DNA of 44,350 nucleotides from Microbacteriaceae bacterium (GTDB lineage Bacteria; Actinomycetota; Actinomycetes; Actinomycetales; Microbacteriaceae), in assembly GCA_025463545.1 (NCBI GenBank), contig JAODAR010000015.1, positions 1 to 44,350 on the forward strand, written 5' to 3'. Position 1 is the first letter of the stretch; every line of letters begins with the position of its first letter. Both the position numbers and the translations under genes were made by a program. Below, in pieces: positions 1-44,350 of the stretch. A model generated the notes under the pieces. That model was not told where the DNA came from and did no database searches. It was given only the letters and a program-made list of their open reading frames with translations.

Positions 1-176
1 GATACCTTCGCGATTTCCGGCTTGAGCAGGTGCACAAAGAACTCTTGGCCGCCGAGCCCGGTGCCGTGACAGTGACGGAAGTAGCAGCGCGTTGGGGATT
101 CGTGCATCTCGGCCGCTTCGCGGCCGCCTACCGGCAACGGTTCGCCGAACGCCCCTCGGACACAATCAATCGCTGA
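1..176 (+). pseudogene. AraC-type regulator, C-terminal half of HTH domain (partial)
   Basis: Reading from base 3, the frame gives YLRDFRLEQVHKELL, then TVTEVAARWGFVHLGRF and AYRQRFAERPS, and stops with TGA at 174-176. This is the second helix-turn-helix of an AraC/XylS DNA-binding domain, with the usual WGF-hLGRFaaaYrqrFgerPS ending. The first half of the domain is not to the left but at the right end of the window (44157-44350), where the frame ends in SPMRYL. Overlapping the shared terminal GATACCT rejoins the halves in frame. Because the right-hand part lacks the ligand-binding N-terminal region, the joined gene would encode only a DNA-binding domain, so it is called a gene fragment. Confidence 0.8.
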
Positions 177-637
177 GCGCCCCCTCTCAAAGTTCTGCGT
201 GGGCGCGTTAGTCGGTTGTCCCCGCTCCACCTTCTGATGCCCGTAGCCTCCCCAGCCGCGCCGTGCAACCTGATCGCGCTTCGATCCAGCCCCTCGAGGA
301 GCCTGAGCAGCGGCAGAGAAGCCCAACAGGCGGACATAGTGTCGGCGGTGATCTTTCGTTTTTCGCTAGGACCGCCGCCCACCGTGCAGCCGGGGTCGCC
401 GCTATCGGTCTGGGATTCGTCCCTACGGTAGGGCCGTGCGGTAGGCACCGCGCACCACGGAAACGGCTCAACATGTCCCGCACACCAAACTCGCTCAGCT
501 CGCGGGCGGCCGCTCCGTGACCGTGCTTCTCCGGCCAGCAGGCGACGTCGGGGCGGCCACGTGCCAACCGCTACCGACGCCACCGCCCGTTAGGAGCCCT
601 TCCCGCCCGTGATGGTCTGTTGGCTCATGGTCGCCAA
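177..637. other. Intergenic stretch without a recognised gene
   Basis: About 460 bases between the AraC fragment and the 3' end of the enolase-superfamily gene. Several frames stay open on both strands, as expected for GC-rich DNA, but none has a recognisable product, a good ribosome binding site or family motifs. It is probably decayed sequence like the other inter-cassette gaps. Confidence 0.5.
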
Positions 638-638
638 C
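619..638 (-). terminator. Possible weak hairpin at end of the enolase-superfamily gene
   Basis: GTTGGC (619-624) and GCCAAC (633-638) form a 6-bp stem with an 8-nt loop that runs into the stop codon of the minus-strand gene. There is no T tract. It could be a weak terminator or chance. Confidence 0.25.
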
Positions 639-1831
639 TAGCGGATCATGACGGGGCCGGCGGAATCCACCCGGAAATGATCGACAACGCTCATGTCAAC
701 GTCAATCCCGAGGCCTGGACGGTCCGGGACCCGGACCCGGCCGTCTTCGAGCTGGAAAGTCTCTGTGAGCAGTTCGTCACGAAGGGGGTTTCGCGTTCGA
801 TCGAATTCGACGACCGGCTCGTTCTGAAGCGGGATCGGCACATGGGCATAGGGAGCAAGTGGAAGTGCGCTGCACACCTGCAGGGCAGCTGCGAGAGCGA
901 TGCCCGATCCCCAAACGTGCGGAATGGTGCGTAAGTTGTGCGCCGAGGCGAGGGCCGCAATTTTCTGCACTTCAGAGATTCCGCCGCATACGCAGATGTC
1001 GGGCTGAATGATGTCGACACAGCCATCGCCGATAAAATCTCGGAATCCGTAGCGCGTGTACTCTGCCTCACCGCCCGCGATGGGGATGTCAAGCCGTGAC
1101 CGTACGCGCGCGTATCCAGCGCGGTCCTCCGGCGGCACTGGCTCCTCGAAGAACTGAAACCCCTGACCCTCCAGCACACGCCCCATCGCGACCGCTGTGC
1201 TCGCGTTATAGGCGTGGTTCGCGTCAGCGAGGAGGACAAAGTCATCTCCGAGGGCAGCTCGAACGGTCTCCACCCGCCGGGAGTCCTCGGCCACGGAGAG
1301 GAGACCAACCTTGATCTTTAGCATTCCGAAGCCGTCGGCGGCGTATGCGGATACCGTCTCGGCAAGGGCCGGAAGGTCGCGTGGTGCGTTGAAGTCTGTC
1401 GACCCGTAGTAGCCACCGGTCCCATACGCTTTTACGCTGCGACGGAACCTCCCGCCGATCAGTGACGAAACCGGGACACCGAGCGTTTTCCCCAGGATGT
1501 CCCAGAGCGCGATGTCGATTGCACTGATCGCTTCGACATACGTGCCCTTTTGCCCGAAGTCACGTGTGCGGGCGTACAGCGTCTCCCAGACAACGCCCGG
1601 TGAAGCGTCACCCATGGCCAGCAGCTGTGGCGCGAGCACGTTATCGATGCAGGCACTGACTGGCTCTGCGGGGCCGTACTGCCCCCCTTCACCCCATCCG
1701 CTCACACCGTCCGTGGTGGTCAATCTCACAAGGAGGCTGCTGCGCTCGGGAAACGCCGCCTGTGATGAATAGAAGGTGTCCGCCCCGAGCGGTGACTTAA
1801 GCACGAATGTCTCCACGCGCTCGATTCTCAT
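638..1831 (-). CDS. Enolase-superfamily (mandelate racemase/muconate lactonizing) sugar-acid dehydratase or cycloisomerase
   Basis: A 397-residue protein of the mandelate racemase/muconate lactonizing enzyme family. An N-terminal capping domain is followed by a TIM barrel. Visible active-site elements are the KIK pair (K172, K174), the metal ligands D203 (in LADANHAYN), E229 or E230 (FFEEPVPPED) and E255 (GGEAEYTR), and a D278/H305 dyad (QPDIC; IPHVWGSG), which fits the mandelate racemase subgroup. Related enzymes act on aldonic or aldaric acids (galactonate and glucarate dehydratases, galactarolactone cycloisomerase); the exact substrate cannot be read here. The ATG at 1831 is chosen because AGGAAGGTG lies about 9 nt upstream; an in-frame ATG at 1858 lacks such a site. 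It diverges from a GntP permease, so a sugar acid is the likely substrate. Confidence 0.85.
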   Translation of the reverse strand: MRIERVETFVLKSPLGADTFYSSQAAFPERSSLLVRLTTTDGVSGWGEGGQYGPAEPVSACIDNVLAPQLLAMGDASPGVVWETLYARTRDFGQKGTYVEAISAIDIALWDILGKTLGVPVSSLIGGRFRRSVKAYGTGGYYGSTDFNAPRDLPALAETVSAYAADGFGMLKIKVGLLSVAEDSRRVETVRAALGDDFVLLADANHAYNASTAVAMGRVLEGQGFQFFEEPVPPEDRAGYARVRSRLDIPIAGGEAEYTRYGFRDFIGDGCVDIIQPDICVCGGISEVQKIAALASAHNLRTIPHVWGSGIALAAALQVCSALPLAPYAHVPIPLQNEPVVEFDRTRNPLRDELLTETFQLEDGRVRVPDRPGLGIDVDMSVVDHFRVDSAGPVMIR

Positions 1832-1872
1832 AGATACACCTTCCTGATCTGACAGCATCGTTTGCCGAAGTC

Positions 1873-1902
1873 ACCATAACAGGTCCTCAGAGGACTTGTC
1901 AG
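1873..1902 (-). promoter_or_regulatory. Promoter of the enolase-superfamily gene with palindromic operator in the spacer
   Basis: On the minus strand CTGACA (1902-1897) and TATGGT (1878-1873) are 18 nt apart, a reasonable -35/-10 pair about 40 nt upstream of the start. The spacer is almost exactly filled by the 21-bp palindrome at 1879-1899, a classical position for repression. The promoter assignment is inferred from sequence. Confidence 0.5.
1879..1899. promoter_or_regulatory. 21-bp palindromic operator candidate
   Basis: GTCCTC-A-GAGGAC (1883-1895) is a perfect 13-bp palindrome, extended by ACA at 1879-1881 and TGT at 1897-1899. It is a plausible site for the nearby FadR-type regulator, whose family often binds short dyads of this size. 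Confidence 0.6.
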
Positions 1903-1944
1903 AACCTGCCTACTTGTGCCGCGAGGGTCCGTTCATCCCCTGAT

Positions 1945-1974
1945 TTGACAACGTTCATGAACTCGCCCTACTGT
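1945..1974 (+). promoter_or_regulatory. Promoter of the GntP permease gene with a palindrome in the spacer
   Basis: TTGACA (1945-1950) and TACTGT (1969-1974) are 18 nt apart. The spacer holds a perfect 10-bp palindrome, GTTCATGAAC (1953-1962). A half copy, GTTCAT, lies at 1931-1936. Its sequence differs from the 1879-1899 palindrome, so two regulators or two modes of control may act here. Confidence 0.5.
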
Positions 1975-2086
1975 TTCGACTTATCTGAGGACCGCTTAGA
2001 CATCATGCCCCGCCGGAGTGGCTTACCCGGCACCACTGGGTTCGCCTTTTGCGGGGGAACCGCCAACTCGAAAGAGAGTGACACCG

Positions 2087-3418
2087 ATGTCAGCAGTTTG
2101 GCTGATCGTACTTTTCGTCGTCGTGTTCGTAGCGATTGCACTCCTGATAGTTCGCGTGCGCATCAATCCGGCAATTGCTCTCCTACTCGGCACGGTCGTG
2201 CTCGGGCTCGCCTCCGGCATGTCTTATCAGGACGTCGTAGAGGGAGTGAACCAAGGATTCGGCGCCATCATGGCGGAGGTTGGTCTCTTAATCAGCCTGG
2301 GCGTGATCATGGGCACTCTGATGTCCAGCTATGGCGCAGTGCAGCGCATTGTCGGTGGCATCCTGAAGATGTTCGGCACGAAGGGGGCCCCGTATGCCTT
2401 CAGCCTGACCCTGTCCACCATCACCCCGTCGATCTATTTCGATGTGCTGCTAGTTCTCGTCGCGCCGATCGCACGCACAGTCGCACGACGCACGGGTCGC
2501 CCCGTGGCTTCCCTCGCCGGCCCCGTTGCAATGGGCCTCGCGGCCGGCAACGCTCTGGTCATTCCGGGCTCCGCCATGTTGGCATATATCGGGATGCTGC
2601 AGCTTTCTGCGGGCGAGATCCTGCTGCCTGGCTTCCTCGTGGCGATACCCGCAGTCGTCCTCACTACGTTCCTCTACCTGACGGTGATCGAGCGACTGCG
2701 CTGGTGGAAGCCAGCACTTGACGAGGACCGCCTCGACGAGGCCGTCCCAGAAGAGGAACCATCAGCAGTACGCGGACCGTCGATGCTGGCAGCGGTCGCA
2801 CCTGTGCTCGTGGTGCTTGTACTCATAGTCGCGTCCATAGTCCTGCCGATGTTCGGCCTAGAGCTCCCGGCTGTCGGATTCTTTGGCAGCCCGGTCATCG
2901 CGCTTCTCGCCGGGACCCTCACCGCACTTGTGATCACCGTCGTCCTGAAGGGCCTCACGGCTCAGGAGGTCGAGATCGGCAAGGCACTGGAGACGGTCGG
3001 CACGATCCTGGTCGTGACTGCCGTAGCCGGCTCCCTCGGAGCGATCATTGCGGGGACGGGAATGCAGGAGATCCTCGCCGACCTTCTCGACGCGAACGCC
3101 GCGTTGCCGTTGTTGACAGTCTGGGGCATCGCTGCGGCACTCCGCATGGCAATCGGGGGACAGACAGTCGCGGGCATCACCGCGATCGGTATCATCGCGC
3201 CACTCATCGAACCTTTGGGCCTCTCCCCCATCCTCGTTGTACTTGCCGCAGGCGCAGGTGGTTGCTTCGGCGGCCAGTTCAGCGACAACGCGTTCTGGAT
3301 GCTTCGCAGCCTCTTCGGCTTGTCCACGCGTGGAACACTGAAGACCTACACGCTCGCCCAGTCGATGCTCTCGGTCGTAGTGCTCGCCTTTGTACTGATA
3401 GCCGACATCTTCGTCTGA
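2087..3418 (+). CDS. gntP: GntP-family gluconate/sugar-acid:H+ symporter
   Basis: A 443-residue integral membrane protein with about 12 hydrophobic segments, beginning MSAVWLIVLFVVVFVAIALL. It carries GntP-family features: an early IGLGxxxG-like stretch (residues about 75-90), conserved TPSIYFDVLLVLVAPI, and the C-terminal FSDNAFWMLRSLFGLS segment typical of gluconate permeases. It should import an aldonate such as gluconate or galactonate by proton symport in the cytoplasmic membrane. The start at 2087 is preferred because AAAGAGAGTG precedes it and translation then begins at the first membrane helix; upstream in-frame GTG at 2018 would add a polar extension. It is divergent from the enolase-superfamily gene and convergent with the FadR-type regulator. 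Confidence 0.88.
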   Translation: MSAVWLIVLFVVVFVAIALLIVRVRINPAIALLLGTVVLGLASGMSYQDVVEGVNQGFGAIMAEVGLLISLGVIMGTLMSSYGAVQRIVGGILKMFGTKGAPYAFSLTLSTITPSIYFDVLLVLVAPIARTVARRTGRPVASLAGPVAMGLAAGNALVIPGSAMLAYIGMLQLSAGEILLPGFLVAIPAVVLTTFLYLTVIERLRWWKPALDEDRLDEAVPEEEPSAVRGPSMLAAVAPVLVVLVLIVASIVLPMFGLELPAVGFFGSPVIALLAGTLTALVITVVLKGLTAQEVEIGKALETVGTILVVTAVAGSLGAIIAGTGMQEILADLLDANAALPLLTVWGIAAALRMAIGGQTVAGITAIGIIAPLIEPLGLSPILVVLAAGAGGCFGGQFSDNAFWMLRSLFGLSTRGTLKTYTLAQSMLSVVVLAFVLIADIFV

Positions 3419-3435
3419 TAGACGCCATGAAATAC

Positions 3436-3465
3436 CGGGGCGGTACCTTGCGGGGTGCCGCCCCG
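3436..3465. terminator. Bidirectional hairpin terminator between convergent genes
   Basis: CGGGGCGG (3436-3443) pairs perfectly with CCGCCCCG (3458-3465), and ACC/GGT inside can extend the stem. It sits between the stop of the GntP permease and that of the convergent regulator, where a shared terminator is expected. No clear T tract. Confidence 0.65.
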
Positions 3466-3471
3466 CGGACA

Positions 3472-4161
3472 TTATTGGAGCTCGCGCTGCACCGCGAGCA
3501 CATGCTCTCGAGCACGCTCGGCTGCCGCGTCGGCGTCGCCAGAAACGATTGCCTCTATGAGACCGGTGTGATCATGATGCGCTTTCACGAGCCGACCAGG
3601 CATTCCGATCACCTTCGACGAGTACTCCTCGAACTGCGGCGCCAACGACTCCCACATGTGCAGGAGTAACGGATTCCCACTTGCCTCGGCAACCTGACGA
3701 TGCAGGCGAGCATCGAGCCGGACAAAGTCCTCATTCGAGATGTGAGGATCCCCGGCTGCAGCGATGATCGACTCCAGCGTCTCACGGTGGTGGTCGGTAA
3801 GGCGAAGTGCAGCGAGAGCCGACGCAGACGACTCGATTGCCACGCGCGCTTCAAACAGGTCGCTCATCGTGTAGCCGCCCACAAGTGACTGGTCGAACGC
3901 GACCGCACTCGGGCGTTGATTGACAACGAAAACACCAACGCCATGCGAACTGCGCAGGTAACCAGCGGCCTGCAAAGTGCGCACCGCTTCCCGCATAGAG
4001 CTCCGGCCCACGCCGAACTCGTTCGCAAGCTCTTGCTCGGCAGGCAGCTTCTCGCCTACACGATAGGCACCTTGGGAGATTCGTTCGCGTAGGCGCCGGA
4101 CGACGTCGTCCGACAATCGGGCGCGCCCTGGCGGACGCACCGCGGCTCTCTCCTCTGTCAC
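3472..4161 (-). CDS. FadR-type (GntR family) transcriptional regulator
   Basis: A 229-residue regulator. The N-terminal winged helix (about residues 15-80) contains LSDDVVRRLRERI and EKLPAEQELANEFGVGRSSM, followed by the wing SSHGVGVFV. The C-terminal all-helical FCD domain has the metal-site pattern DARLH, AHHDHTGLIEAI and REHV. Such regulators sense sugar acids or other carboxylates and usually repress neighbouring catabolic genes. The start is a GTG with a close GAGG. It converges on the GntP gene and most likely controls the divergent promoter pair at 1873-1974, which carries palindromes in both spacers. The ligand is unknown; gluconate- or aldarate-type acids fit the neighbours. Confidence 0.88.
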   Translation of the reverse strand: MTEERAAVRPPGRARLSDDVVRRLRERISQGAYRVGEKLPAEQELANEFGVGRSSMREAVRTLQAAGYLRSSHGVGVFVVNQRPSAVAFDQSLVGGYTMSDLFEARVAIESSASALAALRLTDHHRETLESIIAAAGDPHISNEDFVRLDARLHRQVAEASGNPLLLHMWESLAPQFEEYSSKVIGMPGRLVKAHHDHTGLIEAIVSGDADAAAERAREHVLAVQRELQ

Positions 4162-4698
4162 AACCTCATAGTACTCATCGGATGAAGCAACTTGCCGCAG
4201 CCCTCGGAGCCGTGCAGCACGATCGTGAGCGGACGCGATTATGCGGACAGAGTCGAGATCCGTGGACTATCCGTCATTCCAAGCGGGCGTTAACCCGCGT
4301 TCCTGGTCCGCTCTTCTTTCTTGTCGGCTAGGCAATCGACGTCATGCAAACGCCACGAATATGGTTTGTTCGATTCTCTGGCGTTCTGCCGCTGTTGGTG
4401 CGCGGCGCCGATAACGCTCCGCTAGGACAGTGCAGACCTTGTCGCCGGCCACGAGCAGAATCGCCCATCGAGGGTGACGGCCAGCGACGTCGAGACCGTC
4501 GCGGGCCGAGATTCAGTTCGCGCCGGTGGTGAGAACGCACGCGCGTGCCGGTGATGTCCCCGGTGCGAATCCGTCATCGACCTCCATGCGGCCACTGATT
4601 ACCACCAGTCGTCATAGTCGGTTCATGCTGCCACCCCGCCGCGGCCCAAACGGCGGTCCGTTCGGGGCCGCGAGGCAACCAGGAATTGCCGCACTCGT
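4162..4698. other. Intergenic gap, upstream of the FadR-type gene and downstream of cassette A
   Basis: About 540 bases without a recognisable gene. The left part should hold the promoter of the FadR-type regulator, but no convincing -35/-10 pair stands out. The right end holds the terminator-like hairpin at 4640-4672. Short open frames on both strands show no family motif. Confidence 0.5.
4640..4672 (-). terminator. Terminator-like hairpin after the cassette A operon
   Basis: CGCGGCCC (4640-4647) pairs with GGGCCGCG (4665-4672). An inner stem AACGG (4649-4653) / CCGTT (4658-4662) closes on CGGT. It lies about 27 bp past the last stop codon of the long minus-strand operon. No T tract is present. 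Confidence 0.6.
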
Positions 4699-5886
4699 TC
4701 AGAGCAGCGCTGTCTCAACACTCCACGCCGGTTCGATGTCCTGATTCAGTTCGATCTCGAAAGGTTCCTGGTCCGAGAGCGTCCATTCTGGGAGGAAGGT
4801 TTTGTCGCCGCCGTTCATAGCGGACTGGTGCGACAGTATCCCGGAACAGGTGATATTCGCTGCCTGTACGGCGTTGGGGAAGGCCTCTTCTTCCCCGAGC
4901 ACGGCCATCAGTAACCGGTGAGCGAGGTGCGGGTGTGAGCCCCCGTGCCCGCCACCCTGGACGAAGGACCGGTGCTCGGACTCCCCCTCGCCGGTGTAGA
5001 CGCCTCCCGTAGTGAACGCCTGAATAGCACTGGGCAGCCGGCTTGCGAAATCAGGAACTTCGACACTTCCGGCTGTCTCGCCAAGGTACATCACATGTTT
5101 GCCGGCCTCCGTCTGTGACCATTCGAACGAGCGGATGGCACCATAGGCGTCAAAACTTTCGCGATACTCTCGGGCCACAGCCCAAAGGTGACGAGTCACT
5201 TCAGCTCCGAGGTCAGCGTCGAGGAACTTGATGTGGGTCGACTCGATCGCGTATGGCGAGCCGTACTGACTTTTCATTCTTTCGAAAACGGTGCCCGAGC
5301 CTAGGGCCTGCACGTATTCCGCCTGGTGGCGGCCGAGGGCCAGCGTGGGGCTGATCGCGTGTGTGGCGTTGTACATCGGCGGCATGCCGTCCCAGTATGA
5401 CGGCCAGCCGGTCATGTCCTGGTGGTGCGATGCGCGAAGGAACTGCAGCCTGCCGAGTTTGCCGCTGCGGTATTGGTCTTGAATGAAGAGGAACTCGCGA
5501 CTGTAGACCGTGGTTTCCATCATCATGTAGGTCAGCCCGGTACGGCGCTGAGCATCGACGATTCGTTTGCAGTCCTCCACGGATGTCGCCATCGGGATTG
5601 TACAGCCGACATGCTTACCTGCCTCGAGCGCCGCTACAACCTGATCGGCGTGCAGCTGCAGCGGAGTGTTGATATGGATGACATCGATCTCCGGATCCGC
5701 GAGCATCTCGGCGTAGTCGGTGTAGCGGACCGGGACGCCGTAGTGGTCGCCAACCTCGTCGAGCTTCGCCTGGGTGCGCTGGCATATCGCGTACATCTCG
5801 GCGTTCGGGTGCTGCTGGTAGATTGGGATGAACTCGGCGCCGAACTCGAGTCCGACGATTCCCACTTTGAGGATCTGATCTGTCAT
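4699..5886 (-). CDS. Gfo/Idh/MocA-family protein with atypical nucleotide and catalytic motifs
   Basis: A 395-residue protein with the family's two-domain plan: an N-terminal Rossmann fold (KVGIVGLEFGAEFIP, then DVIHINTPLQLHADQVVAALEAGKHV) and a C-terminal alpha/beta domain. Two hallmarks are unusual. The glycine-rich loop reads GLEFG rather than GxGxxG. The strongly conserved EKP is replaced by TIP (residues 96-98, in CTIPMATS), so the usual lysine is absent. Family members normally oxidise or reduce sugar hydroxyls with NAD(P); this one may use the fold differently, for example with bound NAD or a non-redox step on a keto-sugar. It is the last gene of the operon, 40 nt after the SDR gene, with AAAGGAAC before the ATG. 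Confidence 0.85.
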   Translation of the reverse strand: MTDQILKVGIVGLEFGAEFIPIYQQHPNAEMYAICQRTQAKLDEVGDHYGVPVRYTDYAEMLADPEIDVIHINTPLQLHADQVVAALEAGKHVGCTIPMATSVEDCKRIVDAQRRTGLTYMMMETTVYSREFLFIQDQYRSGKLGRLQFLRASHHQDMTGWPSYWDGMPPMYNATHAISPTLALGRHQAEYVQALGSGTVFERMKSQYGSPYAIESTHIKFLDADLGAEVTRHLWAVAREYRESFDAYGAIRSFEWSQTEAGKHVMYLGETAGSVEVPDFASRLPSAIQAFTTGGVYTGEGESEHRSFVQGGGHGGSHPHLAHRLLMAVLGEEEAFPNAVQAANITCSGILSHQSAMNGGDKTFLPEWTLSDQEPFEIELNQDIEPAWSVETALL

Positions 5887-5926
5887 TGCGGTTGTTCCTT
5901 TCTTGAGCTCCGCTGGGGTTGCGGCG

Positions 5927-6763
5927 CTATTTCCTGGTCTCTCCGGCGTCGACCGTCATTTCGAGGCCGGTTACGAACCGAGCCTCGTCCGACAAGAGCC
6001 AGGTGACGGCCGACGTGATGTCGGAAATCTGCACGTTTTGCGGAATCAGCTGCCTATCTCGAAAGCCACTCAACAACTCGGCACGGTCTCCGCCGCCCAG
6101 TTCGACCATCGCCGTGGTCATATCGGTGTCCACTCCTGCCGGAAAGACGGAATTGCATCGAATCCCATGGGGGCCTAGTTCGGCTGCGAGAGCGATGGCC
6201 AGGCCCCGAAGGCCGGTTTTCGCCGCCACGTAGTGACTGAGGTTGGCTACTGCCCGGATGCCTACGCCCGAGTTCACGATCACTATCGCCGCGTGGTCGG
6301 GGCGCTGCAGCAGGTGCGGCACAGTCGCGCGACAGGTGTAGAACACTCCCGACAGGTTGATGTCGAGCATCGTGCGCCAATTCTCGACCGGTAGCTCCCA
6401 CGTCGGGTAAAAGGCATCTGTAATCCCCGCATTCGCCACGACGAGGTCGATTCCGCCGAGCCGTGAGGCGGCGGCGTCCGCGGCCTCACGCAGTCCTTCG
6501 GGATTGCGCACGTCGACCTCAAAGACCTCGGCTCGCGGGCCCAAGGCCCTGATTTCAGCAGCAACAGCGTGGAGTTGCTCACTCGACGCTGTGGCATATG
6601 GAGGATGCTCTACGCGGCCTGCCGCTCCGAGGTCGACGAGCGCTACGTCCGCCCCCTCACTCGCGAGCCGCAATGCGTGACTTCGACCCTGTCCCCGGCC
6701 GGCTCCGGTGATGAAAGCCACACGGCCGTCAAATCGGCGAGCGACCAGCGAGTTAGGCGACAT
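5927..6763 (-). CDS. Short-chain dehydrogenase/reductase, mycofactocin-coupled type
   Basis: A 278-residue SDR. The cofactor loop VAFITGAGRGQGRSHALRL, with the GRGQGRSHA signature, resembles SDRs described as mycofactocin-coupled, which carry a non-exchanging NAD. Further motifs are DVR, NAG (VVANAGITD), the catalytic Ser in IVNSGVG and YxxxK in HYVAAKTGLRG. The C-terminal VTGLEMTVDAGETRK closes the fold. It probably oxidises or reduces a hydroxyl on the sugar-derived intermediate. Its ATG overlaps the end of the GMC gene by 11 nt, so the two should be translated together. Assignment to the mycofactocin class rests on the motif; the mycofactocin genes themselves are not in the window. Confidence 0.85.
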   Translation of the reverse strand: MSPNSLVARRFDGRVAFITGAGRGQGRSHALRLASEGADVALVDLGAAGRVEHPPYATASSEQLHAVAAEIRALGPRAEVFEVDVRNPEGLREAADAAASRLGGIDLVVANAGITDAFYPTWELPVENWRTMLDINLSGVFYTCRATVPHLLQRPDHAAIVIVNSGVGIRAVANLSHYVAAKTGLRGLAIALAAELGPHGIRCNSVFPAGVDTDMTTAMVELGGGDRAELLSGFRDRQLIPQNVQISDITSAVTWLLSDEARFVTGLEMTVDAGETRK

Positions 6764-8489
6764 GGGGCGACCTGCGGCGCGACGTTGACACGCCGTTCTC
6801 CGCGAGGAGATGGTCGGCGGTGAAGTACGCGAGCGCCTGGATGGTCTGGTTGGGGTTGTATCCGCCGTAGCTGACGAATCCGCCCCCTCCGACGGCGAAG
6901 AGTCCCTTGCACTCGTGCACCTCCCCGTATGCGTTCGTCACTGACGTGGCCGGATCCAAACCCATCCGGTGGACACCGACATCGTGGGTCGAAAGGTGGT
7001 AGGGCGGTCGTGGTGAGTCCATCCAGTACTCTTTCGCTCCCATCTCCTGCGCGATCCGTTCCTTGTACCTGCCCATGAGCGAAACAGAGTTCGCATCATG
7101 GTCGTTCCAGTCATGGGTGATGCGTAACGCCGGTTGACCCCAACGGTCCTTGATAAACGGATCGAGATCGCAGTAGTACTTCGGGTACGGGAAGTTGGTG
7201 GTCTGCGAGTACATGCGGTGCAGGTGCCGGTACTTGTCACGCATCCAGTGTTTGAGGTTCAGGCCCCATTTCTGCTCAGACGGATTCATGAGGTGGTAGG
7301 CCTCGATCGGCTGTAAGTCACCGGTGACACTGATCAGTGGGGAACCCCACAGCACACCCAGGTCGTTGTCAGGGACAAATTCAGACGTGTAGTCGTCGAT
7401 TGCACTCGACGCATTGAACGTTCCCATGAATGGGTTGGTCTCGTCGGGCAGCACAGAGGTGAACCAGCCGAAGTTATGGGTCATGAAGTTCTGACCCACC
7501 TGGCCGTTGGCGTTGATACCCGAGATGAGCATCAGGCGGACGTTCTCGAGTGCATAAGCGGTAAGAATGACCGTCTTCGCTTCTACTTCGTGAATTCCGC
7601 CAGTGCCGTCGACGTAGGTAACGCCTCTCACTTCGGTTCCGTCGGACGAGCGGTTGATGTGCAACACTCGGCTGAGCGGTCGCAGCTCAAGGTTGCCGGT
7701 GGCCTTAGCCTCGGGGACACTCGTGACCTGGGTAGTCGACTTCGCCTTCACATGGCACGGGTATCCGTGGCAGAAACCGCAGTTCACGCACGCCGGCCGG
7801 CCCTTGTACTCCGTGGAGTTGATCGCGAGCGGCTGGCGGAAGGGGTGCAGGCCGAGCCGCTTCGTCGCCTCGACGAAGGGACCGTCCCCAGGGCCTTGTG
7901 TCACCGGGGGCATCGGGTAGTCGGTTCGGCGGGGCGGATCGAAGGGGTTGCCACGGTCCTGAATCACGCCGTCGATGTTGCCGCCATAACCGGAAAGGCC
8001 CTGCTCCCATTCGACCCGTTCGTAATACGGTTCGAGGTCGGCGTAGCTGATCGGCCAGTCGGCCACGGTCGATCCCTCGGGCACGGCGCCCTTCCCGAAT
8101 CGTTCGACAATGGCCGACCGCATGCGGAAGTCGGCCTCCCGGAACCGATAGGCGGCGGCGCCCCAGTGAAGTGTGCCGCCGCCCGTGCCGATCGACGGAA
8201 GGCCGTAGAGCGGTTCATCTGTGCCGAGCGCTCCGGCCGACCAGGGCAGCACCCGAGCCGTCGTCAATTGGTCTGGCCGCCACGTCACAGGGTCGACATT
8301 GACGCCCGCCACGATTGCCCCGCGCTGGTAATAGCGCAACTCGTCGTGTTTGACCTCGAAATCGTCCTGCGTGTAGTCGGGTCCTTTCTCCAGCCCCAAC
8401 ACATGCGCGCCCGCCTTGGTCAACTGCTCCGCAAGGATGCCCCCCGAGGAGCCCATGCCGACGATGATCGCGTCGAATTGTTCTTTCAC
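6753..8489 (-). CDS. GMC-family FAD sugar/glycoside oxidoreductase with a four-cysteine motif (cassette A)
   Basis: A 578-residue flavoprotein. The FAD-binding GMGSSGG is at residues 11-17, GTGGGTLHWG at 101-110, and the C-terminal segment has THDVGVHRMG (about 501-510) and GGYNPNQTI (about 541-549), which should supply the active-site His/Asn pair. C234, C237, C240 and C245 form C-x2-C-x2-C-x4-C, a candidate iron-sulfur or structural site in the region where some FAD glucose dehydrogenases hold a cluster. No Tat or Sec signal is visible, so it is probably cytoplasmic. Its GTG start overlaps the stop of the subunit 3-like gene as GTGA, with GGAGGC 7 nt upstream; this indicates translational coupling and a two-subunit enzyme. 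It likely oxidises a sugar ring hydroxyl of an imported sugar or glycoside. Confidence 0.88.
   Translation of the reverse strand: MKEQFDAIIVGMGSSGGILAEQLTKAGAHVLGLEKGPDYTQDDFEVKHDELRYYQRGAIVAGVNVDPVTWRPDQLTTARVLPWSAGALGTDEPLYGLPSIGTGGGTLHWGAAAYRFREADFRMRSAIVERFGKGAVPEGSTVADWPISYADLEPYYERVEWEQGLSGYGGNIDGVIQDRGNPFDPPRRTDYPMPPVTQGPGDGPFVEATKRLGLHPFRQPLAINSTEYKGRPACVNCGFCHGYPCHVKAKSTTQVTSVPEAKATGNLELRPLSRVLHINRSSDGTEVRGVTYVDGTGGIHEVEAKTVILTAYALENVRLMLISGINANGQVGQNFMTHNFGWFTSVLPDETNPFMGTFNASSAIDDYTSEFVPDNDLGVLWGSPLISVTGDLQPIEAYHLMNPSEQKWGLNLKHWMRDKYRHLHRMYSQTTNFPYPKYYCDLDPFIKDRWGQPALRITHDWNDHDANSVSLMGRYKERIAQEMGAKEYWMDSPRPPYHLSTHDVGVHRMGLDPATSVTNAYGEVHECKGLFAVGGGGFVSYGGYNPNQTIQALAYFTADHLLAENGVSTSRRRSPHVA
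7755..7790 (-). other. Four-cysteine motif within the cassette A GMC enzyme
   Basis: Codons 234-245 encode CVNCGFCHGYPC. The spacing suggests a metal or Fe-S site. The homologous stretch of the cassette B enzyme has no cysteine. Confidence 0.6.
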
Positions 8490-9037
8490 TTGGCGCCTCC
8501 AATGCGTGTGTACAAATCCTTCACGGTGAGGATGGGGATGCTCTTCGCGTCGAACCCCGTACGCATCTGGTCGGCCGTGAACCCCCACTGGGCACCGGGA
8601 TAACCGACGAGCTTCCAACCGACGACATCACGGTTGCCTCCGTAAGCCGGGTCGCCAAAGAAGCCCTGCACCGTGTGTTCTCGGACGATGCGGTAGAACT
8701 GCCCGAGGAACGCCGAGGGATCCTGTCTTGCGAGCTCGTCCAGCTCTCCGACGACAGCGCGCTGCTGCTCCTCATCCAGCTCGATGTAGAGGGCGCCATC
8801 GCCGAATCGCGCAGCAACGAATTCATCCAGAGCCCGGAACCCGTTCCGGTACACCGGCTGCAGGTCCCGCATGAATCCCGAGAGTGAGCGGTCAATGTAC
8901 TCGGTGACTCCGGCCTCGCGTGCCCCAGGGGATCCCTCCTCGGCGGGAATGATGTGGCCCACAAAGGCGTCGATGATCGCCGCTTCCGTTGGGTTGAGGA
9001 AGAGTAGGGGGTAGTTGAGAACGAAAGCTGACTTCAT
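8486..9037 (-). CDS. Gluconate 2-dehydrogenase subunit 3-like protein (cassette A)
   Basis: A 183-residue protein of the gluconate 2-dehydrogenase subunit 3 family, the small partner needed by some GMC dehydrogenases for folding or stability. Recognisable elements are FLNPTEAAIIDAFVGHIIP, the GAREAGVTEYIDRSLSG stretch and GFFGDPAYGGNRDVVGWKLVGYPG. Gram-negative homologues usually carry a Tat signal that exports the complex; here the N-terminus MKSAFVLNYPLLFLNP has no twin arginine, so the complex should remain in the cytoplasm. It precedes and overlaps the GMC gene by 4 nt. GAAAGGCG lies before the ATG. No cytochrome c subunit is encoded nearby, so the electron acceptor is open. Confidence 0.85.
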   Translation of the reverse strand: MKSAFVLNYPLLFLNPTEAAIIDAFVGHIIPAEEGSPGAREAGVTEYIDRSLSGFMRDLQPVYRNGFRALDEFVAARFGDGALYIELDEEQQRAVVGELDELARQDPSAFLGQFYRIVREHTVQGFFGDPAYGGNRDVVGWKLVGYPGAQWGFTADQMRTGFDAKSIPILTVKDLYTRIGGAK

Positions 9038-9082
9038 CGCTTCGCCTTTCTTCAGTTCACGGACGTTGTTGGCAGTTGCAGG

Positions 9083-9943
9083 TTATCCAGTCGCGTTCGA
9101 GCGAGCGGCTAGTTTCTGCTCGACCAGGGGGCGCAGGTATTCGATTGACGTGCGCGCGTCCTCATCCGGCTCGATGCCGCGTCGGTGGAAGCCTGTCTCC
9201 ATGGTGAGGAATCCGTCGAACTTCACGTCGATCAGCGCGTCGATGAGGGAAGGAAAGTCGCCGACACCTGACCCGGGGGGAAGGCGGTCATTGTCGGAGA
9301 TATGGATGTGCTTGAGGTTTTCGCCCATTTTGTAGGCATAGTCGCTCATTACTTCCTTGCTGTGCATAACGTGGAAGGTGTCGAACATGAGTTTCACGTT
9401 CGGGCGATTAACGTCTTCCATGAGCTCGATCGCGTCATCCGCGCCCATGCAGAGGTTGGTGTCGTGCGACGTGGGTTCGATGACGAGAGTCACTCCGGTG
9501 TGGGCAATCGCATCCGCGACCTCAGTGAGAACTTCACGGCTCCACTTCCAGGCTTGGCGCCTGGAAGTGCCGAAGATGATCCAACCCGGCAGGTAGATAA
9601 GCGTTTTCCCGCCCCACTGCGCTGTGATTTCGGCGAGGTCCTTGTAGTGCTGAACAGTGGCACGGCGCTCTTCAATGATGGGAGAGGCCGGGTTGTTGCC
9701 CGGTCCGCCCGAGGGAGCCGGAAGCATACTGGAAAGCGAGATGCCGTGTTCGTCGAGCAGGTCTTTCACCTGTGCACGGCGGTCGGCACTGAGGTGCGGC
9801 GGATAGGCATGAGGGGCCGCAGCGCCAATCTCAATGCCGTCGTAGCCGAGACCGGCAATCCGCTTGATCGTTTCGTCGAGGGTGTAGGCCGGAACCCACA
9901 CGAAGAAGCTGGAATAGGCCCAAGTGTTGTATGAGATTTTCAT
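9083..9943 (-). CDS. Sugar phosphate isomerase/epimerase-like TIM-barrel protein
   Basis: A 286-residue xylose-isomerase-like TIM barrel. Probable divalent-metal ligands are E156 (LVIEPTSHD), D188 with H191 nearby (MFDTFHVMH), H214 (HIHISDND) and E249 (LTMETGFH), the E-D-H-E arrangement typical of the family. Members include hydroxypyruvate and keto-inositol isomerases, keto-sugar epimerases and the large subunit of C-glycoside deglycosidases. Next to a GMC oxidase and a Gfo/Idh/MocA protein, a role on a 3-keto sugar or keto-glycoside (isomerisation or beta-elimination) is plausible but not shown. The small partner found with C-deglycosidases is not present. The start at 9943 has AAGGAAATG upstream. 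It lies between the binding-protein gene and the subunit 3-like gene. Confidence 0.82.
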   Translation of the reverse strand: MKISYNTWAYSSFFVWVPAYTLDETIKRIAGLGYDGIEIGAAAPHAYPPHLSADRRAQVKDLLDEHGISLSSMLPAPSGGPGNNPASPIIEERRATVQHYKDLAEITAQWGGKTLIYLPGWIIFGTSRRQAWKWSREVLTEVADAIAHTGVTLVIEPTSHDTNLCMGADDAIELMEDVNRPNVKLMFDTFHVMHSKEVMSDYAYKMGENLKHIHISDNDRLPPGSGVGDFPSLIDALIDVKFDGFLTMETGFHRRGIEPDEDARTSIEYLRPLVEQKLAARSNATG

Positions 9944-9988
9944 GTTGTGTTCATTTCCTTTCGTGGGACATTTTGATGAAGCTGCGCA

Positions 9989-10014
9989 TGGGGGACGACT
10001 CGCATCGTCCCCCA
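9989..10014 (-). repeat. GC-rich hairpin after the cassette A binding-protein gene
   Basis: TGGGGGACGA (9989-9998) pairs perfectly with TCGTCCCCCA (10005-10014) around a 6-nt loop, 13 nt past the stop codon. It can act as a 3' stabiliser or partial terminator, letting the binding protein be made in excess. Cassettes B and C have hairpins in the equivalent place. Confidence 0.7.
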
Positions 10015-10026
10015 CCCAATGCAGGT

Positions 10027-11091
10027 TTACTGAGGTGCTTTGCCGATGTAGTCATCGACGTTGGATGCGTCGATAAGAGTCGAGTCCAGAACGATGCGCT
10101 CGTCGACCGGCTCGTCGGCGCAGAGCTTTGCAGCAGCGATGGTGGATTCCTTGACGACAAGCGGATACCCGACGGTTGCTCCGTACTCGCCGGCCTTGAT
10201 GAGATCGAGGGCGTCGGCCTCGCCGTCGATGCCGTAGACCTGAATCTCGTCCTCGCGGCCGGCTTCCTTGATGGCCTGTATTGCGCCGAAGGACATCTGG
10301 TCATTGTGCGTGTAAACAGCGTCGATCTGGCCGCTACCGAACCGCTGCAGGAAGTCCTCCATCACTTTCAGTCCGGTGGCGCGATCGTAGTCAGCGGTCT
10401 GCGTGGCAATGATTTCGACCTTTGAACCTTCGAGCGCCTTCCGGAACCCGTTACCGCGGTCGATGGTGGGCGATGCACCGAGGCTGCCTGCAAGTTCGAC
10501 CACCTTGGCGCCGTCCGGGAAGGCTTTGACCACTGCCTCTCCGCTCACCACCCCCGCTTCGACGTTGTCTGAGCCGATGTACGTGGAGACTTTGGTGCTA
10601 ACCGCTCGGTCGGCTGCAATCACTTTGATGCCAGCAGCCGTGGCCCGGTCGACAGCTCCAGCGAGCGCAGCGGCGTCCTGGGGGGACACGATGAGAACGT
10701 CGATTCCAGCGGCGATCATGTCGTCGACCTGCCCGGATTGGACGGTCGCATCGCCCTGGCCATCGCTCACGGAGACCTTCATCTTTGGGAAGAAAGACTT
10801 CGCAAATTTAGGGATCTGCTCCGTCGATTTTGCGCCGTACGGGAATGAGGCACTGCTCCACGACACCCCGACCGAGCAATCGATGTCTGCGGGGGCCGCT
10901 TCGAGCGCCAGCTGTGTCTGACACTCTTCGCCGCAATAGATGCTGGGCGCGAGGGTGTCGCCGACCGCTTCGTTTCTGGATGTGGTGCCGCCACCTTCGG
11001 CGGATGTGCACCCGCTGACTGTGAAGGCAACTGACGCGGCGATCGCGCCACTGATAAGCCAGGTTCGGGAACTCGGTTTTTGAGCGTGCAT
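10027..11091 (-). CDS. Sugar ABC transporter substrate-binding lipoprotein (cassette A)
   Basis: A 354-residue periplasmic-binding-protein family 4 (RbsB-like) lipoprotein. Signal peptide: MHAQKPSSRTWLISGAIAAS to lipobox VSGC. Mature features include the pairwise-domain pattern VSDGQGDATVQSGQVDDMIAAG, LIVSPQDAAALAGAVDRA, KVIAADRAVS and a late VYGIDGEADALDLI. It should capture a sugar or glycoside outside the membrane. The second of two adjacent ATG codons is preferred because AAAGGTG then has normal spacing; the first (11094) is also possible. Unusually, the gene follows the ATPase and permease genes instead of preceding them. Cysteines in the early mature region (IYCGEECQTQ and DIDCSVG) are uncommon and could form a disulfide. 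Confidence 0.9.
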   Translation of the reverse strand: MHAQKPSSRTWLISGAIAASVAFTVSGCTSAEGGGTTSRNEAVGDTLAPSIYCGEECQTQLALEAAPADIDCSVGVSWSSASFPYGAKSTEQIPKFAKSFFPKMKVSVSDGQGDATVQSGQVDDMIAAGIDVLIVSPQDAAALAGAVDRATAAGIKVIAADRAVSTKVSTYIGSDNVEAGVVSGEAVVKAFPDGAKVVELAGSLGASPTIDRGNGFRKALEGSKVEIIATQTADYDRATGLKVMEDFLQRFGSGQIDAVYTHNDQMSFGAIQAIKEAGREDEIQVYGIDGEADALDLIKAGEYGATVGYPLVVKESTIAAAKLCADEPVDERIVLDSTLIDASNVDDYIGKAPQ

Positions 11092-11162
11092 CATCGCACC
11101 TTTCTTGGGAGGGGAGTTTCTTGCGTGAGGATGGGAAACGTTGACTGTGAAACTGGGTCGGA

Positions 11163-12269
11163 TCAGTTGTGGATTGGATCCGGTGATTGCTCACGCGACG
11201 GGTCGGGCGCGCTGTCCTGCGATCCGCCCGGGTTGGGCGGAAGTGTGGTGGGGGCGCTGAGCGAATCAGCGGCGCGATTGGACTTGCGTTCGCTCAGGCG
11301 GCGGCGGCTCGCCTGTACTGCGACTAGAACGGCGATGACGATCACCGCACCCTTAACGATCTGCTGGTCGAATGGCGAGATGCCGATCAGGTTCATCACG
11401 TTGGACAGGATGGCGAGGAGGAGCGCGCCGAAAACAGTACCGGCTGCTCCGCCGGTTCCGCCGACCAGACTCGTTCCGCCGATGACCACTGCGGTGATGG
11501 CGTCGAGGTTCGACAGACTGCCGGCTGTAGGGTCCCCGACGCCGAGCCGGGATGCCGTCATGACCCCGGCCAAGCCCGCGCAGAGTCCGCTGATTGCATA
11601 GGCGATGATCAGCGTGCGGCTCGTTCGCACACCGGAGAGCCTGGCAGCCTCGAGACTTCCTCCGATCGCGTAGATGTAGCGGCCGAAGGCGAGGTAGCGC
11701 AGCGCCAGGATCCCGACTACCGAGACGATGATGAAGACGAGGAACGGACCGGGAATCCCGAAAAGGTTGCCACTGCCAATGACGCTGAAGATCTGGTTGC
11801 TGTTGTTGAACGCCTGCGGACCGCCGCTGGTCAGTCGCAGTGACAAACCCTGGACTGCGACCATCGCGGCGAGGGTCATGATGAACGGTTGGATTCCGAG
11901 GAGCGCGACTCCGAGTCCGTTGATCACTCCCACGGCCAACCCGACGGCGAGGGCCGCGAGCATCGATAGCTCGATCGATACACCGTTGTTGATGAGCATG
12001 GCGGTTGTGACCCCCGACAGCGCGAGGATGGCACCCACGGACAGGTCGATTCCACCGGTGAGGATGACAAAAGTCATACCTATCGCAATGACGCCCACGA
12101 TGGCGGACTGGCGCCCGACGTTCACGAGATTGCTCGGTTGAAAGAACCCCGGTATGAAGATCACGACGGCGAGGACCACGACGACGAAGACCGCGATCGG
12201 CAACCAGTTCGCACGGGCCTTCCCGATGATCCCGGTGAACGTTCCCGTGGTCGGGATGGTGGTGGACAT
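11163..12269 (-). CDS. Sugar ABC transporter permease (cassette A)
   Basis: A 368-residue RbsC/XylH-type permease with 8-10 predicted membrane segments. Family signatures are MTFVILTGGIDLSVGAILALSG and the cytoplasmic coupling region FGRYIYAIGGSLEAARLSGV, followed by AGVMTASRLGVGDP and VVIGGTSLVGGTGGAAGTVFG. The C-terminus carries an unusually long polar tail (about 45 residues, rich in Ser, Pro and Asp) after the last helix. GGAGGTAAG upstream of the ATG lies in the last codons of the ATPase gene, 3 nt before, so the two genes are coupled. Confidence 0.9.
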   Translation of the reverse strand: MSTTIPTTGTFTGIIGKARANWLPIAVFVVVVLAVVIFIPGFFQPSNLVNVGRQSAIVGVIAIGMTFVILTGGIDLSVGAILALSGVTTAMLINNGVSIELSMLAALAVGLAVGVINGLGVALLGIQPFIMTLAAMVAVQGLSLRLTSGGPQAFNNSNQIFSVIGSGNLFGIPGPFLVFIIVSVVGILALRYLAFGRYIYAIGGSLEAARLSGVRTSRTLIIAYAISGLCAGLAGVMTASRLGVGDPTAGSLSNLDAITAVVIGGTSLVGGTGGAAGTVFGALLLAILSNVMNLIGISPFDQQIVKGAVIVIAVLVAVQASRRRLSERKSNRAADSLSAPTTLPPNPGGSQDSAPDPSREQSPDPIHN

Positions 12270-12272
12270 TGG

Positions 12273-13751
12273 CTACTTACCTCCAACTGCGTAGAACATG
12301 ATTTCTTCTTCGGTGGCCCTGCGGCCATCGAGTTCCGATGCGATCTGGCCGTGATACATGACGAGAATCCGATGACTTAAGCCAAGAACCTCAGGCAGTT
12401 CAGAGGAGATGATGACGATGGCGAGACCCTGTGCGCAGAGGTTTTCGATGAGTTCGTAGATCTCTTGCTTGGCACCGATGTCAATTCCGCGCGTCGGCTC
12501 GTCAAGGATGAGCACGTCAACGCCGGCTTCCAGCCATTTGGCCAGGACGACCTTCTGTTGGTTGCCCCCGGACAAGGTTCCCACCGGAGACCCCACGTCT
12601 CCCGCCTTGATCCGAAGCATCTTCACGTATGCGTTCGCCGACCGGCGATCATTGGCGGGGCTTGTCAACTTCCTGCCGCGCTTGAGCATGCTGACGATGG
12701 GGATGTTGGCGGCCGTGGAGAGCGCAACGAAAAGTCCCTGCGTTTTTCGTTCCTCCGGCACGAGGCCGATGCCTGAGCGAATCGCCTTCAGCGGATTCCG
12801 TGTCGCCAGTGCTTTACCCTTTATGAAAACCTCACCGGACGTCACGGGGTCGGCGCCGTAGATGGCGCGGGCGAGTTCGGTCCGTCCGGCACCGCGAAGG
12901 CCCGCGATACCGACCACCTCACCCGCTCGCACGCTGAACGAGATGTCATCGAGCACGCCGTGCCTGGTGAGGTTTCTAACCTCGAGCACCGTTTCGCCCA
13001 GTTCCTGGTTGACTGCTCGCGTGGCGCGGGTGAATTCCCGCCCAACCATCTTGGAGACTAGCTCGTCGTGGGTAGTCTCTGCGATCTTGCCGGCTCCTGT
13101 CAGTCGGCCGTCTTTCAGCACCACATACCGGTCCGCGAGGCCGAAGACTTCCTCCAGTCGGTGGGATACGAAAATGATGCTGACGCCGCGTTCCTTAAGG
13201 CCGTGAACTAGGGCGAGAAGGTGGTCGACGTCTTCACCGCCGAGCACCGCGGTCGGCTCATCGAGAATGACAATCTGGGCACGTCTGTGGAGGGCCTTGG
13301 CAATCTCTAACATCTGCTTCTCGGCAATGCTCAGCATTCGGACTTTACGTCTGACGTCGACGTCCAGGCCAAGGCTGCTCAGAAACTCGCGCGCCTCGTT
13401 GTATGCGGCTTTCCAGTTGATGACCCCTTTACCTGGATAGGCCCCGAAGAGCAGATTCTCCGCGACAGTAAGATCGGGGAAAAGGCTCAGCTCCTGGTAC
13501 ACCGTAGCGATACCGAGTGCCTCGGCGTCCGCCGGCCCGTTGATCACTACCGGCTGGCCGTTGACGTAGAGCTCGCCCGCGTCGGGTGCATGAGCACCGG
13601 AGAGGATACGGATGAGCGTCGATTTGCCGGCCCCGTTCTCGCCGATGAGGGCGAGGACCTGGCCGGGGGCGAGGTCAAAGGTGACATCCTCGAGCGCCTG
13701 CACTCCGAGGAAGTGCTTCGACACTCCGCGAACCTCAAGTCTCTGCGTCAT
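12273..13751 (-). CDS. Sugar ABC transporter ATP-binding protein with two nucleotide-binding domains (cassette A)
   Basis: A 492-residue RbsA/XylG/MglA-type ATPase. The first domain has Walker A GENGAGKSTL, a degenerate signature LSIAEKQMLEIAKAL and Walker B IVILDEPTAVL. The second has the degenerate P-loop GLRGAGRTEL, signature LSGGNQQKVVLAKWL and Walker B VLILDEPTRGIDIGAKQEI, as usual in this family. It energises import through the adjacent permease. The ATG at 13751 is chosen because GGGAAA is upstream and the protein then starts MTQRLEVRGVSKHF; an ATG 36 nt earlier has no site. It is the first gene of the eight-gene operon and diverges from the ROK regulator. Confidence 0.92.
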   Translation of the reverse strand: MTQRLEVRGVSKHFLGVQALEDVTFDLAPGQVLALIGENGAGKSTLIRILSGAHAPDAGELYVNGQPVVINGPADAEALGIATVYQELSLFPDLTVAENLLFGAYPGKGVINWKAAYNEAREFLSSLGLDVDVRRKVRMLSIAEKQMLEIAKALHRRAQIVILDEPTAVLGGEDVDHLLALVHGLKERGVSIIFVSHRLEEVFGLADRYVVLKDGRLTGAGKIAETTHDELVSKMVGREFTRATRAVNQELGETVLEVRNLTRHGVLDDISFSVRAGEVVGIAGLRGAGRTELARAIYGADPVTSGEVFIKGKALATRNPLKAIRSGIGLVPEERKTQGLFVALSTAANIPIVSMLKRGRKLTSPANDRRSANAYVKMLRIKAGDVGSPVGTLSGGNQQKVVLAKWLEAGVDVLILDEPTRGIDIGAKQEIYELIENLCAQGLAIVIISSELPEVLGLSHRILVMYHGQIASELDGRRATEEEIMFYAVGGK

Positions 13752-13904
13752 CGCTGATTTCCCGTCCCAGTCCCGGAGTTGCTTCATTGCTTGCCATTTT
13801 TCGGCGCATGGATAGTGTATTTACAGTCATTAAATCGATAAAAGTGCCTGATTTATTTTCTTTCCAACATAATTAGACCTCAAAACGTAAGCGAGACGAA
13901 CGTC
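13752..13904. promoter_or_regulatory. Divergent control region between cassette A operon and ROK gene
   Basis: A markedly AT-rich stretch (about 13810-13880) in GC-rich surroundings. TAAATC (13831-13836) and GATTTA (13850-13855) form an inverted repeat with 13-nt spacing, and ATCGAT lies at 13834-13839. On the minus strand, TACACT with an upstream TTTATC about 17 nt away may be the operon promoter; on the plus strand CATAAT (13868-13873) could be the -10 of the ROK gene. AT-rich dyads are typical ROK operators, so the region is probably where the ROK protein acts. Confidence 0.5.
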
Positions 13905-15158
13905 ATGGGAACGCTGTGGACCGAAATCCAACTGCTCAAACCCGATCAGAACTTGGCTCCTGACGCCCATGCAGCGCGAAGTGTGATCGCGCGCATGGTG
14001 GCCGACGGGGTGGATGTGAGCCGGCGGGACATCGTAAAGACGACGGGACTGGCCCGCTCGACGATCGACGGCCACCTCACTGTCCTGCTTGACGCCGGCC
14101 TCATTGAGGACGGCGGGATGGGAGGCTCGGGCTCGCGTGGCCGACCAGCACAGGTCTTCAAAGTGAGCGCCCGTAAGGGGGTTGTGCTCGTTGCAGATGT
14201 CTCCGTCGAAATGACGCGACTTGCAATCACCACCCTCGACAAGAGGATTGTCGACAGGCGCGAACTCCTCACGCCGGTCGATGTGGGCCCTGTTCCTCTC
14301 CTGACTTCTATCACGGAGGTCTTTGAAGAGATGCTCGCATCAAACGGGATGGCACCCGAAGATAGTTTGGCAATGTCCATAGGCCTGCCGGGACCGGTCG
14401 ATTCTCACGTGGGTTACGCAGTGCGGCCGCCCCTGATGCCTGGCTGGGACGGTTTCAGCATCTGTAAATTCATGGCGGAACGGTTCCACTGCGACGTCAT
14501 CGTCGACAACGACGTGAACCTGATGGCCCTCGGTGCAGCTCGAGCTTATGGCGGGGAGCACCTCCCGCTGCTGATGATCAACATCGGGACGGGGGTAGGT
14601 GCCGGATTCGTCAGCGAGAGTGGCCTGCTTCTGCACGGCGCAGACGGTGCAGCGGCTGACATTGGGCACATACAGATGCGGGAGATGAGCGATGTTCTGT
14701 GCAGCTGCGGTCATCGCGGCTGCTTGGAGGCAGTCGCATCAGTCGGAGCGATGGCGAACCGACTTGCTCAAGAACTCAAGCAACCTGTTTCGTCGGAGGA
14801 ACTGATTGAGCGACTCGTGCTCGGAGAGGCTACGGCTGTGAACATCGTTCGCGAGACAGCGATAGTCCTCGGCCGTGCCATTGCGGACCTGGTGAATTTC
14901 TGCAACCCTGCCCGCATCGTGATCGGCGGATCGGTAGCCGAATGCACGGAGGACATCCTCGCCCAAATACGGAGCGTGGTGTATCAGCAAGCGCAGCCTC
15001 TAGCGACTCGCAACTTATCGGTAGTACACAGTGAGCTCGGTGCCGAAGCTGGACTTCTTGGAGGAATGATCTCCGGCATCGAGCAGGTACTGTCTCCGCG
15101 AGGAATTCAGTATCAGACTCGGCCCGCCGACTCGACAATGCTTCCGCTGGGCCTTTGA
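13905..15158 (+). CDS. ROK-family transcriptional regulator
   Basis: A 417-residue NagC/XylR-type repressor. A winged helix-turn-helix (residues about 20-85: VSRRDIVKTTGLARSTIDGH, then EDGGMGGSGSRGRPAQVF) precedes a ROK sugar-binding domain. The ROK domain shows VDNDVNLMALG, IGTGVGAGFV, the DIGHIQM histidine and the zinc motif CSCGHRGCLEAVAS. It lacks nothing obvious and should sense a sugar or sugar derivative. It is divergent from the cassette A operon and is the most likely repressor of that operon and of itself. The ribosome binding site before the ATG is weak. Confidence 0.9.
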   Translation: MGTLWTEIQLLKPDQNLAPDAHAARSVIARMVADGVDVSRRDIVKTTGLARSTIDGHLTVLLDAGLIEDGGMGGSGSRGRPAQVFKVSARKGVVLVADVSVEMTRLAITTLDKRIVDRRELLTPVDVGPVPLLTSITEVFEEMLASNGMAPEDSLAMSIGLPGPVDSHVGYAVRPPLMPGWDGFSICKFMAERFHCDVIVDNDVNLMALGAARAYGGEHLPLLMINIGTGVGAGFVSESGLLLHGADGAAADIGHIQMREMSDVLCSCGHRGCLEAVASVGAMANRLAQELKQPVSSEELIERLVLGEATAVNIVRETAIVLGRAIADLVNFCNPARIVIGGSVAECTEDILAQIRSVVYQQAQPLATRNLSVVHSELGAEAGLLGGMISGIEQVLSPRGIQYQTRPADSTMLPLGL

Positions 15159-16689
15159 GCGAGCGGAGCTCTGAAGCGGGATGCGTCTGGGCAGATGCCG
15201 CTCTTAGCAGGAGAAGATCCGACATCCGTGACACCGATTGGCTCATCGGGGTCTGCCACGCGCTCGACAGGGAACGAGGCGTCGGATCGGGAGACGTCTC
15301 TGCACGATCCTCAGGAGCGAACTCTCTTGGCCGGTTTAGCGAACAGCCCTTTGCTCGCGCTGACAGGATTTGAAGCGACCCGCGTGAGGCTCAGGCCTTA
15401 ACTTAAATTTTCACCGGATGTCCCGGAAAACTCGCGGGTTCCCTTGCGTTTACAGGGTACCGGGCGGCTCGCTGACTCCTATTGCACCCGGAGGGTTCCG
15501 GTCTGCTCAGGATGATTTCGATGGGTAAATGGTGTGCTCTGGCCGGACGGTTCAAAGGCCCGGAAGAAACCAACCGAATCTGCAGTAGTCCCATTGACGC
15601 CAGTGGAGACGCAATTCTACGACTGCTTGGCGATGAAGGAGTCGAGACCGGATAGCCACGGATTCTCAGGACCGACGAGAAATCCGAAGGCGTTCGTCGC
15701 CACAAAGCTGGCCAATCGATCTCTCAAATTTACAGCACCTGGAAGTCGTGGGTGGAATCTGGCCTGGAACGTGCAGGGACCGGGAGATGGACGGCACCAT
15801 CTATGTGCCGGCGCCGGTGCCGGACCCGACTGGCAGGCAAACCGCGGTTAGTCGTGCCCAAGGTGGTCCCCCGCACACTTTCTAATCCGAATAGAAGCAC
15901 ACCCGGAATCATCCCGCGTCTTACCCTGACAACTCCAAACTGCCTCGCCCCCGTTGGGGGACGCTGTCCTCATAAATGAGGACACGTTAGGTTGACGAGC
16001 ACGAGCCCTTCTGAACCCGAATCGGACGGGTCCCGATTCACCCGATTCCCCTTGCGGCGCCCCTTCAGGGAGCTGAAAGGGGCACAGCAAGGGGGATCTT
16101 GGTGTTGGCAACTGCCGCGCCCGACTAACGCTTCGGCACGTTATCGCCTTCGTGCTGAGAGTAGCGGGCAGCTCTCGAGCTTTTGATTAGCCGGCATACC
16201 CGGGCCGTGACGATTGCTGACGTAGTAGGCGCGCGGACAACCTCGGCGGAGATCGCCTGGAGCAGCAGCACGACCTCGGAGACCAGCTGTTGAGTGGACG
16301 AACGAATCGACGTTGATGTCGACGAAAGCATGCCGATGAGCGTTCTGAGCAAGTGTGGCAGATGTCTGTTCGCTGGCCCTGCCGGACCGCCCTGAGTGTT
16401 GTCGAACAGCACCATGTCGTTGGCTTTCTCCAGCGACTCGTAACCTTGGGGAAGCTAGAGGAACTGATCCGCGAACACTATTACGAGAGAGAAAATTCAT
16501 CCGGCTTAGGGCCAGGCGGAGCATAGGCACTCGGTTGTGGGGGCGGCTTTCGAGCCTCCTTCACAGGCTTGACCTACTGACGTGTCACTGTCGGCGTAAC
16601 CCCGACGACGACTTCCTCCATGTCGCTGAGGTCAATCTCGTGCAGTCTTGGTCTTCAGGGTTTGGCGGACGCATGAAGTCCGTCTGCAG
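15159..16689. other. 1.5-kb decayed or non-coding gap
   Basis: No intact gene is seen. Short open frames exist (for example 15534-15851 and 15992-16186 on the plus strand), but I cannot match any to a family, and frames break within 300 bases. The stretch around 16405-16510 reads as a helical segment ending LEELIREHYYERENSSG and may be a piece of a lost gene. A strong palindrome at 15965-15984 is the only clear element. The stretch most likely holds remnants like those at 30.5-31.9 kb. Confidence 0.5.
15965..15984. promoter_or_regulatory. Orphan 20-bp palindrome, operator-like
   Basis: TGTCCTCAT (15965-15973), two A residues, then ATGAGGACA (15976-15984) form a perfect inverted repeat. It shares the GTCCTC/GAGGAC arms with the operator candidate at 1879-1899 but with wider spacing. 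A short frame beginning at TTG 15992 follows it. It may be the operator of a gene now decayed. Confidence 0.5.
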
Positions 16690-18210
16690 TTACAGGCCCT
16701 GTGCGAGTCGGTAGTACGCCTGGTTCCAGCGCACCTCCTTGCTGAACTCGCGCAACTCGGTGTTCTCGTCGATGACGAGCAGCTCGGTTCTGGCGATGTC
16801 GGCGAAGTCGGCGAACGCTTCAAGTCCGATGGCTGTCGACATCACGGTGTGGTGGGCGGCGCCAGCGGTGAGCCATGCAGCGGCACTCGTCGTGAAGTCG
16901 GGCTTGGGCTTCCACACCGCGCGACCGACAGGCAGTTTCGGCAGAGGGGCGGTGGGCTGCACGACCTCGACAGCGTTCGCCACGATCCGGAACCGGTCGC
17001 GCATGTCGCTCAGCGCCACTACAACGGCCGGGCCCGAATCGGCGGTGAACACGAGCCGCACGGGGTCTTCGCGACCGCCGATTCCGAGAGGGTGCACTTC
17101 CAGCGTCGGGCGCGACCTGGTCAACGACGGGCTGACCTCAAGCATGTGTGCGCCTAGGATCAGCTCCTCACCGGGTGTTAGGTCGTACGTGTAGTCCTCC
17201 ATGAGCGACGCGCCACCCGGCAATCCTGAACCCATCACGTTGGCGGCGTGCACGAGAATGGCGGTCTTCCAGTCGCCCTCCGCGCCGAACCCGTATCCAT
17301 CAGCCATGAGGCGCTGAACGGCGAGGCCAGGAAGCTGGCGCAACGCCCCGAGGTCTTCGAAGCTGGTGGTGAAGGCACCGAATCCGCCCGCCTCGAGAAA
17401 CGAACGGAGGCCGATCTCGATGGCGGCACCGTAGCGCAGCGACTCATGGCGCTCGGCGCCAGGCAGCAGTTCGGGTACGACGTCGTAGGCCTCGAGATAT
17501 TCGGCGATGAGCACGTCAACCTGAGCATCCGTGGCCTCAGCGACAGCCTCGGCGAGCTCGTTGACGCCCCACGTGTTGACCTGCACGCCGAACGTCAACT
17601 CGGCCTCGGTCTTGTCGCCCTCAGTCACGGCGACGTAGCGCATATTGTCGCCGAAACGGGCTAGCTTCAGACTCTTGGTGGCCGCCCAGCCGGATGCCGC
17701 GCGGCTCCAGGTGCCGATGGCGGCCGTGACAGCTGGGTTGGATGCATGGCCGACCACGGTTTTGCGGGCGACGCCCAGCCGGGTCTGGATATAACCGAAC
17801 TCGCGATCGCCGTGCGCAGCCTGGTTGAGGTTCATGAAGTCGAAGTCGATGTCGGCCCAAGGCAGCTCGACGTTGGCCTGGGTGTGCAGGTGCAGGAGCG
17901 GTTTCTGCAGGGCATCGAGTCCGGCGATCCACATCTTCGCCGGGCTGAAGGTGTGCATCCAGGTGATGAGGCCAACAACCTTGTCGTTCCCGTTGGCCTC
18001 GAGGGCGGCGCGCCTGATCGACTCGGAGTCTTTCAAAACTGGCTTCCAGACGACGGTGACTGGGATGTCGCTGGAGGCCTGCAGCGTCGCAGCGATCTGC
18101 TGCGACTGCTGGGCTACCTGGCGGAGGGTCTCCTCGCCGTAAAGGTTCTGACTGCCGGTGAAAAACCAAAGCTCATAGGAGGCCAGGTTGGGGGTGATGC
18201 TGCGGGTCAC
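16690..18210 (-). CDS. araA: L-arabinose isomerase
   Basis: A 506-residue enzyme, the usual length, that interconverts L-arabinose and L-ribulose in the cytoplasm with Mn2+. Motifs typical of the family are [18 protein letters not shown] near the N-terminus, [22 protein letters not shown], the metal/active-site glutamates in GAEGDWKTA and [21 protein letters not shown], and the late AGAAHHTV histidine. The GTG start overlaps the araD stop as GTGA. It is the last gene of the LacI-araB-araD-araA transcription unit. The stop is followed by a small CGGAC/GTCCG hairpin (16666-16682) that may aid termination. Confidence 0.96.
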
Positions 18211-18923
18211 TTCAAGGCTCCTTTTGGCGCTTGGCCATAGACGTTCTGGTAGCGGTCGAATAGGGAATCGATCGCGGATTCAGGGATCGGCAGCGGTTCG
18301 CCGAGCTGGCGTGAAATGTGGACTGTACGGGCGACGTCTTCAGTCATGACGGCGGCCTTGACTGCGTCTTTTGCGTCCTTCCCGATGGTGAACACGCCGT
18401 GGTTCTGCATCAGCACAGCGCGAGACCGGTGCCCGCTTAAGGTCTCGACGATGCCGACGCCGATCGAGTCGTCGCCGATGATAGCGAACGGTCCAATCGG
18501 AATCGGACCGCCGAACTCGTCGGCCATCGCCGTGATGACACATGGGATCGATTCCCCTCGGGCGGCCCAGGCGGTGGCGTACGTGGAATGTGTGTGAACA
18601 ACCCCACCGACCTCCGGCATGTTGCGATACACGTAGGCGTGCGCCGCAGTATCGCTCGACGGAGACCGGTCACTGCCGAGACTGCCCGGGATGATCTGTC
18701 CCTGCAGATCGCACAGAATCATGTTCTCGGCACTGAGTTCGTCATAACCCACGCCGCTGGGCTTGATGAGGAAGAGGTCCGCGCCGGGCACCCGTCCAGA
18801 GATGTTTCCGCCCGTCCATGTCACCAGGCCGTACTTGGTGAGTTCGGCGTGTAGATCAGCGACTTCGGTGCGAGCACGGGCGATCGCCGCGTCGAGGTCG
18901 GCTGTATGCCTGTTGCCTGTCAT
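18207..18923 (-). CDS. araD: L-ribulose-5-phosphate 4-epimerase
   Basis: A 238-residue class II aldolase-type zinc enzyme that turns L-ribulose-5-phosphate into D-xylulose-5-phosphate. Visible elements are [32 protein letters not shown], the zinc ligands in [15 protein letters not shown] and [21 protein letters not shown]. It overlaps araB upstream by ATGA and araA downstream by GTGA, both 4 nt, so the three enzymes are translationally coupled. Confidence 0.95.
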
Positions 18924-20584
18924 GAGATGGTCCCTTCCAAGGTGAGAGTTCTGACGGCGATGCGCTCGATATCCAACCCGCTGCGATAGCGCTCGAGGTA
19001 CACCGCGAATCCGGCGATGTCGCTGGCGTCGGGGTCTGCCGTTTCGAAGGTCGCGCGGTCGAAGACTCTCTCAACCAAGTAGCTGTCGAGGTCGAGACCA
19101 GAGTCCGCCGCCGACACGAAGGACGCCAGCACGGCCATACCCCACGCCCCGCCCTCGGATGCCGTCTCGCCGACGGAGACCGACGTTCCGATGGCTCCGG
19201 CGAGGAAGCGCTGGGCGACTCCGGCCGTTCGGAAAATGCCTCCGTGGGCAAACATCCGCTCGAGCGTGACGCCCTCGTTGGCCAGCTCGCGCATACCCAG
19301 GGCGAGGGTGCCGAAGACGCCATAGAGCTGCGCGCGCATGAAGTTGGCGAGCGTAAATCGGCTGTCTGGCGTGCGAACGATCAGCGGCCTGCCCTCGGTG
19401 AGCCCGGCGATCGGCTCCCCGGCGATGTGATTGTAGGCCAGCAGGCCCCCCGCGTCTGCGTCACCGCCGAGTGCCTCGACGAAGAGCGCCTCGAACACGG
19501 CGTCGGCTTCAATCTGGGATCCAGTCGCGGCGGCGAATCGACTGAACAGGCCAACCCATGCGGCGAGCTCACTGGCTCCGTTGTTGCAGTGCACCATCGC
19601 CACAGGGTCACCTGCCGGCGTCGCTACTAGGTCAAGCTCGTGGTGCACATTGCGAAGAGGATGTTCGAGCACGATCATCGCGAATATGCTCGTGCCGGCG
19701 CTGACGTTACCGGTGCGCGGGGCGACTGAGCACGTCGCGACCATACCGGTGCCCGCGTCGCCTTCCGGTGGGCAGAGCACAGCACCGGGTCGCAGCACGC
19801 CTGTGGGGTCCAGAAGTGCCGCCCCTTCCGCGGTGAGCGTTCCTGCCGCCTGGCCAGCCACGAGCACCTCAGGCAGCAGTTCGGCTAACGTCAACGCTGC
19901 ACCCTTTTGAGCGGCCAGACGGTCGTATCGCGCCAGCAGCTCTGAGTCGTAATCGTTCGTGACGGGATCAATCGGGAACATCCCCGACGCATCACCGACA
20001 CCGATTGTCCTGCGGCCGGTGAGACGCCAGTGCACGTACCCGGAAAGCGTCGTGAGGAACCGCAACCGCGGAATGTGCGGCTCATCATCGATGACCGCCT
20101 GATGAAGGTGGGCGATCGACCAGCGCAAGGGGATGTTCACGCCGAACAGTTCCGTCAGTTCTCTGGCCGCGGGCCCGGTCGTGGTGTTACGCCAGGTACG
20201 GAACGGCACGAGCAGCTCGTCGTCTGCACCGACCGCGAGGTAGCCGTGCATCATCGCTGACACTCCAAGTGCGCCGTACGACTCAGCACGCACGCCGTAA
20301 CGGCGCTGGACGTCGAGGACGAGATCAGCGTAGGCCGCCTGCACTCCCTCCCACACTGCTTCCAGCGAATAGGTCCACATCCGATCGATGAACTGGTTCT
20401 CCCAATCGTGGCTACCGACCGCGAGGACCGTCGCTGGGTCGTCGCCGATGAGGCAAGCCTTGATACGTGTCGAACCCAGCTCGATGCCGAGCGACGTGCG
20501 ACCCGCGACAATAGCGCTGCGGGCGGCTTCAATCGCGTCCGCCTCGCCGGTGCCTTCGGCGGCGGCGTCAGTAGTGTCGGGCAT
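18920..20584 (-). CDS. araB: Ribulokinase
   Basis: A 554-residue FGGY-family kinase that phosphorylates L-ribulose with ATP. The first phosphate-binding segment reads SLGIELGSTRIKACLIGDD; further family segments are GDASGMFPID, CPPEGDAGTGMVATCSVAPR, VSAGTSIFAMIV and the C-terminal FAHGGIFRTAGVAQRFLAGAI. The start at 20584 is supported by a near-perfect AAGGAGGTCGACC; an upstream in-frame ATG would translate the operator region. It is preceded by the LacI operator at 20640-20655 and followed by overlapping araD. Confidence 0.95.
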   Translation of the reverse strand: MPDTTDAAAEGTGEADAIEAARSAIVAGRTSLGIELGSTRIKACLIGDDPATVLAVGSHDWENQFIDRMWTYSLEAVWEGVQAAYADLVLDVQRRYGVRAESYGALGVSAMMHGYLAVGADDELLVPFRTWRNTTTGPAARELTELFGVNIPLRWSIAHLHQAVIDDEPHIPRLRFLTTLSGYVHWRLTGRRTIGVGDASGMFPIDPVTNDYDSELLARYDRLAAQKGAALTLAELLPEVLVAGQAAGTLTAEGAALLDPTGVLRPGAVLCPPEGDAGTGMVATCSVAPRTGNVSAGTSIFAMIVLEHPLRNVHHELDLVATPAGDPVAMVHCNNGASELAAWVGLFSRFAAATGSQIEADAVFEALFVEALGGDADAGGLLAYNHIAGEPIAGLTEGRPLIVRTPDSRFTLANFMRAQLYGVFGTLALGMRELANEGVTLERMFAHGGIFRTAGVAQRFLAGAIGTSVSVGETASEGGAWGMAVLASFVSAADSGLDLDSYLVERVFDRATFETADPDASDIAGFAVYLERYRSGLDIERIAVRTLTLEGTIS

Positions 20585-20639
20585 GGTCGACCTCCTTGTC
20601 TCACGGTGCGGACTGGTGCATCCGAACTTCACATGTGGC

Positions 20640-20655
20640 ATGTGAACGTTAACAT
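20640..20655. promoter_or_regulatory. LacI-type operator in front of araB
   Basis: ATGTGAACGTTAACAT is a near-perfect 16-bp palindrome (one mismatch pair) centred on the CG of AACGTT, the classical LacI-family design. On the minus strand a TTGACG (20665-20660) lies just upstream, so a bound repressor would cover the region between -35 and the transcript start. The adjacent LacI protein is the obvious ligand. A weaker CAA-TTG dyad lies at about 20664-20672. Confidence 0.75.
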
Positions 20656-20701
20656 AGGCCGTCAACGATTGTCATCCTCTTAGTGGAATTACGTGCTGCG
20701 G

Positions 20702-21724
20702 TCAGTCCCGAAGCTGGAGAGACGCAGTGCTCGCCCGCACAATGAGTTCTGGTTCCATCGACATCTGGTATTTGGGGGTACCCGCCAACTTGCGCAGTAG
20801 CAACTCGACCGAGCGGCGGCCGAGCTCGTCGAAGTCCTGTCGCATGGTCGTCAGGGGCGGGTGGAAGTAGGCCGCTTCAGGCATATCGTCGAAGCCGATG
20901 ACGCTCAGGTCGCCCGGCACCGAATATCCACGCTCATCCGCCGCATGTATCAGGCCGAGTGCCATCTGGTCGTTGGCGCAGAACACCGCGGTGTGCAAGT
21001 TGCTGCGTAGAAGTTGGAGCCCACATTCGTATCCCGAGGCGGCCGACCAATCGCCGGCGAACGTCGCATCGACCGGGAGGCCCGCTTCGTGCATCTCGGC
21101 GGCGAAGCCCCGCGAGCGGGCCTGAGCCGAGAACCAGTCGCCGGGCCCGGCGATGTGCGCAATAGAGCGATGGCCGAGGTCAAGGAGGTGGCGGGTGGCA
21201 GCGCGAGCGCCCGCAGTCTGGTCGACCGACAGCTCGCTCTCGCGGCTGTCAGCGGTGGAATGCAGCGTGACGAAAGGCACCGAAACATTCAACGCAGTGA
21301 AAGCTTCGAGCACGTGCTGCTCGGGGGCGATGACAACGAGACCCTCGACGGCATGGTCCAGAAGATTCTCTAGCCCGCGCTCGACCTCCGCCTGCTCAGC
21401 GGAATCGACATTCACCGTGATGACGAAGTAGCCCTCCCGTCGGGCAGCGACCTCGATGGCCCGGATCGACGCGGATGGCCCGTACTGTGAACTCGACGCT
21501 GACAGCACCCCGAACAGGAGCGACCGGTTGGACTTGAGCGCCCTAGCGAGGCGATTCGGTCGGTAGTTCAGCTCGTCAATAGCCCGCTGCACGCGCTCAC
21601 GAGTCGACTCCCGGATGCTCGGGTTTCTGTTTAACACCCGCGAAACGGTCTGGTGTGAAACCCGCGCCAATTTGGCTACGTCGTACAGACTCGGCGGCCG
21701 AGGCGATGGCTGCTCGAGCGACAT
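20702..21724 (-). CDS. LacI-family regulator of the arabinose operon
   Basis: A 340-residue LacI protein with helix-turn-helix SLYDVAKLARVSHQTVSRVL (residues about 12-31), a hinge NYRPNRLARALKSN and a periplasmic-binding-like sensor domain (FVTLHSTADSRESELSVDQT; VFCANDQMALGL; VIGFDDMPEAAYFHPPLTT). It lies upstream of araB in the same orientation, separated by 117 bp that carry a LacI operator, so it probably represses araBDA in the absence of L-arabinose or a derivative. It may be partly cotranscribed with araBDA. No obvious copy of the araB operator lies before its own start. Confidence 0.9.
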   Translation of the reverse strand: MSLEQPSPRPPSLYDVAKLARVSHQTVSRVLNRNPSIRESTRERVQRAIDELNYRPNRLARALKSNRSLLFGVLSASSSQYGPSASIRAIEVAARREGYFVITVNVDSAEQAEVERGLENLLDHAVEGLVVIAPEQHVLEAFTALNVSVPFVTLHSTADSRESELSVDQTAGARAATRHLLDLGHRSIAHIAGPGDWFSAQARSRGFAAEMHEAGLPVDATFAGDWSAASGYECGLQLLRSNLHTAVFCANDQMALGLIHAADERGYSVPGDLSVIGFDDMPEAAYFHPPLTTMRQDFDELGRRSVELLLRKLAGTPKYQMSMEPELIVRASTASLQLRD

Positions 21725-22199
21725 GCGCCTACTCTATTTGACACACAGCCCGCGTGCCGTCTGCTGGTCGTTTAGTACGACGCGATTTATCGCTACGCGG
21801 AATCTCGAAAGAGCTGCTTCAATCCCAGACCTGATACGACCTCACCTCGGCCCCTGAACTGGCGCTTCAGCCATAACGCCCTCCACGACGTTCTTGACCA
21901 CGCCAGCCGCTATGGACACGCCGACCCTGGCCCGGACAAACGAAGTGCGCCGCCAGTCTCGTGCACTCTGAATTCGTGAATTAAGTCGCAGAATGGGACT
22001 TGATGCCCAGAGCAGGGGTTCCAAAGATCGCGCCGATTCCAAGCGACGCGGAGCGTGAGGCATTGCTCCGATAGTCGTGGGGGCGAAGTCTTTGCAGGCA
22101 TTGACGGTTTCGCCACCGATGGTGTTGGGTGCGATGGCGGGGCCCACAAGAAAGCAGTTGCCGAGGTGTTCGGCGATGACGGTGGTAAGTGGCGGGGCC
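21725..22199. other. Intergenic gap upstream of the arabinose regulator
   Basis: About 475 bases. The left end should hold the promoter of the LacI gene; the only local symmetry is GTCGT-TTAGT-ACGAC at 21767-21781. A frame on the minus strand is open from 22237 to 21842, but its translation matches no family I know and it has no ribosome binding site, so it is not called. Confidence 0.4.
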
Positions 22200-22810
22200 G
22201 GGTTTGTCGAGTACCGACTGGATGGTCTGGTCAACAAGCCCCGTCCATGGCGTGCGCCGACGATCAGGGCAGGGCAGGTGTCCGTTGCGACGCTCGATGA
22301 GGCGGCGAGCCGCCGAGGAACTTACGGGCTACCTCCTGGATCTCGGCCACGAAACGGGTTCATCACGTGCGAGTCCCTCCGACCAGGCGTGAGGACGGCC
22401 GCACCTATGGTTGGCGTCGGCACTGCGCCCCCGAGATGCGCGGATTGCCGATGCGCGGATTGCCGCTATTGAGGATGCGACATGGGACCCGGAATCCGGC
22501 CGACTGATCGGCAACCGCCTGGCCGACCGTGATGATGTCACGGCGGTGTTCTGCGGCAATGACGAGATCGCGATGGGTGTCATCCGCGGCCTGGTCGAGC
22601 GGGGGCGCAGGGTTCCTGACGATGTGAGCGTGGTGGGCTTCGACGATCACCCCCTCGCGGCGATGTGGTCACCGCTGATCACCACAGTGCGCCAGAACTT
22701 CGCGGTCTACTTACTGGCCTGATCTCAGAAGGCGTCGTGAAGAAGTTCTCTTCAGAGCGCCCTGACCTCGTCATCAGGGACCGCGCTGGACCGCCGCGGA
22801 AGGAACCCTA
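22200..22810 (+). pseudogene. Decayed LacI-family regulator gene
   Basis: Pieces of a LacI sensor domain appear in order but in different frames. QVSVATLDEAAS is at about 22268-22315, TGYLLDLGHET at 22324-22356, then AIEDATWDPESG through DDVTAVFCGNDEIAMGV and PDDVSVVGFDDHPLAAMWSP to LITTVRQNFA at about 22462-22710. After a deletion and frame change, GLISEGVVKKF and PDLVIRDRAG follow. The N-terminal helix-turn-helix is missing. A perfect 15-bp tandem duplication (22436-22450 and 22451-22465) sits inside. At least three lesions make it non-functional. Confidence 0.85.
22436..22465 (+). repeat. 15-bp perfect tandem duplication
   Basis: ATGCGCGGATTGCCG occurs twice in direct succession inside the LacI remnant, adding five codons in frame. 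It looks like a replication-slippage scar. Confidence 0.9.
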
Positions 22811-23189
22811 TCGCGCTGTCACCGCGGAATCGTGGAAGGCCCCTTCGCGGCTTCTCAGCCGTCGTTGGAGAGAGATCAGTCGCGTAGCGGCAGGCGGCGA
22901 GAGCGGCAGGGACCAACTTATCCCAGTGCCGGGGCGGTGGAACTCGTACTTCGTGGCACCTCACATGAGGGTCGACGGCCAGGGCGCGGGCAATCGAGCA
23001 GACCGGGCGCGACCTTCGGTCACGGTCGATTCGGGTGGGTAAGAGAATGGCATCCCAGCGACTTGGACCACGAACAAATGCGGAGAAGGGATGCGCGGGC
23101 CGCACTTCTCCGGCAGTCGAACCGTCCGGATACACGGTTTGCAGCACAGTTGAAACGCCTTCTCCATGCGAAAACCGCGACTCACTAGG
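22811..23189. other. Gap without recognised gene
   Basis: About 380 bases between the LacI remnant and the 3' end of the xylulokinase gene. Open frames on both strands give low-complexity Arg/Pro-rich translations and no motif. No clear terminator hairpin was found. Confidence 0.4.
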
Positions 23190-24638
23190 TCAAGCTATAT
23201 CCGCCACCAATCGCAGAGCCTGCTTATCGTATTGCTCGCGTATGGCCGGCCTGTAGTCGTGAATGGGCGCGGCCGTCTCACCGTTCTGCCACTCAGGCTT
23301 GACACCGGAGAGCGCCCAACCGGCCTGCGCGGCAGCACCGGTTGCCGCATACTCGGCCGGAGCCGGCATCACGACCGGAATGTCGAAAACCTGGGATGCG
23401 ATCGTCTGAACGGCGGCGCTCGATGCGGCTCCGCCGGTCAAGAGCGCCCGCTCCGCGGACACGCCCTGTGACCGAATCGCTTCGACCCCGTGGGCGAGTC
23501 CCGCGAGCATCCCCTCGATGGACGCTCGGGCGACATTCTCCCGAGTCGTCGAGGAAAGGGTCATCCCGGTGAGCCGCGCGGAGGCGTCCGGCAGGTTCGG
23601 GGTGCGCTCACCCTCGAAATACGGGATCAGTGTCAGACCGCCAGAGCCGGGAGCCGCCGCCAGCGCCAAGTCGCTGAATGCGCCGTGGTCCACACCCAGC
23701 AGAGCCGCCATGGAATCGAGCACGCGGGCCGCGTTGAGAGTCGCGACCAGCGGCATCTGGCGACCGGTGGCATCGGCGAACCCGGCGACGGTCCCGCTGG
23801 GATCCTCGGTGAAACTATCGGTCACCGCGAAAACGGTTCCACTGGTGCCGATCGAAATCACCACATCACCAGGTCTCGCATTGAGCGCCAGCGCCACCGC
23901 GGCGTTGTCGCCGGCGCCGGCGGCCAGAACGATGCCGGCCGGCACCATGACCTCCGGGTATGCGCCGGTCGTACCGGCGCGACCCGCCGGCGGCAGCACC
24001 CGAGGGAGAATCGCGTCGTGGCCGAGTGCGGCGACCAGAAGGGCGTGGTCGTAGTCCCCGGTGCGGGGATTCCAATAGGCAGTGCCGCTCGCATCGGAAC
24101 GGTCCGTGCTGAGTTCGGTGAGCTCAGGGCCGCGTTCGCTGGTGCCGCGGGGGCCGAACCCCCGAAGGCGCCAACTCAGCCAGTCGTGCGGAAGCGCGAC
24201 CGCGGCCACCCGCCTCGCGTTCTCCGGTTCGTTGTCGCGCAGCCATCGCAGCTTGGCGGCAGTGAAGGATGCGATCGGTACCAGGCCGGTTCGGCGTGCG
24301 TACGACTCTGCGCCGATCTCCGCCGCGAGGTCGGAAGCGGCAACGGCAGACCGGGTGTCGTTCCAGAGCAGGGCCGGGCGTACAACTGTGCCATTCGAAT
24401 CCAGCGCCACCATTCCGTGCTGCTGCGCCGCAATCGACACGGCGCTCACATCGGTCAGGCCGCCCGCCTGGCGTATTGCAGCGCCCAACGCGGTCCACCA
24501 GAGCTCGGGGTCGATTTCAGTACCGTGAGGGTGAGCCGCGCGACCCGCACGCACGACGCGACCGCTGTCGAGGTCCCGGATCAGCACCTTGCAGCTTTGC
24601 GTCGAGGAGTCGATCCCGGCGACCAGCGTCCCGCTCAC
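23190..24638 (-). CDS. xylB: Xylulokinase-like FGGY carbohydrate kinase
   Basis: A 482-residue FGGY kinase. Motifs: VAGIDSSTQSCKVLIRD (first phosphate loop), SIAAQQHGMVALD, LLWNDTRS, LPHDWLSWRL, GAGDNAAVALALNA, ISIGTSGTVFAV and LTGGAASSAAVQ. The match to actinobacterial xylulokinases is close, so D-xylulose to D-xylulose-5-phosphate is the best call; other ketoses are possible given the phosphomannose-isomerase-like neighbour and no xylose isomerase nearby. The GTG start overlaps the stop of the preceding gene as GTGA. It is the last gene of the LacI-isomerase-kinase unit divergent from an ABC importer. Confidence 0.88.
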   Translation of the reverse strand: MSGTLVAGIDSSTQSCKVLIRDLDSGRVVRAGRAAHPHGTEIDPELWWTALGAAIRQAGGLTDVSAVSIAAQQHGMVALDSNGTVVRPALLWNDTRSAVAASDLAAEIGAESYARRTGLVPIASFTAAKLRWLRDNEPENARRVAAVALPHDWLSWRLRGFGPRGTSERGPELTELSTDRSDASGTAYWNPRTGDYDHALLVAALGHDAILPRVLPPAGRAGTTGAYPEVMVPAGIVLAAGAGDNAAVALALNARPGDVVISIGTSGTVFAVTDSFTEDPSGTVAGFADATGRQMPLVATLNAARVLDSMAALLGVDHGAFSDLALAAAPGSGGLTLIPYFEGERTPNLPDASARLTGMTLSSTTRENVARASIEGMLAGLAHGVEAIRSQGVSAERALLTGGAASSAAVQTIASQVFDIPVVMPAPAEYAATGAAAQAGWALSGVKPEWQNGETAAPIHDYRPAIREQYDKQALRLVADIA

Positions 24639-25663
24639 GCTGCAGGCGTCCGCTGAGCGCCCACAGCATTCGCCGCCGGCGGCCTGCATCGCAGAAGCGA
24701 AACACTCCCGTCGACGGTCAGCGCGCCTGCTGCATGTGAGGTGAGAACGGTGTCACCCCGCGTCAAGCGGATGCTGGATCCATCGGCTGCGGTCAGCCCC
24801 GCCTGACCCTCGATCACGACAAGCGTTCCAAAGCCGGACTCGAGAATCATCGGCCTGCTCACGTCGATGCGTTCCGCCCTGAAGTACCTCGCTGCTCCAG
24901 GCGCGAGCGTATCGGGTCCCGAGCCGTTTCTCACGATCAGCCGCTGAACGTCGTCGTGGCTCCACCCTCGTCGTTCCGTCGCGAGCAGTGCTGTCTCGAA
25001 CCCGATTCCGAGATGCCCCGCGCTGGCGCCGTCGATCGCGAAGCCTCTCCACTCCAACAGGATTGACATGTCCTCCGGCTCTTGCACCTCGATCAGGAAG
25101 ATTCCGGCTCCGATCGCGTGGGGGAATCCGGGCGGAACATAGACGCTGTCCCCGGTGCCGACCTCAATGCTGTGCATCGCGTCCATCATCGCGTCAACGT
25201 CCTGGGATTGGACCCATCGCGCCAATTCCTCGCTTCCGACAGCACGTCGGAACCCCAGATGAACAGTTCCGCCCTCGAGGATGTACCAGGCTTCGGCCTT
25301 GCCGTGGGCCGCCCCGAGATGCTCCTTTGCGAAGTCTCCCTCCGGATGCACGTGCACCGGCAGTCGCTCGCCGGCGTCGAGGAGTTTCACCAAGAGTCGC
25401 GGATCGGGTCCGTACGCCGCCTGATGCGCCGGGCCCAGCCATCCCAACGGGTCGCCGGCGATCGCGTCAGCTAGCCGATTGCCACCTGGCAACAGGCTGA
25501 GTCCCAGCTCGGCCTCCCCGAACAACGTCGTCGTCGAGGCCACCCAGTCTTCGGGCACCCTGTCGCCGTCCGCCGCTGAGGACCGAAAGTCGCGGATCTT
25601 GCCGCCACCGCGATAGAACCGGTCTGCCGGCTGGTTGCTGTCAAGCTTCACAAGTGAGGTCAT
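24635..25663 (-). CDS. manA: Mannose-6-phosphate isomerase-like (type I class) cupin enzyme
   Basis: A 342-residue protein with a metal-binding cupin. LPVHVHPEGDFAKEHLG gives the HxH ligands, KAEAWYILEGG the glutamate, and YVPPGFPHAIGAG the last histidine. WLGPAHQAAYGPDPRLLVKLLDAGE is typical of phosphomannose isomerases. The usual reaction is mannose-6-phosphate to fructose-6-phosphate; because the protein is coupled to a xylulokinase-like gene and an importer, it may act on another aldose-phosphate or free sugar. It begins 12 bp after the LacI stop and overlaps the kinase start. Confidence 0.8.
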   Translation of the reverse strand: MTSLVKLDSNQPADRFYRGGGKIRDFRSSAADGDRVPEDWVASTTTLFGEAELGLSLLPGGNRLADAIAGDPLGWLGPAHQAAYGPDPRLLVKLLDAGERLPVHVHPEGDFAKEHLGAAHGKAEAWYILEGGTVHLGFRRAVGSEELARWVQSQDVDAMMDAMHSIEVGTGDSVYVPPGFPHAIGAGIFLIEVQEPEDMSILLEWRGFAIDGASAGHLGIGFETALLATERRGWSHDDVQRLIVRNGSGPDTLAPGAARYFRAERIDVSRPMILESGFGTLVVIEGQAGLTAADGSSIRLTRGDTVLTSHAAGALTVDGSVSLLRCRPPAANAVGAQRTPAA

Positions 25664-25675
25664 GAATATTCCTTC

Positions 25676-26704
25676 TCAGGTAGTGCTGCGGTCGGCGATG
25701 CCGCGATCGACGAGTTCGGTGGGAAGCACGACCGTCTGAGGTTCGAACTCTTCCCGGCCGATGCGGCGAAAAAGGAGCTGGGCCCCGATCGTTCCCATCG
25801 CCCGGTTGTCGTAGCGAACGACAGTGAACGGGCGGGGCATGAGATCGGAAAGCGCAAAATCGTCGAAGGAGACCAGTGGCTCGCGGCGCCCGTGCTTCCA
25901 CAACGTCTCCAAGACGCCGACTCCGGAACGGTTGTTCCCGCAGAAGAACGCGGTGGGAGGCGCGGCGGAAGCCATCAGCCTCTCGGCTGCCAGGCTCGCC
26001 GCTTCCGGAGAGCTGACGTTCGTGACGACCAGCGCGTCGTCGAGGGCGAGCCCCTTGGCGGCGAAAGCGGATGCGACGCCGTCCAGTCGTTCCCTCATGG
26101 TAGGCATCCGCAGCGTGTCGACAATGACGGCAATGCGCTCGTGACCCTCGTTGAGAAGCTTCGCCGCCGCGTCACGAGCCCCGGCGAAACTGTCCAGAAC
26201 CACGCTGTCAGCCACGAGTCCGACCGGGCGACGGTCCAGGAAGACCATCGGTATACCGCGTTCGATCTCGGGTTTCAGCGCCGAGTGGTCGCCTCCGGTT
26301 GCCACTATCAGCAAGCCGTCCACCCGTCTTCGGCACAGTTCGAAGATCGCTTCCAGCTCATCGTCGGCGTTCTCACCGGAATGGGCGGTGATGAGCTGGG
26401 TGTGGTTCGCTTTGGCCACGTCGGCGACAGCGGATGCGATGGTGGCGTAGAACGCGTTGCTCAGGTCCTTGATCAGGAGCCCGATCGTTGCCGACGACGA
26501 TCCCGACCGAAGGGCCGACGCTGCCAGGTTCGCCTGGAATCCGAGCGCGGCAGAAGCTTCGTGCACGCGCGCCGCGAGTATCTCGTCGACCGTCGGAACC
26601 CTGTTGATGACCCGGGATACCGTCTTCAGGCTCACACCGGCGAGCTCTGCAACGTCGGCCATCGTGGGACGGCGCGCTGCCGTAACGGGTCGTGTCATCT
26701 CCAT
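25676..26704 (-). CDS. LacI-family regulator of cassette C
   Basis: A 342-residue LacI regulator. The helix-turn-helix reads TMADVAELAGVSLKTVSRVI (about residues 14-33), followed by a sensor domain with TIGLLIKDLSNAFYATIASA, PMVFLDRRPV, FFCGNNRSGVGVLETL and LVSFDDFALSDLMPRPFT. The start ATG has GGAAGGATCA in front. It sits at the head of its own kinase/isomerase unit and faces the divergent importer genes; the 202-bp space between carries two GAGACAACGTTGTC-type operators, its likely targets. Inducer unknown. Confidence 0.9.
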   Translation of the reverse strand: MEMTRPVTAARRPTMADVAELAGVSLKTVSRVINRVPTVDEILAARVHEASAALGFQANLAASALRSGSSSATIGLLIKDLSNAFYATIASAVADVAKANHTQLITAHSGENADDELEAIFELCRRRVDGLLIVATGGDHSALKPEIERGIPMVFLDRRPVGLVADSVVLDSFAGARDAAAKLLNEGHERIAVIVDTLRMPTMRERLDGVASAFAAKGLALDDALVVTNVSSPEAASLAAERLMASAAPPTAFFCGNNRSGVGVLETLWKHGRREPLVSFDDFALSDLMPRPFTVVRYDNRAMGTIGAQLLFRRIGREEFEPQTVVLPTELVDRGIADRSTT

Positions 26705-26749
26705 TGATCCTTCCGAATTTCACCCGGTCGTGAAATGATCACGCGGTGT

Positions 26750-26765
26750 GAGACAACGTTGTCTC
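26750..26765. promoter_or_regulatory. LacI-type operator O1 of cassette C
   Basis: GAGACAACGTTGTCTC is a perfect 16-bp palindrome with central CG. A TATAGT-like -10 for the plus-strand genes follows at about 26772. The site therefore overlaps the promoter region of the importer operon. Confidence 0.85.
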
Positions 26766-26814
26766 TGTGTATATAGTAGGACGAAACGTCGTCTTCTCAG
26801 GTTATCGAATGATT

Positions 26815-26830
26815 GAGACAACGTTGTCCC
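26815..26830. promoter_or_regulatory. LacI-type operator O2 of cassette C
   Basis: GAGACAACGTTGTCCC differs from O1 at one base. Centres of O1 and O2 are 65 bp apart, about six helical turns, which suits looping by a tetrameric or paired repressor. A degenerate third site (ACGAAACGTCGTCTT) lies between at about 26781-26795. Confidence 0.85.
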
Positions 26831-26906
26831 GGCGCTGAAACAGTCCGGCGCCGGATCTCGGAACGCTTGCGTAGAGCGCGCACTATTACAAAGGAGTAAC
26901 GAAAGA

Positions 26907-27866
26907 ATGAAAGCACTGAATAGGGCTGTAGCCGTTGGGTCGGCCGGTTTGATCGCATTGTCCCTCGCCGGTTGCACGAGCGAAATCTCGACCGGCAGCT
27001 CCGCCGGATCGGACACTGAGGTCAAGAGCGTCGGCCTGATGGTCCAGGACCTGGGCAACCCCTTCTTTGCCTCGATGAACAACGGGGTCAAGGCAGCCGC
27101 CGAGAAACTGGGAGCGACGTACAGCGCACAGGACGGCCGCCAGGACCTCGCGGCCCAGAACGACCAGATCGACGCATTCATCCAGCAGGGAATCGATGTT
27201 CTGCTGATCAACGCCGTGGACTCCGAGGGCATCGGCCCGGCGGTTGAGCGGGCCAAGAAGGCCGGCATCACCGTCGTCGCCGTCGACGTGGGAGCCAAGA
27301 ACGCGCAGGCCACCGTGACCACGGACAACGTGCAGGCCGGCCGCTTGTCTTGCGAAAGCCTGATCGAGCAGATCGGAGGCAAGGGCGAAATCCTCATCGT
27401 CGACGGCACTCCGACCACGTCCATCCAGGATCGCATGAAGGGCTGCAAGGAAGCCCTCGACGCGAACCCCGGCGTCACCGTCGTCGCAACGCAGAACGGT
27501 GACAACGGGCGGGAGAAGGCCCTGACGCTGACCACCGACATGCTCACGGCCAACCCGAACGTGGTCGGAATCTTCGGCGTCAACGACCCGTCGGCATTGG
27601 GCGCGAACCTGGCCGCCCAGCAGGCCGGAAAAACCAGCATCGTGATCACCGGCGTCGATGGCTCCCCCGAAGCCGTCAAGGAAATGTCAGCCGGTTCGTC
27701 GATGTTCTCCGGAACCAGCGCACAGGACCCCAACCTGTTGGGCTCGACCGCCCTCGAAATGGCCGTCAAGCTGCGCGCGGGAAAGACCCTCGACAGCGAC
27801 ACCATCCTGGTGCCGAGCACGATCGTCGACCGGGCCAACCTCGCCTCGTACAAGGGCTGGAAGTAA
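26907..27866 (+). CDS. Sugar ABC transporter substrate-binding lipoprotein (cassette C)
   Basis: A 319-residue RbsB-type binding protein. The signal peptide MKALNRAVAVGSAGLIALSL ends in the lipobox LAGC. The mature protein has VGLMVQDLGNPFFASMNNGV, AAQNDQIDAFIQQGIDVLLI, KKAGITVVAVDVG and VVGIFGVNDPSALGANLAAQ, as in ribose- and allose-type binding proteins. AAAGGAG lies 10 nt before the ATG. Expression is probably controlled by the two LacI operators upstream. A strong hairpin follows the stop codon, before the ATPase gene. Confidence 0.92.
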   Translation: MKALNRAVAVGSAGLIALSLAGCTSEISTGSSAGSDTEVKSVGLMVQDLGNPFFASMNNGVKAAAEKLGATYSAQDGRQDLAAQNDQIDAFIQQGIDVLLINAVDSEGIGPAVERAKKAGITVVAVDVGAKNAQATVTTDNVQAGRLSCESLIEQIGGKGEILIVDGTPTTSIQDRMKGCKEALDANPGVTVVATQNGDNGREKALTLTTDMLTANPNVVGIFGVNDPSALGANLAAQQAGKTSIVITGVDGSPEAVKEMSAGSSMFSGTSAQDPNLLGSTALEMAVKLRAGKTLDSDTILVPSTIVDRANLASYKGWK

Positions 27867-27878
27867 CAGAAATCCTGT

Positions 27879-27907
27879 GGCGGCAGCGCGCGAGCCGCGC
27901 TGCCGCC
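27879..27907 (+). repeat. Perfect 12-bp GC hairpin between binding-protein and ATPase genes
   Basis: GGCGGCAGCGCG (27879-27890) pairs perfectly with CGCGCTGCCGCC (27896-27907) around a 5-nt loop, 12 nt past the stop codon. No T tract. It likely protects the binding-protein mRNA or causes partial termination. Confidence 0.8.
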
Positions 27908-27941
27908 GGCAGATGACGCAGACGAACAAGGCGGATGGAAG

Positions 27942-29482
<1,541 letters not shown>

Positions 29483-29483
<1 letters not shown>

Positions 29484-30478
29484 TGACGACGACCGAGAAG
29501 ACCGACTCCAGGGTCTGGCAAGTACCCAAGCGTGACAACGCACTGGACGTGACCCGGGTGTGGGATCGTTACGGGATCCTGGCGGTGCTCCTCTTGCTCA
29601 TCATCCTGATGAGCGTGATCGCGCCCAACTTCCTCAGCGTCAACAACGCCCTCAACGTCGCCCGGTCGGTGTCGATCAACGCAATCCTCGCAGCGGGCAT
29701 GACTGTCGTCATCCTCACGGGCGGAATCGACCTGTCGGTGGGGTCGGTCGTGGCACTCACGGGAGTGAGTTCGGTGCTGTTGTGGACGGCCGGCGCGCCG
29801 GCGATCGTCGCCGTTCTCGGCGGCATGATCGTCGGGGCACTGACCGGGCTGATCAACGGCAGCCTCATCGCCTACCTCGGTTTGCCCGCCTTCATCATCA
29901 CGTTGGGCGCTCTCACCTATATCCGCGGGCTGTCGTATTCCCTCACGAACGCACAGCCGCTGATCGCAAGCGACCTGGGGTATCGCGGAATGGGTAACGG
30001 CGCAATTGCCGGAATCCCGACCCCGGTCGTGATCATGCTGCTCGTCTACGTTGTGCTCTGGTTCGTACTCGACCGCACCGCTTTCGGCCGGCACGTCTAC
30101 GCTATAGGCGGCAACCGCGAGGCCGCCCGCCTGGCTGGCATCAAGGTCAAATGGACCTTGGTGCGCGTTTACCTGATCATGGGCGCCTGCGCCGGCCTGG
30201 CTGGCGTCATCTTCTCTGCCCGAGTCGAGAGCGGCCAGCCGAAAGCCGGCGAAGGGTACGAGCTCGACGCGATCGCCGCGGTTGTACTCGGCGGCACCGC
30301 CCTCGCCGGCGGTCGCGGTCGAATCTTCGGAACCCTGGTCGGTGCGCTGATCATCGGGGTGCTCAGCAATGGCCTCGTGCTGATGAACGTGCCGTTCTTC
30401 TACCAGCTGATCGTCAAGGGCATTGTGATTGTTCTGGCCGTCGGGATCGACGGGCTGAAGAATCTCAGGCGCAACTGA
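29483..30478 (+). CDS. Sugar ABC transporter permease (cassette C)
   Basis: A 331-residue RbsC-type permease with about eight to ten hydrophobic segments. Signatures are MTVVILTGGIDLSVGSVVAL, AFIITLGALTYIRGLSY, TAFGRHVYAIGGNREAARLA and VVLGGTALAGGRGRIFGTLV. The ATG overlaps the ATPase stop by one base. It is the last gene of the importer; decayed DNA begins right after. Confidence 0.93.
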
Positions 30479-30565
30479 TCCCGCTTCCACCAGAGGAATT
30501 AGGCCGAGGAGCCAGCCAGGGTGAGTCTGCTCTTCGCCGGCGGCGAGGGCGTCGACACCGGGTAG

Positions 30566-30622
30566 TGACACTCGGAGCTGGCTCACCGAGATGCCGGTGT
30601 TGCCCAGTTGGCGATAGTCCAT
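30566..30622 (-). pseudogene. Aldo/keto reductase N-terminal remnant
   Basis: From an ATG at 30622 the minus strand reads MDYRQLGNTGISVSQLRVS, the hallmark start of an aldo/keto reductase (typically followed by LCLGTM). The match stops after about 19 codons, so only the 5' end of a gene survives. Confidence 0.7.
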
Positions 30623-30749
30623 GAGAGCATCGCCGATCCGTTGGCGTCTCGCTGTCGCTGACCGGGCACCTCCATCGAGGTCATCGACAACATCTGGGCC
30701 GTCGGCACGCGCGCCCTGGACCCGGCGGCACGTCGGCGCTCGGTGGACT

Positions 30750-31113
30750 GCCGGTAGGTGTTGATCACTACTCCCGAGGCGAGAGCACGGGACTCGACCA
30801 GCACGAGCGTCGAGAGCGGAAACCCGTCGGCGAACAGCTTCTTGCCGGTGCCGAGCACAATCGGGTAGACGACGAGCCGGTACTCGTCGATCAGGTCGTG
30901 CCCGGCGAGCGTCTTGATCAGCACCGTACTCCCCCACACCCGGATTTCGCCGCCCCGTTCGTCCCTCGGCTTCGCGACTTCAGCCGGCACGTCGGAGCCG
31001 AGCAGGCGGGAGTTCTTCCAGCCGAGCTCGGTTAAGGTGCGCGATGCGACGTACTTGGGAACGCGGTTGTAGCGCCTGGTGAACTCTCCCAGCATGCCTT
31101 CGGCATCCTCGTC
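30750..31113 (-). pseudogene. Dihydrofolate-reductase-family (RibD C-terminal-like) remnant
   Basis: The minus strand reads DEDAEGMLGEFTRRYN, VPKYVASRTLTELGW, NSRLLGSDVPAEVAK, GGEIRVWGSTVLIKTL, DLIDEYRLVVYPIVLGTGKKLF and GVVINTYR. This is the C-terminal two thirds of a dihydrofolate-reductase-family protein of the kind common in actinobacteria. The N-terminal cofactor-binding part is missing and the frame is closed by a TGA just upstream. The end near INTYR runs on into unrelated codons. It directly abuts the gdhA remnant. Confidence 0.8.
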
Positions 31114-31122
31114 CCATACGCC

Positions 31123-31768
31123 TCACGCGCCAGGCTCCAGGCTCCGAGCATGAGTTTTGGCGAACTTGGCTTCCACTTCCTCCGCAGTCCACCAATAGGC
31201 CTGATTCGCCTGCACCCACTCAAAGCAGGACACTATGACGCTGCCAGCATTGGCGAGAATATCCGGTACAACGAGCACGCCGTTGTCCGCGAGGATGCTG
31301 TCGGCGACCGGGGAGGTCGGCCCGTTCGCCCCCTCGACGATGACCTTTGCTTGCACCTGGGCTGCGTTGTCCTCGTGCAGAACGCCTTCGACCGCGGCCG
31401 GCACGAACAGGTCGACGGGGAGTGCAGCAGCGCATCGCTGTTGGGCGGCTCAGAGCCAGCGAAGCCAACGACGGAGCCGCTGGCCCGCGCGTGGCCGCTG
31501 AGAGCGTGCACGTCGAGGCCCTCCGAGAGTTGTAGACGGCTCCATACTGGTCGCTGACCGCGACCACGCGTACGGCGGCGGCGGCCAGGAACAGGGCGGC
31601 GTCGTGGCCGACCTCGCCGAATCCTCGCACGGCAACTGTCGCCCGTCGGCTCGGATGCCGCGGCGTGCGAGCCGACGAGCGCGATGTGGGTGACTCCGCG
31701 TGAGGTGGCGCTTGCGCGTCCGTGCGATCCGCCGAGGCTGATCGGTTTGCCGGTGACGATGCCGGGGC
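31123..31768 (-). pseudogene. gdhA: Glutamate dehydrogenase remnant
   Basis: The minus strand contains the C-terminal NAD(P)-binding half of a Glu/Leu/Phe/Val dehydrogenase in at least three frames: GIVTGKPISLGGSHGRASAT and SRGVTHIAL first; then VRGFGEVGHDAALFLAA and VVAVSDQYGAVYN; then HALSGHARASGSVVGFAG; then PAAVEGVLHEDNAAQV, VIVEGANGPTSPVADSILAD, GVLVVPDILANAGSVIVS and FEWVQANQAYWW. The catalytic N-terminal half and the last residues are absent. Several frameshifts make it non-functional. It is probably a leftover of a second copy or of a rearranged chromosomal segment. Confidence 0.88.
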
Positions 31769-31913
31769 TGTGAGTGGATTTCTTGATTCACTGGCGAGGC
31801 GGATCGTCCGACCTACCCGCCACGGTGGTGGAGCGAGCCGAATTGCGATTCGAGTCGCAGAGATGATGGCGTACGGTGAGCCGGGTATGCGTTCTCACCC
31901 ATGAATTCCCCTG

Positions 31914-31926
31914 CCCGCTGTGCGGG
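31914..31926 (-). terminator. Possible small terminator hairpin after LacI gene
   Basis: CCCGC (31914-31918), TGT loop, GCGGG (31922-31926), about 10 nt past the stop of the minus-strand LacI gene. Short stem without T tract. Confidence 0.3.
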
Positions 31927-31935
31927 GCACCAACC

Positions 31936-32958
31936 TCAGATGCGGGGGAAACTTGTGCTCTCGCGCACTATTAGCTGAGGCTCGATTAGCTCGATGAGTT
32001 TCCCTTCCTCGCCGCGCATCAGTGTGAGGATCCGGTCGACAGCTACGTGGCCGACTTCCTCGAAATCGAGGGAGACGGTGGTCAGGGAGGGCGCGAAAAA
32101 GCGTGCCTCGGGCAGGTCGTCGAAGCCAACCACGCTTACATCACCCGGCACAGATAGCCCACGTTCGTTGAACGCTTTAATGGCACCGAGGGCAAAAGGG
32201 TCGTTGGCGGCCAACACCGCGGTCACACCGGGATCGTCCGCTAGCTGGATTCCCGCCTGATAACCGGCTTGAGCGCTCCAATCATTGGTCGGGATCGCTG
32301 GTGGGACAGCTCGCCCTCTGGCCGACAACTCTGCGGCCCACCCGCGCAGCCGAGCGTCCGTGGCCATCCAGCCGGGGGGCCCGGCAATGTGCCAAACAGT
32401 TTCATGCCCGAGGTCGAGCAGGTGTCGCACTGCCATCCGGGCCCCCAGAACCTCGTCTATAGAAACGCTTGTCGCACCTGCCGGGGATCCCTGCTCGAAG
32501 GTGACAATCGGCACATCCGTCTCCATGCCGCGTAACACCTCCATCGCGGCCGTGAGCGGCGCGAGAAGGATGATGCCGTCAACCTCGTCTGCCGACAGTT
32601 CGTGGAGTGCCGCGCGCACAGTGGCATGGTCCAAGGAGCCAAGAGTGACAAGGCGCGTGCTGTACCCATGCAGCCGTGCCTGTTCGGAGATACCGAAAAG
32701 CGCGACCGATGGGCCGTGCACCGAGAGCGCATAGCTAACGACTCCGAGGTTCATCGTGCGGTTGCTTGCCAGTGCTGCCGCCGCTGGGTTGCGGCGGTAA
32801 CGCAGCTGCTCAATGGCGTGCTCGACACGGGTGCGGATATCAGGCGCAACATTGTCTGCGCGGTTGACCACGCGCGAAACCGTCTGTTGTGAGACACCCG
32901 CGAGTCTTGCGACATCAACCATGCGTGCGCCCTGAGATTTGGACGCTATTCGACTCAA
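31936..32958 (-). CDS. LacI-family regulator at the 3' end of cassette B
   Basis: A 340-residue LacI protein with helix-turn-helix RMVDVARLAGVSQQTVSRVV and a full sensor domain (VPIVTFEQGSPAGATSVSID; VLAANDPFALGAIKAF; VVGFDDLPEARFFAPSLTT). It is visibly a paralogue of the regulator at 36582-37658: same recognition helix, same RYRRNP hinge and similar sensor. Translation probably starts at TTG 32958 because AGGGGG lies 6 nt before it and the residues it adds match the paralogue's N-terminal extension in character; the ATG twelve codons later has no site. It follows the subunit 3-like gene in the same direction after a purine-rich AGCA-repeat spacer. Confidence 0.88.
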   Translation of the reverse strand: MSRIASKSQGARMVDVARLAGVSQQTVSRVVNRADNVAPDIRTRVEHAIEQLRYRRNPAAAALASNRTMNLGVVSYALSVHGPSVALFGISEQARLHGYSTRLVTLGSLDHATVRAALHELSADEVDGIILLAPLTAAMEVLRGMETDVPIVTFEQGSPAGATSVSIDEVLGARMAVRHLLDLGHETVWHIAGPPGWMATDARLRGWAAELSARGRAVPPAIPTNDWSAQAGYQAGIQLADDPGVTAVLAANDPFALGAIKAFNERGLSVPGDVSVVGFDDLPEARFFAPSLTTVSLDFEEVGHVAVDRILTLMRGEEGKLIELIEPQLIVRESTSFPRI

Positions 32959-33006
32959 GCCAGACCCCCTGCTCTTTGCTCTTGCTATTTGCTCGTGCTT
33001 TTGTGC

Positions 33007-33873
33007 TTATTCTTGTCGAACCGCCGACTCTATGCCCATTGTGGCGGCAAATTCGGCGTCGTTAGTCACGACGCCCGCTTGGGTCACCGGATGGCCGTTC
33101 CTCGGCAGGGCAACCGGACGACTCACAGTCGGCGGAAGGGAATCCCTCCCGGATGACGGCGGTCGGCGGTAGCGAAGCACTTCCGGGTGACGCTCGTACG
33201 GCCATTCAGCGTCCGGAATCATGTACTTCCGGGTGGTGTACGTTCCGTCCATCGTCGACTTCAATGTCGGTGGGCCATCGAATCCGATGACCGCCCATCC
33301 CACTCGGTTCTCGTTTCCGCCGTACACGGGGTCCCCATAAAATCCCTGTCGAGTGTTGAGCACGAGAAGTGGGAAGAATTCGAGGAAGTCCTCGTTCACC
33401 GGTTGATTGCCCGCAGGAGCACCGCCCTGTCCCTCTTCCTCCAGCGTATTAAAGGAGAACGGGAGCGGTTTCGGCTGCCCGGACAGTTGCTCTAGGACGG
33501 CGTCCTGCTGCTCGTCTGCGAGGTGGACGAAAAATGCACCAAACGTGCTTTGGGCGATTTCGTCCAGCTTCTCCACACCCGCGGAGTACAGAGCCTGTCG
33601 CAGAGCAATCCGCTCGGCCCAGGCTTGTTCCTCACGACCCTCCATCCGCAGCCATCCGATGCCGTCGGCCGCCGGGAACACGAATTGCGTACCAGCAAGC
33701 ATGCGGTCGATGAAGCGAACGGCGTTGGCCTCGCGTGCGCCAGGATGATGGTCCGTCGGGATAATGCGGGCCGTCGCGGCCTCGACAGTGTCCCACTCGT
33801 GTTGGCTAAAGTGAATGGGCCCCTCGACGTCACGCGTCGAGATGGGCACCGTAGCCCAGTTTGCCTGTCCCAT
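33007..33873 (-). CDS. Gluconate 2-dehydrogenase subunit 3-like protein (cassette B)
   Basis: A 288-residue member of the subunit 3 family, considerably longer than the cassette A homologue (183). Shared elements are TVEAATARIIPTDHHPGARE and VRFIDRMLAG at the N-terminus and TRQGFYGDPVYGGNENRVGWAVIGFDGPP further on. A C-terminal tail of about 55 residues is rich in Pro, Arg and Ser (RYRRPPSSGRDSLPPTVS) and has no counterpart in cassette A. No Tat signal is seen. It follows the GMC gene (31 nt apart) rather than preceding it as in cassette A. AGGAGAAC stands before the ATG. It should be the small partner of the upstream flavoenzyme. Confidence 0.84.
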   Translation of the reverse strand: MGQANWATVPISTRDVEGPIHFSQHEWDTVEAATARIIPTDHHPGAREANAVRFIDRMLAGTQFVFPAADGIGWLRMEGREEQAWAERIALRQALYSAGVEKLDEIAQSTFGAFFVHLADEQQDAVLEQLSGQPKPLPFSFNTLEEEGQGGAPAGNQPVNEDFLEFFPLLVLNTRQGFYGDPVYGGNENRVGWAVIGFDGPPTLKSTMDGTYTTRKYMIPDAEWPYERHPEVLRYRRPPSSGRDSLPPTVSRPVALPRNGHPVTQAGVVTNDAEFAATMGIESAVRQE

Positions 33874-33904
33874 TGGTTGTTCTCCTATCTATTCGTGTGT
33901 TCGG

Positions 33905-35551
33905 TTAGGACCAGGAGTGGCGGTCGACCTGAAGGATCCGGTCAGCGCAGCGCCACGTGTTGGCCATAATGGTGAGGGCAGGGTTGATGCCGGTGGCGGT
34001 AGGGAAGAAGCTGGCGTCGAAGACATATAGGTTCGGCACGTCGTGTGTGCGGCACCAGCGGTCCACAACGGATGTCGAAGGGTCGTTGCCCATGCGAGTT
34101 GTCCCGAGCTCGTGGGAGGTATTGCCGGTTATGCGCTCCATGTTCACAGGAACTACCTTGCTTGCGCCGGCGGCTTCGAGTATTTCGCCGTTCTTCTTCA
34201 CCTGCCATCTTTCTTGAGCGAAGTCGTTGGAGTGAGGCGTGTGTGTGATCCGCGCAACGGGCAATCCCCAGGCGTCGGTGACCGTTGGGTCAAGGTCGAC
34301 CCGATTGCTTTCGACCGGAAGATCGTGAAGCAAGATACCGATCTTCATGGAGTGGTTGAAAAGCTCGCGGTCGGCATCTTTCGCTGCCGACCCCCACGTC
34401 GGGCGACCCGGGAAGGTCCAGTTGACGGGGTGCCCGAGCATCGACGGAAATATCAGTGATCCGAGGATATGTCCTCGGCTCTGGTCAGTCTCATAGAAGT
34501 CAAACGAGCAGCCGCTCATGTAATGGCCGGACCAGCCGTAGAGCGGGTCGCTGAGGTCGCGATCGAAAAGACCAACGGAGAACGAGTATTGGTGAAAGGT
34601 CGCATTGCGTCCGACTTGACCGCTGCTATTTGCGAGGCCATCCGGAAACTGCGCCGATTTTGACATCAGGAGAAGTCGCGGGGTCTCGATTCCGCCGCCG
34701 GCTACGATCACGGCCTTGGCGTTTTGCACCCACTCATTGCCATCCTCGTCCTGGTAACGGACCCCGGTTGCACGTCCGTCCTTGCCGACGAGGATTTCGC
34801 TGACATAGCAATCGGAGCGAAGGTCGTACAAGCCGGTGTTGACCGCGTCTGGAATGAAGCTGATCAGTGTGGAGGACTTTCCGCTTCCGGGGTCGGGGTA
34901 CTGCTGCCAGAACCCGTTCTCGCTGAACGGTTGGCGGCCACGATACGGCTCCGTGACCATGCCCTGCGGCATGGGGAACGTGCTGTGCCCGAGCTTGTCC
35001 ATGCCGGTTGCGAACGTGCGCCCGATCTGGCTCAGTGGAGATGGTTTCGTTGGGTAGCCTCGGCTGCGTCGCCCTTCCCACCGGTTGGCGCCGGCGAGGC
35101 CGGACGTGCCAAACTCCCACTCGACTCGAGTGTAGTAGGGCTCCAGCTCCTCGTAGCTGATTGGCCAGTCAACGAGACTGGCGCCGGGCACCTCACCGTG
35201 TATCGAGCGAAGCTTGAAGTCGCTTGCGGTCATGCGGGGCACCATGCCACCCCAGTGTGTGGTGCCGCCGCCGACGACCTGAGGCGTGGCAGAGAAGTTC
35301 GTGACGACCGCCTCCTCCCGGTCGTTCGATCTGTACGTACGTGGCTTCACCTTCGGATCCTGCCAAATGAAGTTGCGGTTGAGATACTTGAGCTCATCGC
35401 CGGAGGCGTGCTCTGGCTTCAGCCATGGGCCGCGCTCGAGTCCGACCACGCGTAGCCCCGCCTCTGTGAGGACTTTTGCGGCAGTGGCACCCCCAGCACC
35501 TGCGCCGACAATGACCACGTCTACGGGATCAGGATTCTTCTTCGAATTCAT
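33905..35551 (-). CDS. GMC-family FAD sugar/glycoside oxidoreductase (cassette B)
   Basis: A 548-residue flavoprotein. FAD-binding VVIVGAGAGGATAAK is near the N-terminus, then VVGGGTTHWGGMVPRM. The C-terminus has SHELGTTRMGNDPSTSV and TGINPALTIMANTWRCADRI, giving the active-site His and Asn. It resembles the cassette A enzyme in plan but lacks the four-cysteine motif; the equivalent stretch reads NGFWQQYPDPGSGKSST. No export signal is visible. The ATG at 35551 is preferred over an in-frame GTG at 35563, though neither has a strong ribosome binding site. It lies between an aldo/keto reductase gene and the subunit 3-like gene. Likely oxidises a ring hydroxyl of a sugar or glycoside imported by the adjacent transporter. 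Confidence 0.87.
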   Translation of the reverse strand: MNSKKNPDPVDVVIVGAGAGGATAAKVLTEAGLRVVGLERGPWLKPEHASGDELKYLNRNFIWQDPKVKPRTYRSNDREEAVVTNFSATPQVVGGGTTHWGGMVPRMTASDFKLRSIHGEVPGASLVDWPISYEELEPYYTRVEWEFGTSGLAGANRWEGRRSRGYPTKPSPLSQIGRTFATGMDKLGHSTFPMPQGMVTEPYRGRQPFSENGFWQQYPDPGSGKSSTLISFIPDAVNTGLYDLRSDCYVSEILVGKDGRATGVRYQDEDGNEWVQNAKAVIVAGGGIETPRLLLMSKSAQFPDGLANSSGQVGRNATFHQYSFSVGLFDRDLSDPLYGWSGHYMSGCSFDFYETDQSRGHILGSLIFPSMLGHPVNWTFPGRPTWGSAAKDADRELFNHSMKIGILLHDLPVESNRVDLDPTVTDAWGLPVARITHTPHSNDFAQERWQVKKNGEILEAAGASKVVPVNMERITGNTSHELGTTRMGNDPSTSVVDRWCRTHDVPNLYVFDASFFPTATGINPALTIMANTWRCADRILQVDRHSWS

Positions 35552-35595
35552 GAACTGTTTCACTTTCTGTTCTGGTGCTCGCGTGGATGAGAAAG

Positions 35596-36546
35596 TTAGG
35601 CCGCGTCCTGCTCAATCCCGTTTCGCCCTTGGTAGGCGAGGGGCAAAAGGGCGTCCCATAGCGTGTCGGGGATGTCCCAGTTGAGGAGTTCAGCGGTTTG
35701 GGCGATTCGTCCCGGTTCCGACATTCCGACGATTGTCGAGGTGACACGGTCGTCGCGCGTGGAGAACTGCAAAGCGGCAGCGGCGAGCGGAACCGTGTAC
35801 TCGGCGCATAGCCTCTCCATGGCGGTGACGCGGTCCAGTGTCGCCTGGCCAACCGGTGCGTAGCAGTAGCGCGGCACCGCTTTCGGACCTTTCGCCAGCA
35901 TCCCGCCCCCAAACGGTGCGGCGTTGATGAACGCCACCCCGCGGGCCGTGGCCTCCTCAAGGAGGGGCTCGGCTGTCTGCTCTACAAGTGTGTAACGGTT
36001 GTGGCTGATGACGGCGTCGAAGGCTTCGGTGGTGAGGTACTTGAGTTCAAGATCGATCGGCCCACCGGCGACACCGAGGTACCGGATGACACCTTGGTCA
36101 CGCAATTGGATCAACGCTTCGAGCGGTCCGCCGGCAGCGGTGCCCGCCTTGAAGCTGATCTTCTCGGGGTCGTGGAGATAGACGAGGGGCAGGGTGTCGA
36201 GGCCGAGTCGCTCTAGGCTTTCCTCCACCGAGCGGCGCACGCGATCGCCTGAGAAGTCGCTCGTCCCCGGCAATGGGTCGACCTTCGTGGCGATCAAAAC
36301 GCCTTCGGGGACGCCTCCGTTCTCACGGATGGCCTGGCCGATGCGTCGCTCACTATCGCCTCCGCCGTACTCGTTAGAGGTGTCAATGAAGTTAAAAGGC
36401 CCGTCGAAAACAGATTTGATGGTCGCGACGGCGGTGTCCGTATCGACCTCGTAGCCGTACTGCGCGGGGAAACTTCCGAGAGCGCTTGTGCCCACGCAGA
36501 TGGGTGACACGTAGAGTGATGTGGTGCCGAGTTGTCGGTTTGACAT
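35596..36546 (-). CDS. Aldo/keto reductase
   Basis: A 316-residue aldo/keto reductase. The catalytic tetrad is visible: Asp in FNFIDTSNEYGGG, Tyr in the same segment, Lys in VLIATKVDPL and His in LPLVYLHDPEK. The N-terminus MSNRQLGTTSLYVSPICVGT is typical, and the late VTSTIVGMSEPGRIAQT segment supplies NADP contacts. The family includes aldose and pyridoxal dehydrogenases; closest in character are D-threo-aldose/L-fucose 1-dehydrogenases. It may reduce or oxidise the product of the GMC enzyme, 44 nt downstream. AAAGGAAG precedes the ATG. Confidence 0.87.
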   Translation of the reverse strand: MSNRQLGTTSLYVSPICVGTSALGSFPAQYGYEVDTDTAVATIKSVFDGPFNFIDTSNEYGGGDSERRIGQAIRENGGVPEGVLIATKVDPLPGTSDFSGDRVRRSVEESLERLGLDTLPLVYLHDPEKISFKAGTAAGGPLEALIQLRDQGVIRYLGVAGGPIDLELKYLTTEAFDAVISHNRYTLVEQTAEPLLEEATARGVAFINAAPFGGGMLAKGPKAVPRYCYAPVGQATLDRVTAMERLCAEYTVPLAAAALQFSTRDDRVTSTIVGMSEPGRIAQTAELLNWDIPDTLWDALLPLAYQGRNGIEQDAA

Positions 36547-36566
36547 GGGATTCTCTTCCTTTTGCT

Positions 36567-36587
36567 GGTTCAGGTTCAGGTTCAGAA
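36567..36587. repeat. Short hexanucleotide repeat at LacI stop codon
   Basis: The plus strand reads GGTTCAGGTTCAGGTTCAG: three tandem copies of a 6-bp unit. The LacI stop codon (36582-36584) lies within it. Copy-number change would shift the stop context and the spacing to the next gene. Confidence 0.7.
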
Positions 36588-37658
36588 CGGCTTTGCAGCC
36601 GCGTTGGGGATGGTGGGCTCGCGTCGGGCCGCGGGAGGGGGTCCAGTGCTCGCACGCACGATTAGCTCGGGGACGAATCGAGGAAGAAGTAGCGGAGGGG
36701 CGCCGTTCATGAGGTCGAGGATCCGGTCAAATGCCTGGCGCCCGATTTCTGCGAAATCCACTCGCAGTGTGGTCAATGCAGGAGTGTAGAAGGGCGCCTC
36801 CGGCACGTCATCGAAACCGATGATGCTGACGTCGTCAGGTACTGCTAGCCCGCTCTCCCTCAGCGCACAAATCACGCCGAGGGCCATCTGGTCGTTCGCG
36901 ACGAAAACGGCCGTGATTGATCGGTCGACTGCGACGGCGAGGCCCGCCTCGTATCCCGACTCAGTGGACCACTCCCCCACGATCGGCTCCGGCACCGAGC
37001 GGCCAGCACGGGCAAGTTCCTCGGCCCATCCCGTCAGTCTCGCCCGGGCCCCGAGCCACCCGTCCGGCCCGCTGATTTGGTGTACCGTGGCGTGGCCAAG
37101 GTCGAGCAGGTGCCGAGTAGCGAGCGCCGCTCCACGCACCTCATCGGCTCCCACATTGCTCGTGGCTTGCGCCGCGCCCGGTTCGAAAAGAATAAGCGGA
37201 ACTTCCACCTCCATGCCTTCGATCGAATGCGATGCTGCCTCAATGGGTGCCAGGATGATGATCCCATCCACGGCGTCTGCGATGAGGTGGTCGAGCGCAG
37301 CTCGCATGTGGGAGCGGTCGACGTCAGCGAGGGTGACGAGGTTCGTTGCATACCCTGACCGTCTCGCCCCCTCTGCTATCCCGGTAAGCGCGACGGACGG
37401 ACCGAATTGGGCGAGCCCGAAGCTGATGATTCCGATGTTGTGCGTCCGTTTTGTGGCTAGGGCACGAGCTGATGGATTTCGACGGTAGCGCAGCCGCTTG
37501 ATGGCCGACTCGACCCGTTCCCGGGCGTCCGCGCTCACGTTATCGGGACTGTTGAGCACCCGTGAGACAGTCTGTTGGGAGACCCCAGCGAGTGCCGCGA
37601 CGTCGACCATGCGTGCTCCTCGCTCTGGCTTGATGCTGGTGCTTGTTTCTCCTGGCAT
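36582..37658 (-). CDS. LacI-family regulator within cassette B
   Basis: A 358-residue LacI protein: helix-turn-helix RMVDVAALAGVSQQTVSRVL, hinge RYRRNPSARALATKRT, sensor domain with PLILFEPGAAQATSNVGADE, VFVANDQMALGVICAL and IIGFDDVPEAPFYTPALTT. The sensor differs from the downstream paralogue, but the DNA-reading helix is the same, so both may bind the same operators with different inducers. It lies 36 nt after the permease gene and 35 nt before the aldo/keto reductase gene, in the same direction, and so is probably cotranscribed with the genes it controls. The ATG at 37658 has AGCAGG upstream; a TTG three codons earlier is an alternative. Confidence 0.88.
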   Translation of the reverse strand: MPGETSTSIKPERGARMVDVAALAGVSQQTVSRVLNSPDNVSADARERVESAIKRLRYRRNPSARALATKRTHNIGIISFGLAQFGPSVALTGIAEGARRSGYATNLVTLADVDRSHMRAALDHLIADAVDGIIILAPIEAASHSIEGMEVEVPLILFEPGAAQATSNVGADEVRGAALATRHLLDLGHATVHQISGPDGWLGARARLTGWAEELARAGRSVPEPIVGEWSTESGYEAGLAVAVDRSITAVFVANDQMALGVICALRESGLAVPDDVSIIGFDDVPEAPFYTPALTTLRVDFAEIGRQAFDRILDLMNGAPPLLLPRFVPELIVRASTGPPPAARREPTIPNAAAKPF

Positions 37659-37694
37659 TTCGTTCAACCTGCTCGCCTGCTGCCGTGGGCCGAT

Positions 37695-38744
37695 TCACCG
37701 CACCTCGACCGGCCTGCGGCCGAAATGCTTCGCGAAGAATCCTGAGATGCGCTGCACTCCGCCAGCACTTGATAGGAACACCGCGATGATGATCACCGCA
37801 CCCTTGATCACGAGCTGCGGCTCGGAGGAGATTCCGACCAAATTCATGATGTTGATGATGGTTGCGAGCACGAATACACCGATCACAGCGCTGATCGGGT
37901 TCCCCTTGCCGCCGAAGAGTGATGCGCCGCCGACGACCACCGCCGCAATTGCATCGAGCTCGTAGCCGACTCCGATCAGCGAGCTGCCCTGTCGAAGTTG
38001 GGCCGCGGCAATGAGGCCTGCAAGTCCGGCCAGGAACCCTGACATGGTGTAAGTAATCAGGAGGTTCCGTGCAACTGGCAAACCTGACAGGCGGGCGGCT
38101 TCTGGGTTGCCCCCGATCGCGTAAAGGGACCGGCCAAAGGTGCTGTATTTCGCGACAAGGGCAGCGATGACCGTGACAATCAAGAAGATAAGGACCGGGT
38201 TCCGGAGCCCGAGTGTCGTGCCTCGGGAGAACACGTCAATGAAGGTGTTGTCGAAGATCTGGATGAGGCTTGTCGACTGGATGATGTAGCTGAAGCCCTT
38301 GATCGCGCTCATCATCGCAAGGGTCGCAATGAACGGCGGAATGCGGAGCCAGACCACGAGTAGGCCGTTGATCAGACCCGCAACCGCACAGCAACCAAGG
38401 GTGACCGCCACCGACATGCCGGCGCTTAGTCCCGATTGGAGCGTGAGAGCGACGATGACGGTTGACATCGCGAGAATCGAACCAACGGAGAGGTCGATAC
38501 CGCCAGTGAGGATGACAAAGAATTGTCCGACGGCGAGGATAGCCACGATAGAAGCGGCCGCGATCACGTTTTCTGCGTTGCGGACGGTGATGAAATCAGC
38601 GGAGGCGTAGTAGCCGATGATGATGATCACGATCAACACGAGGACCAGGTAGCTCTGGGGCAGGATGCGCCTTATCACATCCGGGGCCGACGTGCCTGGG
38701 GCGGACGGTGTACGAACCGGATCTTTCACAGCGTTGTTTGTCAT
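37695..38744 (-). CDS. Sugar ABC transporter permease (cassette B)
   Basis: A 349-residue RbsC-type permease with about ten hydrophobic segments. Signatures are FFVILTGGIDLSVGSILAM, PPFIATLAMMSAIKGFSY, STFGRSLYAIGGNPEAARLSG and VVVGGASLFGGKGNPISAVI. It lies 53 nt downstream of the ATPase gene and just before a LacI gene. It forms the membrane channel of the third importer in the window. Confidence 0.92.
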   Translation of the reverse strand: MTNNAVKDPVRTPSAPGTSAPDVIRRILPQSYLVLVLIVIIIIGYYASADFITVRNAENVIAAASIVAILAVGQFFVILTGGIDLSVGSILAMSTVIVALTLQSGLSAGMSVAVTLGCCAVAGLINGLLVVWLRIPPFIATLAMMSAIKGFSYIIQSTSLIQIFDNTFIDVFSRGTTLGLRNPVLIFLIVTVIAALVAKYSTFGRSLYAIGGNPEAARLSGLPVARNLLITYTMSGFLAGLAGLIAAAQLRQGSSLIGVGYELDAIAAVVVGGASLFGGKGNPISAVIGVFVLATIINIMNLVGISSEPQLVIKGAVIIIAVFLSSAGGVQRISGFFAKHFGRRPVEVR

Positions 38745-38797
38745 TGTTTTTCCGTCACATCTCGTGAGTGGTTGATGGTGGCAGGAGCCGCGCCGGA

Positions 38798-40339
38798 TCA
38801 GGCGAAGCGCTGAAGAATGGTTTGGCCGTGCGGGTCGATTTCGTCGTGGTCGTATTCCCCCACGACCCTTCCGCGGGCCATCACCAGCACGCGGTCACAC
38901 ATCATTGCTTCGGATATTTCAGAACTTGCGATGATGACGGTGCCGCCCCCGCGGGCGAAGTCCCGGATGAGCTCGTACATGTCTTCCTTCGCGCCGACGT
39001 CGACCCCCCGAGTGGGCTCGTCGCAGATCAGCAGCCGTGAGGAACGCACCAGCCAGCGCGCCAGGATCCCCTTTTGCTGAGTTCCGCCACTCAGAGTCTT
39101 CATCGGCTGATTGACACTTGACACCTTCATGCCCAATCGCATCACCATGTCCTGCGCTGCGTGCTTCTCCTTCTGACCATTTAGTACGGCTAGCCGGCTG
39201 AACATCGGCAGGGAGGCGAGAGTGATATTGCCGGCGACGCTCATATCGGGGATGAAGCCCTGGGACTTGCGGTCCTGCGGCAAGAGGCCGATCCCACGCC
39301 GGATGGCGTCGCGTGGTGAGCTGAATACCACTTCCTTCCCGTCGAGCGAGATCACCCCATCGGACTTCCTGCGGGCCCCGGCGAGAAGCCCAGCAAGTTC
39401 AGACTGGCCGCTCCCGATGAGGCCGGCGAGACCGAGGACTTCTCCCTCGAAAAGGTCCAAGCAAACGTCCGACACCCGCCCTTCTTCACCGAGTCCTTGC
39501 ACCGACATCAGCACCTTGTCTGTGCGTCCTGCGCCGAGGCGGGGGCTGCGTTCTCCGCGGAGGGCGGCGTCGGCGATCGAGCCTTCAAGGCTCTTGCCCA
39601 CCATTGCTGTGACAACATCGGCAGGTTTGGTGTCGACGGTCTTCATGTCTGCCGCCGTGATACCGTCCCGCAACACGGTGACTGCATCGCAGAGGCTGTA
39701 CAACTCATCCATCCGGTGAGAGATATAGAGGAGAGTCACTCCTTGGTCGGCGAGCCGGCGGAGGACTGTGAACAGACGCTCAACGTCAGGCAGCGGGAGT
39801 GTCGACGTCGGTTCGTCGAGGAGGAGGACGCGAGCGTCCTTGTGAAGGGCTTTAGCTAGTTCTACCGCCTGCTGCTCGGCAACGGAGTAGCTGGACACGG
39901 GAAGTCGCACGTCGAGATCGAACCCCACCCTGGCAAGGGCCTCCCGCGCTTTGTCCTGCATCTCCCGCCAGTTGACGACGCTTCCGGCACGCTTGGGCAG
40001 CTGTCCAAGGAAGATGTTCTCTGCTACGGAAAGGGACGGCACGAGGCTAAGTTCCTGATAGATGGTATGGATGCCCGCATTTTGCGCGTCCATCGGTTCC
40101 CGGAATCGCGTCAGGTCACCGTCCAAGAAGATCGAACCACCATCAGACGTTTCGGCGCCAGAAAGGATCTTGACAAGGGTTGACTTGCCAGCTCCGTTCT
40201 GTCCGGCCAGAGCATGAATGCTGCCCTTCTTGACCGAGAAGCTGACGCCCTTGAGCGCCTGCACCCCGAGGTAGCCTTTTGTAATTCCCTCGATCCGCAG
40301 CATGTCATGGGGGGAACGGTCCTGAACTTCGGCACTCAT
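38798..40339 (-). CDS. Sugar ABC transporter ATP-binding protein with two nucleotide-binding domains (cassette B)
   Basis: A 513-residue RbsA-type ATPase. Domain one: Walker A GQNGAGKSTLVK, degenerate signature YSVAEQQAVELAKAL, Walker B VLLLDEPTSTL. Domain two: P-loop GLIGSGQSEL, signature LSGGTQQKGILARWL, Walker B LLICDEPTRGVDVGAKEDM. The Thr and Gly in the second signature differ from the usual NQQK-V. The ATG at 40339 has GAGGAA 7 nt upstream; one four codons earlier has none. Confidence 0.92.
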   Translation of the reverse strand: MSAEVQDRSPHDMLRIEGITKGYLGVQALKGVSFSVKKGSIHALAGQNGAGKSTLVKILSGAETSDGGSIFLDGDLTRFREPMDAQNAGIHTIYQELSLVPSLSVAENIFLGQLPKRAGSVVNWREMQDKAREALARVGFDLDVRLPVSSYSVAEQQAVELAKALHKDARVLLLDEPTSTLPLPDVERLFTVLRRLADQGVTLLYISHRMDELYSLCDAVTVLRDGITAADMKTVDTKPADVVTAMVGKSLEGSIADAALRGERSPRLGAGRTDKVLMSVQGLGEEGRVSDVCLDLFEGEVLGLAGLIGSGQSELAGLLAGARRKSDGVISLDGKEVVFSSPRDAIRRGIGLLPQDRKSQGFIPDMSVAGNITLASLPMFSRLAVLNGQKEKHAAQDMVMRLGMKVSSVNQPMKTLSGGTQQKGILARWLVRSSRLLICDEPTRGVDVGAKEDMYELIRDFARGGGTVIIASSEISEAMMCDRVLVMARGRVVGEYDHDEIDPHGQTILQRFA

Positions 40340-40376
40340 GCGATTCCTCATTCACTTCGTCGTGAGTCGGGTCGGT

Positions 40377-40403
40377 GCGCCCGGCCGGATGAACCGGGCG
40401 CAT
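40377..40403 (-). repeat. GC hairpin between binding-protein and ATPase genes of cassette B
   Basis: TGCGCCCGG (40377-40385) pairs perfectly with CCGGGCGCA (40395-40403) around a 9-nt loop. It lies 25 nt past the binding-protein stop codon and is the third hairpin of this kind in the window. Confidence 0.7.
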
Positions 40404-40427
40404 CGACGATCGAGTCGGGTGTCCTGC

Positions 40428-41525
40428 CTACTTGCTCGCGCGCACGTACGTGTCGCCGGGCTTGTAGTACTGTTTGGCGGTCTCCGGCGTCACAACAGTG
40501 GTGTCGATGAAAATCTCCTTTTTCGGGCAAGCCGAGGTGTCGTCATTGAATGCCGAAAGCGCCATCTTTACCGCCGTTGCCCCCTGGTCCCACGGCTGGT
40601 TCGACGCCGTCGCCTGAAGCGGACCTGTGGGGTTGTCGAGCATTTCTTTCACCGAGTTCATGCCGCCGTCGTAACCGGCGACGATTACCCCGTCGCCCCA
40701 GATACCGGCCTGCTGGAGACCCTGCTCGATGCCGCCCTCCATCACATCGCTCATGCTGTATACGATTTTCAGGTCAGGGTTCGCCGTTGCGACATCCCGG
40801 ATCGGAGCCAGCGCCTTGTCCGGCTTCCACTCGCCGTACTTGTTTTCGAGCTTTGTGGTCGTGATCCCGGGGTAACCCTTCATAACTTTCTCGTATCCCT
40901 TGAGGAATCCGTTGTAGCGCAAGTCACTAATCACGTCGCCCGGGAAACCGCCAATGCCGACGACTTTGATCTCGCCGGTGTCACCGAACTTCTCAATCGC
41001 CTTCTTGGCGGCCACTTCGCCTGCGAGCGAGCCGGTGTAGCCCTGATCTTCCGCGACATAACAGAACATGTCACCGACGAGTGAAGGGTCGAGGTTGGAG
41101 TTGACGGTGACCAGCGGGATGCCGGCGTCCTTGAGCGCGGCCACCGAAGCACCGACACCTATTGGGTCGTTGGCGTTCATGACAACCACGTCGACGCCCT
41201 TGGTGATCAGCGTCTGGATGTCAGCGTTCTGGCGAACGGTGTCACCGTTGGCGTCGAGCAACTCGATCTTTGCGCCCATCTTGGTGGCTTCGGACTGGCC
41301 GCCCTCGACGAGAGTTTTCCACCAGTCGCTGCCGCTGATGCCGCGCTGGCTCCAGCCGATTAGGAGTCCCTTTCCGGAGGCCTTGTCCGCGCTACTTGCA
41401 GGCTGGCCGTCAGTGCCGCCACGGGCACAACCGGTGAGAACCAGCGCCGTGGCGGCGGCCACTGCAATGAATGCGGATACGCGACGGGTCCGTGGGGCTC
41501 GTGCGTTGCTGTTGAGACTGATCAT
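40428..41525 (-). CDS. Sugar ABC transporter substrate-binding lipoprotein (cassette B)
   Basis: A 365-residue binding protein of periplasmic-binding family 4. The twin-Arg-rich start RAPRTRRVSAFIAVAAATAL leads to lipobox LTGC, so it is a lipoprotein. Mature features: LIGWSQRGISGSDWWKTLVE, QNADIQTLITKGVDVVVMNA, IPLVTVNSNLD, VVGIGGFPGDVISDLRYNGF and VIVAGYDGGMNSVKEM. It is divergent from the other two binding proteins in the ligand-facing segments, so a different substrate is likely. AAGGGAGTGGAACC stands before the ATG. A stable hairpin follows the stop. Confidence 0.91.
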   Translation of the reverse strand: MISLNSNARAPRTRRVSAFIAVAAATALVLTGCARGGTDGQPASSADKASGKGLLIGWSQRGISGSDWWKTLVEGGQSEATKMGAKIELLDANGDTVRQNADIQTLITKGVDVVVMNANDPIGVGASVAALKDAGIPLVTVNSNLDPSLVGDMFCYVAEDQGYTGSLAGEVAAKKAIEKFGDTGEIKVVGIGGFPGDVISDLRYNGFLKGYEKVMKGYPGITTTKLENKYGEWKPDKALAPIRDVATANPDLKIVYSMSDVMEGGIEQGLQQAGIWGDGVIVAGYDGGMNSVKEMLDNPTGPLQATASNQPWDQGATAVKMALSAFNDDTSACPKKEIFIDTTVVTPETAKQYYKPGDTYVRASK

Positions 41526-41718
41526 GGTTCCACTCCCTTGTGTTTTCGATCGGAATTCTCTGGTTCAGGTACTTGCGTTTAGTTAGATGCGAGGAAAGCT
41601 CTCGCCGCCCTCGCGACAGCGGCCCGGTGGCGGCCCAGCACCCTGAAGTGTTGGGACGCCACGAGGCGCTGTCGGCTATCCGACGCTCGAAGCTAGGTGC
41701 CTTCGCCGCGCTGAGCGT
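41526..41718. other. Spacer between nitrilase-family and binding-protein genes
   Basis: 193 bases that should hold the promoter of the cassette B importer. A CCCAGCAC/GTGTTGGG inverted repeat (about 41636-41657) is imperfect on the transcribed strand. TTTTCGATCGGAATT near 41544-41558 has a CGATCG core and may be a regulator site. No confident -35/-10 pair. Confidence 0.35.
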
Positions 41719-42804
41719 CTACCCGATGGGGGTAAATACTCCCCGCTCTTCGAGCAGCTTGATGTTGCGCGCGCGCGTTGCGCGCTCCCGAGCGAGCCAG
41801 CCTTCTTTAGGCGGCTCGTGGAGGTACTGGTTCTTTGGGTAGATCGGTTCGGCATAGATGGCCGCGTACTGCTCTGTGCGCAGGTCCTTGAACCCATTGA
41901 AAACGCCATTGGACTGACGATCGCGTCGAAGGGCATCAATGTCGATCGTTGTGCTTACGAAGGAATCGCCTGGAGCGAGGCCGGTTTGCTCGACGATGAT
42001 CTTGCCGCGCTGGTCAACAATCATTGACCGCCCGCCGAATAGGTCGTTGAGGACTCCGTCCGGACCAAGCTCGGGGCCGAGGTTCGGTGCGACCACGATC
42101 GCATTGTTGAAGAGGGCATGAGCGCGGTTTTGCACTTCCCACATTCCATTCATGGTCTGCGGTTCGATCAGGGTGGCGCGAATGATGATTTCGGCGCCAT
42201 TCATGGCCAGCCCCCGAGCGATCTCGGGATAGGCGCCCTCATGGCAGATGACATAACCGATGTTCCCGATGTCAGGCGTTTTTGCGACGGGATAGATGGC
42301 ATCCAACACATTGCCGTTGCCCTTCTTCTGAATCCACTCGTCCCACAGGTCGTGGGGATTCGTCGTTCCGAGGGTGCCGCCCTCGAAACCGTCGCTCGTG
42401 GCCTTCGCTCTCCGGTAGACGACCTCCCCCTGGGGGTTGATCATGAAGGCGACGTTGAAGTAGCGGTCCGGGAAGTCGTCGTCGGCGACGAGATACAACT
42501 CACCAGCGATATACGTGTTCAGCTCGCGTGCAGCCTTGCCGAGCTCATCAGTTTCCGGACCGGGGATGGTTCGGGCGAACTTCTTTTCCGCCTCCCGATT
42601 CCCGGCAGTGAAAGCCATGTGCATCCCCTGAATCGCCATCTCCGGAATAACGACGAGCTTTACGGGGTATCCCTCGGTCGAGGCCACGCCTACCGCTGTC
42701 TTCATGAAGCCGATGATGCGCTTCGTGTTCTTGAGAGCGTCTTCCGGCTCTACGATCGGGATTTGCAGCGGCGAGAGCGCTACGACTGTGTACGGCTCAG
42801 TCAC
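41719..42804 (-). CDS. Nitrilase-superfamily carbon-nitrogen hydrolase
   Basis: A 361-residue enzyme of the nitrilase superfamily. The Glu-Lys-Cys triad is visible: E55 (VVIPEMAIQG), K134 (VVYRRAKAT) and C187 (GYVICHEGAYPEIA). Overall length and the NRAHALFNNAIVVAPNLG segment recall aliphatic amidases and formamidases more than true nitrilases. It should hydrolyse a nitrile, amide or carbamoyl bond in the cytoplasm. The GTG at 42804 is chosen because AAGGAG lies 6 nt before it; a TTG two codons earlier would overlap that spacing. It heads the row of minus-strand cassette B genes, 193 bp before the binding-protein gene, suggesting that the imported compound contains a C-N group. Confidence 0.86.
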   Translation of the reverse strand: MTEPYTVVALSPLQIPIVEPEDALKNTKRIIGFMKTAVGVASTEGYPVKLVVIPEMAIQGMHMAFTAGNREAEKKFARTIPGPETDELGKAARELNTYIAGELYLVADDDFPDRYFNVAFMINPQGEVVYRRAKATSDGFEGGTLGTTNPHDLWDEWIQKKGNGNVLDAIYPVAKTPDIGNIGYVICHEGAYPEIARGLAMNGAEIIIRATLIEPQTMNGMWEVQNRAHALFNNAIVVAPNLGPELGPDGVLNDLFGGRSMIVDQRGKIIVEQTGLAPGDSFVSTTIDIDALRRDRQSNGVFNGFKDLRTEQYAAIYAEPIYPKNQYLHEPPKEGWLARERATRARNIKLLEERGVFTPIG

Positions 42805-43084
42805 GTTCAACTCCTTTGTTGTTGAGGTTCGTGTGGCGATGTTAGCGCACTATCGCGACGCGACGCTAGTGTTTTTCGCGACGCGTTTTTCAGTGTGAGG
42901 AGTGGAACGCGCTGCGTCTATCCGCGCCCTGTGCGCATCGAGCAAGCCGGATTGAAGAAACTCCTGGCTGCACCAACAATTTTGGATCAAAGCCCATCAG
43001 CGGGTGAAACTCGGTACCACGGCATTGCCAACCTTGGGGGAGACACAGAGGGATGAGGAAGCCATACCAAAGATATTTCAGCGC
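42805..43084. promoter_or_regulatory. Upstream region of cassette B with LacI-like half site and inverted repeat
   Basis: Within 280 bases before the nitrilase-family gene, ATGTTAGCGC (42839-42848) matches the left half of LacI operators of the TGTTAGCGCTAACA type, though the right half is degenerate. CACTATCG (42848-42855) and CGCTAGTG (42864-42871) form an inverted repeat with one mismatch. TTTTCGCG-A-CGCGTTTT lies at about 42873-42889. These are candidate sites for one of the two paralogous LacI proteins. No gene is seen to 43084. Confidence 0.4.
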
Positions 43085-43990
43085 GTCCCTGTTAGCGCAC
43101 TCTCACGTTCTTGCGGAGGTGGCTCAGCCGGTAAACCGCTCCGCAGAGCCAAGCTCTCCGGAAGGAGGCGAACCCTCGAACTGGCGCACGGACTTCTTGG
43201 CGGTCACCGACCGGGACGGCCGGTACGGGGCGGTCAACCAGGTTCGTGCGTGCGTGGCCGCCGGCATCCGCCCGGGCCTCGGCGCCGAGCTGGCTGTCCA
43301 CGACGATGAGCATCGACCGCTCGGCCGCGTGGTCGTCCTCGCCCACGGGAACACGCAGGGTCGCGAGTACGGGGCGCTCTGCCGGGCCGTGAGCGCCGCG
43401 CACCAGCTGGGTAAGAAGCCCAGCATCTCCCGTGCCCGACTGGCCACCCTTGCCGGCCTCCGATCCCTGACGGTCCTCATCGGCCCGGCATCCGACGTGG
43501 GGCAGGCCATCGAACGGCGGGACAGCTCCGACGCCCACGCGGCGCTCGAGCACGAGATGAAGACGGTGGAGCGCCCGGGGTTCGCCCCCTACTTCCTGAC
43601 CGTCGCCCGGGTCGCGAACCTGATACGGGAGATGGGTGTCCGGGTCCACGCGCGCGGCTCCGGCGTCGGCTCGGTCCTGAACTACGCACTCCGCACCTGT
43701 CCGTGGAACCGATAAGCAACAGCCTCATCTGGGAACGGTCCCTCTCCCCGAACGCCAGACCCTCTCCGACATTGACCTGGACGTGAAATCGGCACGCCGC
43801 CACAACATCTACCGAAAAGTGTTCGGGAAGTTTCGGCGCGGACCGGGTCAGTCTCATATCGATGATCAAGGCATACCGCTCCCCGCGGAGCTGTGCGCGA
43901 CGCGCGCCTCGCACTCGGAATGAAGGACGAGGAGGTGGCGTCCATCGCGAATCAGATGTGGGGTTTCAACGCACGACGCTCCCAGCAACT
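43085..43990 (+). pseudogene. dnaE2: Decayed error-prone DNA polymerase III alpha subunit gene
   Basis: Ordered pieces of DnaE2 in different frames. The PHP domain start (LLAHSHVLAEV, then TDFLAVTDRDGRYGAVNQV, GIRPGLGAELAV, VVVLAHGNTQGREYGALCRA and SLTVLIGPASDVGQA) joins directly, after a loss of roughly 200 codons, to palm-domain sequence (LEHEMKTVERPGFAPYFLTV, VANLIREMGVRVHARGSGVG, SVLNYAL). A frame change follows, then PLPERQTLSDIDLDVKSARR and HNIYRKVFGKF, another shift, and AVRDARLALGMKDEEVASIA with NQMWGFNAR. The remaining two thirds of the protein are absent. Internal deletion plus several frameshifts and stops show that it is not functional. Confidence 0.88.
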
Positions 43991-44156
43991 GGATGAGTGT
44001 GCGCAGCGGAAATGTGTGCCGTTTAGGAAACGTGTGTCATTAAAACGGCAGCTGCAGTCTTCGGGAAGCGCTTGGTTCGAGTACCCAGAGGCGTGGTTTA
44101 GGCCGGGGCGAACCGAACGTCTGCGAGCCAGCGCGGTCTAGCGAGGTGATACCTGA
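43991..44156. other. Short gap between dnaE2 remnant and AraC fragment
   Basis: About 165 bases with no recognised coding content; the polymerase reading frame runs on to about 44120 but no longer resembles DnaE2. A stop TGA at 44154-44156 closes the AraC frame on its left. Confidence 0.4.
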
Positions 44157-44350
44157 TCTTGGAACGAGCGTCCTCGGGCAAGTCCGCCCCTCGCGGGGGC
44201 ACGTTGGGTGTCTGAGGCGGTGAATCTGATGCGTGCGCGTCCGGCCCACGCGTGGACCGCGGCTGAGCTCGCCGCCGCTTCATCGACCAGCGTGCGCAGC
44301 CTGCAGGAGAACTTCCGCCGTTCACTTGGCACGTCCCCGATGAGATACCT
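44157..44350 (+). pseudogene. AraC-type regulator, first half of HTH domain (runs off the window end)
   Basis: The frame after the TGA at 44154-44156 reads ARWVSEAVNLMRARPAHAWT, AAELAAASSTSVRSLQENF and RRSLGTSPMRYL, the first helix-turn-helix and linker of an AraC/XylS DNA-binding domain. Possible internal starts are GTG 44208, GTG 44220 and ATG 44229. The sensor domain that normally precedes this region (about 200 residues) is missing. The sequence ends at exactly the codon with which the window's first bases begin, so both ends belong to one domain if the molecule is circular or tandem. Confidence 0.78.

Follow-up and report, generated by a model that had tools for sequence, protein, structure and literature searches.

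A 44-kb contig from a Microbacteriaceae-like genome closes on itself within a remnant of an AraC-type regulator gene

The two ends of the DNA described here rejoin inside a single DNA-binding domain, which raises the question of whether the segment is a physical circle, a tandem copy or a stretch of a larger replicon closed in assembly. The window (the whole stretch analysed, 44,350 bp) comes from a Microbacteriaceae-like genome and probably represents one whole assembled contig. As the preliminary description had noticed, its first and last seven bases are identical (GATACCT). This is the sole exact overlap of the ends among lengths of 1–59 bases, and the motif occurs only once more in the whole window on either strand, at 44148. 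With one copy removed, an open frame runs from the GTG at 44208 across the join as far as the stop codon at 174–176; plain abutment of the ends produces a frameshift. Both observations agree with what had been claimed. The joined product of 103 amino acids matches the Pfam family HTH_18 (73.7 bits, E = 1.5e-20) and also HTH_AraC, and has the DNA-binding domain that characterizes AraC-type regulators. The features discussed below are collected in Table 1.

Table 1. Position of the AraC remnant, its surroundings and the paralogue pair of a comparison genome.
Feature	Position	Strand	Remarks
AraC remnant, left-edge piece	1–186	+	85–91% identical to five relatives (blastn); bases 1–7 repeat 44344–44350; stop at 174–176; P0013
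No recognised gene	177–637		No Pfam match in ORFs 263–520, 128–583 and 208–567; no strong codon-position GC bias
Enolase-superfamily (MR/MLE) enzyme	638–1858	-	First intact gene at left; adjoins GntP permease (2018–3418), a neighbour kept in several relatives
Catabolic cluster LacI-Gdh3-GMC-AKR-LacI-permease-ATPase-binding protein-nitrilase	31936–42810	-	Last intact genes at right; order conserved in relatives
Decayed DnaE-type polymerase gene	43053–43864	+	220-aa ORF 43053–43715 with PHP and DNA_pol3_alpha (Pfam); dnaE similarity past its stop to 43864
AraC remnant, right-edge piece	44171–44350	+	86–90% identical to five relatives (blastn); begins just before the DNA-binding domain; GTG at 44208; ORF 44208–44348 open at its end
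GATACCT, 7-bp end overlap	44344–44350	+	Identical to bases 1–7
AraC paralogues of G713 (L130, L131)	C2: 40356–40658 and 60526–60825	Same orientation	Second with an interrupted frame

An even sample of 398 genomes represents the family that contains Microbacterium sp. Marseille-Q6648 (locus L002) and also Agrococcus (L001), which we take to be the Microbacteriaceae. The joined AraC sequence finds a match at E ≤ 1e-30 in 26 of these genomes, and the five best (G647, G618, G572, G589 and G481; 89–95% protein identity) were fetched for comparison of the DNA. By blastn the joined DNA aligns without a gap over the join in all five (320–359 bp, 86–90% identity). Among overlaps of 0, 3, 6, 7, 8, 9 and 12 bases, only the removal of 7 gave a gapless alignment, and it had the top score in every relative. 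At the level of sequence, the window ends are consecutive pieces of one AraC-family remnant of about 360 bp and the contig closes on itself. A mere coincidence would ask only that seven bases agree, an event with a probability of 1 in 16,384 at one given length, but it is contradicted by the frame, the domain, the gapless homology in five of five relatives and the response to a 7-base overlap alone, and is vanishingly improbable. An even sample of 396 genomes from the order contained no close AraC relative (30 at E ≤ 1e-20, with listed identities of at most 52%).

What the join restores is part of a gene. The AraC-type regulators of the five relatives carry HTH_18 and resemble the window copy closely over the DNA-binding domain (89–95% alike, gapless across the join); they differ from it in having an N-terminal sensor domain upstream, which the window copy lacks, its homology to them starting only at 44171 and stopping at about 186 (blastn). 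Four of them have open frames of 353–442 aa (G647, G618, G572 and G589), and in G481 the AraC protein is 231 aa, its sensor domain split by a frameshift. As the sensor domain is missing, the AraC sequence at the join (44171–44350 plus 8–186) is a remnant and not a gene. The ‘complete AraC domain’ of the preliminary description is therefore accurate for the DNA-binding domain and does not extend to the gene.

An unlikely alternative is that the segment is linear and carries two different AraC remnants at its edges, the contig stopping at the same codon in both. AraC paralogues of the broad family are common, and one sampled genome (G713) has a same-orientation pair around the conserved catabolic cluster. 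Furthermore, conservation is lower in the left-edge piece than in the right-edge one in all four protein comparisons (conserved residues, right and left: P0001, 39/41 and 50/55; P0002, 41/44 and 43/55; P0003, 28/31 and 48/55; P0004, 32/41 and 38/55). At the DNA level, the window differs from the relatives by 8–12% in the right-edge part and by 12–18% in the left-edge part, and by codon count the left is somewhat more diverged in five of five relatives. The relatives differ from one another by 11–18% and 11–21% in the same parts, so the divergence of both halves is close to or inside the range seen between them. Since they mostly show the same trend (7 of 10 pairs), the excess in the left half fits normal variation along the gene; the pattern is also compatible with two recent AraC copies, which it does not exclude. 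In both halves the differences lie mainly at third codon positions, a bias that fits a gene that may have been under selection until recently, with part of the signal coming from the relatives' own branches. Two separate remnants would require two independent breaks at the same base, and they sit poorly with a protein, P0015, that has both peptides in one chain.

This protein was found in a set of 5.8 billion proteins, searched with candidates of 0.55–1.75 times the query length (about 57–180 aa), a range that excludes full-length relatives. Three JGI proteins (P0001–P0003) are 85–93% identical to the remnant and lie on contigs of 932–1,607 bp. P0015 (80 aa) is encoded on a separate contig of 30,118 bp; its 55 residues spanning the join are identical up to KELL and diverge thereafter. 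Because P0015 spans the join unbroken, the break of the window falls within a piece that exists elsewhere at the protein level. The earlier claim that both ends belong together is well supported, by the gapless homology in all five relatives as well as by P0015, which carries both peptides. The source entry of P0015 is ‘-’, as for the window's own protein, and its tail is absent from the window, which suggests that it may come from the same assembly. A search for this tail in the window and in the fetched loci gave no exact peptide, only weak matches at chance level, and no homologue of window 43053–43715 was seen on the 30,118-bp contig among 19 hits. The window itself contains no internal direct repeat of at least 40 bp. 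Of the five closest relatives, four show no other AraC gene at E ≤ 1e-30 and one has a 61% paralogue, although only 12 candidates were scored in three of the five and a further copy could be missed there.

The paralogues of G713 lie about 20 kb apart and are 74% alike over 825 bp. They are 65–67% identical to the window piece, compared with 89–95% for the five closest matches, and are thus too distant to be the same copies; they serve as an analogy. The options of a contig broken at a repeat and of two AraC copies, both raised in the preliminary description, gain some support from P0015 and from the G713 pair, the latter as an analogy only.

A physical circle or a tandem copy is a possibility to be taken seriously. 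The 44,343-bp segment would then really be closed by a single AraC remnant, whether as a cryptic plasmid, as a circle that was excised or as a duplication placed head to tail. The join is seamless at one exact overlap, and the DNA on both sides of the remnant is not homologous to the neighbourhood of AraC in the relatives, as would be the case for a single debris region between two operons. Closure of the kind expected of a circular plasmid is seen at the level of the contig only. The gene content speaks against this reading. A Pfam scan covered 59 of the 188 ORFs of at least 80 aa in the window (those that look like genes and a selection from the intervals between them), and in these 59 no replication-initiator, partition, integrase, transposase or conjugation family was found, as had been stated earlier for all of these but transposases; the decayed DnaE piece is the only replication-family match among them. 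Of the circular element of about 44,343 bp, one of four options originally listed, the closing ends are retained, and neither a plasmid backbone nor a replication-initiator gene was found among the ORFs scanned.

Searches of plasmid records point the same way. With megablast against 72,556 of them, positions 1–25000 gave no match, and positions 25000–44350 matched 118 records, none covering 80%; the 20 listed correspond, where annotated, to ABC-transporter genes. Plasmid matches at the window ends, where annotated, are dnaE (10 of the 30 listed) and one 59-bp stretch of AraC, which also counts against a circle or tandem copy. Among the matches listed, these searches of the window and its ends show no similarity to a plasmid backbone and lend no support to a known plasmid. 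A phage is equally without support: phage records gave no match to 43000–44350, and viral contigs none to the first 40 bases. The window contains no tRNA and no Rfam match at gathering score. With no integrase family in the 59 ORFs and no tRNA gene, which often serves as the attachment site, the marks of an integrative element that excises by site-specific recombination were not found. Seven base pairs is a typical crossover length for tyrosine recombinases. A recombinase core was rejected here, the shared bases being contig ends inside a coding frame, with no integrase (59 ORFs) and no tRNA.

Next to the remnant at the right lies the decayed dnaE. Its 43578–43864 part is 70.9% identical by blastn to the plasmid-borne dnaE of Arthrobacter sp. 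YA7-1. A protein on a 5,281-bp JGI contig (P0039) is 99% identical to the whole ORF 43053–43715, an argument for genuine DNA, and against an assembly artefact, as the origin of the dnaE debris.

The rest of the window is devoted to sugar catabolism, with enolase-like, GntP and GntR proteins, oxidoreductases, three ABC sugar transporters, AraA, an aldolase, FGGY kinases, four LacI regulators and a nitrilase-like enzyme. The nitrilase is present at E ≤ 1e-60 in 8 of the 398 genomes and is 87–94% identical in six. The order of the nine-gene cluster is kept in five of these six fetched relatives (with the last gene truncated at the edge of the stretch in one) and in the sixth it is the same as far as the contig reaches; in the other two genomes the nitrilase is 69% identical and about 4 kb were seen. 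In G738 a single 3.9-Mb contig carries the nitrilase cluster and, at a distance of about 3.2 Mb, an araA-like match, so the window appears as a mosaic of modules. This scattering of the catabolic genes in the genomes of relatives is a further point against a circle or tandem copy. The enolase gene was found in 1 of 398 genomes at E ≤ 1e-120 and in none of the eight nitrilase-bearing genomes at 1e-80, and no relative was found with the enolase and nitrilase ends adjacent.

Several smaller remnants occur between the modules. Positions 30583–31767 hold remnants of a RibD_C-domain protein and of a frameshifted glutamate dehydrogenase, and 22474–22703 a LacI regulator remnant with 74% DNA identity to Clavibacter plasmid genes. 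In the 1.5 kb at 15159–16689 the ORFs tried have no Pfam match, and there is no plasmid match; 15351–15537 resembles at least four places in contig C8 of G589 and at least one each in G481 and G749.

The same join would result from a physical circle, from a tandem copy or from an assembly path through a repeated AraC piece, and the contig alone cannot separate them. Our tentative preference is for closure in assembly, at an AraC repeat, of a segment that belongs to something larger, and not for a physical circle or tandem copy. The AraC piece would be present more than once in the genome or sample; leaving one copy, the assembler would have run through 44 kb of a larger replicon and re-entered the repeat at another copy. 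Alternatively, it may have opened the segment at the AraC piece and left the 7-base overlap. The segment would then not be an autonomous replicon, and the remnant would be debris adjoining a decayed polymerase gene, with no special work to do. Repeat assembly is favoured because no replication-initiator gene was found in the 59 ORFs and a second AraC piece lies on another contig, and we rate it slightly above a physical circle or tandem copy. Against it, the P0015 copy is known as a protein only, and the lack of an internal repeat and the mostly single AraC gene of the relatives also count. A repeat of about 360 bp would hardly stop a long-read assembler. The odd 7-base overlap in itself favours none of the three.

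Closed metagenome contigs with direct terminal repeats, as treated in one report (PMC8116208), are like the window in having the same sequence at both ends and closing on themselves; they require at least 20 bases, whereas the window has 7 and no plasmid or mobility gene was found in it. According to the same source, many terminal repeats in short-read assemblies fall at likely k-mer lengths, e.g. 55, 77 and 99 bases (PMC8116208); an overlap of 7 is not among these, which counts against repeat assembly. Looking in the literature for contigs closed by a repeat, and for excision in the Microbacteriaceae, brought no result in the passages covered (PMC8116208, PMC10914615), and absence from print is not claimed. 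Overall, a circle is possible and a plasmid is not favoured; what lies at the contig end is ordinary genome debris.

A more far-reaching version joins the repeat to a physical event. Homologous recombination between flanking direct repeats can excise or duplicate the DNA they enclose, and either event would give exactly the join of the window. A 44-kb catabolic segment between direct AraC-remnant repeats might be excised or amplified in this way, the window being the circle (or one unit of a tandem array) and the empty site lying on the contig of 30,118 bp that encodes P0015. Such a segment should show two direct copies in one genome and an empty site; here, in distinction from the known systems, the candidate second copy is known as the protein P0015 on another contig, and we regard this version as quite improbable. 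If it were true, a metabolic island would be gained and lost without a mobility gene of its own.

The case is mainly a caution: perfect closure of contig ends through a degenerate gene piece does not make the contig a plasmid. A circle or tandem copy that proved real would represent a repeat-mediated catabolic island in the Microbacteriaceae, which would be of moderate interest.
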